Shown here piece by piece: positions 1-64,000 of a stretch of DNA of 64,000 bases. The position numbers were made by a program, and so were the translations under genes. Position 1 is the stretch's first letter. The number at the start of each line of letters is the position of its first letter. Location: NCBI GenBank assembly GCA_010645155.1, contig CM021316.1, positions 10,520,700-10,584,699 on the forward strand, given 5' to 3'. The stretch comes from Tigriopus japonicus (Eukaryota; Arthropoda; Copepoda; Harpacticoida; Harpacticidae). The notes under the pieces are model-generated. The model searched no databases, had not been told where the DNA came from, and worked only from the letters and a program-made list of their open reading frames with translations.

Positions 1-348
1 GCAAACACGATATTCCATGTAGGAGGGATTACCGTATCACGTTAGAGACCAGAAGGCGTTAGCATCCAGGCTTGCAAAAAATTGTTGAATCTAAGACCCA
101 TGACATGGATGAAGTATGTTGAGGAGGATTGCAAAATGATTAAAAAACAAAAGAAGAAATTGGAAACCTTTTAAAAATCTGGAGATTTGGTTGCATTTTT
201 ATAGAATACAAAGTCTAACGTCACAAATGATCTGAGTAATGGGCAAAAGGTATTTTGACCGTCCTATTATATTCACTCATTTGTAGATCTCCGTCCCGAA
301 AAAACACTAAATTCTGGAAAATAAGAGGTTTCCCTTAGGTCCGACTCC

Positions 349-619
349 AATGGATGAGTGTAATCGAAGGAATTCAGCTGGGGATTTTGGGTCCAAAATG
401 GCTAGGGATGCGTCAGAGTCGAGACTCATCCTCCGTAAAACTTAATCAAAATTCGTGAGCCCAAATCGTTTTCTTCATTTTGACAATCAATTAAAATAAG
501 AACTTTTTCCTCACGTAGCAAACTAAAACTAAGAAATGTTCGAACCTAGTTTCTGACCCATCCCTAGCCATTTTGGCCCCAGAATCCCCAGCTGAATTCG
601 TTCGATTGCACTCGTCCAT
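349..619. repeat. Short fold-back (inverted repeat) element
   Basis: About 68 bp at 350-418 is repeated in inverted orientation at 552-619. Both arms carry the motif AATTCAGCTGGGGATT and the phrase AAAATGGCTAGGGATG, with roughly 135 bp of unrelated spacer between. It looks like a small MITE or fold-back relic. I found no clear target duplication and no coding capacity. Confidence 0.75.
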
Positions 620-629
620 TCATCATTAC

Positions 630-1178
630 TAGGGCCCGGAAAAATATTTGCAAAAAAGTGACAAAATATCCAACTCATATTTTCTTCAAAAGCCCAAAAT
701 ATTTGGAAAAAAGCCGGATATTTAAGAAATATTTTTTTTTCACATGGCCATTTTTGTTATTTTTGTCTGTGTTTACCGATTTTCCAAATTTGTTTCAGGT
801 GAAATTGATGGATTTGGCCGTTTTGGGGGGTAAACTTGACATGTAGTTGATTTAAGCAATACAATTTTCAATTTGCCTCAATAGATGGCGCATTTTTTTC
901 GTTTATGACAGTAGTTTTGATTGTGAATGTCCAATCTTGGTACAAATGCCATTTTTAGAGGTTTCGGTATTTTGTGTTCATTTTGGAAAGGCTCTAATGA
1001 GCATTGGTCATTCCTTTGCTTTCCTCAATTTTTCCCAAAATATTTTTTTTTACTAGAATATTCGAGAAAATATTTATTTTTTCCTTGAAAGAGCCAAAAT
1101 ATTTAAAAAAAAACGAGGAAAAGTGGAGAAATATTTTTAAAACATTTTACACTTTGAAAAATTTATTTCCGGGCCCTA
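630..1178. mobile_element. hAT-like MITE with 8-bp TSD
   Basis: The 549-bp element starts TAGGGCCCGGAAA and ends with its inverted copy TTTCCGGGCCCTA. It is flanked by an exact 8-bp duplication, ATCATTAC (622-629 and 1179-1186). The interior is A/T-rich and internally palindromic, built on iterations of AAAATATTT. An 8-bp duplication with a TAGGG-type terminus fits the hAT superfamily. Short ORFs inside look like chance. A truncated second copy ends at about 37542. Confidence 0.85.
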
Positions 1179-3878
1179 ATCATTACAAACAATGATTGTA
1201 ATCAATTCATGACAGATTTAACTTCATATTCAAACTTCATGAACTAAGTTCAAATTTTAATTACCAAATACCCCTGAAAGGGGAGTACATGTAACTTCGC
1301 CCGATCCCCTTTTGGTTTATACACAGGAGGGTCCAAAACTCTCCCCTTCATTTTGATTGACTCCCGCGGCTTTCATGATTTGAAAACTCGTTCTTTCTGC
1401 TCAAAACGGGACATGAGGCAGTCTACTCACGGGCTGCTACTCATTCTCAGTCAGTCAATATTCTTCTTTTCCCATACGCACTAACCAAACTAACGAGTGA
1501 ATTTCAAAATTGGACAAACTTTTGAATTTGTGCTAGTGAAATGATGAGCCATTTCCCTTTGGCCTTTCTGGGAGGGCTCACAATCCTCAAGACTTGAGAG
1601 TCTCACAATTGCCTTAATTGCCTTGATTTTAATATGTACGTACGTGACTCATCTTTGCTTTGCCAGTAGTGATCAAGGATCAAAGAAAGAATTCAGTGCT
1701 ATGTTGCCAGTTCTCAGTCTTCAGTGCCATTTTTCCCGTTTGAGCCAGTGATGGCACGACAAACAGTTATAGACAAACATTACTTGGATTTCAAATTTCT
1801 GGCAAATTCATAGGATCTCAAAACCACACAAAGTTTTTATTGATCTTGAACAGATGACTAGTTAAAAGACAAAAGTGGCATAAAAATCACCTTAGAAGCA
1901 AATTAAATTGGCAAAAAAACAGAGAAAATAACTATTCAAGGAACAGCAATGGGCAAAACAAAAAATTGAATATAGCAAGTTTTAGAAAAAGTCATGAAAC
2001 TATTAAGATTGTATTGCCGATCTCTTAGGCTAGTTCTGGATATCATTGTTTTATCATTCTGATCAATTCGGATGCCTCATTGATATTGATATTGAAATTG
2101 ATAAATTGGCATTAACATTTTGGATTGATTATAAAAGTGACGAATATTGAACAAACATTTTTACCTAACAATGTTTTGCTTGATATTTTGAAACCCTAAT
2201 CTTCATACCCATCATACGAATGTAACATTTTCAGCCATATGCTACATCGCTTCTACTGATTTACAGTCTCGGTCACATACTTTTCCAGCACCAGGAAGAT
2301 TCAATCAACACTTTTCCCTCATTTACATGGCCGTGGTTAATGTATCCTTATCTTAAACAAGGACACAGAGAAAATTGACGGAGAAGCAAATGTTGAGAAT
2401 AGCTTCCAATTAGACTATCTTTACTCTCTCTTTCCTCCCTTGGTTCATGATCCATTGATGAACAATAACCAAGAGTGCTCTCCATCTTTGGGTTATAAAA
2501 ACTCCAAGTACACAAAAGATCAAGAAGAATTCAGAAAAGTGTAGAATTCAGGGTCAAGGACTAAAACCAATCGGAATACTTTCAAGCTACCAAAATATAC
2601 CCAATATACCAATCTACCAAAGTGGTGTCCACCAGAATTCTTAGTGATGAACTTTGTTGTCCTTTGACAAATATGATGCATGTATGTCTGCTTCCAACCA
2701 AATTGATACTGTGGTGAGATTTGATGACAAAGTTTTGTTATTTGATCCACATTTCTTCTACCATCAAGAAAATCATCACATAATGTTTCACATTTATTTA
2801 GGTGTCATTCTCTGAAATCTTCATTTAATTTGTGAATCTTGGATAGCATCATTTCTTATTCTTTCTTAATATAAAATTGTTTGACTAAATTTCATTTTTA
2901 CTCTCAATTTATCATGCTTATGATCTTTGCTTTCGTTTTGTTCCCTTTCAGTGCCTCTGGTTAATAAACTTCTGCCATGCTTATTGAATGAATGGTGTTT
3001 CTTGTTTCTTAATAGCTAATTAGAATTTAGATTTTTACAAAGTCATTGGTAGTGTACAAGATGAGCCTACATTTAGGCCAATTTTTCACAAATGAGGTGG
3101 TAAGGATACAGGCCCTCGAGTTTTTAACATGGGAGAAACACTTTGTACTTGTTGAGTTTTGGACCCTCTTACGTATTGGGGAAAAAGAGTGTACTCCCCT
3201 TTCAGGGGTACATGTTAATTACATGTTAGTACCTACATTTAGTAAATTTTGATCTTCGAAAGTTTGAGGTTAACTTTTGCTTCGCCCGTACGTAGTTAGA
3301 ATATGAATGAAATTTTGAACTCTTATTTCAGATTACAAATCATATTCCTCATTAGATATTCATTCAATGTGGAACGTTCATCTTCAGTCAAATGCCAGGA
3401 TAGGAGATTTTTGAAGGAAAGATGCGTATTCCCAAAAGTACAAATGAATGCTACCTAATCGCAAATTTAAAAGAAGCAATGACAAAAAGTACTTTTGTTG
3501 TAGAAAGTGAAAAATATAGCAAATATTTGGTAAGTTTCCTAAAAATTTCGGAAGTGCTATCCTTTGAAAGAAGCTTATGTTATTTTGTGTACATGCAAGT
3601 AAAGGCAGATGACTCGCATTCCATTTGAGTGGCCGAACTCCATAAAACTATCCGATTTGAAACCACAAGCCACAGAAAAATGACTGCATTGTCTTATTCC
3701 GATTGCACTCCAAAAACTCGCGCGAAATGTACGTAGCTCGTTAAAAGCCGCTCATTGCATTTGGTAGTTTTCTTTAGGAGAAAAAACTCTGCCATTGTCA
3801 TTCACTCATCTCCTTCCAAACGAGAAAGAGGTGACTCTTCCCCTTTTGCCACTTTTTCAAAAAAAAGGACGATTCGAT
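1179..3878. other. Intergenic stretch, no gene recognised
   Basis: AT-rich sequence. The short ORFs here (for example 2520-2750 on - and 3046-3252 on +) have no recognisable domain and no coding-like composition. I see no RNA gene. The last ~150 bp before 3879 must hold the promoter of the secreted-protein gene; a TATA-like TTAAAAG lies at about 3742. Confidence 0.5.
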
Positions 3879-6800
3879 ATGTTGAGATTCGTTTCTCTGG
3901 CATTGATTTTTTACTTTGTGTATAGAGTGCAAGGAGACGACTATGCTCCTGCTTACCAAACAGGCTCTGATCCCGCTCTTCTTGAGGCCCAAGACTACTA
4001 CCAACAACCTACACCGCAATTATACTACAATCGACCAAGGCAAGATGGAATTTTGGACGGAGGGCTAGGCGTCGTAAGTACTATTTATCATTTAATCATA
4101 TCTTAATAGTTCTCAATCCTCAGACATTGGGATATGACTATAAAAATAGGCATGTAACTTCAAATTCATAGTTCAAGTGACATCTTTTAACAAATGACAA
4201 CTTTATTCAATGACACATACATGGTCTAACAGATAAATTTACACCGAGTTGAACGTCGTCAGGTCCATAAGGGTGTACAAGAAAGCATTTATTTCGGTTT
4301 GACAGAAGTTTAGACACATAGAGGCATCTTTCTACTCAATGTGACCGCCCTTAGCCTTGATGACAGACACTAGACGGTCCCTGAAGCTATCACAGGCGGA
4401 CACCACGTCGGTGAGGGGAACATTGGACCATTCCTTGGTGATGGAGGCCTTCAGGGCGTTGATGGAGCTGTGGCTGGTCTTGTGTGCATACCCCGAGTTT
4501 GAGAACGTCGAACGTCGGTACATTTGCAAATGTAATCGTGACTTACAGGGAAACCATTCCTTTGTATCGGTTAAAAATCCGAGGATTGTTGAAAAAAAAG
4601 AACAATTTTATGATAAATGACGAGCGCTTGGTAATTGGGACGTTTAGGCTGCTGTTTTCAGCTGATGATTTTCGTAAACAAATCTTTGTTTACCGGTACC
4701 TTCCCAACTCGTGTAACCGTAAAAGAAAGGCTTTTGATCATTCCGACATCTAAAAACCCACATTATGCCTAAAGAAACATCAGTTAGACCATGGACCTCT
4801 AGAGATATGGACGTTGGTCGGAAGCCAGATTTGATTTTGCATGACCACGAGCAGGCCGATCGAAATGCCTCTTAAGTGCTAGATTAATTCCTTCAAATAA
4901 TAAATGAAACATATCTTTTCAAACCAAAGCACCATGTAAGAGTTATAAGTGCATGGTTGGTTCAACCATTCATGGACAAATTGTCTAAAAGAAAGTTATA
5001 CAATTAATATTGTAAACTGTGTAGATGACGCTCCAGGCTTAATTCTGTTTAAGTTGCTACTCTTGCTAGTAATTTTGTCAGTGTTTAGGACACTTGTAAA
5101 AACAACTTGTGGGGTCTACTTATTGGCAAAAGACTTTCCAACCTATGATCATGTAAAGATGTTTCAAATGAACAAAATTTGATCTAAAGTTCAAATTGGA
5201 ATATGCATCTAATGGGTAGTTATGGGTAGGGCAGAGGGCAAACTTGCCTAGAAATGCATTCCCCAATAAATTAAAAGTACTTGTTGCAAGTGCTTGATTG
5301 GTTCAAACTATCATAAGCACATAGTCTTTGAATTGACTATTGAGATTTAAAACATGTTAAGTGAATCTTTTTCCATGAAGATAAATCTTTTATCTCTTGA
5401 AAACTGCCATTTCTAAAAGCTGGTTTATTACATGGTAACCTCATAAAAGGTTATTCACAATGAATGGCAATTTTATATCAGTCAGATTATTTTGCCTACT
5501 TTCAGTTATGTTAATAACAAAGCATTTAAACTCAAGACACATTTTCCAATAAACTCATTGTTTGAATCAAGTTCATCATTTCTATTTTGCAATTTTGTTC
5601 ATTCTCTACCACAACACTTATTTGACACTAGGATAGCACTTTCCTTAAAGGCATGTAAAAATTACTTACAGCTTTCAGACACTTGAGCATAGCCATTAAA
5701 CTTGCACACAATCAGAAACACATTTTGATATCACAACTTCAGAAAAAGTTTTAGGTGTGCACATGAAAGAAATCACTTCCTTTACTTTTTTTTCCAGTTA
5801 CTTATGTGATATTTTTTTCATAGCATTGCTTTTCATTGGAATCCAAGCAATTAGACACAAGTAGATCTTTATCATGGATGATCAAGTATTGAGGTAACAG
5901 CTATTTTCCAAACAATTAGATGTTCCCAACTTAAGGGGACTTGAAAAGTCATTGCTTGGGATACTAATAAATCAAAAAGTATTTCAAATTTAACAGCAAT
6001 TTCAAGCCATAGTTTTTTTCACAATGGTAGTAAAACACTGTCTCACTTAGTTAGGGGTGAAAGGTATTTGAATTTATTTCCAGTTTTCAGACACATCAGC
6101 ATGCTCATTTAACCTTGCACAAAATAAGGAACACATTTTGCTCTTACAACTTCAAGACAAGTCCTAGAGGTGCAAATAATAGATAAAAATATCTAAGGGT
6201 TGTTTAGTTATTTATGTTACTTTCTTCATAGCTTAGCTTTTCATTAGAATCCAAGAGGCAATTAGACTCAAGCATTTTTGTACCAGGGAAGATCAAGTTT
6301 TGAAGTAGGAAATATCTTCCAAGCAATCAGATGTTCTCAACTTAAAGGAACTTCATTAGTCACTGTTTGAGAAACTAATTTTTCAAAAAGAATTTCAAAT
6401 TTGAAATCCATTTCAAGCTTTGTGTTTTTCACTCAGGGGGCATTACACCATCCCACCTAGTTGTTTGATCATTCTGGTCAAAAGTGAAACTTGTCAAATA
6501 GTATGAAAATTGGGGTCAGTACTCACTCTCTCTCTCTCTCTCTGTTGAGCTATGTGGTTTGGGCTAAAGCAAAACAAGTCTTCCCCTGTATCTTTCAAAT
6601 TCAAAAGAGTAATAGAAATCCTTACCAAGAAATAAGTCAAGGAGCAAACCCTCTAAGGATGGAAAAGTATCACAAAAAGAAGCCATTTGAAGCACTGATT
6701 TACACTTCACCAAAACAATTCTTGAGATCATTTAAAACCACTAATTCTGCTGTTTTGAAAGTAACTTGATCCACCTGGTTGGTCACTGTTGCTAGAAAAT

Positions 6801-9800
6801 CCTTGGACATGGGCACTTTTGTGAATCAATATGATGATTTTCCTTGCAATTGAAGTTTTTAATTCGGCCACAAACATTTTGAAAAGACACTATGCTTACA
6901 ACTGCATGAAGCGATTCTCAAGTGATGCCATTTCATGTCTTGACAAGCCAGTTAATATTTTAATGTGAAATTTACTCAATAATCCAAATCATAGCATTTT
7001 GGGTTTAAACTGTCAAATTTTTGCAAATTGACACTCAAATATGATTTTTTTTCTTTGATGCTATCAAAAGAGGGGGCTTGATTAGCAGAGTTTTTTTTTC
7101 GCAAACCTGGGCATTTTTCTGAGCTCACTGGGCCCCTCGTTATGGCGGCAAATTCAAACCATTTTGACATCGGCCTGCTCTCGGTCAGACCATTTTTCCG
7201 ACCAACGTCCATATCTCTAGATGTCCGTGGTTAGACTTAACATAACAAAGAATGGAACGTGTTGTTGGTTGTGAAAATAAAAACAATAGTCGACGGTCGA
7301 TTGGGAATTCGATCTCATTCTTTTCATACGGATCGCAGCCATTGCGATAAGTCGGGTTTAGCTGTCAAACGAATATATTCATAGTCAAACTTGATATGCC
7401 ATCAAATTCCGAATTGGATGTGCTCCATTTGGGAAGATAACCTTTCACTCGAAAGTATATGGAAGACGCACAACTGAGACCAAAATCACAGTCAAAAAGT
7501 GGATTTTTAAGATATATAAAAGAAGACGTCGTTTTGCACGTCTTTCAACACAGAAGTATAATAACATGATCATGTTATTATCACATTGCACATTTCAATC
7601 ACTCATATATGATTGAATAACACTCAATGCACATTTGCGTGCTAGCTCATCAGCCTTTTAGTGTCTTATTGCTGAAGGAAAGTGGAAGTGGAAGAAGAAG
7701 TCAATCCCAGAAAGAACTTTGACATCATATGAGAAAATTCTGAATTTCCGCACCGTATTGTAAGCAAATAGCTTGCGCATTAAAGTCAGAGATCCTGAGA
7801 AGGTACATTTTCCAGACGCTCAATGATAACTCCAACGTCATATACTGTCGTCAAAATAGAGATCAAGCCAGAGAACAGAATGAACAAATTCACTCGCCGA
7901 TGTATCCATGAAGCCGGAGTCATTGTCCATTATTTTTACCCATGGACTTGTGCTTTGAATGGATTGGGGATTGAAAATAGAAGAGCAAGTGTTTTATATT
8001 AAATGTCCGTCTCTTGGAAGAATGGTCCAATAGTTGTTAAATTTGTTTCAGAAGGCTCTTTCAAAAAAGCCACTAGTATTCCCATCTAATTTAGGTTCAG
8101 ATGTTAGTCCTCGAAAGTACGAGTAATATCTGTAATCTTCGATCAGCTTCAGTTTTTTGAGTGGAAGGCCAATTTACGTGTTTTTTTATATATTGAGAAT
8201 AAACGCTTTTAATGCCTTGTATGTACCACTACTTTGTATTTTCATTCGTCGACTTCTTGGGCACCATCGTCAATCAAATTAGGTGGAAGATTACCAATAT
8301 CGGCAAAGACAAATGTAGCAAAATTTTAGATAAAAGCAACAAAACATACTTTTTTGCTAAAACAATGTCAAGAATTGCTATTTCAACTTCAAGTTGTGCA
8401 GAAAAGAAAGGCATTGTTGCAATTACCAGGCCTAAACCTTCGTTTTAGTTACCTCGCACGCTCATCAGAAACACAGGTCTTCCGAACTTTTTTTCCCACC
8501 AAAAATGATGACGTCACTAGTAATTGCTGTAATTGCAAATACCAATCGTTGAAAGATTCTCTTTGTTTTTGGTTGCATGTGAAAAAGGAAACGAATCTGA
8601 TCAAAATTGGGATATCCTCGAGAAATACTTTCTCAAGCGCCTTCAAGCAACTATTATCGGCAAAAATGGGCGTGTCGTCTTTTATCTCCGCATTAAGCAA
8701 ATGTTGAAGATTAAGTTGCATACAATTCGCCAAATACCCTTGTTATTCCAAAAGATCATACTTGAACAAAGCATTGGACGAATAATAAATTTTGAAGGCT
8801 TTCTTACACATTCTAAATTCACCGAGAGTAGAATCCACGGTAAGTTTGCTTGGTTTGAGGATGTTATTTATTTTGGAAGGTTTGGTTTTATGCACTGAAT
8901 TTGATGAACTCTAGGCAACCAATCGATTACACTTCCTCTCACACTTCTCAAATTGAATCAAAGCAGCCATCACATGTTTGCACTTGGCCACATTGCTCAT
9001 TCCGGCCTCCTCAATTTCCATCTCTGCACAAAATGCGGCAAGATTTCACGCAAAGAATTCACATATCGGACATACATTTTGGCAATAACAGCCATTATAG
9101 CCTTAACAATCACTGTATCTTGGGAAGTCATGGATTTTTCGATATCTTTTTCGAGGGCTCGAAGATTTCGTTCGAATTCTTGGATTAGGATATCGAATAG
9201 TTTGGCAGGCATGATGATAATAGATTTGTTGTGGTTTTGGGAGTAGATCCGTTATTTCTAGTGCGCCATGGAAAGGTATCCCTTGAGATATTTTAAGATT
9301 TTGCAATTCAAAAGCTACTGACAAGGTACACATTCTTCAGAAACTAAGACTTCCTACTTTTAAAAGCACGTTCTCTTATTTTTTGCTTGTTCACTCGATC
9401 TTGGTGACCGCTGATTTGCCGTGCACCGTCCAGAGATTCAATTCCCTGTTATCCAAAATATGGAAAAAAAACTCGGGATATAATTTAAACCTTAGAAAGT
9501 GTAAACAACCAGTTTTGAATATAAGAGGTCATAATAAATGCATTTTACATGACAATTTTTTCTTCCAGATTGGATTGGCTGGAGCCTTGGGCATCGGAGG
9601 TTTGATTGCTGGTTTTGCTCTTATTCAGCAAGCAGCAATAGCTCGTGAGCAGATTCGAAGTCAAATTAACGCGGACACTGCCGTGGCGGCTACTATTAAC
9701 ACTCTGTTACCAACTCAAACAGCTGCCATCACATCTTTAACGGCCTCCCAAACTTTGGCTACCAACCAACTTACACCATTGTGCGCCACATCAGCTGCAG

Positions 9801-9907
9801 TTCTTGCTGCCATCCCCGCAACTATTCCTACGGGTAGTGCTGCTGCTGTGCTCGAGCCAATCATAAATGCTTTAATTACGGCCTTAATGAGTAATCCTTG
9901 CCCATAG
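3879..9907 (+). CDS. Small secreted Ala/Gly-rich protein, family member A (two exons)
   Basis: Exons are 3879-4073 and 9569-9907, giving 177 aa. Exon 1 (65 codons) starts at an ATG followed by a hydrophobic signal peptide of about 18 residues, then a Tyr/Gln/Pro-rich stretch, and ends before GTAAGT in phase 0. Exon 2 follows TCTTCCAG in phase 0 and opens with a Gly-rich hydrophobic helix (GALGIGGLIAGFA), then a Gln/Ala/Thr-rich tail with two cysteines near the C-terminus and a TAG stop. ATTAAA hexamers at 9908 and 9918 are plausible poly(A) signals. The 5.5-kb intron contains transposon debris. Layout matches members B and D on the other strand (signal exon ending near an Arg-Gln motif, phase-0 intron, hydrophobic exon-2 start), though sequence identity is low, so common ancestry is inference. 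Function unknown; secretion predicted only from the signal peptide. Confidence 0.7.
4332..4529 (-). pseudogene. Mariner transposase C-terminal fragment
   Basis: The minus-strand reading contains a stretch beginning KTSHSSINALKAS that matches the C-terminal end of the transposase at 45.4-45.8 kb (ATSHNSINGLKTS and following residues). Only the region after the third catalytic Asp is left; the catalytic core is absent. It lies in the intron of secreted-protein gene A, in antisense. It is an old remnant of the same mariner subfamily. Confidence 0.65.
4788..7231. mobile_element. 2.4-kb inverted-repeat element with internal tandem duplication
   Basis: The ends 4788-4860 and 7150-7231 are inverted copies sharing TCTAGAGATATGGACGTTGG and, further in, GAGCAGGCCGAT. 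A TAG triplet abuts both ends, a possible 3-bp target duplication. Inside, about 370 bp at 5680-6053 is repeated in direct orientation at 6084-6462 with clear divergence. No transposase is visible, so it is probably non-autonomous. Superfamily unassigned. It sits in the intron of secreted gene A. Confidence 0.7.
6526..6543. repeat. (CT)n microsatellite
   Basis: Nine uninterrupted CT units inside the 4788-7231 element. Confidence 0.9.
7232..9568. other. Remainder of the gene A intron
   Basis: No recognised gene. Overlapping open frames occur on both strands at 8350-9330. The 71-codon minus-strand frame 8997-9212 is the most coding-like (acidic/basic amphipathic composition), and 8449-8733 on - has a faintly gag-like reading. 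Neither has a domain I can name. Confidence 0.4.
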
Positions 9908-9923
9908 ATTAAAATACATTAAA

Positions 9924-11224
9924 TTTTCCTTCTGGTAAAGTACTGTAAGTTAAAGTACCAAAGAACAGGATTTCGGAGGACTCTTTTCAATCATGTACTA
10001 AATGCACCGTATGATTCAATATGATACTCTATCAAAACTAAGGCTTTTCACCGGTGATCCAACTTGCGGTATTTTATCATTGGCTGTTTTATTGATAGTC
10101 TAATATGTTGCAGTATTCAGTTGCCTTTTCATGATCCAGCCGGCATTTTTGTTGAAGATGCACAATTTTCTCAGCCGTAAATTTTAAAGTCTTCTCTAAG
10201 AGTTGGGAAGAATGTGTTTCGCCAAAGAATTGGGCCAGGAAGATGAGACTGATGTCTGTCAAGTGACGTATTTCAGTGATAATTCATTTAGTAAAAAAAA
10301 CCAATATTGATCCTATAGTTCCCATGACATTCATTCTGACCTTTGTAATTTTCATGTGATGTCAACCTTGGTGAAATAGAAACACTTGTCTTTTTATGTT
10401 ATTATTGGTCAGTGCTTGACTCATTAAAACGTTTTTTGGACGTTTAGGCTAAATAAGCTCATGGGAAAAATCGTCAACTAGGTCGGGTTTTTTGGTTTCC
10501 AATGCGAGAGGCAGATTGGAACTACAGTTCTATATACACCGAAATGTCACTCCTAAATTGTTCTTGATTCAATAAGCTTGCACTGTGTGTGCAATGGGAT
10601 TTGACATTGAGCACAGGTAGTTAAGTGATTCAAAACTGGAATTCGCGAATTCAGGGAGTCAGTGTCGGAATAGATCTTTCCATTGCTATGCTTGAACTAG
10701 GGCAAGGAGGACGATATTACTTGGAGTGGGATCGAGCGAGGGCGCGTTACTGCGTTGGTGTGAATTTTCCTGCGTGATAGCCTGGAGTTAATGAAGAAAT
10801 CCAATATAATTCGAATTAATGTCGTTTTATTGACATAAGTCATAAAACAAAAGTCCACAAGGATTCAATGAGCAATCATTTGATGCCCAATTGATGTCTC
10901 TCAAAGAACTCAAACTGTGTTGTTTCATTGTGTTAAGTCAGATATCTTCAAACTCCTGATCTACTGACTTGCTTTGTGATAATGATTGTCCATCTTTTGT
11001 TGAAAGCAACATTGTTTTTATCATTGGGATAGTTCTTAGACATTCTTCCCTTTGTACAATGATTTGAATGTTCTTCTCTGTCTTTGTTTTTAGTACCTAA
11101 TTGGGGTTCTAAAGCCAAAAGAAGACTGTAAAATGTTGAAAAAAAGATACAAAAAAGATTTTTTTTTGCATTCTATGAAGAGAAAAATGTCCTTAATCCA
11201 TGTCCATTGATGTGCAAATAGGAC
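9924..11224. other. Gene-free stretch
   Basis: About 1.3 kb downstream of secreted gene A. I see no ORF of interest, no RNA gene and no clear repeat boundary. Confidence 0.5.
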
Positions 11225-11700
11225 TAGTGTAATGTAACATTTGGCATCCGGATTGGCAACCATCCGGACTAACCTCCCATTCTACAATGCTAGCCGGAAA
11301 ATTGAAGTCGCCAACTACAAGAGTCGAGAACAAACCTCTCGAACTAACTCGTTTCCAATGAATTGGAGAACTGATAGAAATGAAGTAGAGCTACAAGAAG
11401 GTGGTTGGCTGATAAATTGTTGCAACCGTAAGATCAAGAGCCTTGATGTGACAAATCAAAACTTTTACTTTTCCATTCGACATTTGAACATGACTAAGAA
11501 GTAAGTCTTTCCTGACATATAGACATACGCCCCCATGTGCGAAAATAGGAGAGTCGGAGAGCTATTGCTACTTCTTCATCTAAAACTCCTGGACGAAGCC
11601 AAGGCTCTGTGATAGAAATGAAGGAGACCTCTCTACCAATGGCTAGCTCCTCCAGTACTCTGACCTTTGTGCTGTCTTTTTGGAAATAAGACAATGCAGG
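11225..11700 (-). pseudogene. LINE endonuclease fragment
   Basis: Read on the minus strand, 11694-11494 gives a segment with ITEPWLRPGVLDEEV, typical of the TETWL motif of the endonuclease-exonuclease-phosphatase domain of CR1/Jockey-type LINEs. Further along, after frameshifts, comes VVGDFNFP, the GDFN motif of the same domain. Order and spacing are right for one domain, but stops and frame changes separate the parts and the rest of the element is missing. A dead LINE fragment. Confidence 0.75.
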
Positions 11701-12593
11701 TTCAAATAAAGCCCTTTTATGGGCTTAAAGTCTTCTGATGGACCAAGTCTATCAGTTCTTGAACTTTCCTGTCTAACCTTAAAAAATCCTGCTTACTAAC
11801 AAAATTTTGCCCTACAGGATGGGATTGTTGGGGAGGGGAGGAGGTGTCACGCTACGTACAGGGTTAGGCAGAATTAGTGAAACATGGATATTGTGAAATA
11901 ACCCTTTCCCAACAAGGTCAATAGGAAAGGGTTGTTGTAAGAAGTTGGTTCGCAAACAAAATACTATAACATAATGGAATATTATTTGTCATGTACCCCT
12001 CTGAGCCAAACCACCGCCCAGAACGTCTTGATATCAATGTTACAACTTGCACGCGCCTATTCCTCCTCTTGGTTGTCATCCCATGCTGCTTCAACTATAA
12101 CCGAAAGTGGTCCTTGTTACCCTTCTTGGCCTTTTCAAGATCTAACCATAAGTAATGGGGACAAATTTTAGTCTTTAGCCATTGTATTCATGGATCGAGC
12201 CGGATTTCATGTAATCTTAAAGGTAGTGGCCTTAACCAACGTGGGAGTCCTTACCCTCTTTTTGACACCTTGTCCAGGGTTCCATGACAATATTCCTGTA
12301 TCCTCTTATGGTTTTTAACCTTTCATTTGAAATTGTGGCTCACACCAAGGGCCATAATCATGATCTTGAATCTAATGTTTCACTAATTCTGTCTAACCCT
12401 GTAGAGTAAGACCTTGGTTGCTCATGGGAGAAACTGGAAGAAGGGGAATGAACCCCATTGTTTTAATAAATGTTTGGTGAAACATGTGCACATGATGTTT
12501 CTTGTTTTCATCCTTTACGTTGGGGTCTCATTAACGCTTGTAAAAATAGGAAAGTCATTTTCATATGTTATTGCTCGGAGTTAGTACTGGGAT

Positions 12594-13585
12594 CAGGGTG
12601 GGCATTTGATTTTTGGACATTTTGTCCACCCCTGTCCAAAAGGTGTCCAAAAGTGTCCAAAAATAAGGCTGTCCAAAAATAGGAGTGTCCAAAAGTGTCC
12701 AAAAATAGTCATTCGAAAAATAGTGGTTGAAAACATTTTTAGAATAACATTCTACAAACTTTCTCTCCAAAATAAACGTCACTTGACGAAATCTAAGCCA
12801 GAATAAGTCAATTCAGCATAAGAAACTTACACTTAATACCTTAAATGAGCCAATAACTTGAAGGCCAAACTGGACATTTGAACTTTCCACTCTTTTCATT
12901 TGACCACCGAGCATCGTTCAAAATGTGGGAAAGAATGATCGACTGAAGGAATGAACGAACAAACGAATGTGAGCATTGTTGCAAGTGTTTCCCATCCAAG
13001 AGACAAGAAGTCTTTTGACCTGACTGTCCAAAAAATGTTAACTATAATAAAGCACACTCAAACTGATATCAGATTGCAATGTGGGTATTATAATGCTTTT
13101 GCCAAAGAATTAAAGCAGTGTTGTTTTGCTACTAAAAAAGACAAGACTCTTGTTTACAGATGAGGAAATAAAATGTAAATCTTGAAACATTTTGAACAGT
13201 TACACACATTTTACCATATTGTATAAACAAAACATTTATTTTTTTAACATTTATTAACAAGTTATCATGGCAAAGTTTATTTCTCCAAGTAATGTTCCCA
13301 TTAATAGAACTATTTTTGTTTAAGTACACAACCATGCATTCTTTAGAGTTCAATTACTTATGTAGTGTAACTGGTTTTTCGTCTGATTTGTACAACTTTC
13401 TTTTACGTTTGTTGGACTTTTGGACACTTATGGACATCTTTTGGGGATTTTTGGACACCCTCTGGGGATTTTTGGACACCTTCTGGGTATTTTTGGACAC
13501 CTTCTGGGTATTTTTGGACACTTTTGGACACTTTTGGACACTAGGGTGTCCAAAATGCTCTCGATGTCGAAAAATGCCCACCCTG
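12594..13585. mobile_element. hAT-like non-autonomous element with TGTCCAAAAA arms
   Basis: The 992-bp element starts CAGGGTGGGCATTT and ends AAATGCCCACCCTG. It is flanked by an exact 8-bp duplication, ACTGGGAT (12586-12593 and 13586-13593). Just inside each end is an array of TGTCCAAAAA-type units (12600-12715; inverted at 13410-13555), so the arms can pair over 100 bp or more. The middle is A/T-rich with no transposase. The 8-bp duplication and CAGGG terminus fit hAT. The Phe/Leu/Asp-rich ORFs here are simply the repeat translated. Confidence 0.9.
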
Positions 13586-14014
13586 ACTGGGATAGGTGCG
13601 TTTCCTTGGTCTGAAAATCTAAAGATGTCTCAATGAAAGGTACATATCTCTTTTTGGCTTAGAAGTTTTAAGTAGATGGCTGGTAAGAATGTGTTGCGAG
13701 TACGTACTAAAAGATCGCATTTTTCTCAAAGAGATCTTCAGGTTATTCCTCAATTTTGGATTGACATTTTGGTACCTAGATATGGTGTTAAAATATGGAA
13801 AAATGAAAGAGATAATGACAATCTTAGTTGAAAAGAAGTGAAAGTAATTGGCAAATTTGGGTCAGGGATATTATTTACTGTAGCCCAGTTTATATGCCTT
13901 GTTACAAGATTTTGCTGTCACAACCTTCGTCAAATTCTGTAATGTGACGGTTCAGTTCATATGGCCACTTTTGGGACCTTCGAGATCGTCAGTTCAGTTC
14001 ATATAACACGTGAC

Positions 14015-15423
14015 CAGGGTTGCCAGGTCCCAAGGAGGGCTCACAGCCAAATCTAAGATCAAAAGTTGCCTTTTGGAAGCCAAAAATGAGGAAAAGTTGC
14101 CACTTGGCAGTTTTTTTTTCAAATTTCTACATTATTGTTGTATTACAAAAAAATGTGAGTGTAAAGATATTATCTATTTTATTTTATTTATGTGCTCAAG
14201 ATATTTTATTGAATGAAATAAATTTTCAAAATTCTGCACATTTTCTTAATGTGCGTGCTAGTAAACAAGTTCATGGGAACGAAGCGTCAACTTGGCACTA
14301 TAGCCAATAGCATTAACGTGAATCCTTAGGTGCTAGGATTGCAGAGTTGATCCTCCCCTGCCCATTAAAGCCGGGATTGACCCAATGTTATTGATAGGTA
14401 ACATTGTGTTTGTAAATCGGATGTTAAGTGAATAGGGTTTCGCCTTTTTTTCTTTAACAAAATAATTTAACAATCAAAATCCATTCTATTTAGTGCTTGT
14501 CTGCCTTTGGTTTTAGTAGGCATAACTGGAACTACTGATGGAATGAAAGCGCTTTCGGCCGAAATTACGGCCGAAATTTTTATTTTGGTTTCAGTTATGC
14601 TTAACTAAACCAAAAGCAGACATGCATGTTAAAGAAGTCGAAGATACTTTTGGTTCAAAAACCTTTACAACTTGTTTTGTCTCTTTTCAAAATTTAGTTT
14701 TACCTGATGTTGAACACATAATCAATTTAAATTTAAAGTGAATTTTGCACGTATGTAATTTTTCAATCAGTTGCTTGGGGTTTAGTTAAATCCTCTTTAA
14801 ATCAAAACTTTTGGTTATGATCTCGTTTGGTCCATCACTAACTGATATAAAAAATGAAATTTCAGCCCAAAAGCACGTTTTGTCCATCGCTAAAATTCAG
14901 ACACCACAATTGAGTGCGGTCAAAAATAAGGCATAACCTTATGTATAACCTAAGTATTTGTTTAGAGGACTTGTTTGAAATGGACTTTCAACTGGCAGCC
15001 AAAGAGTTTCATACGTCGCAATTTAGCAATCGCTTGGTAGATACATATATCATCAAGTTTCAAAAGTTGACAAATTCGGCTAAGACGCGATAAAAATTTT
15101 CTTGTGGCCATTCAGCAGCCTCAAAAGTTGCCATTTGGTGGCCAATTTTGCACGGTGGCCACTAACTTTTGTTCGTGGCCATCACCTTTCCAAAGTTGCC
15201 ACTTTTGGAAATTATGGCCGCCGCAGCAGCCACCTGACAACCCTGGTTGGCAGTCACATAATGATCAGCAGCCTTTCGATATTTTCCCGTTGCCATTAAC
15301 TTTCAGAAGTTGCTATTTGGCGCATTCCCCCAGGCGTCCACTATTTTTTCCCGTGGCCATCAGGTTTCAAGAGTTGCCACTTTTGGAAATTTTGGCCGCC
15401 GCGGCGGCCACCTGGCAACCACG
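14015..15423. mobile_element. hAT-like non-autonomous element (1.4 kb)
   Basis: It starts CAGGGTTGCCAGGT and ends ACCTGGCAACCACG, flanked by an exact 8-bp duplication, CACGTGAC (14007-14014 and 15424-15431). Both subterminal regions are built of AAAGTTGCCACTTTTGG and TGGCC-rich units. The right end is partly duplicated in tandem (15105-15243 resembles 15285-15423, including an extra near-terminus ending ACAACCCTG). A smaller inverted-repeat element is nested at 14494-14626. No transposase is visible. Confidence 0.85.
14494..14626. mobile_element. Small nested inverted-repeat element
   Basis: Arms of about 33 bp containing GTCTGCCTTTGGTTTTAGTA and its imperfect inverted copy surround a short core with a GGCCGAAATTACGGCC palindrome. 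It lies inside the 14015-15423 element and is therefore younger. Confidence 0.7.
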
Positions 15424-15510
15424 CACGTGACGAATTTTTAGAGTAACAGGATTGCAAAATGCGTCGTACGCAAAAGTAGTTGCCACTTTTATTTCCTTCT
15501 TTAATGCTAG

Positions 15511-15797
15511 CAGAAGCAGAAGAAGCAGAAGCAGAAGCAGNNNNNNNNNNNNNNNNNNNNNNNNNNNNNNNNNNNNNNNNNNNNNNNNNNNNNNNNNNNN
15601 NNNNNNNNNNNNNNNNNNNNNNNNNNNNNNNNNNNNNNNNNNNNNNNNNNNNNNNNNNNNNNNNNNNNNNNNNNNNNNNNNNNNNNNNNNNNNNNNNNNN
15701 NNNNNNNNNNNNNNNNNNNNNNNNNNNNNNNNNNNNNNNNNNNNNNNNNNNNNNNNNNNNNNNGCAGAGGCAGAGGCAGAAGCAGAGGCAGAAGCAG
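15511..15797. repeat. (GCAGAA/GCAGAG)n microsatellite containing an assembly gap
   Basis: Hexamer repeats flank a run of Ns at 15541-15763. The gap is probably an unresolved expansion of the same microsatellite. Ala/Glu or Ser/Ala reading frames here are artefacts of the repeat. Confidence 0.9.
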
Positions 15798-15801
15798 ACA
15801 A

Positions 15802-17135
15802 TTGGCATTGAAACGGCTGATTTTTTGTATCATCTCGGTCTATATTCCTCCTAACTCTAATATTCAGGACTGTATTTCAACATTGCGGTCAATGATAAGC
15901 TCTCTATCAAAAACCAAGGCTATACTTATGTGTGGAGACTTTAATTTAGATTTCCTGCGGGACAACTCAAGAACTCGCAAATTCCTTGAGCTCGTGATGG
16001 AATATGAATTGTTCCCACTGATAGAGAAACCCACAAGAATATCTAGTAACTCAAAAACATTAATTGATAATATCTTTACAAACCGTAAGGCCAAAATTAA
16101 ATGTGGGGTACTTCTCTGTGACGTTAGTGACAACTTAGGGACCTTTGTTTCAATGGGAAAGATTAAACGCCAACGTCATAAACCCGAAGGCAATTCTAAT
16201 CAACTTAGAGGAGCAATTGGTCCAAAGTACATCCAAGTCCTCCAAAGTATCTTATCAAACACAAAATGGGATTTGCCCAATTCTAATCCGGAGAGAGCAT
16301 TTGAAGAGTTTGATACAAAGCTTACAAACGCCATTTATTCTGCTTGCCCTTTTTCAAATACGAAGCGAAACAAAAGAAAAGTGAAAAGGAACCCATGGAT
16401 GACGCTATAGCTGTAATAGTGTGAACATTATGAATGACGTCCCGGACGTCTGTAATCTTCCACAAGGCATTTTAGACCAAATAAGCAAATTTCCAAATCA
16501 ACGAACCTACTATTTTAAAGTGGTTTCCAAGTTTGACATCGATAAGGTAATTAAAGGTCTGCCGAACAAAAACAGTTCTGGACTAGACGGTATATCAAAT
16601 CGCTTACTAAAATCAATATAAGCAGAAATTATCCAACCTTTAGCACACCAGATTTATCTCTGACTTCCGGTTACTTTCCACAAAATTGGAAAATTAGAAG
16701 GGTGTTTCCTTTGCACAAAGGTGGAGATCGTAGTGAAATGACAAATTACCGCCCCATTAGCATGTTCCCCACACTTTCAAAAGTGATTGAAAAGGTTGTT
16801 TGCAAGCAAATATTTGAACCTTTTGAATCTGATCACTTGTGTGAAACTCAATTTGGATTTCGTCCTCAACACTCAACCTCTCATGCTATTCATAACTTTT
16901 TGCAAAACATTTTTAATAACAAAGACAAGCGGATTTCAGTAGGAATATTTGTAGATCTTAAAAAAGCTTTTAATACTCTATCCCACGACATTCTTTTAGC
17001 AAAAATGGAAAAGTACGGTTTTACTAAAAATATTTTAACATGGGTCAAAAACTATTTTACAAACCAAACTCAACTCTTAGACTTTGATGGTCACCTATCT
17101 AACACCTCGTCGCCAGTAAAACAACGGCGGATATA
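15802..17135 (+). pseudogene. LINE (CR1/Jockey-like) copy: endonuclease plus partial reverse transcriptase
   Basis: The first frame (to 16410) carries the C-terminal half of an EEP endonuclease, with VYIPPNSN, CGDFNLDF, TLIDNIFTN and a degraded SDH motif (SDNLGTFV). After an apparent internal deletion at 16410-16421, two further frames give the reverse-transcriptase start (SSGLDGISNRLLKS; then YRPISMFPTLSKVIEK, QFGFRPQHST, FVDLKKAFNTLSHD). Homology stops near 17135, before the YxDD motif, so the polymerase core and 3' end are gone. The 5' end is hidden by the assembly gap. Frame changes, a stop and truncation show it is dead. Confidence 0.85.
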
Positions 17136-17929
17136 TGTGATGATGAACCTACGGTATTTATTAGACATAGTATATAAGCATATGTGCATATATTTGTCAT
17201 TGCTAAGTATGCTTCTTACCCCCAGCCTTTGTATATGCTAGTTTCGTGGTGGCTGAGTCGGCTGAGAATAAGTGAGCTTGATTTCTTGTGCGTTCGTTGG
17301 AGTTGTTAATGGGAAATGCAAATAAAAGGTTGTGCGAAACGTGTGAAATTTTTCCGCCAGAGGGTAAAAAATTCACTCTCGGCAGTTCGGCCAAGGTTGG
17401 CGTAACGATAGGGTTGGGCTGACCACGTCACAATTTTAGCTTCTTTAGCAACCATTTCAATGTAAAGGTGCCAATATCGTGTTTGGGGAGTTCAATTCCA
17501 GCAAACCATTTTTATGAGCTCATTTATGGCAAAATATGCTAAAAAAAACTAGACATGCCTTTTCAAACCGAGAGCTTCAAAGATTTTACATTCGCGGAAC
17601 AAAAGGAGAAAAAGTGTTGCCATGGAAATTTGAAGAAGCTTCAAAGTCGACTCTTTCATAGGAAAATCCAACACTCGTAAGAAGAAAGGACCGAGAAAAA
17701 ATACATCTCGTAAGCCCGACGTTGTTTCATTGGTTGGTTTTTATAAGTTGCTTTAGCTCCAAGGTCTCAAGTCTATGGTTTTTTTTTAAATTGGCAATGC
17801 TTGTTCTTCAATTCAGCAAACCTGTATATTTCCGTTTACTCATACAATGAGATCGAAAGAATTTTTTGAAGAGGCAAAACTCAAAATCTGCCCGGAGCCC
17901 AGGACCCTCCGTAATGAAGATCATGCATA
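17136..17929. other. Gene-free stretch
   Basis: Sequence between the truncated LINE and the first 101-bp direct repeat. I see no recognisable gene or repeat boundary. Confidence 0.45.
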
Positions 17930-18030
17930 TTTTCTACTTTATGAAGAAACCTTCATTTATCCATATTCTCACTACTACATTCCAAATAATAAACACTCAA
18001 TAGCAGATGTGGAAGGAGGACGACGGTGTG
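17930..18030. repeat. 101-bp direct repeat, copy 1
   Basis: Nearly identical to 20264-20364 (I see one substitution). Together with copy 2 it flanks an inserted inverted-repeat element and lies downstream, in retroelement orientation, of the tyrosine recombinase ORF. It may be repeat B2 of a PAT/Ngaro-style split direct repeat; that reading is inference. Confidence 0.85.
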
Positions 18031-18244
18031 TAATTCATCTGATCAGCAACAAGAAATAGGGAGCTTTTGTCTTCTTGAACGAGACTCGTGTGTTTGAGCA
18101 GGAAAAGGAACAAATCCAGTAAAAACCTGCGACGGCTGATGTTGATGTTGGTGGTAGCCGTGGTGATGATTGTTGATGTTACAGAGTTGAACCTAATGGG
18201 TGGGAGGGTGGGATTTGACTCAGAAGAACCACCGGGTAATGATG

Positions 18245-20154
18245 TCTTACTTATAAATCTACCACTTCGTGTACGAGGTTGCTTGAGTGAAAAGGACAAC
18301 ATTGCGCACAAAATTCTTGCTTTCCATGAATTCCAAGTTCCTTAAATATTATAACTTAACTTCTTGAATGATTTTGCATGTTGAAGTGAGATGAACAATG
18401 TCAAGAGGGTTAACAGCATTAGCGAGTGAATCGAGAATTTAAGAAAAAATACTCATACTACATATAAATATCAGGCAAGAATAGAGTGAACTTAAGTATT
18501 CTAATGATTGTTAAGGTAATGCATAATCAAGAAACATGAATTGGTGTATTTTGAAGTGCCGAGGGCAACTAAGCATACAGTTGGATCTCGATTTAAGGGA
18601 TTATTTCCTTGGTGGTGGATTTGTCATTACATAAATGGTCACCAAATTAAAATGACTTGAATCAAAGGATTTTTGTTTGAATATTTATGATAACACTAAA
18701 TGTTTTCATGAGGATAAACCTGATGAGAGTGAGCAGGAGATGAACCAAGAGATCAAGATTACCAACAAGGAGGCCATGGCAAAGGTTTGGAAGCATGTAC
18801 TATTGCAAGGATCTCAGAAGACCTGGATGCTTTGCCCATTGCCAAAAGCAGCTTTTTGAAGTCTGAGCCAATTAAACAAAGTCTATTCTTTTTTATTATC
18901 TATTATTTTATATAAGTTCATATGCTTCAATTTCAACTTGATCAACTGAAATGTATGGCAATGAGAGTAATTTGAAGCCTAGAGCAATGGGCGCTCTTCC
19001 AATCAAACAAATGTACCTACAGTCATTCTTTTGGACTATTGTAAGATCAATATGTCTCTTGCTTCTGTGCATAAGTACTGCGACTGTTACAAATTCTAGA
19101 ACGTTGTTTCCAGCAAGCGGATGAATGAATGATTCAGGCAATGACATCCTGAAGTGCTGTCTTATCAATCTTATCAAAACGAAACCATATACTTAGATGA
19201 AATTAAGTTTATTAAAAAAATTTGATCACTTGAGGAGATGCTCCCATGTCTTAAGTTTTCCTTGGTATAATGTATTAATAGAATCGTAATTCATAGACAT
19301 GTGAAGAAAAATAAAACAACAGAAGGAAGAAAGAACAAATAGGCATTGGAGGCTTGATTTTTTTCACTTTTCGGAGGACAGTAGGAATTTTTCCTTAAGA
19401 GTACATGAAAAAGGAACAAAAAGGGCCCTCCACATATGCTCCAAATCCAAATTTTGATGGGAAGTAAGTCGTTTGAAATTTGAAACTCAATTGAAATGGA
19501 CAAGATTATTAGGATTTCATAACTGTTACACACGAGTTTGCTTCATGATAAAGTATGAAAATAAATATGATGCTGTGCAAGCATTTGATTTAGTTCAGTT
19601 TTCCTTCCTTTTTCAAAGTGTAATCTTGGATGATTTAATTTACGTTGACAGTAGTTTATTGATATACCTGCTTCAACATGTTACAATGCACGCCTGTGTT
19701 TGATTTTCAATACTCTAATGTTGAGACAAATCCTTCTTTGTAATTTTGGATGACATATTCATGAAATAACTTGATTGGTGTTATTTGAGACACAGTAAAG
19801 TTAGGAAAGGAAATCCCTTTTTTTCGTGTGCTTATAAAGAAAAATTTCCTATTGTCCTCCAAAAAATGAATACAATATAAGTCTCCAAATTTGTTCGTTT
19901 TTCTTTTTGTTCTGTTCATTTGTTCACAAGTCGGTGAATTACAATGCATCCATCATGCTTTACCTTAACACTCAGCTAACAATAGTAACCCTCTTGGCAT
20001 TGTGTTTCTCACATCCACATGCAAAATCATTCAAGAAGTTAAGTTTTCATACTCAGGGAAACTTGGAATTAATGGAAAGCAAGAATTTTGTGCGCAATGT
20101 TGTCCTTTTCGCTCAAGCAACCTCGTACACAAAGTGGTAGTTTTATAAGTAAGA
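18245..20154. mobile_element. 1.9-kb DNA transposon with ~100-bp terminal inverted repeats
   Basis: The ends 18245-18340 and 20056-20154 are inverted copies at roughly 90% identity, beginning TCTTACTTATAAA. GGTAATGA occurs at 18235-18242 and 20155-20162, a likely 8-bp target duplication with two extra bases on the left. The interior is AT-rich; the only coding trace is at 18677-18890. An 8-bp duplication suggests hAT or P superfamily, but the transposase is too eroded to decide. It sits between two 101-bp direct repeats and so is probably inserted within the DIRS-like element. Confidence 0.75.
18677..18890 (+). pseudogene. Possible CENP-B/pogo-type transposase C-terminal remnant
   Basis: The frame reads acidic residues then EIKITNKEAMAKVW; after a one-base frame change it continues ISEDLDALPIAKSSFLK. 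This arrangement recalls the C-terminal tail of Tigger/jerky-like transposases. Only about 65 residues remain and no DDE core is visible, so the assignment is tentative. Confidence 0.3.
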
Positions 20155-20263
20155 GGTAATGAAGAGGCGAGAATCTGAAAGGAGCAAGGAGGCAACGGCA
20201 GATCGGAAATTCTTCACAAGTAACTTGAAACCTATACGTTTCGTTCGATATGCATAAATTCCG

Positions 20264-20364
20264 TTTTCTACTTTATGAAGAAACCTTCATTTATCCATAT
20301 TCTCACTACTACATTCTAAATAATAAACACTCAATAGCAGATGTGGAAGGAGGACGACGGTGTG
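20264..20364. repeat. 101-bp direct repeat, copy 2
   Basis: Second copy of the repeat at 17930-18030. It starts 70 bp beyond the tyrosine recombinase stop codon (downstream on the minus strand), the place expected for repeat B1 of a split-direct-repeat retroelement. Confidence 0.85.
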
Positions 20365-20433
20365 AAAGATCCAAGTCCTATTTCTTGATGTTGATCAATA
20401 CTTTTATCCATCTCAATATTTAAAAAAGTCATA

Positions 20434-21431
20434 TCACGGAAAGGCAAGAGAGTGGCTTACGGAATGAAGGATTCGGGGTGCATGATTATCATCGTAAATA
20501 TCAAGGATTAAACTGTTGTGTGACCAACCTCCTGCTGTAGCAACTTCTGATGTGGTATGCCCTTTATTTTTGGCAGTCTGAACCCCGCCTCGACGGGAAG
20601 AGTGGCAACCAAATTTTGTAGGATCCAAACCAATAGATTTGAGAACAGAGTGTTGAACACTCCGAATGGATTGATATTGGGCTCTTGTCGAAGAAACTAT
20701 GTAATCGTGTCCTTGTTTCACAAATTTAGGTAAAAGCGGGCCATTATAAGGAGAGCTTGGAGAAGGAGAGAGCCTTATTAAGTAGGCTTGGTAGATTTTC
20801 TTTGGGCAATAGAGGTTGTTAGTGACTTTTATGTAAGCATGATGTCCTCGATTGATCTGATCATTTTTGTGATGAGGGAAGAACACAACAATCTTGTCCA
20901 AAAGTCCGGTTATATTCGAGGTGGAGACATGAGCTAGATCGTCAAACCGAGCTAATGCTAAAAAGGCGAAGAGTTCAAAAATAGCTTCCCGCCACAAATG
21001 CAGCGATCTAGAAGGTGAAATCGAGTACAAGTCTGTACTAAGACAGTGATTCAAAATCAAAGCAAGAATGCCATGAGACATGGGCGTTTTACGCACGACG
21101 GGCTTTAAAAAAGTCTTCTTGGCTCCCACAAGGAATAATTTGATTACTTTGGCATTGCAGGGCGAAAGAAATCCGTTGGCATCATGGAATGCAGAAATAG
21201 CTGCTGATATAAATTGGCAAGCTGAATAGGAATTAGATTTTTCTAAATAAGATTGAAGGAAGGCTAGAACTGTAATTGATGAGGCTGGTAGAGAAGCTTT
21301 GTTATGTTTGGTATAAAAGACGCTGAATAGTTTCCAATAAGTTGTGTAAAGCTTCCATGTTGAAGGTGCTTTTGCAGCTTTGATGGTCGTAATGCCTTTG
21401 GAGACTAGGAAATCAAACGCTGAAATAAACG
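20434..21431 (-). pseudogene. Tyrosine recombinase of a DIRS/PAT-like retroelement
   Basis: An open frame of about 330 codons after a TAA near 21432; no ATG at its start, so it is probably expressed as part of a larger ORF or has lost its start. The catalytic set is visible: Arg in LALARFDDLAHVS, His and Arg in GCHSSRRGG, the GGWSH box, and Tyr in LDIYDD. This enzyme integrates DIRS-order retroelements by site-specific recombination, so no target duplication is expected. It is last in the order RT, RNase H, recombinase, all on the minus strand. The frame itself is intact, but the element is not. Confidence 0.85.
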
Positions 21432-21858
21432 TGGAAGGCTTTTACTATAGACATTTATTACAACCAGAATAAAAACAATGAGAGGGCTTGATGATCGAGT
21501 AAGGTTTGTCGAAGAAAATTCCGTTGTATATTGAGTAGCCAAAAGGGAATGGAGTGCGACCAGCAAGAAAAGTGCTGGTTACGTGCTGACCCGAAAAAAG
21601 AGTGGGATGACCGACGTATACGTCCGTAAAAAGAGAGGAAAAATGAACGCTAATGCGTTCGTCCAATTAGTGACTGCTCGCGGGCAAACAAAAAGAACAG
21701 ACGAACAATCAGTCCAACAAACGACCTCATCCAACGAAGACTGACGGGGTACGATCAATTTGAATATACACTGTACTTTTAATCCTATGTAGTTCTACAT
21801 AAGTTAAACTAGAATATATTTCTTCAGGTGTTCCCCTTATATTGCGCATCGGGACTTT

Positions 21859-22622
21859 TCAAACGCCATCAGGGTAGAGAGAGAGCCAAAAAGAAGCCGC
21901 TGGCCACAAGGGTGCAACAAGTACACCAGAAGCCTGATGAAATAAAATGTGACGAATAGCGGAAGAAATCAGGTTAGGAGGAGGGCAACAGAGGCCAAAG
22001 CCATATTGAGACCAATCAAATGAAAAGGCATTTACTCCAGAAGTGCAAACAGATGGTGTTTTAGAGAAGAATGTGAAACACTTAGCGTTAGAGTCACTAG
22101 CAAACAGATCAAAAGAGCTGTAAATGATAATTTTGTGAGACCCCAATCTTGAAGATCGAAGAACCGAGATAAATGGTCTGCAATAGCAATTCTTGGGTCA
22201 GACCGGGGAAGCCATAATGACTGGAGTGTAATAGAATGCGAACGACAAGTGAGATGTATAGTCATCGCTAGATCTTGAAGAGATTCAATTTTTGAACCTT
22301 TGCGAAGAATACGTGAAACATTTTCATTATCACAAAGAAGAAGAATAGTTTGATGGGACCATTGTTGGGCAGAAGAAATGACGAGTTCTTTTGCTGCGAG
22401 TAGCTCTCGAAAAGTGGAGCTGTTAGAACGCTCATAATTATTCAGAGGTCGGGCTAAAGCCATATTCGAGAGACAAGGACCCGAGTGATAATGACGTGAT
22501 AAATGACAAAATATTTCTGCTGCACCAATCCCATTAGCTGAGGCATCGGAAGAGTATATTCGGTGAGGTGACACGTTGGGAGAGAGTTGTATTGGCCAGC
22601 CATTGAGAGAAGGTAAGGACAA
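21859..22622 (-). pseudogene. RNase H domain of the DIRS-like element, frameshifted
   Basis: Contains IYSSDASANGIGA (first catalytic Asp), STFRELLAAKEL (catalytic Glu) and LLCDNENV (third Asp), then IADHLSRF. Near 22120-22145 the frame changes, and the C-terminal part typical of DIRS elements (DLFASDSNAKC, later VLVAPLWPAASFW) continues in another frame down to 21859. It is in the same frame as the upstream reverse transcriptase, separated by one TAG. Confidence 0.85.
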
Positions 22623-22733
22623 TTTTAATTGATTAATTTCTTCAAAGACGAGGTTGGTGAGTGAAACCCAGCCTTCCCACGAAGAAAAAACTATGACCTG
22701 AGCGGGTGAGGAGTGAAGAGACTGGACCCAGTG

Positions 22734-23516
22734 CTAGATGGCAGGAGGAGATTTTGCCATAAAGCTTGCCAGATATTTTATTCTTACTCGGCGTTGAGCA
22801 AGTAAATTCTCTGCCATGTTAATGATCGCGTTTAGTTTTCTCGGAGGAATGAAATATTTCAGATTAATGAGGTCGTGATCAAGACCTAAGAAAGTGCCGT
22901 ATTGAGTGGGGGATTTGATTCCTTTGTCGGGTTTGATGATCCAGCCAGCCATTAAAAGACAGATGTTAGCGAAATTGGAGTTTATGAGACAAATTGTCTC
23001 GTTAGTGCCTAGAATTCGTTGATCATCAATGTAAATTGAGATAGGAATTCCGTGACCTTGACAGAAGGCGATGTGAGGACGGAGACGTTTTGTGAAGAGG
23101 CGAACGGCCGTCTTTATGCCAAGAAAGAGAACGTTCCAGACAAAAAATACTGTTTTCCCCTTTCTAGACCATCGAATTCCTAAATATTTTTTATGATCCG
23201 GATGCATAGGTACTTGATGGTAACCAGATTCCACATCCGAAGTTGTCATGAAACAATTTGGTGTTAATATGTCATTGGCGACTTCAAGGTGTGATAGTTT
23301 TACATGCTTATCTAGTAAAAATGAATTGAGGTTGCGGGAAGCATCCACAACTAATCTCTTTTTGTTACTTATGACGACCGAAAGTGGAAGATTAATGTGA
23401 GGAGGTTCCAAAGTAGCACTGATACAATCTATGGACTCAAAAAGGTAGAGTTGATCATTAACAAAGGCTTGATCTAGAAGTGCACTTTTGGGTAGGCGGA
23501 AGGCCCGTACACGCAA
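22734..23516 (-). pseudogene. Reverse transcriptase of the DIRS-like element
   Basis: 260 codons with LVVDASRNLN, MTTSDVESGYHQVPMHP (catalytic Asp of motif A), and ISIYIDDQRILG (YIDD active site), then FLGLDHDL. These are DIRS-order signatures. The frame ends at a TAG (22734-22736), after which the same frame continues with homologous sequence, so the stop is a disabling mutation. The 5' side ends abruptly at about 23516 against an unrelated GC-rich minisatellite; the gag-like ORF and left end are missing. Confidence 0.85.
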
Positions 23517-23519
23517 CGG

Positions 23520-23700
23520 ACAGTCCGTCTGGAGCCCCGGCCAAGACGTGGGACGATGCCGTGACCGCCGGACGAGGCCGTGACCGACGGACGATGCCGT
23601 GACCGCAGGACGAAGTCGTGACCGCCGGACGATGCCGTGGCCGACCGAGCCGATGCCGTGGCAGACCGAGCCGATGCCGTGGCAGACCGAGCCGTCATGA
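23520..23700. repeat. GC-rich minisatellite
   Basis: About nine imperfect units of 18-21 bp based on GATGCCGTGACCGCCGGAC, changing to GCCGATGCCGTGGCAGACCG at the right. It abuts the truncated 5' end of the reverse transcriptase and contrasts sharply with the AT-rich surroundings. Confidence 0.85.
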
Positions 23701-24095
23701 CGGCAAGGATATTTCTAGTCGAAGTTCTATCATTTCTAGTCAAATCTGTGAAAACTAGGTAAATCTTCTGTGATGTTTTTATGATTATTTTAATTCTCAT
23801 TAAAATGAGTCAAGTGTCAAGTGAAGAGAGCCTGGGATATTTTCGTGGGGAGCAAACATTGGATTGGATGGAAAACAAAGTTGGGATGGCATCTGCTTTC
23901 AGACCTCGCTTTCCACTCGGAAATACGCGGAAACATCTTTGATGGAAGTGAACCTAATAAAAAATACCATGGTCAATTCAATACGTTATTGAAGCGATTA
24001 TTCATGGCTAACTTAGAGACTACATTGAATTAAAGCCTTGTTAACTCAATTTCATTCTGCGCTTGCTTATACACTTTCAACTTCATAAAACTTAC

Positions 24096-24257
24096 GTCAC
24101 ATAATCTTGAGTGATTAGTAGGCTCCCAGCCCAAGCGTTTAACTTTTGCTTGCCATTCTTTTTAAAGTGCGAGTTGGCGAGGATACCGAAAGTACTGAAC
24201 TTTTTTTTGCGTGACCTTGCTTCGATTGGAACATCCAAAGGCTGAGCACTTTACCAT
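24096..24257 (-). pseudogene. THAP-domain first exon with an internal stop
   Basis: ATG at 24257 opens MVKCSAFGCSNRS (first two zinc-binding Cys of a C2CH THAP finger), then YFRYPR, a TAA stop at codon 32, and in the same frame KEWQAKVKRLGWEPTNHSRLCD followed by a good splice donor (GTAAGT) in phase 0. The exon end just before the expected Cys/His-Phe residues is usual for THAP genes. I did not find a following exon on the minus strand. It could be a dead THAP gene or a P-element-type transposase remnant. Confidence 0.7.
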
Positions 24258-24738
24258 CACGCCTCTAATCATAGAGGTCAAGTCAAAATTAACCAGACAA
24301 TAGAGTATAGCCGTGAAGGACAAAAACTTCGAAGTAGATACACGCTGATGCTTCGTAGAAAATGTATTGACAGGCAAATTCAACTGTTTGTGAATTGACA
24401 CAACAACGAGCCCATTTTCAGTAATGAATTTGACGACCAATATGTCAAAGATTAGAAGCAAAGTTAGCCCATTGTGCCAATGAAATTTGTTTAAAATCTC
24501 AATGCAAGTACTCTTTTAGCAAGAAGAAGCTGAATTTATGTTATTTTCCCCAAATTTACAAAATGAGAGCATTCTTCCTTGGCTCAGTTTCGTCACACTA
24601 TGAAAACCTTGGATCCAATCATGTTCATGGAACCGAGAAAATGGTTTAATTAGAGACCAGCTCAAATTCATGACCTTTGCCTTTCTCTCAATTTAGTCTC
24701 TAGTTACCTCTATCTAGTGATGTGATTCGAACCCCAGG

Positions 24739-25927
24739 TATGGGCCCTACAATTCATCCAATTGGCTGGATGACGTCATAACAGAGCAACTGAATGTAGT
24801 CCCTCAGCTACTGATAAGCTGATGAGTGGAATGTTCTTTCCTGACTGACATGGGCATGCAAACTTTTTCCTACTTTTTGGTCACACACAAGGATTTACTA
24901 ATTCTGAAACACAACACTGACACCTCTAATGAGCTTGAAATATACAGCAAAAAGGATTTTGAGAACAGAAATTGTGATTCTAGCAAAACAATCTTTGTAA
25001 TGTTAACCCTAATATCCACCAGAGACTTTGCCTTGGTATTGCCTCTTTCTAATAACTGATCTTCTACCTTCCACAAAACTCCTATTTTGTACTACCATTT
25101 CAGCCAGAGAGGTCTGCCTTGTTTTTTGCTGAAACTGGCCAGATGTTTTGTGAGAAGACAAATATATTTCCAAAGAATGTTGTAAAAAGCTTGCCCTTAA
25201 AAGTGGAAGTTACAAATAAAAATGCGCAAGACATGTTTTCTATGCCAAATCCTGTAAATGTGCATATAAATTGAGCAGCTTAGTATAATTTGGGAGAAGC
25301 AAATCATAGACAGAAAGCCTCATGTGATTTGAGCAGTATGTTTTTACTAAAAATTATGTCATCAACCTATAAATAAATCTCATTATGGCAAACCATTTCA
25401 CCCAAAAATGCTAGCCAGGACTAATCTGAATACGGCAACACATTCTTTATTTCATGTTTTGGTGGGTCAATTCTGTTTCACCATCTACACTTCTGTAAGT
25501 AGAAAATGGTAACAAAATTCAATATCAATGAACCAGGCTCATCGTGGCGCTCTAAGCAGCGTCATCAGATTCTTCAAGAATCCGCAAAATTAAATGAAAG
25601 AAGTACTTATGATCAGTGTGCATTTCTTTGTACAATAAGGGTTTTTAATGCACATTGCTGAAGACAATCATTCACCTTGCCAATCTCCTGATTTTAAACC
25701 ATCCTTCAATTTTGCCTTCATATTTATCATTTGCCTTACCAAAAAATTTTGATCATAGTTTAAAAGAGAAATAGAACTTTATCTTTTGGCAATGAATAGT
25801 AAAAGTTTGAAATTTAATCTCTTAAATACCCCCAATTTTTATCAATTTTAAAGATCTACTTTCTTTTTGAACTTCCTCTGCGGCCATGAGTTCATCCCAG
25901 CCAATCGGATGAATTGTAGGGCCCATA
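24739..25927. mobile_element. 1.2-kb non-autonomous transposon with ~10-bp TSD
   Basis: Ends TATGGGCCCTACAATTCATC (24739 on) and its inverted copy ending at 25927; arms of about 35 bp. The flanks TCGAACCCCAGG (24727-24738) and TCGAACCAGG (25928-25937) are a duplicated target with a 2-base indel. A related sequence at 46961 has the uninterrupted site. No transposase is visible. The long duplication would fit a Mutator-like element, but the superfamily is unproven. Confidence 0.8.
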
Positions 25928-26158
25928 TCGAACCAGGAGTGCTGCCAGTTTTGACTCGGAAGTTTATCGCGCTTAAAAAAGGCAGACTAATTTGGCAACA
26001 CTCGAACTAGTTCGATTTCGAGTTTCATTGATAGTTATGAAAATGGATCTCGAGTTGGCACTGCTACCATATTTTATGGTAGATAAGGTCTATTGCGTGT
26101 TGAAAAGTTTAGTACTAGTCAGATTTTTGACCTTTAAAACCAAAATGGCAAAACTCTG
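25928..26158. repeat. Dispersed repeat, copy 1 (truncated by gap)
   Basis: Matches 46967-47230 over about 230 bp with indels, sharing for example AACACTCGAACTAGTTCGAT and CCAAAATGGCAAAACTCTG. The left edge of the family (24712-24738) was pushed away by the insertion at 24739-25927; the right edge is lost in the Ns. Confidence 0.8.
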
Positions 26159-26325
26159 NNNNNNNNNNNNNNNNNNNNNNNNNNNNNNNNNNNNNNNNNN
26201 NNNNNNNNNNNNNNNNNNNNNNNNNNNNNNNNNNNNNNNNNNNNNNNNNNNNNNNNNNNNNNNNNNNNNNNNNNNNNNNNNNNNNNNNNNNNNNNNNNNN
26301 NNNNNNNNNNNNNNNNNNNNNNNNN
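26159..26325. other. Assembly gap (167 N)
   Basis: Run of undetermined bases within a dispersed repeat. Confidence 1.
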
Positions 26326-28100
26326 CCACTCCTCCGCCTCTTTTGTCTGTCCTTACTTCGTATTCAAACTAGTACTCATCAAATGAAATGTGAAGTTTGT
26401 TTACTTGCCATACTTCCTGAACGGCAACAACCATGGGGCATTGCTTTTCAAGTAGATCTTTAAATTTAAGCTGGTTTCCAACAATGGATCTGACATTCAA
26501 CGAAACCAACCACCTCTCGTCTCTTATAACCTTATTATATATCCTTATTATATAACCTTCACTGGCACTGCCATCATATTAGACATGTAGCACATCTCTC
26601 AAAACTCTTCCCATTGGCATTGCGTTGCGACTTGTTCAAGCCCTCTTACTTGTTTTGATTCTATGACTGAAGAAAAGGGCAAAGAATTGCAGAACAAAAA
26701 ATATTGGGCGAGGTGAAAAAGTTATATGGAGAGTGGTTTATGAAGTAAAGAATTGGTTTCAGGCAAAATGTTCATTATATGGAGATGTTAACTATTTAGA
26801 GTATACACTATATGGAAAGTTGACTGTACCAGGTTTTGAAGATGTTGTAACAGTTCAAAATTCCCAAATAATTTCCAGTTGAAAAGCAACATTCTCGATT
26901 ATTTCTTTTTCTGATGTTAAAATCATTCCAATATTTCCATCACGTCTTTGCAGTTCAAATTGGAAAATTTCACCAAAGATAGCACAGTTGTAAATTCATC
27001 AGATTCCGACAACCATCTTCAAGAGATGTAGCAAATTGCACACAAAAGTTGCCTGAAGGCCCAAAATGTACCTTCAATTTTGTTGGACTGACTTAAACAC
27101 ATCGACACATATTCAACTTTATCTGTTGTTAAGAAGCCTCAAGTAAATTCTTGAAGAGTCTTTGTCGAAGATGTCATGGAGAGCATAATTCAAGGCATAA
27201 ACCCTGGTCATTGTGTACAACCATTCTCTCTCTGGCCAAGTCTTTAATTCTTACTTGAATGAAAATGATGAACATTGCTACGCATATGAGAATGCCAGAG
27301 GGAATTTCCCTATTAATGAATTAGGACTCTTCAAATACATCTCAAACGCACAATTCCTTGCACGTCCAAAGCCCTCGTGGCATTGACGGGGAATAATCAA
27401 TTGTAGTAGTCGTGGTAGGCTTTTATACCAAGGCACTGAGTAGGCAACACACCAACTGATGTACTTAAGGTGAACAGAGCTTGCTCCTAAAACCGGTATT
27501 GAGTAGGCAAAGCATGCTAGTTTGATAGTACATATGTCCATGGTTGAACTGATTTTCAGGGTTGAAAAATTGTAACGTAAGTCCCAAAAAGGACAAGTTG
27601 GTCAACAAAATACCATATGCACCCACAAATGAAGTGTGTAATGGCTAAGATCCGACATCACTCGTTTCATTTTAATTGACGCCCCTCGGGCTCACGCCCT
27701 CGGGTCACCAATAAAATAAAACTCCCTCCACCGGATTTTGGCCGTTACTCCCTTCCTTTGCAGGTGCATAAATAGTAAAAACATCATGTAAAAAGTTGGA
27801 ACTTCTAAACATGGCAACCTCAGGGCTGACACACATACGATCGTGAGCAACTCACGACCCAACAATTCAGTGATGGCATATTTTGGTTTTTACTGAATTT
27901 CTGCCATTTCCTGCCACCAAGTGGCCGCTGATAGAGAAAAGTACGCATAGACTGATGTTCAACTACAAATCTGCTTTTGTAGAATGAGATTAAAAGAGTC
28001 AAATATAATAAAAGTTTACACAAATATTTGAGAGTAACAACTACTAACTCAAAATTAAATGTAAACATCATTGCTGATGCTAATTTTCATGTGCCATATA
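26326..28100. other. Gene-free stretch with a dispersed repeat
   Basis: No gene recognised. 26742-26905 is a direct repeat of 29509-29672, sharing AAGAATTGGTTTCAGGCAAA and CCAGGTTTTGAAGATGTTGT, so it is a dispersed family of unknown type. Confidence 0.6.
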
Positions 28101-28108
28101 GTAATAAT

Positions 28109-28828
28109 TAGGGTCGGGCAGAAAGTGCAAATAATCTTACCCTTTTAGTTACCAAAAGTTGCAAAAAAATGTTCCCAAAAGTGCAAAAAAAAGTGCAGAA
28201 AAATGTTGAAAGTGCAAATAAATGTCAAAAAAGAGCAAATAAATGTCGAAAAAAGAGCAAATAAATGTCAAAAAGAGCAAACAAGTGTCAAAAAAGAGCA
28301 AATAACTTGCATTTGGACTTTGGGTGGATTTGGGTTACTGCTACATTTATGTATCTTTAGCTTGATGATTTTAAGTTTATAACGGCCTTTTTTAGAAATA
28401 GCAATCTTTGTAGGCAGCAAACCTAATTCTGCAATCTATATTGTTTGTGGATCCTTCCCTAACCATAACATGAGTTTCTTTAGGTTTGCTATTGGTTGGT
28501 TGCATGCAATGGGATTCTTTTGTCTAATCTTTAACTGAGTAAACAGGATGTCATGGTCAAAGCCAAGATGGTGAAAAAAGTGTGAGGTTTGCGTCTGAAA
28601 TGCACATATTTCTTCAAGGGGCAAGAATTGTTGATTGCAAATGCAAGCTTTTTCGACTAGTTCAAAATTTGATCTTGAAACTAAAAATTCTTTCAAAAGC
28701 CACTACATTTTCTCAACATTTTGACCAAAAACGTAAATAAAAAGTGCAAATAAAGGTGAAAAGTGCAAAAGTGCAGAAAAATGCGTTTATGTTACCAAAA
28801 TTCTTTTTACACTATTTGCCCGTCCCTA
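28109..28828. mobile_element. hAT-like MITE with GTGCAAATAAA arms
   Basis: The 720-bp element begins TAGGGTCGGGCAGAAAGTGC and ends GCACT-like sequence closing in TTGCCCGTCCCTA. It is flanked by an exact 8-bp duplication, GTAATAAT (28101-28108 and 28829-28836). The left arm contains several units of AAAAAGAGCAAATAAATGTC; the right arm has matching units inverted. The core is shared with degraded copies at 29690-29983 plus 33145-33240, 34380-34512 (right end) and 35590-35800. No coding capacity. Confidence 0.9.
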
Positions 28829-29464
28829 GTAATAATGATTCAGGCTGAGATAAGAACTTCAATTGAAAAAATGACAAAACTCCTATGATATACTTTTATC
28901 ATATTTCATATTGATAATATAATTACCATATTGGAAGAATATTTATTTTGCAGTTCAAATTCATTTCAATATTAGATAGTGTTAAAAGATATAGGAATAA
29001 AATTATCCCTATTTTCTAGAATGCTTGATGTCATCATATGGTATATGAATTAATAGCGTAATTAATTAAACGAATTAATACATGAATTGTGTCCCAGGAA
29101 GTATTTGTTATAACTTTTTGTAAAGCCCCAAAATCGATTTTTTAAAGAAAACGAAAATGACTTGTTTGGAACTAGATTTCAAATTTTGTGTATTTGGTTT
29201 TAAAGTAATGCATTTTAAACTAATTCGGCTTTTGGCAAGCAAGCATCTGCAAATCAGACTTTGTTAAAACGGAATGTTAAGTCGTAATTTATACATCGAA
29301 CATATTGCAATTGCAAAAGCTAAGAAAGTCAGTGTTTAATTTTATTTTATTTTTGAGTACAGGAACTTGACTTAAAAATGACAAGTATTTTGCTTCAAAT
29401 GATCTTTGTAAGACTGTTTTGTACACGGTGGTACAAAATTATGCCTAAAATAGATGGGCACGCC

Positions 29465-29500
29465 TAGAGCGCTATAATGAAACTTTATGATAGCGCTCTA
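29465..29500. mobile_element. 36-bp micro-element with 8-bp TSD
   Basis: Two perfect 11-bp arms, TAGAGCGCTAT and ATAGCGCTCTA, around a 14-bp centre, flanked by an exact 8-bp duplication, GGCACGCC (29457-29464 and 29501-29508). It has the geometry of a hAT insertion reduced almost to its termini. Confidence 0.65.
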
Positions 29501-29508
29501 GGCACGCC

Positions 29509-29672
29509 AAGAATTGGTTTCAGGCAAAATGGTCTGTTCGTTATATGGAGATGTTCACTGTATAGAGTATATACTATATGGAGAGTTGGCTGTACCAGGT
29601 TTTGAAGATGTTGTGAAAGTTCAAAATTCCCAAATGTTTTCCAGTTGAAAAGCAACATTCCCGATGATTTCG
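29509..29672. repeat. Dispersed repeat, second copy
   Basis: Direct copy of 26742-26905 with scattered substitutions. The 36-bp micro-element and its duplication end exactly where this copy begins. Confidence 0.75.
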
Positions 29673-29689
29673 ATGAATATCTTTGGAAC

Positions 29690-29983
29690 TTTTAATGTCT
29701 CCAAGTCAATTAAACACCGTGTACTGCTACACTGATATTTCCTTAGCTTGATGTCCTCATGTTTATAAGGGCCTTTTTTAGAAATAGCGATTTTAGTAGG
29801 CAATCAAACCTAAGCCTATAATCTATGTTATTTGTCAGATCCTTCCATTACCATAATTTGAGTTTCTTTAGGTTTGATATTTGTTGGTTGCATTCAATGA
29901 GATTCTTTACTCAGGGGATGGGATGCTATTTTTACAGTCCAGTTGGAGAATCAACTGTGAGGTTTGAGCCTGAAATGCACATA
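29690..29983. mobile_element. Left part of a hAT-like MITE copy split by a mariner
   Basis: Similar to 28330-28590 of the intact element (shared GCCTTTTTTAGAAATAGCGA-type sequence). The copy runs to TGAAATGCACATA at 29983, then is interrupted by the mariner. It resumes at 33143 with the part matching 28600-28690. Confidence 0.75.
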
Positions 29984-30348
29984 GGTCTCCAAAAGTTTGG
30001 ACACTCGGAAATCACTCTCTAGCTCGGAATGTTTCTTTTTGATCGTCACGAAACCTCTTGACCACTTAAAACTGGTTAATACACGATCGAAAAATGACTT
30101 TAAAAGAAAACAAATTGGATGCTTCAAGTACGACGGCCGCCTGTTCATCAGCAACTCGAACTTGTCGGCGCCGGCCACGTAGAGCAGCAACGGCAAAGAC
30201 TGCAACAAGGTAAGAAGTACCAGTGTGTAGAGCATTGAAAGACCTTTCATTTGAGCTATTTTGGGCATTGGTAGGACTTAAGATGCCAGAGATAGTGGCG
30301 ATTTTCCGAATGTATCATTTTTTCATTTTTGGAAGATGTCGGACCGCC

Positions 30349-32279
30349 GGCGCGCGGTAAAAAGGTCACAAGGTAAAAAGGTCACGGTAAATAGGTCACA
30401 GTAAAAAGGTCACCGTAAAACGGTCACGGTAAAAAGGTCACAAGGTAAAACGGTCACGGTAAAAAGGTCACGAGGTAAATAGGTCACGAGGTAAAAAGGT
30501 CACGAGGTAAAAAGGTCACGGTAAAAAGGTCACAAGGTAAATAGGTCACGGTAAAAAGGTCACAGAAAATAGGCCACAATAAGAAAGTCACAAGGTAAGA
30601 AATTCAAAAGCAGAAAAAGGCACAATGTAACTTCAAATTGAAATGATATTCAAAAAATGTTGTTGAGCACATGGACTGTATGCCATACAATCCATGTACA
30701 GTTGCCAGTACAGTTTTAATTCTTTAAATCTTCTCTGGCTTTGACGAATAAATATTTTTTCGACAAATCTTGTACAAAATGATTGACATTAATCACCAAT
30801 AACATATTTTTACGATTAAGAAAAATAAGCCCAACCCCACAAATGATTGTAAACAATATGAAAATGGTAAAGGTGTTTACCACATACATTGCATGTACAA
30901 TTGTCATGAGGTAAGATGTGGAATTCATTTTTACTACAAGTCAGATGATGGTCACTGTCTAACACCAAATTTGCCCGAATTTCACAAACATTTGATAGCT
31001 TTGCTGATAAGTCAGAAGGACATTTTGTCCCTTCCCTTTCACCATTTTGAGCTATTGAATGTCATTGATACATGTATACACTTAGGCGATGTTCACGCGC
31101 TTCATCCACAATCACCATACATAGCCTACCCCGACATAATGTCCAATGAACATACATTTTGACGATCAATTCATCATGATGAATTTCTCTCTATAATAAT
31201 CACAATTTATTTGCGATTAATTATTGTCTGGTTCTTCAGTATTTTTACTATTAATCTTGTTATTTAATATCATTTTCCCCCCCCGAATGCCCGAATATCT
31301 CAACTCATTTGCCCGAATTTTAGCAGTCTCCGGAGGCCAGGGGGGGCAGTTGCCCCCCCTGCCCCCCTGCCTCCTACGCCTATGGCCGTGAAGGATTTTT
31401 GAAAATTGACAAAGTAGGTGAACTTGTCCAAATATAATGCTTGTAAATGATTTTGAATATTAATGCATATCAGTCCTTCTTAACTATGCTTCAAAACATT
31501 TTTTTTGTTTTTGAAAACCAAGAACCCTACAGTGAAGGTGTCACGTACCACAAGAGAAATTTTTAGAGGAAAGCATGGATTTACATTGCAGTGTCAATTT
31601 CCAGGTTTAATCAACTGAATTTTCAATTGTCACTCACCTTAGTGCTATCAATTCCATTGCTTGGTTTGGTATCTTTATCGCAGAGTCTCAGCAGAGTCCT
31701 TATTATTCTATTTTGAATTGTTATTGAATTGAGTTGCGACCACACCAACTTCAATTTTTGGTGTTAACTTTTGAATAGTAACAACTGCAAATTACCTAAT
31801 ACCTTTGTTAAAGGGACACTCCTTGCTATTTGATTTGTTGAATTATCTGTTACTTTTTAGTGTCATACTGACGTTTTCTTAACGTCCAGTTAATCCCATG
31901 ATTGATAAATCGTCTCAACCTCAGTTAAAGTATGATTTTCAGCCCAACAACATTATGTGTGTGCAATGATTGCCAGACCTTTCCCTCGTGTGACCTTTTT
32001 AGCTTGTGACCTTTTTATTGTGACCTATTTTACCACGTGACCTTTTTACTGTGACCTTTTTACCGTGTGACCTTTTTACTGTGACCTATTTTCCGTGTGA
32101 CCTTTTTACTGTGACCTATTTACCGTGTGACCTTTTTACTGTGACCTATTTTCCGTGTGACCTTTTTACTGTGACCTATTTTCCGTGTGACCTTTTTACT
32201 GTGACCTATTTACCCCGTGACCTTTTTACTGTGACCTATTTACCTGTGACCGTTTTGCTTGTGACCTTTTTACCTACAA
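30349..32279. mobile_element. Element with minisatellite arms (GGTCACGGTAAAAA)n
   Basis: Flanked by an exact 10-bp duplication, TCGGACCGCC (30339-30348 and 32280-32289). The left arm, 30355-30570, is about 17 units of GGTAAAAAGGTCAC type; the right arm, 31985-32275, is the same unit inverted, so the arms can pair over 200 bp or more. The centre (30600-31980) has no recognisable protein but holds a C/G-run palindromic motif at 31320-31385. The first few bases of the two ends differ, so the true termini are uncertain. Confidence 0.8.
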
Positions 32280-32977
32280 TCGGACCGCCACACTGGCAAT
32301 GAGGCAAACAAGGACCGTGCCGCCATCAAGGTCCTCCATGACGCCGGCCACAGTGCCAAGTTCATCGCCAAGAAGGTTGGCTACACCCCCTCAGCCGTGC
32401 ACAAGGTCTTGAGGGCCATCAAGGCGAGGGACGGCGACACAACCGAACGGCGAACGTCCAGGCGGTGATGAGGTCGAAGCACCCGGCCTCTGTGATGGTC
32501 TTTGGGCTGTTCTCATCGGATGGGAAGGTCATGCCCCCCGTTTTTGTGCCCAAGGGCGTCAAAATGAATGCAACCTGGTATCGTGACAACATCCTGCCTG
32601 CTATTGAAACCTGGGCCAGGTCCATCTATGGGCCCAGGTGGAGGTCCAAGGTCTGCCTGATGCAGGACGGGGCGCCGTGCCACACGGCCAAGGTGGTCCA
32701 GGACTACCTGGCAATGCACTGGGGATTGGAGGCCTTCTGGTCAAAGACCATGTGGCCCCCCAGCTCACCGAACTTGAACCCCTTGGACTTCTGGGCATGG
32801 TCTGCCCTGCAGGACACCGTGAACTCCAAGAGGCATCCCAACACCGAGGCCTTGAAGAACTACATTGTGAAGGTGTGGGGCGACATCCTAAACGTGGTCG
32901 CGGTGAAGAAGGCTTGCAACAGTGTTGAGCGACGACTCAGAGAAGTTGTCGGCGCCAGCGGCGATTATTTTATGTGA
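32280..32977 (+). pseudogene. Mariner transposase, internally deleted (DD39D-like spacing)
   Basis: After the insertion, the frame at 32281-32460 encodes a helix-turn-helix region (DRAAIKVLHDAGHSAKFIAK, then VGYTPSAVHKVL) and stops. Translation then resumes at 32468 with SVMVFGLFSSDGKVMPP and the second and third catalytic Asp: LMQDGAPCHTAKVVQ and PPSSPNLNPLDFW, with 39 residues between. About 150 residues carrying the first catalytic Asp are missing. The start codon lies at 30336, on the far side of the insertion. GC content is higher than in the surroundings. Confidence 0.8.
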
Positions 32978-33144
32978 TATAATGTGCAATTTTTCAAAAA
33001 CTACTTGTCCAATTTGTGTGAAATTTTAAATATAGGTCTGTGATACTCCAATCTATGATTCATATCACTCACGTTGTTCTTCGTGAAGTAGAACATGCTA
33101 GAAAGACTGATTTCTGAGTGTCCAAACTTTTGGAGACCTCTGTA

Positions 33145-33240
33145 GTTCTTTGTGGTGCTGAGAATGTTTGATTGCAAATAGAAGCTTTTTGACAAGTTCA
33201 AAATTTGATTTTTTTGGTTGGGTTGCTGATTTTTTATTAC
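33145..33240. mobile_element. Right part of the split hAT-like MITE copy
   Basis: Continues the copy left at 29983; shares GTTGATTGCAAAT-like and AAGTTCAAAATTTGATT-like sequence with 28615-28690. Confidence 0.7.
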
Positions 33241-33650
33241 TGCTACAAGGAATGGGATTCCCTGTAAAGACAGTTAAACATTGATGTTACTACGTAAAAT
33301 AAAAAAATCAACAGTTATATGATATTTGGTCTACCAACGAATTAGTGTTGGCAGATCTGTACAACCCTTGAATTGTGGGTTGATCAGGAATAGTGTTTAA
33401 AAATTTGTCCTATCCTGCCTTAAATGCTGTTAGAGTATCACATCCTACATATTAGGCCGCATGTTGGCGCACCTAATTCAAAAGCGAGAGCACACCAAAA
33501 TCAAGTCAGATTAATTAGCCTTGAGTATATACTCGTGACAACTCCTATGTTTGAAACGCAGCAGCTAGGGAGAGTACATACTCGACGAATGCTAATTTGA
33601 CATGATTTTGGTATACTCTCGCTATTGAATTAAGTGCGGTAACATGCGGC

Positions 33651-34313
33651 CTAATAAAATTGCCGACAAAGACAAATAGGCAACAAGTTGAACAATGAAG
33701 GAGCCCGATAAAGAAGAGAGGAGCACTTCATTGTTCGAACTAGCCTTGATTCCTTAGGATTTGAAGGTGCTCTCAGAGCGCACGTAAAACCTCTACGATC
33801 GCTACAACTGATCTCAAATCCTGGGTTAGGACAGAGCCCATGAATGCTCTTGAAAACATACAGTATCAGATACCTTTCATACCTTCTCTGAGTACTGTAC
33901 AGCCCTAACGTTTGGAGCCTCTCCCAATATGAGAGCTCTCTCATTCCTGTGATGTTCCTAGTAAAACATCTTTGGACTTGCTCGACCTTTTGCAAACCTG
34001 CTGAACTCATTGGAGCCCAAATGGGTGAGGCATATTCAAGATAAGGCTGAACAATCGACTTGTACAAAATTAGCATCGTAACACTTTCTCTGAACTTGAA
34101 AGTGCGATAGATCCAGCCACATGTTTGAAATGCCTTCCCCACTTTCAACTGGATATGCTCATCAAACTTTCCATCATCTTGGACGACAACTCCCAAATCC
34201 CTCATGGGCGATTCGTGCTCAATATCACAACCTCCATTGTCTTTGAGCGGAATATCTAATTTTGACGCCCCATACGTCATTGTGCGGAATTTCATCCCTT
34301 TCAACGCCATGTT
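33651..34313 (-). pseudogene. LINE reverse transcriptase C-terminal fragment
   Basis: 219 codons open on the minus strand, containing MRDLGVVVQDDGKFDEHI, RTFKFRESVTMLILYKSIVQ and YLEYASPIWAP. These are the thumb and post-polymerase region of CR1/Jockey-type LINEs, after the YxDD motif. The polymerase core is absent upstream, so this is a fragment even though its frame is open. It differs from the LINEs at 11.2 and 15.8 kb in the part retained. Confidence 0.85.
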
Positions 34314-34379
34314 ACGATCACATATTATATTTTGAAACCAAATTTTTTGTCAAAAGTTACTAGATTCTCAAAACCTAAA

Positions 34380-34512
34380 ATTTTCTTTACAAATTGCCAA
34401 TTGTGGCCAAATTCGAAAATACAAAGTGTAAATGGAGGTGAAAAGTTCAAAAAGGGAGAAAAATGGGTTTACGGTAGCAAAAATCTTTTTACACTATTTA
34501 CCCGTTCCTAAA
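34380..34512. mobile_element. hAT-like MITE right-end fragment
   Basis: Shares the right-arm sequence with 28735-28828 (AATGGGTTTACGGTAGC-type, then TTTTTACACTATTTACCCGT). The left end is missing. Confidence 0.65.
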
Positions 34513-34599
34513 AGGGACAAAGGGCAAAAAAATACCCTTCTAGTATTGAAAATATACCCTTCTGTGGACAGTAAAAAAAAATATACCCTTCTGTGGACA

Positions 34600-34808
34600 G
34601 CTTTTCTTGTTTGTTGATCATCCAACTCAGACGAGGGGATGTACACTCGGAAACATGGTTGTCCCAAAGTCAAAACTAGACATCCGCAAATATCACTTTT
34701 CGGTGAGGTCTGTCCACATATGGAATAACTTGCCCCTCGAGTTACGTCAAAAAGAGACTTTAAATGACTTTAAAGTGTCTTATGATTTACATACTCAAAA
34801 CCAATCCT
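34600..34808 (+). pseudogene. LINE C-terminal tail fragment
   Basis: Encodes TRGCTLGNMVVPKSKLDIRK, then FSVRSVHIWNNLPLELR and a stop. This is the conserved tail of CR1/Jockey/RTE-type LINE polyproteins, followed by a 3' flank. It is the opposite strand to the fragment at 33651-34313 and therefore a separate insertion. Confidence 0.75.
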
Positions 34809-34989
34809 AATGTTCAATGTTCTGTTCGTTCCCATCTCTTTCTTGTTTTTTTCTTTCGTTTTATCTTTTCATCTTTATTATGACTTTATGCTACTTCAAC
34901 ACGACTGGTCTGAACTTGTCGAATACCAATATCTTCATTATAACCATAATTGGTTCCTAAAGATTAAATATACTATACTATACTAGTAC

Positions 34990-36430
34990 CCAGATGTGCA
35001 GAAAAAGGCTGAAGGTACAAATAAATGTCGATAAAAGAGCAAATAACTTTTATTTGGACTTAAAAAGTCATTCAACGTCAGAGTACCCACGGCGCTTAAT
35101 TGAGCAGGGGAAGCCATTATAAGTTTTAAGGATATTTGAGACTGGTTTTGAGGTGAAGAGACATTGACGCACAAGTAATTGAGTTCTGTTAATTATGTCA
35201 CGACCCAAAAAGAATATAAAGTCAGTTAAAAAAACACTAGAAAAGAGTATTGTAAATTCTCTGATTTTTCTATTCCAAAGGTGGTCTCATGGTTGCTTGT
35301 ACCTAAAAAATTGTCGAAATCTACTGAGCCGTTGTTTTAATATGACTTAACTAAGATCCGATTTTGCCCTTTGAGAGCTTTGTTCAAAAATAGCCATTGA
35401 AAATTGCTCGGAAAAAATCACCAAAACTAATGATAAACAACGACCCACGTGTGCCTAACAGTTGTATCAAAAAAGCATTCATAAATATGTTTTAAGTGAC
35501 ATTACTTCAATATTTGGCCCATGACCTAATTATCAGAACTTAATTTCAAATGTGGCATTGTCTCTTCACCTCATAACTGGTCTCAAATATATTTGGAACT
35601 TTAAAATGATGTCTCCAAGTCAATTAAGCACCGTTTATTGCATCACTGATACATCCTTAGCTCGATGTTTTCAAGTTTATAAGGGCTTTTTTAGAAATAG
35701 CGATCTTACTAAGTAATTAAACCTAAGCCTAAAATCTACATTATTTGTCATATCCTTCCATACCATAACTTGAGTTTCGTTAGGTTTGATATTTATTGGT
35801 TGCATGGTCTTTAAAGTTTTTTAAAGATTGTCTTTAATGATTACCATGCAAAACCATCCATGTATTCTAGAAATTGACCATGAAAAAGCAGAATTATCCA
35901 TTCGTATTCAGTTCGGAGTCTAGTATTGCAATCAATAAAGGTAAAGTTTCTTTTTTCGACATAGATCGACACCTGACACTCTTTATTTTTTCTTGCTAAC
36001 ACATAAATGCATGAAGTTGAAAAAAAAGGGAAAAAATAAACTGGCTTGACTAATTTCATAGGAATATTTTTCATTTTTGGGTAAGTAGGGGCTTACCAAA
36101 TATCTTGCGTATTTTGATCATATTTTAAGGGTGATTTTTTCTTTAGTTTTAAAATCTTTTCAAAAACATTCTTACAAACAAATACATGTTTTCTTTTTAT
36201 GCCCATGAGTGAGTTTTTTTTTAGCAAATAAAAGACAAATTTTGCCTGTCTCGTAATGACAAGCTGCTCGTGCGTTTCCATAATTATGATGACAAATTTG
36301 TGACTAAATCATCAAACGATTCACAAAACACTTATTGGTAAATCAAACAGGCTGAAGAATAAAAGTAATGAGGCACATGCATGTATTCATCATTTGTGAA
36401 AGCAATGGGAATCAATTAATAATAGATTCT
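34990..36430. other. Gene-free stretch with a hAT-like MITE fragment
   Basis: 35590-35800 is a third copy of the MITE core found at 28330-28500 and 29690-29900. Nothing else is recognised; ORFs at 35841-36281 on - are lysine/phenylalanine-rich and look non-coding. Confidence 0.5.
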
Positions 36431-36434
36431 TGGT

Positions 36435-38851
36435 TCAATATTCTTTAAGAAAATCCTCATCGAGGTATTCATCGGCGGAAAGAGCTCTCCACAGAGCTCT
36501 AGTTATGTTCATGGGCAAAGATGGTGGTAAAGAAATCGGGGCAAGAGTAGGTGAAACGGCTGGAGGAGGATTGATTGGGGGATTGGTTGGGGCGGGTGCG
36601 AGAAGAGGAGCAATAAACGTGCCAGCACCAGCCGCTGTTAACGTTGCTAGAAGCATTCCCAAGAGTCCAAGAGCCTAAAAAAATTAAGTCATTGATTGAA
36701 GTGTAATTTTTAGGGATTAAGGCCAGGACCTTTAGACGAATAAACTTATTCGTCTTTATTCATATTTTTTTTTACTTTTGTTTGTCGCGGAAAATGTGTT
36801 TGTCCAAAATGTATTTCATTTGTCCTTAATTCGTCTAATAGGGTAACTTTTTCGTCTTTTTTCGTCCAAACAGTGCAAATTCAATATTTTGCTTCGGAAT
36901 CATTATTTATCTCATGTTTTCCAGATCTTCAAATTAGGAAACTTATTAAAAACGGCAGTTTTTGGTCCTAAGTTTTGATTGTTTCTTTCGTTTTTGTAAA
37001 AACAAACTAGGATTCACACTAGAACAACGACTTTTAAATCTTCTATGCAAGCATACGGTAGATTTTGGTTTAAAATGATGTCTAACTTTAAGAATTACAT
37101 TTATTGTATTAATTGTATTGAATTAATATGTGAACTGGCCCACTAAGCACTTATTTTGGGAATGTTTTAGATTTGCAGTTTTGGGTAAAACAGGCAGTTT
37201 TAACCCGGTCAAAAGGGCAACATATTTTGTCTAGTTGTTGGACAATTTGAACCGGGTTTTCCACCTTTTCGAGCAATTTTGTCTTTTTTCGATCCCCCAC
37301 AGGATTTGAACCTACGCCGTGTGGGGAAGCACTTACACTCGGCCTTTTCAATAACGCGAGTATTTAGTTGTTTAGCATTGTCCATTCATTTATTTTCCTC
37401 AATTTTGCCTGATATATTTTTTCACCCATAAACCATGGAGAAAATATTTAAATTTTCCTTGAAACAGCTAAGATATTTAAAAAATCAAGGAAAAATGGAG
37501 AAATATTTCTAAATTTAAAAAAAAATGTTTCCGGGCCCTAGATATTATAGTTCTTACAATTTTGCTCATACTTTTCATCACCATTCTTGGCAAAATCCTT
37601 ACAATGGCCTGCATTTTGGCTCAGGGTTTGATTTAAGGTGAAGCACGTGAGATTTCGAAGAATTTCGTAAGAGTTGTGAAACTTTACGTGGAATTTGGTT
37701 TGAAAATTGTTTTTAAGAAATGAAGAGCCTCAAGTTCTAATAATTCCAATAAAGGAAGTAGGATGAAAGAAGAGCAATTCTGATAATACACATTTATCAA
37801 AACATGCCTGAAAAATATTGGCTTAAGAAAAAAATGAACGCTGTTTTGGCCCAAATTTTAAGATTCCTTGTTTTGAAGTAAGAACTATGGCGTGGGATTT
37901 TTATAAAAACACTGAAGAACTTTACATACTGTTACTTCAAATATGCACATACTCTTGGAAAAAGTCCAAAGAGATTTTTTTTCTGGAACTTCATTCTAAG
38001 TTTGTTAAAAAGTTGTGCGTGTAAGTCCACCATAAGCAAAATATTCAAAATTATTGAAATGGAAAAAGGAACGAGAGGCAAGTACTTTTTGGATTTTTGA
38101 GCACCTAAAACCACAGCATTTTTAAAATGTAATGGCATTACAGTTACTTTTCGATGAAAGGAACGAATTACTGTACTTTCGTTACTTTCCTTCTCTGCAA
38201 CTGCCTTGCCCTTTCCTATAGTATTTTTCCCAATTTGATTGAAAATTTGACGAAAAATCAACTGTTTGAACAAAATTCAGCGGCAAAGACATTTCATTTA
38301 TTTTTTCTCTAGCAGACATCTTTAAAAAAATTTGACTGTTTACAAAAATATCATATCAACAAGCATTTTAACCACATAAACTGTACTTATTTTTGCTGTT
38401 TTGACATCCAAAAAAAAAAAAAATAATAATGCTGTTTCGCGATGGAATTTTTTTATTTAGTGTAACCACGAGTTTCAGGATACAAGGGAGGACTTTCAAA
38501 TGTCTTACGTTATCTCCGATTAACAAACACATATCAGTTAGCTTTAAAATAATCTTTTTGAAAAAAGTCTCAGTTTTTACGTTTTACTCTTTTTCAAAAC
38601 TATAACAATTTTTCATTTTGTCCTTTTTCGGTTTTAGAATGGTCTCACTTCCCTTTGCTATATTTTTTCACAAATTGAAAAAAAAATTAGCTTACCCCTG
38701 GTTGAATATTAGCCACTCCAGAAACAAAACCTTGTCTAGCAATCTCCACGGGTTTTTCTGTAAGATCGTTCTGGTGTTGAGGTTTCGTTGCCGAGCCTAT
38801 TATAAGTAAGGCCAAGGCAAGAAATCGGCAGAGAAATGTAGTCGTTTTCAT
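36435..38851 (-). CDS. Small secreted protein, family member B (two exons)
   Basis: Exon 1 is 38851-38696 (52 codons) and exon 2 is 36674-36435 (79 codons plus TGA), 131 aa in all. Exon 1 starts MKTTTFLC, continues a signal peptide ending GSAT before KPQ, and closes ARQGFVSGVANIQPG at a GTAAGC donor in phase 0. Exon 2 follows a T-rich acceptor with ALGLLGMLL, then LLATLTAAGAGTFIAPL, a Pro-rich segment and an acidic C-terminus (DEYLDEDFLKEY). MKT start, Cys8, the SA(S/T)xPQ cleavage region and the RQG motif are shared with members C and D; LLxTLTxAGxxTFxAPL is shared with D. The 2-kb intron holds a tRNA-like repeat and a MITE relic. Function unknown. Confidence 0.75.
37291..37347 (-). repeat. 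tRNA-derived (SINE-like) fragment
   Basis: Read on the minus strand it has an A-box-like GGCCGAGTGTAAGTGC and a B box GGTTCAAATCC, spaced as in a tRNA with a short variable region. The acceptor stem does not close, so it is a tRNA-derived repeat or tRNA pseudogene rather than a working gene. It lies in the intron of secreted gene B. Confidence 0.6.
37383..37542. mobile_element. Truncated copy of the TAGGGCCCGGAAA MITE
   Basis: Resembles 1015-1178: TTTTCCTTGAAA, AAATGGAGAAATATTT and the terminal TTTCCGGGCCCTA. Only the right half remains. Confidence 0.75.
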
Positions 38852-38936
38852 CTTCAATTCGATTATTTCTTATAACCCAGAATTTTTCAAACCGATATCA
38901 AAGGAAAGGAGCTTTGTTCAATCAAGTGAATTGGGT

Positions 38937-38973
38937 CGACTGACTTGACTTGGAGAAAATTCGCTTATATATA
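38937..38973 (-). promoter_or_regulatory. Core promoter of secreted gene B
   Basis: TATATATA at 38966-38973 is followed on the minus strand, about 30 bp downstream, by TCAGTCG, an arthropod-type initiator (TCAGT). The predicted start lies about 90 nt before the ATG at 38851. Spacing is canonical; activity is inferred. Confidence 0.5.
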
Positions 38974-40905
38974 GGGTCCGTGTCCGTCCTATGCAAAACT
39001 TAACGATTTTTTTTGCAAAACAAGGAGTATGCTTCGTCATGTGGTTGAGAATAAAGGATCAAAGTTATGCTTCCAACTTTAAATCTAATTATTCCCGCCT
39101 AGTTGGAGCCTAAGTCTTGACAACCACTGATGCGAAAATTTTCTCCAAAAGATCCGACCAGAAAATTAACAATATTAGGCCGAGCGGAGAAACTAGATAA
39201 GAGGATTGATTGCTTTTCCTATATACAGTACTAGCTAGCTTTACTCAAACAAAATTTGCTAGGATTTTTTTCGAATTCAATGGAAGAGGGCGATAAATCA
39301 TTTCAAAAATGCCCAAAAAGCTTTTAACGTCATTTTTAGCCAACAATAGTTTTCTTGGAAAAAAATGTCATTTATTTGCTTTGGGTCATTAGGCTTTTTT
39401 GGTTTGAAACATTTTTTCTTCATGTTTAGGTCCGAAAAAATATTTGGCTCTTTCAATTAGAACATTTTGGCAAAGATTTTTATTGGGACCAAATTTTCTG
39501 GGAAAACACATTTTGAAATTGCGGACAATACGCAAGGTTTTATTTCTTGCTCATTTGAATCTATAGTAAGAAAGGCAAAAAAAGGTTTGGCACCGACAAA
39601 AAAAAGTGTGGCCAAACTGCTGAACAAGCTGTTCACTAGTTAATTCTAATATTTATAAACTTCAGCGTAAAGTGACGAATTAGTCAAGAGAGCTTCCTTT
39701 ATGTCATTATCATGTATGTAAAAGTCAAAAAGCAAAGAAATATCTATTGGCGTTTTGCTAACGCATTTATTATGCTTAAAACAAGATAGATCTTCGAACC
39801 CAATTCTGACATTTTTGCAACTCTATCTGTTTTAAGTTATCGTTTAAGTGTGGATCGCACAAAAACGCAATTGATGAAAAACCAAAAAAACTGCAAAAAG
39901 CTAAGAAGCAACAGAAAATTTGATTGAGTTAGGTGATCAAAATTGTCGAGATGAGTAGATGTAAGAAGAAGAAGTTTAGTAGTCTACCTCTAAAGTTCCT
40001 GTCTCTTATCATATCATGTCAAATATTGTAAATCATGAAATAAAACCAACTAAAACTACATATTTTTGAAAAGCCAAATATCAATTATTATAATGCAATA
40101 ATCTTGGGTACATGAACGCTAGTTTTCAATAGAAAATGAAGAAAATCTACTAAAATAATGTGGCTCTGTTTTTTGTTCGAATGAACCAAGAAAAACATTA
40201 GCGAATACCTTGCGTCGCCAGACCCATCTTACGTTGATTTCCAGCATGGTTGCCAGGGCGAGATCTACGATGCTAGTTTTTGGTAATATCTTAGGTCCTT
40301 TTCCTTGACGATTATCTTCTTTTGTGTGGCATCATTTAGCTTAAATGGCACCCATTTTTGAGAAATGATCCTTTTCGAAAAAATGATAGTTATCGAAGAA
40401 ACGTAGTTGACATGTGGCCAAAAAAGTGGGATCAAAAAATATGTCCTGGCAACCATGTTGGAAATCAACGCAAGATGGGTCTGGCAACGCAAGGTCTCTG
40501 CTGATTTTTTTTTCTTGGTTCATTCGATATTTCTCGAAAGGCTATATCGAAAACGACCGAAAAGGGATTTCTGTGAAATGAAAAAAATAAAGTTGCTCGC
40601 TTGATCTATTTCCTCGTTTACAAACATATTCTTTTAAGTTTTAGAATTTCCACGCAAACTTGATATGAATTTTCAAGAACCGTGCTCCCCCAAGCCCTGT
40701 TAGACAAACTTTGAAAGCCCTTTCATGAGACAAAAAACCAAGTTGATGGGTAACGTCTTGGCAAAGTGAAGCATTTGATTTTCCCATTTTGCTCGTTGCT
40801 CTTTATTTTTGAATGGTTTGCCAACTATCCATTGAATAATCTACAAGTTACGTTAGGGCAGATCATCTAACAACAAGAGTTTGAAAGTTTATCATTGCAC
40901 TGGAG
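38974..40905. other. Gene-free stretch
   Basis: AT-rich. 40197-40260 and 40436-40500 contain an imperfect inverted repeat around the phrase TTGGAAATCAACGCAAGATG, suggesting a small fold-back element of about 300 bp. No gene recognised. Confidence 0.5.
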
Positions 40906-41425
40906 CAGACCTGTGATGTAATTTTAATTGAAATTACAACTACGTAATTTCAATTACATTTCCAAGTAATTGTATTTGTAGTTAATTACATTTGAGATCA
41001 AAGTATTTGTAATTGTAATTAATTACATTTTAACCAATGTAACTGACATTTTTTCAGTTACGAATTATAATTACAATGTCACAGATATGGAAAGTTCTAG
41101 GATTAAGCAAGTTACTGGTTTCCCCCGCCTTTCCAATATATTTATATATAATTAATAGTTTTCAGCACAAAATTGATTCCCCAAAAATTCAAAAGTTTCA
41201 GATGCTCTCTACATATTTTTCACTTAAAAAGAATAAAAGTTCCAGTTGGGTTTGAAAAATAATCTAACTGGAATCACTTTTTGAACTTATTTGTAATTGT
41301 AATTAATTATATTTGAAAAGAAAGTAATTGTAATTTAATTTAATTTAATTACTTTTGAGACCAAAGTACTTGTAATTGTCTTTAGTTACATTTGAAAAGT
41401 AATTGACACAGGTCGGCACAGGTCT
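40906..41425. mobile_element. Fold-back element with GTAATTGTAATTAATTAC arms
   Basis: Begins CAGACCTGTGATGTAATT and ends GGTCGGCACAGGTCT. Inside, TAATTACATTTGA-type units are iterated in both orientations. The terminus resembles that of the element at 55999 (CAGACCTGTT), which supports a hAT-like origin, but no 8-bp duplication is visible. Confidence 0.6.
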
Positions 41426-43640
41426 CCTTTTCATGCATTATGCATGACCCAAAAAAGCAAAAAATGCCGGCTGACACACACAAAAAACCAATCTGTCTTT
41501 ACGTTAGGTATTCGAAATGGGAGAGATATGTATAAATCGTTTAGTTTGACCCTTCTTGCTGGCTTTTCATTCTCGATATTTACCTCAGTGTAAATAGCCA
41601 GATAATCATGGTTCTGGGACTGTTTCAAAGACAAGAAATGAGTTGATGCCTGCGGTCTTATTTTATTTACCGGTGCACATCATTTTGACAATGTTTATTT
41701 GGCCTTTTGTCCACAAAATTTGATCAAGACTCAAGCGTTCATTTCAATGGTGAGGCCAAATTTTAGTCATCCATAGATGTCATCTCCGAAAGTAGAAGAG
41801 AGTGGTTAAGGTACAATCATTTAGTCATCTTTGGTGAACTTAAAAAATTCGTCGTACGATTTGAGGTCTAATAGCTATGCAGTGTGTCCCAAAATTAAGT
41901 TCGCCACGAGAACATTTCAAGCAAAACCACACAACTTTACAATGATATTTCTTTTTGTTTAACAAAAGGTAAACGTGGCAACCCCGAACGCCAACTTTAT
42001 TAAACAAATGTTTTAAGTTTAGACCTTATGTTGACAGCCAGGATCAATTCTTCATGCCCAGTGCCTAGTAAAGTGACGGAAAATGAGATGCCTGAAAATG
42101 AAAAGTGAGAGGTCATTGGCGTCAGGAAGGCTGAATGCTCTCAGAAACTGGTAACCAAGAGGTTTGGGATGACTTCTAAGTTAGTTCTGAAGTGAGTGCC
42201 TATTGGGTGTAATGGTAAATCTCTGGTCAACAGAACGGGCGGAAGACATGGAAAAGGGTCAACATGGAAAAGGGTCAAAAATGGTGATCACCACTACCCT
42301 TACAAAACATGAAGTTTCTCACCCACAAATTTACCCAAAAGTTGAGTGCTCATGGTCAGCCAATGTCCCGGACAACACTGCATAGCCACCTATCCATGGC
42401 AACCCATAATTCAGCCGAGACGTAAAATGGAAAGTGACATGAAAATTGCATCCTTTTCTGAATAAAATGCCAAGAAATGTGCAAGTCAAAACTGACAGTG
42501 TGTTTTCTCTCCAGGCAAGTGAGCTGATGAGTGGGAACACCTCCTCAAGATCCAGTATAAAAAGTATTTGGTGAGGAAAATCCATTCATGTTTTTATCCA
42601 TGAAACAACAAAGCATCCATGAAAAATTCAAATTTGGGCAATGATGAGCCATCGAGCTTCATTCAATTCCTCCCATGTCATCAATCATTACCCAATACTT
42701 CACACGTTAGGACGAAGGTCAATGTAGCCAACAAAATGCCGAGACCTTTGTGGGTACTTTTTGAAATCAGGACATTCAGGGGCATATTTCTACCCCAAAT
42801 ACAAATTGCAGCCTACAATTGCAACTACAATTGCCAAAAAATACATCGTAAAATGATAAAATGCACGGTTTGGCGTGCTCGCTCATGAGAAACTGTTTTG
42901 CTCACAACCCAGCTCACCCATTCGAAAAATAATGGGACCGTCTGCAAAAGGAAGTGGACAAAATGGTGCATACCTTTACCTTCAGGCAAGGATCCCTGCT
43001 TCAAGAGACCAAAGTTAGGGATTCAAAATGAGAGGAGAAGCATTCTACCAGGAGCTTTTAATATTGCATAAAGTGGTTTTGAACAATTACATCAAGAGTT
43101 GTGCTCCATTAAAACGTGACTTTACAGGCATATGGTTTTCACTTCGCAAACACTAATGTGCAACTTATCAGGCCAAGGCATTGAAGATGAACTCAAGTTG
43201 GGGCAAACTGCACGTGGACGAGATGAACATACGATTCTGAGACGTATGTACCAAATGTTGATAAGATGTGAGCAGACCTTCTTCTGCAAGGCTGTTATCT
43301 AAACAAAACAAACTTCATTCAATATCAATAGCGTTTTGAAATTAACAGGTGAAAATTTCCAGAACTGAGTTTTATCAAAATGCCCCTCCTGTCAAACCAA
43401 GGTGGCCGTTTTTTATACTTTTACTTGACGTATGCACCAAGTGGATGAAGTGGGCCTTCTCATCTCACTGTTAATGAAACCGAAGACGAAATATGGCGGG
43501 ATGCCTAGACATGATGCAAATAAGCTAACTGTCTGGTAGTGCAACCGACATCTGGCGATGCATGAGGCTGTCACTATGCAGAACAGATTTCTTCTATCTG
43601 GACACTCTTTTGCTATTGGTTCTTTGAACAACACTGAAAT
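41426..43640. other. Gene-free stretch
   Basis: Several degraded frames at 41880-43400 read like eroded mariner-type transposase and flanks (for example AATCTCTGGTCAACAGAAC), but stops and frame changes are too many for a firm call. Confidence 0.35.
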
Positions 43641-43647
43641 AAAAGCG

Positions 43648-44060
43648 TAGCCAGAAAGTGCGCCATCTAGCGCTCTTTATGTGATTAAAGCTCGCCGATT
43701 CCACGAGATGCATGGATTTGCAGATAGCAACAAAAGTTTTGGAAGAACTAGAACTCATACAATGTTGATGGAGGGACTAAAATTGGAATTACAAGTGTTT
43801 TTAGCTCAATCGTGTCATGAATAATGCCTGAAATTCTTCTCCAAACCTCTAGCTGTTCACACCCATCTTAAATGGAAGTTACCTATAATTTCGACCAAAA
43901 AAACATTGAAGGTTCATTAGTAATTATCAATCAATATTTGAAGCACTTTGGCCCAAATTGATGTTTAATCGTTGATATCTACAACAATTTGAATTACGTG
44001 GAATCGGCGAGCTGTCACCACATAAAGCACAAAATGGCGCACTTTATGTTCCACTCTTTT
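43648..44060. mobile_element. MITE with ~60-bp terminal inverted repeats
   Basis: Left GAAAGTGCGCCATCTAGCGC then CTCGCCGATTCCACG; right is the inverted copy ending ATGGCGCACTTTATGTTCC. About 410 bp in total, no coding content. The target duplication is unclear. Confidence 0.75.
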
Positions 44061-44676
44061 ATTATGGTGCACTAGTTCTACCATACCAACTAGTAGGTCA
44101 TATGTTTTGTATTGGGAGATCCATGCTTGAAGCATACTTCATCAATTGACTTCCATCCATTTTGCATATCTTTAACGTTTTCAGGCCTCTAAAACGACGC
44201 CATACGAATGCCAGCTTCTGTGTATTAGATGCTTTACCTAAAATTTGGTAAGAAATGCTCTAGCAGGCTTAAAATACGCTTGAAGTCAATAATGGAAGCA
44301 TGCTTGCAGCATGCCTTGGTGCAGGCAAAACATATGAGCTACTGGCTCATTTATATTTATAGGTATATATAGGTATAGGTATTTATAGGTATATTTATAT
44401 ATTTAAAGGTACATAGTATCTTTCCAATAACTTTCATCAATAAAAAATTATTACTGCCCAGATTGAAGTTGAACAGTCTATGAAATCTCCATGGAAAAAA
44501 GATAATTAAAAGGAAGAGAGAAGCAATAACACCTGCCGAAAAAAAAAACATAATGCTCTGGAACATAACAGGTGCTCGAGTTTTCTCTTTTATTGAATCA
44601 AAAATGGTCAGGAACCGGAAAATATTTGAAAAATTGAAACAATATCCAAATATACATCTTCTAAGTCCTAATTATA

Positions 44677-44750
44677 GGCAAGCAATCGTAGCGTAGGGGT
44701 TGAGCATTCGCCAACTACCCGCAATCCATGGTTTGAATCCCGTGCTTGCC
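44677..44750 (+). repeat. tRNA-like element (SINE head or tRNA pseudogene)
   Basis: 74 nt with a perfect 7-bp acceptor stem (GGCAAGC with GCTTGCC), A box TAGCGTAGGGG and B box GGTTTGAATCC. The anticodon arm does not form a normal stem and loop and the T stem is weak, so it is unlikely to be a functional tRNA. It ends 8 bp before a mariner element. Confidence 0.6.
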
Positions 44751-44758
44751 AAGTTCTA

Positions 44759-45937
44759 CAGGGTCTTGCAGATAAATCCGGACAAAGTTTAACTGCCTCC
44801 AGAGCAATAAGTAGAGTAAGTAGCGAATTCATTAATATAGCATTAGAAAGGTTGAACTATTACATTTCAAATAGTACCATTTTTGGCACAATTGTTCACA
44901 ACACAGCAATTGAGCAAGCAAGAAGAGCAGTGATCATTGAAATGGCCCGCGCGGTTAACAAGTCTGCAGTTATTGTGAAGGCACTCAAACAGGACATCCA
45001 GGTTTGTGGCTGGCCTCAAGAGATCGATTAAGGCCTCGCCAGGGACCTCAATGTCAACACTGGCAAAAAACAGAGAGATGAGTGTGTCCACCATCTCCAG
45101 GGCCATCAACAGCGACCTGAAGATGCATTCCTACAGGCTCCACACCCGCCATATCCTCACTGATGACATGAGGGCCAAGTGGATAGAGAATGGGACAAAG
45201 TTGCTCAATGACCTGAAGTCTCATGGCTGAGGAATCATTTTTTCAGTGATGAGATGAATTGGACAGCGGACAGGTTGTACAATGTCGAGAACAACAGGTG
45301 GGTGGCTAGTAACAGGTCCACGGTCCCTCATGCCTTCACATGCAAATTTTCTGCCTCTGTGATGACCCTGGGCGTCTTAGGGAGCAACGGGTCCGTGATG
45401 CCATCCTTCTTCTTCAATCCCAAAAAGAGGGTGGTCACAGACAGGTACTGTGAGGTGATGACGACCATGGTGATTCTGTGGATGGTGCAGGAGGCCAATG
45501 GTGCCAAGTTCATCTTCCAGCAAGACTCAGCCCCGACCCACAAGTCAAGGATACCCAGAACCTCCTTAATATCAGTAACAGCAAGATCTGGGACCCCAAG
45601 ACCTGGCCCCCTAACTCACCTGACATGAATCCTCTGGATTACTGCTTCCAGGGAAAGTTAGAGAGGGAGGTCTGTGCTACAAGCCACAACAGCATCAATG
45701 GCCTCAAGACCTCTATAAGCTGTTTGTGGGCTGCCATTGATCCTGCAGAGGTCGTCAATGCCTGCAAGTCCTACTGCCCAGGATTGATAAGATGATTGAG
45801 AGGGAGGGGCAGCATATTAAATAAATTTATTCTTAAGTAGTTGGGCTTTCAAAAAAAACATTAACTGACTCTCTACTTGCTCTACTTATTGCTCTGGAGG
45901 CAGTTAAACTTTGTCCGGATTTATCTGCTAGACGCTG
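44759..45937 (+). mobile_element. Mariner element, 1.2 kb, complete ends
   Basis: TA duplications at 44757-44758 and 45938-45939. Terminal inverted repeats of about 65 bp start CAGGGTCTTGCAGATAAATC on the left and CAGCGTCTAGCAGATAAATC on the right. Both then share CGGACAAAGTTTAACTGCCT. The transposase in between is broken. Confidence 0.9.
44942..45840 (+). pseudogene. Mariner transposase, frameshifted
   Basis: Pieces in three frames: MARAVNKSAVIVKALKQD (N-terminus), then LAKNREMSVSTISRAI (helix-turn-helix) to a TGA at 45228, FFSDEMNW (first catalytic Asp) and FIFQQDSAPTHKS (second Asp), and finally WPPNSPDMNPLDYC (third Asp) with a tail ending at 45795. At least two frameshifts and a stop make it inactive. 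The C-terminus is close to the fragment at 4332-4529. Confidence 0.85.
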
Positions 45938-46059
45938 TAGTAACCTGCGGTATTACATTGTGGCAGAAAATAGCAGTAAAGAAAGTTTGTGACAGTGATG
46001 TTTGTAAAGTGGCAGATTATGGTATAAAGTTAAAAAAAATCGACCAAAAACCGAGATTG

Positions 46060-46395
46060 TAAATTTTCACATTAAAAACGAGATCCGATTTTTTCGATCT
46101 AAAAACCGAGTCCAAAAAGTTTTCTTTCTAAAACAACGAGATCCATAATTTTCGATCTAAAACAACGAGATCCAAAATTTCCGTCCTAAAAAACTGGAAT
46201 CCAAAATTTTCAATAACCAAAAACGAAATCCAAAATTGTCGACATAAAACAACGAGAGCTAAAATTTTTGACCTAGAAAACGAGATCCAAAATTTTCGAC
46301 CTAAAAAAGGGATCCAAAATTTTTGATATTAAAAAACGAGATCTAAAATTTTCGACCCACAACAAAGAGATTCAAAATTTTCGACCTAAAACCGA
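46060..46395. repeat. Minisatellite, ~30-bp unit
   Basis: About eleven units of AACGAGATCCAAAATTTTCG followed by ACCTAAAA, with substitutions. No ORF passes through it. It may be the arm of another fold-back element, but I could not find an inverted partner. Confidence 0.8.
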
Positions 46396-46960
46396 TATGA
46401 AATAATTGCAAACGAGAAAATTGTTGCTCAAAAGTGGCACGATATGGCGGTATGTGACCTCAAAAATAGCAGTGAGTGCCCGTAATTGCCAGTATTTCAA
46501 ACGACAATTGTGAGCGTCGGCCTGAAACCAAGTGCTAACGCTGATTTGGCATGTTGGGGGGATGAAAAGCATTGAACTCTTACTCCTTTCTTCCTTTGTT
46601 TCATTTTCAAAGACACTGGGGTAAGGAATCTTATTGTACAAATGACTTTGGGCTGAGAAAAAGTTATTATTAGGTTGAAAACTCCGTTTTAGGTAAAAAT
46701 TGCCCAAAAAAGCGTTTTAGGGTAAAACCTAAAATATTCAGCCCTATTTATGTGTATGATTTCTCGCTCTTGACTTCTATTTCTTTAAACGTACAGAGGT
46801 CACTCAACATACCTTGTCAGATTAAATCATAACTTCAAACAAGTTTGTCTAACAACAAAAAATGCAAGATAAAACCGGAAAGAAACTGCTCACAAGACAA
46901 GAAATAAATCTTCATTCTTTTTTTTGCATAAATCCGAAAATCGTGCAACTTATAGTGATG

Positions 46961-47240
46961 TGTTTCGAACCAGGAGTGCTACCAGTTTTGACTCCGAGAT
47001 TTATGGCTGTTAAAAAGGGCAGGTTGTTTTGAACTTTTTGAAAAGACCTAAAAGGGGACCGATTGGGCAACACTCGAACTAGTTCGATTTCGAGTTCTAT
47101 CAGTAGTTAAACTTATGGATTTTAAGTTTGCAGTGCTGCCATATTCTATGGTGGATAAGTTCGATTGCTTGTTGAAAAGTTTAGTTGTGGCCAGATTTTT
47201 GACCCTAAGAACCAAAATGGCAAAACTCTGCCAAAAACCA
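46961..47240. repeat. Dispersed repeat, copy 2 (uninterrupted site)
   Basis: Matches the family at 24712-24738 plus 25928-26158. It carries the sequence TCGAACCAGGAGTGCT without the 1.2-kb insertion seen at 24739-25927, so it acts as an empty-site reference. Confidence 0.8.
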
Positions 47241-47629
47241 ACTCGTAGAATACGCGAGTGAAGTTTTTGATTCATTAAAAATCGTCAAAATGATGTACGA
47301 CACTTAAAATATCATAAAGTGAATCTTGACCCAAAAAGTTATAGGTTCTCTTCAATTTGGAACGGAACAATACGGACAATAGGAACGGAATATTTCCGAT
47401 CCTACAATCTTGTAGAGCAGTGTTCATGGTTTTGCAGGATGAAGTTCCATGCACAAAAAACAAGCTAAACTAATATTCAAAAGTAATCACAGTTAAATAT
47501 GAGATTTTAGTCCGTCAACAGCAGAATTATTTTAAAGTATGGGTTACTTTTTATTGGACGCCCTTTACAGAACGATAATTTTAGTTAGTATTAAAAACAG
47601 AAATCTAGCGTGGAAAAATATTGTCTTAC

Positions 47630-47791
47630 CCCAGGACCAATATTGCTCAGTCCAGTTATGATGCCTTGTCGATCAATTTGCTTGGGTCCATCACGAGGGC
47701 GAGGGTTAACAACGTTTTGAGGTTTGGAGGCTGAGACCAACATGAGTAAGACCAAGATAAGCCATGGGCAAAGAAGTAAAGATGTCTTCAT
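47630..47791 (-). CDS. Small secreted protein, family member C (first exon only)
   Basis: 54 codons from ATG 47791 to a GTAAGA donor at 47629, phase 0. The exon opens MKTSLLLC, has a strongly hydrophobic signal peptide, the cleavage region SASKPQ, and ends DRQGIITGLSNIGPG, closely similar to exon 1 of member B. I could not find a matching exon 2 between 47629 and 38852. The next compatible acceptor of the family downstream on this strand is exon 2 of member B at 36674 (same phase). So this may be an alternative first exon for gene B or an orphan exon. Function unknown. Confidence 0.6.
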
Positions 47792-49465
47792 TTTTTAGTT
47801 GTTGCAAGATATGGCTTAAGTTTTGGGAAAAACCAACGTTCCTTGGCAGAACTTTCTGGTTTAAAGACTGACTTGAAACTAGAAATGGTTCATAGTTTTA
47901 AGAAGGGAACACATTGGCTTGCTTGTGCTATTGTGAAAGATTTTGCATGAGGAAATAACCTTTCACCATTTGGCCCAATTGTCTGTTCAAATAACTACGT
48001 TCTGTCAGCAACTTTTAGTTATATGACTCTCGACTAAGGGCTTCAATTAGAAGCTACAAAAAGAGAACGTAATGAGAACCAACTTTTAGTTGGTTAGCAA
48101 ATGCAAAGCCTTCAATGGCCAGTTCAGCATTTTTGTGGAAACTCCCAAAATCATGAGATTTTGACGAGCCAACGATGGAAATAGAATTTGGAAAGCTCAG
48201 AGCTACCAAATTGCTAAAAAACAAATTTTGCCAATGAAATTGACACCAAAAGCACAAACACCTTAAAGAATAAAGTTTGAAGGAACTTTTCTTATCACAA
48301 GATCTCGACAAACATTGTTTTTTATCTTATTTTTTTGCAAGTTCATTTGATGCTTGCTTATCTTTTCCAAATCAAACACAATTGCAAAGAGTCTTTTGAG
48401 GGTTTGTCAGGTGGTTTTGGGATCGGCTTTGGTAAATCTTTTTTCGGCCAAAACTTTTGGTTCGGTTAAAGGCTCATTCGTTCCATCACTACACAAAAAC
48501 AATAAAAACATGCAGTTTTATATACCAAATAAGAGCCCACTCCTACACCATCTTGAATGAGGCAGTCTCTCTTCTCTAAAGGCAGCGTTGCAATTTTCAC
48601 CTGACAATAAAAAATGAGTTACTTTTCTGCATTTGTATCTTTTCAAAGCTGACGACTTGAGAATTTCAAGTTAATGGCTCGACATTGTGTGATGAGTAGA
48701 TTACATTTTATAGATACATTTTTGCCATTTGTCCACACTAGAACAATGCGACCTTCTGCGTTTCTGTTCTGGCGTCAGATTTGCTGTTTGCCCAAACCAC
48801 CGATATCCACAGATACGACATACCTTCCGTGTTTTGAAGGACAACTAGCAGATATTGATAAGAAAAGGTTGCGTGAAAAATTATTCTTCAATCTTTCAAG
48901 TCAAACTTTTGACTTTCTTGGCAAACAGTTTGCAGATTGACAAAATTTCGGTGTTAAAGATTTACATCGAATCGTCAAACCTCAACAACCGACCTTATAT
49001 CATTTGTCAAGACGAGCTTGATGAAACGAGTTTTTTGCAAGCAAAGAAACCCAAAGCTTATGAAAGCTGATCGTACAGTATTTCTCCTTGTTATGATATT
49101 GTAGCTCAATTAATTGATGCATAGTCAATCCAACCACAGTATCATAAGAAAGATATTTTGTAACAGTATATATTTTTTAATTAGTTAAGCCACAGAGTTA
49201 AGTCACTCCAAACAATTTCAACCAACATAATGCCCAAACCATATTTTTAGAAAAATAAGGGAAAAACACTTGGAAACACTTATCCTGAAGTCTTAACCAT
49301 CGTGCCAATTCAAATGAACTTGGTTACAACGACCTTTGGGGATTTCACTTACAGCATGTTTGAACTATTTCCCAATTTCTCGATGGCTTTGGTCGAATAA
49401 AAAAGAAGTAAAGAAGCACAGGTTCAAAAATCTATGAAGCTAAAACCATTCAGGAGAATTAGAGA
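47792..49465. other. Gene-free stretch
   Basis: Overlapping frames at 48674-49070 on + contain charged, coding-like segments (for example KKRLREKLFFNLSSQTFDFL) but no ATG-led frame, splice pattern or domain that I can support. Confidence 0.4.
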
Positions 49466-49466
49466 G

Positions 49467-49535
49467 GTGACGTGGTGTTATGGTTAGTGCAGTTCGCCTC
49501 TGGCGGCAGGTCACAGGTTCGATTTTCCTCCCCAA
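49467..49535 (+). repeat. tRNA-derived (SINE-like) sequence
   Basis: Contains TGGTTAGTGCAGTTCGCC and a B box AGGTTCGATTTTCC at tRNA-like spacing. Stems are imperfect and the acceptor does not close. Probably a SINE head or tRNA pseudogene. Confidence 0.5.
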
Positions 49536-49610
49536 CCTTTTGTGGATCATCCACAAATCATGAAAGTGTTAATCTTCGAACTGGTGTGGTTTATTTATGT
49601 GTTTTTCAAT

Positions 49611-50005
49611 CCGGGTGTTTCAAAAAAACGAAACACCCAATGCAATTGTCTATAACTCGTGATTGAAACCATATATGAACCGCACTTTCATTGGATATGA
49701 TTGGCCAAACACTTGGCTTGAAGAGTCAGAAAAAGCAATTTCGCCCAAGTTCAATGTTTCACCGACCACGATTTTTCCCGTCAAGAGTTATTTTTGAAAA
49801 CAGAGCGTTCGTGGCTCCGATTTTTTACTCCCCTCTGAAATTTGGCAAAAATCGAAAATCAGCCGACCAAAAGGGGGAAAACCATATACATCTTAATAAT
49901 TGTTATGTGCTTCGTCTTTTTGTATAGGATATATTTTTTATGAGATCAACCATTTCCGAGTTACGGACGTGCTTTCTTGTTCCATTTCTGGTGAATAATC
50001 ACCGG
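49611..50005. mobile_element. ~390-bp MITE, copy 1
   Basis: Collinear with 52238-52629 over its length, with shared CAATTTCGCCCAAGTTCAAT and ATTTCCGAGTTACGGAC. Left end CCGGGTGTTTC. The right end merges into a long palindrome at 49990-50045, so its exact terminus is unclear. Confidence 0.8.
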
Positions 50006-50045
50006 TATGTCCAGACGACTCTGGACATACCGGTGATTATTCACC
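49990..50045. repeat. Perfect 26-bp-arm hairpin
   Basis: Arms GGTGAATAATCACCGGTATG plus TCCAGA, and the exact inverted copy, around a 4-nt loop (CGAC). It lies at the right end of MITE copy 1. Confidence 0.9.
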
Positions 50046-50732
50046 GGTATGTAGACTAAAGACTACTGACGAAATCGGCTATAGTTTTATTTTTGTACAT
50101 TTTGCACTTTGATAAATGAAATTCCTCACAAAATCTTCGTTGCCTTGCAACGATTTGCACCTGTAATGGTTTAAGGTTAACGTGTATATTCTTAATCATG
50201 TATAATCGGCACATCACGCAATGATCATTGTTTTTCTATAAAGATTTCCTAACCTAGGCATAGTAACCCAAAAAAACTAATCTTTTTAAAGCATGCTCTC
50301 ATTGCCGGACAATCTTTTTAACTGGTGAAGAAATCAAAACCATGGAAAAAGAAATAGTTCAGAAATATTGTCGGAACAATCATCTTAAATGAGAGAAACG
50401 AATCAAGAAATCAGGAAAACCGGAGTTTTATAAAAATGGTATCTTTAATTGTAAATGACGTATATTACATTATAACTCTTTTTTCTTTCTGCATCAAGCA
50501 TCAAGCACGCTTCAAGCAAGCATTCATTTTTATTTTAAGCATATTTTAAGCCTGTTATAGCAATATTCAACTAATTTTTTGGTTCAACAAAAGCTAACAT
50601 TCATATGGCGTCATTTTAGAAGCCTGAGAGCATGAAAAAGACCCAAAAGGGTGCCAGTCGATTGCTGAAATATGCTTGAAGCATGCAACCCCAATCACAA
50701 AACACAGGACTAAAATGTTTCTAGCTTTTTCA

Positions 50733-51294
50733 TTAACGAGTAGTAGTTGGAGCTGCTGTTGTTGTAGCGACTGTGGTCGTAATGGAGGCAGTTGTTGTGG
50801 GCGCAGCGGTAGTTGTTGTAGTGGTAGTTGTTGTTGTAGTGGTGAATAGAGGGGCTACAAATGTTTGGGTTCCGGCAATCGTGAGGGTAGTCAGTAGAAT
50901 GGCCAAGAGACCAACGGTCTAAAACCAAAATTTCAATAGAATGAACCTATCAAAAGGTTTTGGTGGAGTGAAATTTAAAAAGGGGTTTTCCGTTCTGCCC
51001 CCAAATCGTGCTATTTTTGGTCTAACCTTCTGCACCGACCCCGGTCAGATCAAGATTTTGCATTGCCACGCGATTTTAGCAAAAGTTCGAGTTTAGCACA
51101 AATCTTACCGTAGGTCCTAGATTGCCTAATGCCGTGAGTGCCGTTGTCAATCCTTGCCTCTCTGCTAATCCATAAGTTTCCTCATTTGGTTGTTGTTGTT
51201 GATAAGAGCCATAGTGATATTGAGGATAAGAGGCGGATCCCAAAATGAGAATAGCTAAGGCACAAAAATGGCAAAACCAAGTGTGTGTTTTCAT
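50733..51294 (-). CDS. Small secreted Thr-rich protein, family member D (two exons)
   Basis: Exon 1 is 51294-51109 (62 codons), exon 2 is 50918-50733 (61 codons plus TAA), 123 aa, with a 190-bp intron. Exon 1 opens MKTHTWFC, a signal peptide ending GSAS before YPQ, a Tyr/Gln-rich stretch, and AERQGLTTALTALGNLGPT at a GTAAGA donor, phase 0. Exon 2 follows a T-rich acceptor with VGLLAILL, then LLTTLTIAGTQTFVAPL. The rest is almost all Thr with Ala/Pro, a mucin-like tail likely to be O-glycosylated. The exon-2 start is close to that of member B (17-residue block with 11 identities), but the tails are unrelated. Function unknown. Confidence 0.75.
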
Positions 51295-52237
51295 GGTGAA
51301 TTGGAAAGGTTATCGACTTCTAATCCAAAGTACAGAATATTGTCCTGAAGATCAGGATATTGACCTGTTTAATCGCACGAGTCTCTCTTTTTACTGGGGA
51401 TATGTCCCTGCAGATTTCCCATTTATGGATTTTCCGCGTTTGTAATTGATTATACCCACGTGCTTTTACATGCACATTAGCCTTACTTCCTCTAAAGGGG
51501 AATCAAAGGCAAATTATGGATTTCTATTCATTCTAACAGATGAAAATAGCTTGTTTGGCAGATTGCCACCAAAGGCATTGAAGTTCTTTTCACTTGATTG
51601 GTTTACGTGTAATCAAATTTGTCTGACCATTGAGATCTGACTCAAGGATGAGAGATCAAAGTACAGTATGTACTCTTCGACTTCTTTTTGTATGTACTTA
51701 CGTTGCATTTTCTATGCGGGTACTCATCAATAGTTTTAGGTTTACTAGCCGTGCGGAAATTAATATTTCATTCTCTTATTGAAAGTTGCATTAAAGAATA
51801 ATTAGGTTGACGTTAGTAATTTTCGAAGAAAATAAAATAATTCAACAATTTTCTTCAGAAATACAAAGAACAATTAATGTAGTGTGTTGGAATACTTCAA
51901 AAATGTGACAAATTGAAGTATTACTATTTTTCATATTAATGTATGTAAGCCTAGGCTTGAGCCGATCGGATTTACTGATTATAATCGACTCAATTACTAA
52001 GGTTGATCAAATAGACGGTGCGGGTGAACAGATACAAAAATATGTGCTGATGTAAAATGATCGACATTTTTCCCACATCGTCTTAGTATTGCGCTAAGTC
52101 CTTTCAATTGCTTGTTGAAAGACATTCACAAATGTGATGCAATTTTTGACATGTACAAACATTCAGCATTTATGTCGAATGGCTGAACATTTAGTGGTTT
52201 ATAGAATCTCTGAAAGCAAGCTTTAGCTCGTACAAAT

Positions 52238-52629
52238 CCCGGGTGTTTCAAAAGAAACGGAACACCTAATTCTATGATCTATAAATCTTGATTGAAACCC
52301 TATATGAACATCGTCTTCATTGGATATGATTTTCTAAACACTTAATTTGAAAAGTCAGGATAAGCAATTTCGCCCAAGTTCAATATTTCAGCGACGACGA
52401 TTTTTCTTGTGAAGGTCCATTTCTGAAAACAGAGCGTTCGTGACTCGAACGTTTTCTCCCTTCTGAAATTTGGCTAAAATAAAAAAGAGCGACATTAAGT
52501 GAATGAAACCATATCTATCTTGAGAATTGTTATCTGCCGCATATTTTTGAGGTTCACAATTTTTTTGTGAGATCAATGATTTCCGAGTTACGGACATGGT
52601 TTCCTGTTCCGTTTCTTATGAATCACCCG
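52238..52629. mobile_element. 392-bp MITE, copy 2
   Basis: Left CCCGGGTGTTTCAAAAGAAA and right the inverted CGGGTGATTCATAAGAAA; flanks GTACAAAT (52230-52237) and GTACAGAT (52630-52637) are an 8-bp duplication with one mismatch. No coding content. Confidence 0.8.
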
Positions 52630-52639
52630 GTACAGATTC

Positions 52640-54594
52640 ATTCTTAGATCGGTTGTCAATGATAAGCTTGATAAGTTTTCTGTGATAGTTTGAAAAGAGA
52701 TTCACAAAATTAGTTACGATTTTCAAAAGCAATCCATGTTCCAAAAGATCCAAAAGAGCGTTTTTTGATTAATTACAATTACAATACATTGGTGTCAAAA
52801 ATAATTGAATACAATTATAATTATTTAATTTCAAATTGCACGACATAAAAATGACAATGCTCCTTAAAAGCGGCCTTTTTGAATAGAGTACTTTTGTAAC
52901 GAGTAACCCCATTCCTTTTTTTTTGAAAAGGAATCGATTATTCGAGGAACGGCTAAAGCTCTGAGGCTTGTTTTTTATAGCTTGATCTTTGTTGGATACT
53001 GATTCCTCCCGAAAATTCAAGCCTGGTGTGAACGCAGCCCAGAGCTTTCTTTGAATCAACGTCGTTTTCTCACATTGAAACAAAGGAATTTTACCGTTGA
53101 GCTCTAGAACGGAAAGTGTTTGACGATCCTCTCACAACCTTTCACGGTTCTGCACTGTTTGCCCCAGACTGTACAATCTTCATTGTTGGTAGCGTAAAAT
53201 GCAGTAAATCGACATTTGAGGGGGCTTTTAACCTACTTATATGCATCCTCTTGTCACGAAATAAAATAGAAAGGCAAAGAGCTAACTCCAAAGAATCGGT
53301 TTGGTGTTTTGGAGGAGGTCCAAAAAGAAGAAGAAATCCGAAGTCTTGACACATTTTCTCATTCTTCATTAATAGCAGGACCAAAAGGCGATTTTTAAAA
53401 CCGCAGAATTCCTCTAAATATGATGACCTGTGAAGCCTTTTTCTCATTCAAAAGCAATCCAAAACATTTCAAAAGGAGCTAAAAGAGCCAAAAGAGCTAA
53501 ATGCTCAATTTCCAAAATATCAGGAAGAAGAGCTAAATTTAGCTTTAAAGAGCTAAAATTGGTCAGGCTGGATGTGTTAGCACCTGTCTTTTGGCTCCAA
53601 TGATGACTTGAGGTGACCAAAAAATGGCCCACGAAAAGGGCCAAAAAAATTAAAATTGGACCAAAAAGGGGCGAAAAATTTAAAGAAAATTTACGATTTA
53701 ATTAAATTTTTCTACTCACTCTACTCATTATGATTGGCCAAAGTCTTGCCTGACCACTGCATTTTTTGTTGAAGAATGTGGTATGTGGTTTGACATTATG
53801 ACAACAAGATCGCATGCACACTGTTTCTCAAAATTCGTTCCACAGAAAAGACAAGAAACTTTGGAGTCGATACATGCATTCGTTTCCATGATCTCTTCTC
53901 TATAGAGTCCTTTAAGCGCAACCAGTAAAATAAAAATAACGTGCAACCTTAGAGCGTTATGAAACAAAATTTCAGTTCTTATATGTTCAATGAACATTTA
54001 GAAGATCGAAAACAGGTCCAACTTTTGTGTCAAGGTGCAAATTCGGGAGCTTTATTAGTAAGGTGACCTCCCAGTCTTATGTACTATGACCTCCCAGTCA
54101 GCTGCTCGTTAAAGGACCGTATAGGAGCCCAAATTTGTATACACTTTTCAAATTGGCAGGGTATATACAAAAAAGACACAAAACAAAGTTATTAAGATCA
54201 AAGGTAAGTGAAAAGTTACAAGGAATTTTAAACTGTATTTCTTCCCAAACTCAACCAGAGTTTATATTGAAGACAAACATGCAAGCATGCACCAATTTAT
54301 AACTTGTCCAAAGCAATTTACTGACACACTTTTCACTTTCAAGACAACCAATCATCTTCTTGGCACCGAGATAATGGTCTAATCAGAACCGAGGGCAAAG
54401 TTTGTTACCAATAACTAGATTGCTTGTCTGCAAACTGGAGCTGTTCTGACAAAATTAAAATTCAAGTGCCATAAATTCACAGAATCTCAATCGAAAAAGA
54501 TTTTTCAACAATATTTTTCAGTCCTTCCCATTTCCATTTTTGTCACCTAAATGAAGTAGAGACTCAAAAATGTAAGTTTACTAATATGGGTGAT
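52640..54594. other. Gene-free stretch
   Basis: 52765-52830 contains TTAATTACAATTACAAT-type repeats similar to the 40906 element. A minus-strand ORF at 53728-53997 is Cys-rich with a hydrophobic N-terminus; it has no partner exon or domain that I recognise. Confidence 0.4.
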
Positions 54595-54600
54595 TTTATT
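54595..54600 (-). terminator. Poly(A) signal of the arfaptin gene
   Basis: AATAAA on the minus strand, about 125 nt beyond the TGA stop at 54724. Confidence 0.5.
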
Positions 54601-54723
54601 AACAATTTCCATCCGTGCTCAGAAAGCATATAAAAACTTCTGAATCCGATCACAGAATTAAGGAATAAAAGGAGAATAATAAAAAAATGACAGACGGCTT
54701 CATTTCCTTGAAATAGCATCAAA

Positions 54724-57700
54724 TCAGTGATCCTCAACCCAAGAGGGCTTGGTACTATTTGGAGACTTGACGTTAATTGAAAATTGCTTCATCGTGGACT
54801 CCAGAGCCTTTTGGTTGCCCGAAAAATATGCTGCTACCGCATTGTGGAACAGCATCAGTTGTTTATGCATCACCTTCACCTAAAACGAACAAAATATATA
54901 TCATTTTGAGTAATGTAAAGTATTACTATTCAATTTTTTGGTCCTTCAGAACATCTATTATACCTAGCATTTATTACACCTTCGGGAGGCCCCTCCACCA
55001 AATTATACAACCATTGTTATTCAGCGAATAACGTCAAATGAGATTTCTTCTCGCAATAAAAATTTTCATAAAAAATACCTGATCAGTAGAGACGGACAAA
55101 AAGTGCAAATGCACTTTTTAATGCGAACATTTTTGAACATTTTTTGAACATTCCGATTGCATTGATTTGTGTGGAGATAAAAGCGATTTTTTTTTATTGT
55201 TAGTGGGCTCGTATAATGAGATTAAAATTAGATCAACATTTGTAGTCGAATGTTTTAGAATCCTAGACATAGATTAAAATGTAATTGCTTCAAATGTTGT
55301 CAATGCCTTCTTTTTCAAGTATTCTGCCTCACAAGAAATGTGCAAGAATTTGATTTTTTTTTAGGCTAAGTCTATCTAAACCAAATAGACAAACACTTTA
55401 AATCAAGAAGTCTTTCACACCGCGATTTTTTAATACTTAAAAAGCGTGCATATTCCCAAAATTATTGGTTTCTGAAAATTTTACTAGTTTCAATCCTTTC
55501 ACCCCAACAGTCCAAAAGACTTTCAAAATAAGTTCTTTATAGTAGTTGCTTGTTTTGGTCAATAACTACTGAGTTTTTTCTTATCTATTTCTCCCTTGCA
55601 TCTTTGAAACGTTTGGTTCTTGAATGTGCACATCTTGGTCCTTCATTGGTAACAATCACACAGATCAAAGAATTTATCTTGATTTCCATAATATTCTACT
55701 GCACTTACTTTCAGTTATACACTGTATTATCATGAACTTGAAAAATGAAGTTAATTATACGAATTAGTATGTCAAATACCAAATTTATCAATTCAAAGAA
55801 ATTGAAAATCCGTTTGAAGAGCTGCAATTTCAAGTCTTTCTAGACTTTTTGTTACTTTTTGTTGTTAGTTTTTCATGCACTTTTTGCTAGGTTTTCTTGC
55901 GCTTTTTGCTAGGGTTTTCTTGCATTTTTTGCTAGGTTTTCTTGCACTTTTTGCTGAGTTTTCTTGCACTTTTTGCTGAGTTTTCTTGCACTTTTTGCCA
56001 GACCTGTTCAATTATCTTATCTAGATAAAAGATAAAGATAAAAGATAAAAGATAGTTTATCTTTTATCTTTATCTAGATACATTTTTCGGGAAAGTATCT
56101 TGAACTATCTTTATCTAGATACTTTTTCGGGAAAGTATCTTAAAGTATCTTTATTTAGATACTTTTTTCGGAAAACTATCTTGAAATATCTTTATCTAGA
56201 TACTTTTTTTGGAAAACTATCTTGAACTATCTTCATCTAGATAATGTGTTCTCTCAATCTTTTGTGTTAAAGCATCCATTATGCATTGTTTAGTATGCAT
56301 TATGCATTTTCCCAAAAAGTATCTAGATAAGACACTTCTAGATACTTTTCTTCATAATGCATAATGTCAAATTACTTGTGCATTATGCACATTGAAAGTG
56401 GATACATTATGCATATTGAGACTTGAGAGTGGACACATTATGCACATTGAGTGAGGAATCTGAGGATGCATTCATTATCCACTTTGAAGAAAGGTGCATA
56501 ATGCATCCACTCTCAATGTGCATAATGCGTCCACTCTCAAGTCTTAACATGTATAATGCATCCACTTTCAATGTGCATAATGCACAAATAATTTGACATT
56601 ATGCATAATGAAGAAAAGTATCTAGATCTAGAAGTATCTTATATGGATACGTTTTGTGAAAAGTATCTTGAAGTATCTTAGCTAGATAGTTTTTCGGTAA
56701 AGTATCTTAAAGCATCTTTATCTAAATACTTTTTCCGGGCAGTATCTTAAAGTATCTTAATCTAGATACTTTTTTCGGGAAAGTATCTTAAAGTATCTTA
56801 ATCTAGATACTTTTTTCGGGAAAGTATCTTAAAGTATCTTTATCTAGATACTTTTTTCGGGAAAGTATCTTAAAGTATCTTTATCTAGATACTTTTTTTC
56901 GGGAAAGTATCTTAAACTATCTTTATCTAGATACTTTGCGGAAAATATTATCTTATCTAGATACTTTTTCAAAGTATCTTGAACAGGTCTGCTTTTTGCT
57001 AGGTTTTCATGCATATTTTGTCCCTCTCTGCTGATAATTATGGGTTTCGAGCAAATAGAGTTATTCCCAGAAAGAGGTTTTTCAGCGTTTGTTTATTTTA
57101 TCCATCTGTTTGCCAATTACCATTTTTATCACCCTCCTTTTTCTTATTTGCCAATTTTGAAAAAGCAGACTAACATTAGGTAAATTTCAAATTTCTCCAA
57201 AAATTACGGAGTAATAATTTGCCTAAAATAATTACAGCCCGATTTTTTTACATTGAAACAAGATGATTGGAACATTTTTCGATGGACAAAAAGTAGACCG
57301 AAATGTTTCAACCAATTCGACAATTTCAAGTGTATTTGCAATTTCAATGTTCATTTGCCATTATATATCTCATATGCCAATTTTAGGGTTCTGAGCTTAA
57401 CTATTTTGGCTTATTTGCCAAAACTTTGCACCTTTACTGATGAGAAGGAATGGAAAGTATGATATTTAACGTCTTACCCTGTTTTCGTCCAAAAATTTCA
57501 GCTTTATCTGGACATCTGATCGAAGTCTCTCGAACTCAAGTTTTTGCCTCTCAAAAATTTCTTGAGTCGCCCTTTGCTTGACTTGATTTACTTCCGTTTT
57601 TGGTGCATTTGCATAGAACTCCAGATCCCCTCGATAAGCATCATACTCGATCCTATCGTAGGTAACAATTTTCATAGTGATTCGAAAGCAATTTTTCTAC

Positions 57701-59991
57701 CATTTAGTTAACATACCTGGCATTCTCATATTGTTTTACAGTGGCTATGGTGTCTTCCATGGTCTTATGGCACAAAGTGTTAACCGATGAAACAAAGAAA
57801 TTCAAGGCTCCAATCAATTGCTCTCCGTTCTTGACCAGATTTCTTTGGGTGTCCGCATTGTAGAGAAATTCCTCTTGTAATTCTGGAGAGCGATTGGCTA
57901 AATCTCCAAAGGCCTCACCCAAGGATGTCTGTAATAAAAAGAAAGGCCAGCCTTTCAAAAAACAGGGATATTTGAAATAAATACTTGTCTTACCTGAGTG
58001 TGGACCACGTGGTAAAAGTGACTAGTGAGAGCTCTGGCCAGTCTCAAAATGTTGGAATATTTCTTTTGGGTGTCCCGCAAGGCTTCGATTTGACCCTCTA
58101 ATTCAGTGTCAACTGTTCGAGAGGTCTTGCCCATCTTCTCTTGTAACAATTGACGGGAACATTTGTAAGTGGAAATGGTCCAATTCTTCAGGTATTCCAA
58201 ACGATTAGCCGAATTGCTCGGTGTTCCATTTGGTCCAATCCCAGGGCTTGGACTTGACAATGGAACACTGGTGTTTGCTGTAAGTTATTTTTTCATATTG
58301 ATATGATGACTGCCAAAAATGCATTTTTTTCAATTCTGATCTTTAGAAAACAAGGTTGGAAAGAAGAAATGTGAGAAATACCTGAAGTGGTTGTCTCGTT
58401 GTTCCTAAATACTGCTGTGCATCCGTGGGATAAGCCGCCCGTCCAGCTTGTGCTCCCACCCAAAACTTTGGAAGGCGATTCTAAGCCTCCAGGGTCGTCG
58501 GTTCGATACTCGACGGAGCTGGATCCGCTACGAACATCTCGAGCCGGACCGTTGGTGTCGCAACCAAAGATGTGATCTACATCAGGATAGAGCAACCCAA
58601 AAATTGTGAACAGAAATGACTACACACAAACTAGGTGCATTTGAGACTGAATAAGTTTAGGCTCATACAAGTCCAAAACATTTTTAAAGGTTGAGTAAAT
58701 GATGGAATTACAAGAAGACCATCACAATGGGGTCGAAAGAAAAGGAAATATATCAGCACTACGTTAAAGTTTCTCTTTATTGTTCTACTTTCTTCTAGTT
58801 TTCCTCAAGGAATTTGAGATTGGGCAATTCACATACAAATAACTAATATGAAAACATATCATTGCGTGCGACTGACATATAACATATGAGAAAGAGTATA
58901 AATGAGCATTTCTTATTTGTGTTTTGTGCGTGCAGATTTTTTTTCCTGTTGAAACTTATCAGCCAATATCAGGCTAAGATTCTTAACTTTAATTTAGGGT
59001 TTATAATGGTTCAATTGTTCAATTGTACAATTTAGTTGCTTCATCTTTTTAAACCAATCAATTAAACATGGGTATAAAGCTCCTTAACGATTACGATTAA
59101 AGAAGTGGATATCCATGTTGCGCTTCTGTCTTTCTTATCTAAAACCCCCGTTTAGTTATACAAGCAATTTTAATAGACACTTCTTTTAGTGAGAATGAAG
59201 TTAAACACGCTACCAAATAAACTAAGTCGAACAAACTTAAACGTTCAAAAAAACTATAAACGATAAAAGGATGATTCAGTAAAGACTCTTTTGACGTAGA
59301 AGACCATTTGAATGAACAAAATGACTTTAGGCACAATAATTTGCATCAAACAGAAATCCATCCCTTTGTTTAAGGGGCAGACAAGAAATGCCTTTCTCTT
59401 CCACCAAATATATAAATTTAAGATCACAGTTGAATCACATAATCGATGACTAGAAAATCCATTTTTTGATTTTGTCCCTTTTTTGCCCAATCTTTCAGAA
59501 AATATTGCGTTATAGATCAGAATCCCACAAAAAAAATTTCAGTATTAAAATCCCATCCAAATGTCAATCACATTACACTTAACCACGATATACTTCAAAC
59601 CAAACCAACCTGGCATAATAGCTAAGGAATTTGGGGGTGTGGTCCGCCCACCCCGAGAATATGATCCATTACCCGGATTTCCGGACACCACGGAATCCGA
59701 TCCCGGTTCCATTTCCTCGCAATCTTCATGTTCCATGATTTCCTGTGAATATCACAATTTCAAATGACAAACTTTATCTTTGTCGAATTAGATGCAAAGT
59801 GTATTCAAGTGACAAAGGGAAAGAGTAAAAAAAACATCTGTTCATTTAGCTCGGATTCAAGTGTGTTTTGAGGGTCGATATCAAGCTAATGGCGTGCATT
59901 TAAATGGCTTCATGGTTTCTAAAGCTTTTAGTAGTGGCCATTGTAATATTTTACTCACCTGAAATTCGCTTCTTTTGCCTTGCCTTGCCAT
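54724..59991 (-). CDS. ARFIP: Arfaptin (BAR-domain Golgi protein), seven exons
   Basis: Exons on the minus strand: 59991-59959, 59742-59610, 58576-58382, 58277-57994, 57928-57717, 57652-57478 and 54879-54724. Phases agree throughout and give 395 aa. Arfaptins bind Arl1/Arf1 and PI4P and shape trans-Golgi membranes through a BAR (AH) domain. The N-terminal ~180 residues are Gly/Ser/Pro-rich linker. The BAR domain starts near [20 protein letters not shown] and contains [60 protein letters not shown] and [15 protein letters not shown]. The final exon gives [20 protein letters not shown] and ends WVEDH. All match arfaptin blocks in order. The start ATG lies in a tiny 11-codon first exon and is the least certain point. 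The 2.6-kb last intron is filled by nested transposons. Divergent from the TIMM10B-like gene, 413 bp between ATGs. Confidence 0.9.
55089..57025. mobile_element. Outer hAT-like element in the last arfaptin intron
   Basis: Left end TAGAGACGGACAAAAAGTGC resembles the terminus of the 28109 element; an imperfect inverted counterpart (TTTTGTCCCTCTC) ends near 57023. A minisatellite of about 22-bp units (TTTTCTTGCACTTTTTGCTGAG-like) fills 55848-55998 and resumes at 56992, split by the younger insertion. The flanks CTGATCAG/CTGATAAT are a weak 8-bp match. Confidence 0.55.
55999..56991. mobile_element. 993-bp hAT-like fold-back element
   Basis: Starts CAGACCTGTTCAA and ends TTGAACAGGTCTG, with an exact 8-bp duplication, CTTTTTGC (55991-55998 and 56992-56999). 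Nearly its whole length is palindromic: TATCTAGATACTTTTTCGGG units on both sides, then TGCATTATGCACATTG-type arms around a short centre near 56450. No coding capacity. It interrupts the minisatellite of the outer element and is therefore younger. Confidence 0.9.
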
Positions 59992-60404
59992 AGTTTTTAG
60001 ATTTTAATGAACCAAACAACAGTATAAGTTAAAAAGGCCATTAAACAGAAACTCCACATCGGCAAGAAAACAATGACAGAACATTGGCAGAAAAATCGAT
60101 AAAGGGCCACAGAAGAACTATCGGTTAAATGCATGACCACAAACTATCTAATTTTTTATCATTCAATGGTGTAAACACCGTATTTAAGCAGTGTTTAGCA
60201 CAGGCCAGTGCTATTTTAGCATTATTATTTTTTTGATCCAAATGATGACGAATTATGCACGGTTTTACTTCCTCAGCCCTTTAGTCATGCTTTCTGCTGA
60301 ACAAGGAAGACTCACAACACACGATTTTGAAGATTGAATGGAGGCAGAGAAGTGATCTGGAGTTTTAGTGCTATTTACAGTGTGAACAAGGATATTCTTT
60401 CATC
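59992..60404. promoter_or_regulatory. Shared divergent promoter region, arfaptin / TIMM10B-like
   Basis: Only 413 bp separate the two start codons. No TATA box is evident at either side, as is common for housekeeping genes. No specific site can be named with confidence. Confidence 0.5.
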
Positions 60405-61554
60405 ATGGCTATGCCCCATGGAGCTGCCCTTCAAAATGTGAATGGTTCTTGCGTTAATTTGTGGGCTCATACGCTTGTAATTGATATTTTTGTACTGTCT
60501 GTTCCAGTTTCGAGAATTTCTTGAGGTGTACAACAAGATCTCTGAGCAATGTTTCAATCATTGTGTGTTGAATATGAATGATCGACAGATGACTTCTGAA
60601 GAGGTAATTTGTTTGATTTGTGCTTCACAAATGCTTAGAGGACCACTAGTTTCAGATCCATTATAATTTTCAAGGAAATATGAACATTTGACCTATTTGC
60701 CGAATGGAATTGGAAACACTTTCGGAAACAAGGCGAGCAAAATTTAAGAAAATTTCCGTTGTTTATGATGGTCGATTAGACTCAAAGAAAAAGACGAAGT
60801 GGAGCATTTTGTAATGCTGTAAATGTTAGAAATAAAAATATATCACTTATTTCTAATGTCTTAAAGTTCTTTACCCATTGCTTGAGATACTTTCCACTAA
60901 AAAAGCGTCAAGAACGTCAAGATTAGGTTTTTTATATGCAAGTACAAAAATATTTCTGAACTCGTATAATCATTTTGTGATGTCATTTATAAAATACTGT
61001 ACATACATGCATACGGCCCAAATCGGGTCGATTTCTTACGGGATAAGTTTTCATGCCGGTAAAAAAGACCTACTTAAATACTAATTCACGAATCAAGGCG
61101 CAGAAAATTTGTTTCTTCTCATTTTGCTATTATGAATTTGATGGCTAAAAGGTTCATTAACTTTTCTCTTCTTCTCATAGTTGGGTTGTGTCAATCAATG
61201 CGCTGAGAAGAACATGCGGATTAATCACAAGATGCTCGGCGCTTTTATGGTGGAACAACCTAAAATCATGGAACAAAAGTAGGTTTTAAAAAGTGCATTA
61301 AGGAAAAGTGTCAATGTTCACTTGATATAATTTAAAATTTCAGAGCTGAAGCCGCTCAAAAAGAGGCCGATGAAGTCATGAGAAAGCTCCAAGAACAGGG
61401 AGTGGATGCCACCAATCTCACTCCTGAGCAAATGGCCCAGAGAATGATGGAGAGTGAGTTAATTCATCCCAATTTAAAATAATTAAATTTTTAACCGAAC
61501 CTACACTTTAAACTTCCAGATATGCAAGCCCCAACGACGGTTCCATCCCAATAA
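60405..61554 (+). CDS. TIMM10B: Small Tim chaperone, TIMM10B/Tim9b-like, five exons
   Basis: Exons 60405-60437, 60508-60603, 61181-61278, 61344-61453 and 61520-61554; phases agree, 123 aa. Small Tim proteins escort hydrophobic precursors across the mitochondrial intermembrane space to the TIM22 complex. The twin CX3C motif is intact: CFNHC in exon 2 and CVNQC in exon 3, 15 residues apart, as in the family. The block ALQNFREFLEVYNKISE, formed across the first intron, fits the Tim10B N-terminus. A Lys/Glu-rich helical tail follows (AEAAQKEADEVMRKLQEQ), longer than in Tim9 or Tim10, which supports Tim10B. The stop overlaps an AATAAA (61550-61555). The next gene starts 20 bp later in another frame, so the two may share a transcript. 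Confidence 0.85.
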
Positions 61555-61574
61555 ATCTCATTCAAAAAATCGTG

Positions 61575-62573
61575 ATGGCCTCGAGCAAGCCTCAGATGTG
61601 TATTTTAGTCCTTATGGGACTTCCGGGCTCGGGTAAGACCACTCTAGCCCAAGAATTGAAGATTTGTCTCAAAGAAAAGTTCCAAGTGATATTGGTCTGC
61701 TACGATGATCTGATTCCTTTGGCGGATCAAGCTCATTTAGCTCTTAATAGTGATGATAAAGCCTGGAAAGAAGCCCGGAAATCGATTGTTAATGGGGTAC
61801 ACGCTCTCATCAATCCGGATGAAAGCGGGTTGAGTCCGTCCGAAATACAGGAATTCAAGGCCAAAGTATTATTTTCAGAAGATATTCCGGAGAGTGCCAA
61901 AGACACTTTAGTGATAGTGGACGATAACAATTACTATGCAAGTATGCGATACGAGTACTATCAAGTGGCTCGCTTCAACCAAATTGGATTCTGCCAATTA
62001 CACATCGATGTGGGCCAAGATGAGGCCAAAATCCGCAATGAAACGAGGGACCAAAAAGTTCCGAATGAAGTCATTGAAGTGATGGCCAAAAAACTTGAAG
62101 CTCCGGATCCGCTCAAAAACTCGTGGGAGCAATTCTCTTTTGCTATGCAAGCTATTCAAAAAGAATCCTCAAGTTTAATTGAGATGGTCGAAACCATTGT
62201 AAGTTTGGCCCTTCAGAATCCTGTGAAACCGATTCCGGAGGTTGATCAAGAGGCTCGCGATCGATGTCGAGCCAAATGTACGGCCAGCATTGTTCATCAA
62301 GCCGATAAAGTGTTACGCAAGCAAATCGGACGAAGAATGAAGGACGTCAAAAGTGAGAGTGACGGCGATGCTAAAGTCTTAGAAGATGCTATTGCCCTTT
62401 ACAACGAATCTCGAACAGAGTTATTGGAAGACCTTAAAACCGGTTTCACGATGCTTCCTTCGAATGTGGTCAAACGGGTCGAAAATCGAGAGAAACGCGC
62501 CATTGACGAACTAGAAGCGGTCATAGTCGAACTCTGGGACTTGAAAATTTCAAAGCTGGGGCAAAATCGTTAA
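61575..62573 (+). CDS. PSTK: L-seryl-tRNA(Sec) kinase
   Basis: 332 aa, single exon, ATG at 61575. PSTK phosphorylates Ser-tRNA(Sec) with ATP, the step before SepSecS makes selenocysteinyl-tRNA, in the cytosol. The P-loop GLPGSGKTTLA is near residue 15, followed by CYDDLIPL, then VIVDDNNYYASMRYEYYQVA and GFCQLHIDV, and MAKKLEAPDPLKNSWEQF, all in family order. The C-terminal half is helical and charged, as in animal PSTKs, and length is normal. It begins 20 bp after the TIMM10B-like stop with no room for a separate promoter in the gap. Its presence implies a working selenocysteine pathway. AATAAA at 62667 is a good poly(A) signal. Confidence 0.92.
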   Translation: MASSKPQMCILVLMGLPGSGKTTLAQELKICLKEKFQVILVCYDDLIPLADQAHLALNSDDKAWKEARKSIVNGVHALINPDESGLSPSEIQEFKAKVLFSEDIPESAKDTLVIVDDNNYYASMRYEYYQVARFNQIGFCQLHIDVGQDEAKIRNETRDQKVPNEVIEVMAKKLEAPDPLKNSWEQFSFAMQAIQKESSSLIEMVETIVSLALQNPVKPIPEVDQEARDRCRAKCTASIVHQADKVLRKQIGRRMKDVKSESDGDAKVLEDAIALYNESRTELLEDLKTGFTMLPSNVVKRVENREKRAIDELEAVIVELWDLKISKLGQNR

Positions 62574-62666
62574 CCAGAAGGATCTGGAATCTGGACTTGT
62601 TAGTTTGTATGGACTGATTCTTCATTCTTCTTGGCGTTTATTTGGAAGTGACTAGAAATCGCGTGG

Positions 62667-62672
62667 AATAAA
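62667..62672 (+). terminator. Poly(A) signal of PSTK
   Basis: AATAAA 94 nt after the PSTK stop codon. Confidence 0.6.
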
Positions 62673-62704
62673 GATCGACTCGCAACAATTTAAGTATTCG
62701 TCTC

Positions 62705-62710
62705 TTTATT
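62705..62710 (-). terminator. Poly(A) signal of the ALDH8A1-like gene
   Basis: AATAAA on the minus strand, about 190 nt after the stop at 62902. It faces the PSTK signal, so the two 3' UTRs probably overlap. Confidence 0.5.
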
Positions 62711-62901
62711 TTCCATAAGGTTTTTCTCTCCACCGTAGGGCTAAAAAAATATTTGTGGGCTTGAGACAGATTTTGCTCTTTTTAACGATATTTTAAGTGT
62801 TTATAGTTGGGAGAGGGGATTTTTTAAGTAGAGTTTTGGACCATGTTTTCGATGCAAGAATCCCTGGGTGTTGAGAATCTTGCCCTTTACAATAACTTTT
62901 G

Positions 62902-64000
62902 TCAGTTGATCTTCAAACAAATGGTCTTCTCTTCGGTATAAGCCTCCAGAGAGTGATGAGTGCCTTCACGACCAGTCCCCGAGCCTTTAGTTCCTCCAAA
63001 TGGCATATCCAAGGATCGAACCAACCAACAATTGGCCCAGACCGTGCCTACGTCCAATTTATTAGCCACTCTGTGAATAGTGCCCAGATTCTCAGACCAA
63101 ACTGAAGCGCAAAGGCCGTACTTTACATTGTTAGCTCGTGCAATCACCTCGTGTTCCTCATCGAAGCAAGCAATGCACGTTACAGGTCCGAAAATCTCGT
63201 CTTGCATACATCTGGCGGTATCTTGCAAACGGGTGATCACTGTAGGTTGACAGTAGTAGCCTTTTTGAAGTTCCCGCGGTAAATTCAGGGTGGTCACTGT
63301 CTCACCACATAAGATTTGGCCTCCATCTTCTTTGGCATATTCAATGTAGGTCTTGACTTTCTTGAGGTGACCCAAGTTGTTCAGGGCTCCCATAAATGAG
63401 TTGGGGTCATCGGGGTCGCCCACAGTGATTCTCTTGGTGGCTCTGACGAACTTTTCCACGAACTCCTCATAGATTGAGCTGTGAACGAATATTCGAGAAG
63501 TGCAGAGGCAAATCTCACCTTGATTCAAGAAAGAGGCCTTTATTAAGGTTGGAATGGCCCTTTCTAGGTTTGCATCGCCGAAAACGATGGCTGCATTCTT
63601 CCCGCCCAATTCCAGACTCAGCTTTTTCATCATAGGGGCAGCGATGGCGGCGATTTTGGCCCCCACTGCCGTGGACCCGGTGAAGGATACAATTCTAACG
63701 TCGGGATGGCGGACAATAAACTCGCCCGCAGAGTGTCCATAGCCACAAACCAGATTGAACACCCCTCGGGGAACCCCGGCTTCATGGAAAATTTGGGCCA
63801 GAAGGAAAGCCGTGACGGAGGTCATTTCGGAAGGCTTGCAAACCACGGTGTTGCCTGCCATCAATGCGGGGGCCAATTTGAAAGTCAAGAGGTAAAGGGG
63901 CAAGTTCCATGGGGCAATGAGCCCTGCCACTCCCAAGGGTGATCTGGATGAGTAATTGACCGTTCCAATTTCGTTCAGTGTGTTGGAGGTATTGAGGATA
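62902..64000 (-). CDS. ALDH8A1: ALDH8A1-like aldehyde dehydrogenase (5' end beyond window)
   Basis: 366 codons visible from the window edge to a TAA at 62902; the N-terminal ~120 residues lie outside. ALDH8A1 oxidises 2-aminomuconate semialdehyde in the kynurenine pathway (formerly annotated as retinal dehydrogenase). Visible marks: GVAGLIAPWNLPLYLLTFKL, NTVVCKPSEMTSVTAF, ISFTGSTAVG-like NAD-binding region, LSLELGGKNAAIVF (catalytic Glu) and NQGEICLCTSRIFV (catalytic Cys), then EIFGPVTC and NCWLVRSLDMPFGGTKGSG. The NQGEICLCTSRI and NCWL signatures favour the ALDH8 subfamily over ALDH1/2. No intron is visible in this part. Convergent with PSTK. Confidence 0.9.
   Translation of the reverse strand, partial: ILNTSNTLNEIGTVNYSSRSPLGVAGLIAPWNLPLYLLTFKLAPALMAGNTVVCKPSEMTSVTAFLLAQIFHEAGVPRGVFNLVCGYGHSAGEFIVRHPDVRIVSFTGSTAVGAKIAAIAAPMMKKLSLELGGKNAAIVFGDANLERAIPTLIKASFLNQGEICLCTSRIFVHSSIYEEFVEKFVRATKRITVGDPDDPNSFMGALNNLGHLKKVKTYIEYAKEDGGQILCGETVTTLNLPRELQKGYYCQPTVITRLQDTARCMQDEIFGPVTCIACFDEEHEVIARANNVKYGLCASVWSENLGTIHRVANKLDVGTVWANCWLVRSLDMPFGGTKGSGTGREGTHHSLEAYTEEKTICLKIN

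Follow-up and report, generated by a model that had tools for sequence, protein, structure and literature searches.

Two families of small secreted-looking proteins, as far as sequence comparison can tell restricted to Tigriopus, lie side by side in a 64,000-nucleotide stretch of the genome of the tide-pool copepod Tigriopus japonicus (C2:10520700-10584699, hereafter the window; the genome searched comprises 194.9 Mb in 158 contigs). The first, called the A family after its member in the window, has 15 close genes at three loci, falling into five three-gene units that each consist of one gene of class L, one of class I and one of class M; the second is a short family made up of genes B, C and D and one further copy elsewhere in the genome. 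The repetition of the trios suggests a joint requirement for three proteins that differ slightly. The features on which this description is based are collected in Table 1.

Table 1. Positions of the exons and putative promoter elements of genes A to D in the window, and of the fourth short-family copy on contig C31.
Feature	Position	Strand	Basis or remarks
Gene A (M class), exon 1: signal-peptide-like N-terminus, Tyr/Pro/Gln-rich linker, RQD site	3879..4073	+	phase-0 donor; alignment runs through to TCAL_10377
Gene A, exon 2: hydrophobic Gly/Ala segment, long helical region (predicted), two cysteines, stop	9569..9907	+	78% identity to TCAL_10377 in this part
Gene B, exon 1: signal-peptide-like N-terminus, RQG	38696..38851	-	phase-0 donor; residues common to B, C and D
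Gene B, exon 2: hydrophobic core, Pro-rich tail, NIT site, stop	36435..36674	-	AG acceptor; core matched on C31
Gene C, exon 1 (exon 2 not found)	47630..47791	-	phase-0 donor; residues common to B, C and D
Gene D, exon 1: signal-peptide-like N-terminus, RQG	51109..51294	-	phase-0 donor; residues common to B, C and D
Gene D, exon 2: hydrophobic core, Thr/Ala-rich tail, stop	50733..50918	-	AG acceptor; core in common with B
Fourth short-family copy, exon 2	C31:377345-377542		about 45 kb from the C31 trio
TATA-like box of B, TATATATAAG	38964..38973	-	about 25 bases upstream of TCAAGTCAGTC; once in the window, 0.05 expected; present in 4 of 100 shuffles
11-mer TCAAGTCAGTC, B copy	38938..38948	-	97 bases before the ATG of B
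11-mer TCAAGTCAGTC, C copy	47866..47876	-	85 bases before the ATG of C

The first exons of A, B, C and D, which a preliminary description of the window had proposed from their signal-peptide-like N-termini (assessed, here too, by reading hydrophobic N-termini from the sequence), are all present at the positions it gave, each closing on a phase-0 GTAAG donor. When the window is scanned for hydrophobic N-termini that lead into a donor of this kind, five exons are returned, these four among them; in 20 simulated windows of the same dinucleotide composition the same scan returns 17 exons in total, between none and three per window and none of them with RQG or RQD, and the four first exons are therefore real. 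Selection on these genes is purifying, pN being lower than pS in 18 of 18 paralogue comparisons. For gene A, the preliminary description had the first exon right and overlooked the second. The spliced protein is 71% identical, end to end, to TCAL_10377 of T. californicus in a protein search, and the latter crosses the junction 4073|9569 without a gap; this alignment across the junction and over the whole length supports the splice site, and gene A is a complete gene of two exons whose frame is kept to the stop.

The close relatives of gene A form three groups, on C2 at 10.507-10.530 Mb (three genes, including A), on C31 at 0.423-0.444 Mb (three) and on C6 at 2.678-2.813 Mb (nine). Five genome searches, which give lower bounds on family size and took as queries A, an L exon, two I exons and another M exon, matched 13, 12, 13, 13 and 10, respectively, of the same 15 exons; beyond these, they gave only a stray match on C11 (E 0.87) and, weakly, two on C3. 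A profile scan of the fetched regions returned the 15 at E < 1e-28, the next row, at E 1.3, being left out. All 15 exons have an invariant arginine (R26) behind the hydrophobic segment and two invariant cysteines (C72 and C109), and their tails align over the full length. Weaker matches, found with A-family exons against C3 or in the reverse direction (E 0.02-0.11), occur on C3 at 10.464, 10.471 and 10.485 Mb and on C2 at 6.778 Mb. The C3 exon at 10.485 Mb scores 27.2 bits against the A-family profile, where the best of 2000 shuffles reaches 13.3; it is probably a distant branch of the family, and 15 genes is thus a lower bound. The three C3 matches (10464021 and 10470761 on the minus strand, 10485448 on the plus strand) lie within 22 kb, and two of them are 52% identical to each other; the stretch from 10464021 to 10485810 is possibly a further, older cluster.

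What is constant in the architecture of these genes, as read from sequence, is the last junction and not the number of exons. In all 15 A-family genes the hydrophobic segment is immediately preceded by the acceptor AG, and a GT occupies the place of the phase-0 donor in A, in C2_10515 and in all nine C6 genes (weakly, as GTATTA, in C6_2726); for C2_10506 and the three C31 genes of the family this donor could not be secured, nor could exon 1 be securely found in C2_10506 and two of the three C31 genes. In the readable first exons, a signal-peptide-like N-terminus is joined to a linker that varies and usually contains an R-Q site. The phase-0 junction before the hydrophobic segment is also crossed by four database proteins of T. 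californicus (P0001, P0004, P0006 and P0007), a finding that bears out the constant junction of the preliminary description. Its fixed two-exon design, which holds for A and for the M genes on C6, is only partly right: all three I genes on C6 have three exons, the signal-peptide part being followed by a phase-1 GTAAGT donor and the linker forming an exon of its own behind a phase-2 acceptor. In the three L genes on C6 the phase-2 acceptor is likewise present; three exons are only probable there, since their first donor is of unusual form and C6_2812 has no interruption of its reading frame.

BLAST matches and gene order first brought out the classes L, I and M, which were afterwards tested on a tree of 18 rows (the 15 A-family exons and three T. 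californicus proteins), where each of them occupies one side of a branch, with support of 96/94, 85/87 and 85/91, respectively; the class labels require two changes on this tree, the fewest attainable, compared to a mean of 9.1 when shuffled. Read along the contigs, the C2 unit and the C31 unit both run L+ I+ M+, and each of the three C6 units runs M- I+ L-. If five L, five I and five M labels were ordered at random, five complete triples would arise with p = 0.010, and with I always in the middle with p = 4e-5, values which overstate the evidence because the units are block copies and not independent. The three C6 units are tandem blocks, and on the tree the C2 and C31 units pair within each class, so that the trios reflect few independent events and block copying alone could yield them. 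The firmer statement is that all five units keep each class exactly once though the copies are old: dS exceeds 1 or is saturated in 12 of 12 pairs, with dN between 0.24 and 0.59. In T. californicus, the M and I classes are represented by at least one protein each and the L-like proteins number at least two, of which TCAL_15756, outside the tree, is assigned by eye. Three of the T. californicus proteins, P0001, P0004 and P0006, are each listed on a contig of length 14,796,774; the M and L genes, which are here on C2 and C6, may be on one chromosome in that species.

In the short family, the first exons of B, C and D share M1, K2, T3, C8, S20, A21, P24, Q25, R39, Q40, G41, N48 and P51, so that the MKT start, the cysteine, the SA/PQ region and the RQG motif of the preliminary description are all recovered in the alignment; the motif LLxTLTxAGxxTFxAPL, which it had ascribed to the second exons of B and D, is likewise seen in both, behind their AG acceptors (exon starts at 36674 and 50918). 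Behind the signal peptide, the similarity of B to C is equalled in none of 5000 shuffles and that of C to D in two of 5000; that of B to D is not above shuffles there (425 of 5000 as good), and the kinship of these two is carried by the signal-peptide part (0 of 5000) and by the core of exon 2. Genes B and D are complete, with joins that keep the frame and end in a stop, and their splice junctions are predicted from the pattern among the paralogues alone. For gene C, no second exon was found in the window, whether by tblastn, by a profile scan or by a genome search with C fused to the core of B. A 14-residue stretch near 42743, GLGILLATLTFVLT, was considered and rejected (E 0.25, and out of phase with the preceding AG by reading); it would be either chance or a remnant. 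Gene C might instead splice to exon 2 of B, 11 kb further on. Upstream, the 11-mer TCAAGTCAGTC matches the window twice, before B and before C, and nowhere else, with 0.03 matches expected; together with the TATA-like box TATATATAAG, it probably marks the core promoters of these two genes.

When B, C, D and the core on C31 are searched against the genome, four copies of the short family are returned, namely B, C, D and the second exon on C31, and a profile scan of C6 at 2.66-2.82 Mb, a region with gaps of N, found no others. No first exon was found for the C31 copy in the 4.8 kb upstream. It has a C-terminal tail like that of B, including the N-x-T site, in a reading frame that differs from that of its core, which could reflect either damage to the copy or a fault in the assembly. 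The two tails are identical in 9 of 24 residues, which only one of 100,000 shuffles equals; since the tail of B is thus recognisable in this copy, it must be old, and only the Thr/Ala-rich tail of D looks replaced. The complete divergence of tails that had been claimed is therefore true of D against B and not of the C31 copy, and the proposed evolution by tail replacement is not supported as a general rule, the tails of the A family being alignable throughout, with their two invariant cysteines, and that of B being kept on C31; it would apply to the tail of D only.

The preliminary description had also taken A, B, C and D for one family of four. Gene A belongs instead to a family of at least 15 genes, and B, C and D form a separate short group: a profile comparison of the second exons (hhalign) yields a probability of 0.2% with a single aligned column, the short profile consisting of two rows, and the second exons of B and D contain no cysteine, whereas the A family has two invariant ones. 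The two groups have in common their position, since both occur on C2 and on C31, as well as the R-Q site and the phase-0 junction; a common origin is plausible.

Several other elements are found in the window. Retroelement remains at 20434-23714 (-) include a reverse transcriptase frame (PF00078, E 2e-7) and, beside it, a 335-residue frame without a Pfam match that by eye resembles a DIRS-type tyrosine recombinase; a further reverse transcriptase (16555-17241 +, E 1.5e-17) and a fragment of a DDE-type transposase (32342-32977 +, PF13358, E 1.1e-7) lie between the genes. A 353-residue open frame at 61512-62573 (+) gives a match of KTI12 type (PF08433, E 3.1e-25) and reads as an ordinary conserved gene, for KTI12 or a related kinase.

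The part of the A-family proteins encoded behind the constant junction opens with the hydrophobic segment, whose mean over 19 residues lies between 1.96 and 2.59 in all 18 rows; the corresponding values of the short family (B, D and the C31 copy) are 1.74-1.85. Behind it, the helical periodicity of the A family averages 1526, against a shuffled maximum of 762; row by row, it is equalled by fewer than 25 of 500 shuffles in only 8 of 17 rows, A itself ranking 122 of 500. AlphaFold models of TCAL_10377 and of exon 2 of A consist of one long helix and a short one, with pLDDT values of 41 and 51 that do not establish the fold. Before the junction, the R-Q site reads RQ in 14 of 17 sequences, QQ in two and RH in one; an arginine is present in 15 of the 17, often as the single basic residue. 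Because the site is not invariant, cleavage after the arginine to expose an N-terminal glutamine cannot hold in every member. The net charge of exon 2 ranges from -6 to +2.

These features suggest, tentatively, that the product most likely serves in an extracellular assembly, as a matrix, egg-sac, spermatophore or mucus protein. The signal peptide would direct secretion; cleavage after the arginine would, in most members, leave a mature protein starting with glutamine; the L, I and M chains would join through their hydrophobic segments and helices into a hetero-oligomer, which would carry a disulphide near the C-terminus. Joint assembly of the three chains would also explain why the units keep all three classes. 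B, C and D, with their hydrophobic cores and Pro- or Thr-rich tails, would be a companion family, either sharing the destination of the A-family proteins or derived from a common design. Taken to its full extent, this amounts to an undescribed three-chain secreted assembly of Tigriopus or its near kin, in which L, I and M, most of them with an R-Q site and all combining a hydrophobic Gly/Ala-rich segment with a long helix that ends in a disulphide, are encoded by an indivisible trio copied five times, with B, C and D as companions beside it, and form an extracellular or membrane-active structure; in so specific a form the proposal is rather doubtful.

The same segment and cleavage site could alternatively serve in defence, R-Q cleavage allowing the Gly/Ala-rich segment to insert into membranes and the three chains forming a lytic or pore complex against microbes. 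The precursors look secreted, the site could free a hydrophobic N-terminal region, and both the three-part units and the fast divergence would be in keeping with such a role, as would the appearance of YaxB, a subunit of a helical pore-former, among the PDB rows (E 0.074, by itself no evidence); as no Pfam match passes its cut-off and the charge of exon 2 is not cationic, we regard a defence complex as unlikely. Of equally low standing is the idea that the hydrophobic segment spans the membrane as a helix, the linker lying outside the cell and the helical part within it, by which A-family members may be type I membrane proteins anchored at the cell surface. The 19-residue means of both families would suffice for a membrane helix, and an invariant arginine comes after the segment, but the two invariant cysteines would then face the cytosol, as would the Thr-rich tail and the NIT site of the short family, which would be unusual. 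The idea that the trios are a by-product of block duplication, the three classes having separate roles and no joint assembly, gains from the three C6 blocks being alike in order and strands and from the C2 and C31 units pairing class by class, which indicate that whole blocks were copied, and is the least probable of these alternatives, given that every one of the five units retains each class once despite deep divergence.

The preliminary description had presented the genes as a lineage-restricted set of small secreted-looking proteins, and had called for a check for any clear match to a known family; the set has stood up to searches of Pfam, PDB and protein databases, which gave no convincing named relative other than from T. 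californicus. Protein searches with the A family scored 7,991 and 7,997 candidates sharing the most words, so that distant copepod relatives may be missed, and gave seven matches in total: four T. californicus proteins (TCAL_10377, TCAL_12393, TCAL_15756 and TCALIF_13770, the last of which is placed in this species on the strength of its prefix) and three short unnamed contigs whose exons, judged by eye, are those of the analysed genome itself. A search with B scored 474 candidates and found none at E <= 1. Proteins tested one by one against Pfam gave no family above its cut-off; for the 15 exons together the best E is 0.0005, with scattered matches (among the best 25 of 38 families, with cut-offs for the first member only), and the best PDB row, at E 0.056, is an enzyme, so that membership in a known Pfam or PDB family was rejected. 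A literature search with five T. californicus gene names found no paper, and the passages of PMC7607713 picked out by keyword do not mention these genes.

Lineage-restricted secreted families commonly expand as loose arrays of one gene. Here the kept unit is a trio with one gene per class, a testable sign of mutual dependence among three young proteins, and Tigriopus, as a laboratory model with public genomes and RNA-seq, allows direct tests by co-expression, tissue distribution and knock-down; the analysis also supplies gene models for proteins now listed as hypothetical.

Among known systems, class I membrane-fusion proteins, with their fusion peptide and first heptad region, resemble the A family in the succession of a possible basic cleavage site, a Gly/Ala-rich hydrophobic segment and a long helix. 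They differ in that no second heptad region or C-terminal anchor is seen in the A family and in that the basic site before the segment is not invariant there (arginine in 15 of 17); no Pfam fusion-protein family is among the matches listed (best 25 of 38 families for the 15 exons), and PDB rows of this kind reach E 0.18-0.6 only. Tripartite toxins and YaxAB are similar in combining several different helical subunits with hydrophobic parts, but the proteins of helical pore-forming complexes such as YaxAB are much longer, and the PDB match of the A family to YaxB is not significant. The coiled-coil silks of bees and ants share with it the small cluster of helical paralogues, with one chain of each kind, but have longer coiled coils and no N-terminal Gly-rich hydrophobic segment; the mean periodicity of the A family lies above all shuffles, and taken singly 8 of 17 rows stand out, being equalled by fewer than 25 of 500 shuffles. 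The four proteins of T. californicus, annotated as hypothetical or of unknown function, are homologous to the A family over the hydrophobic segment and the helix and have the identical junction.
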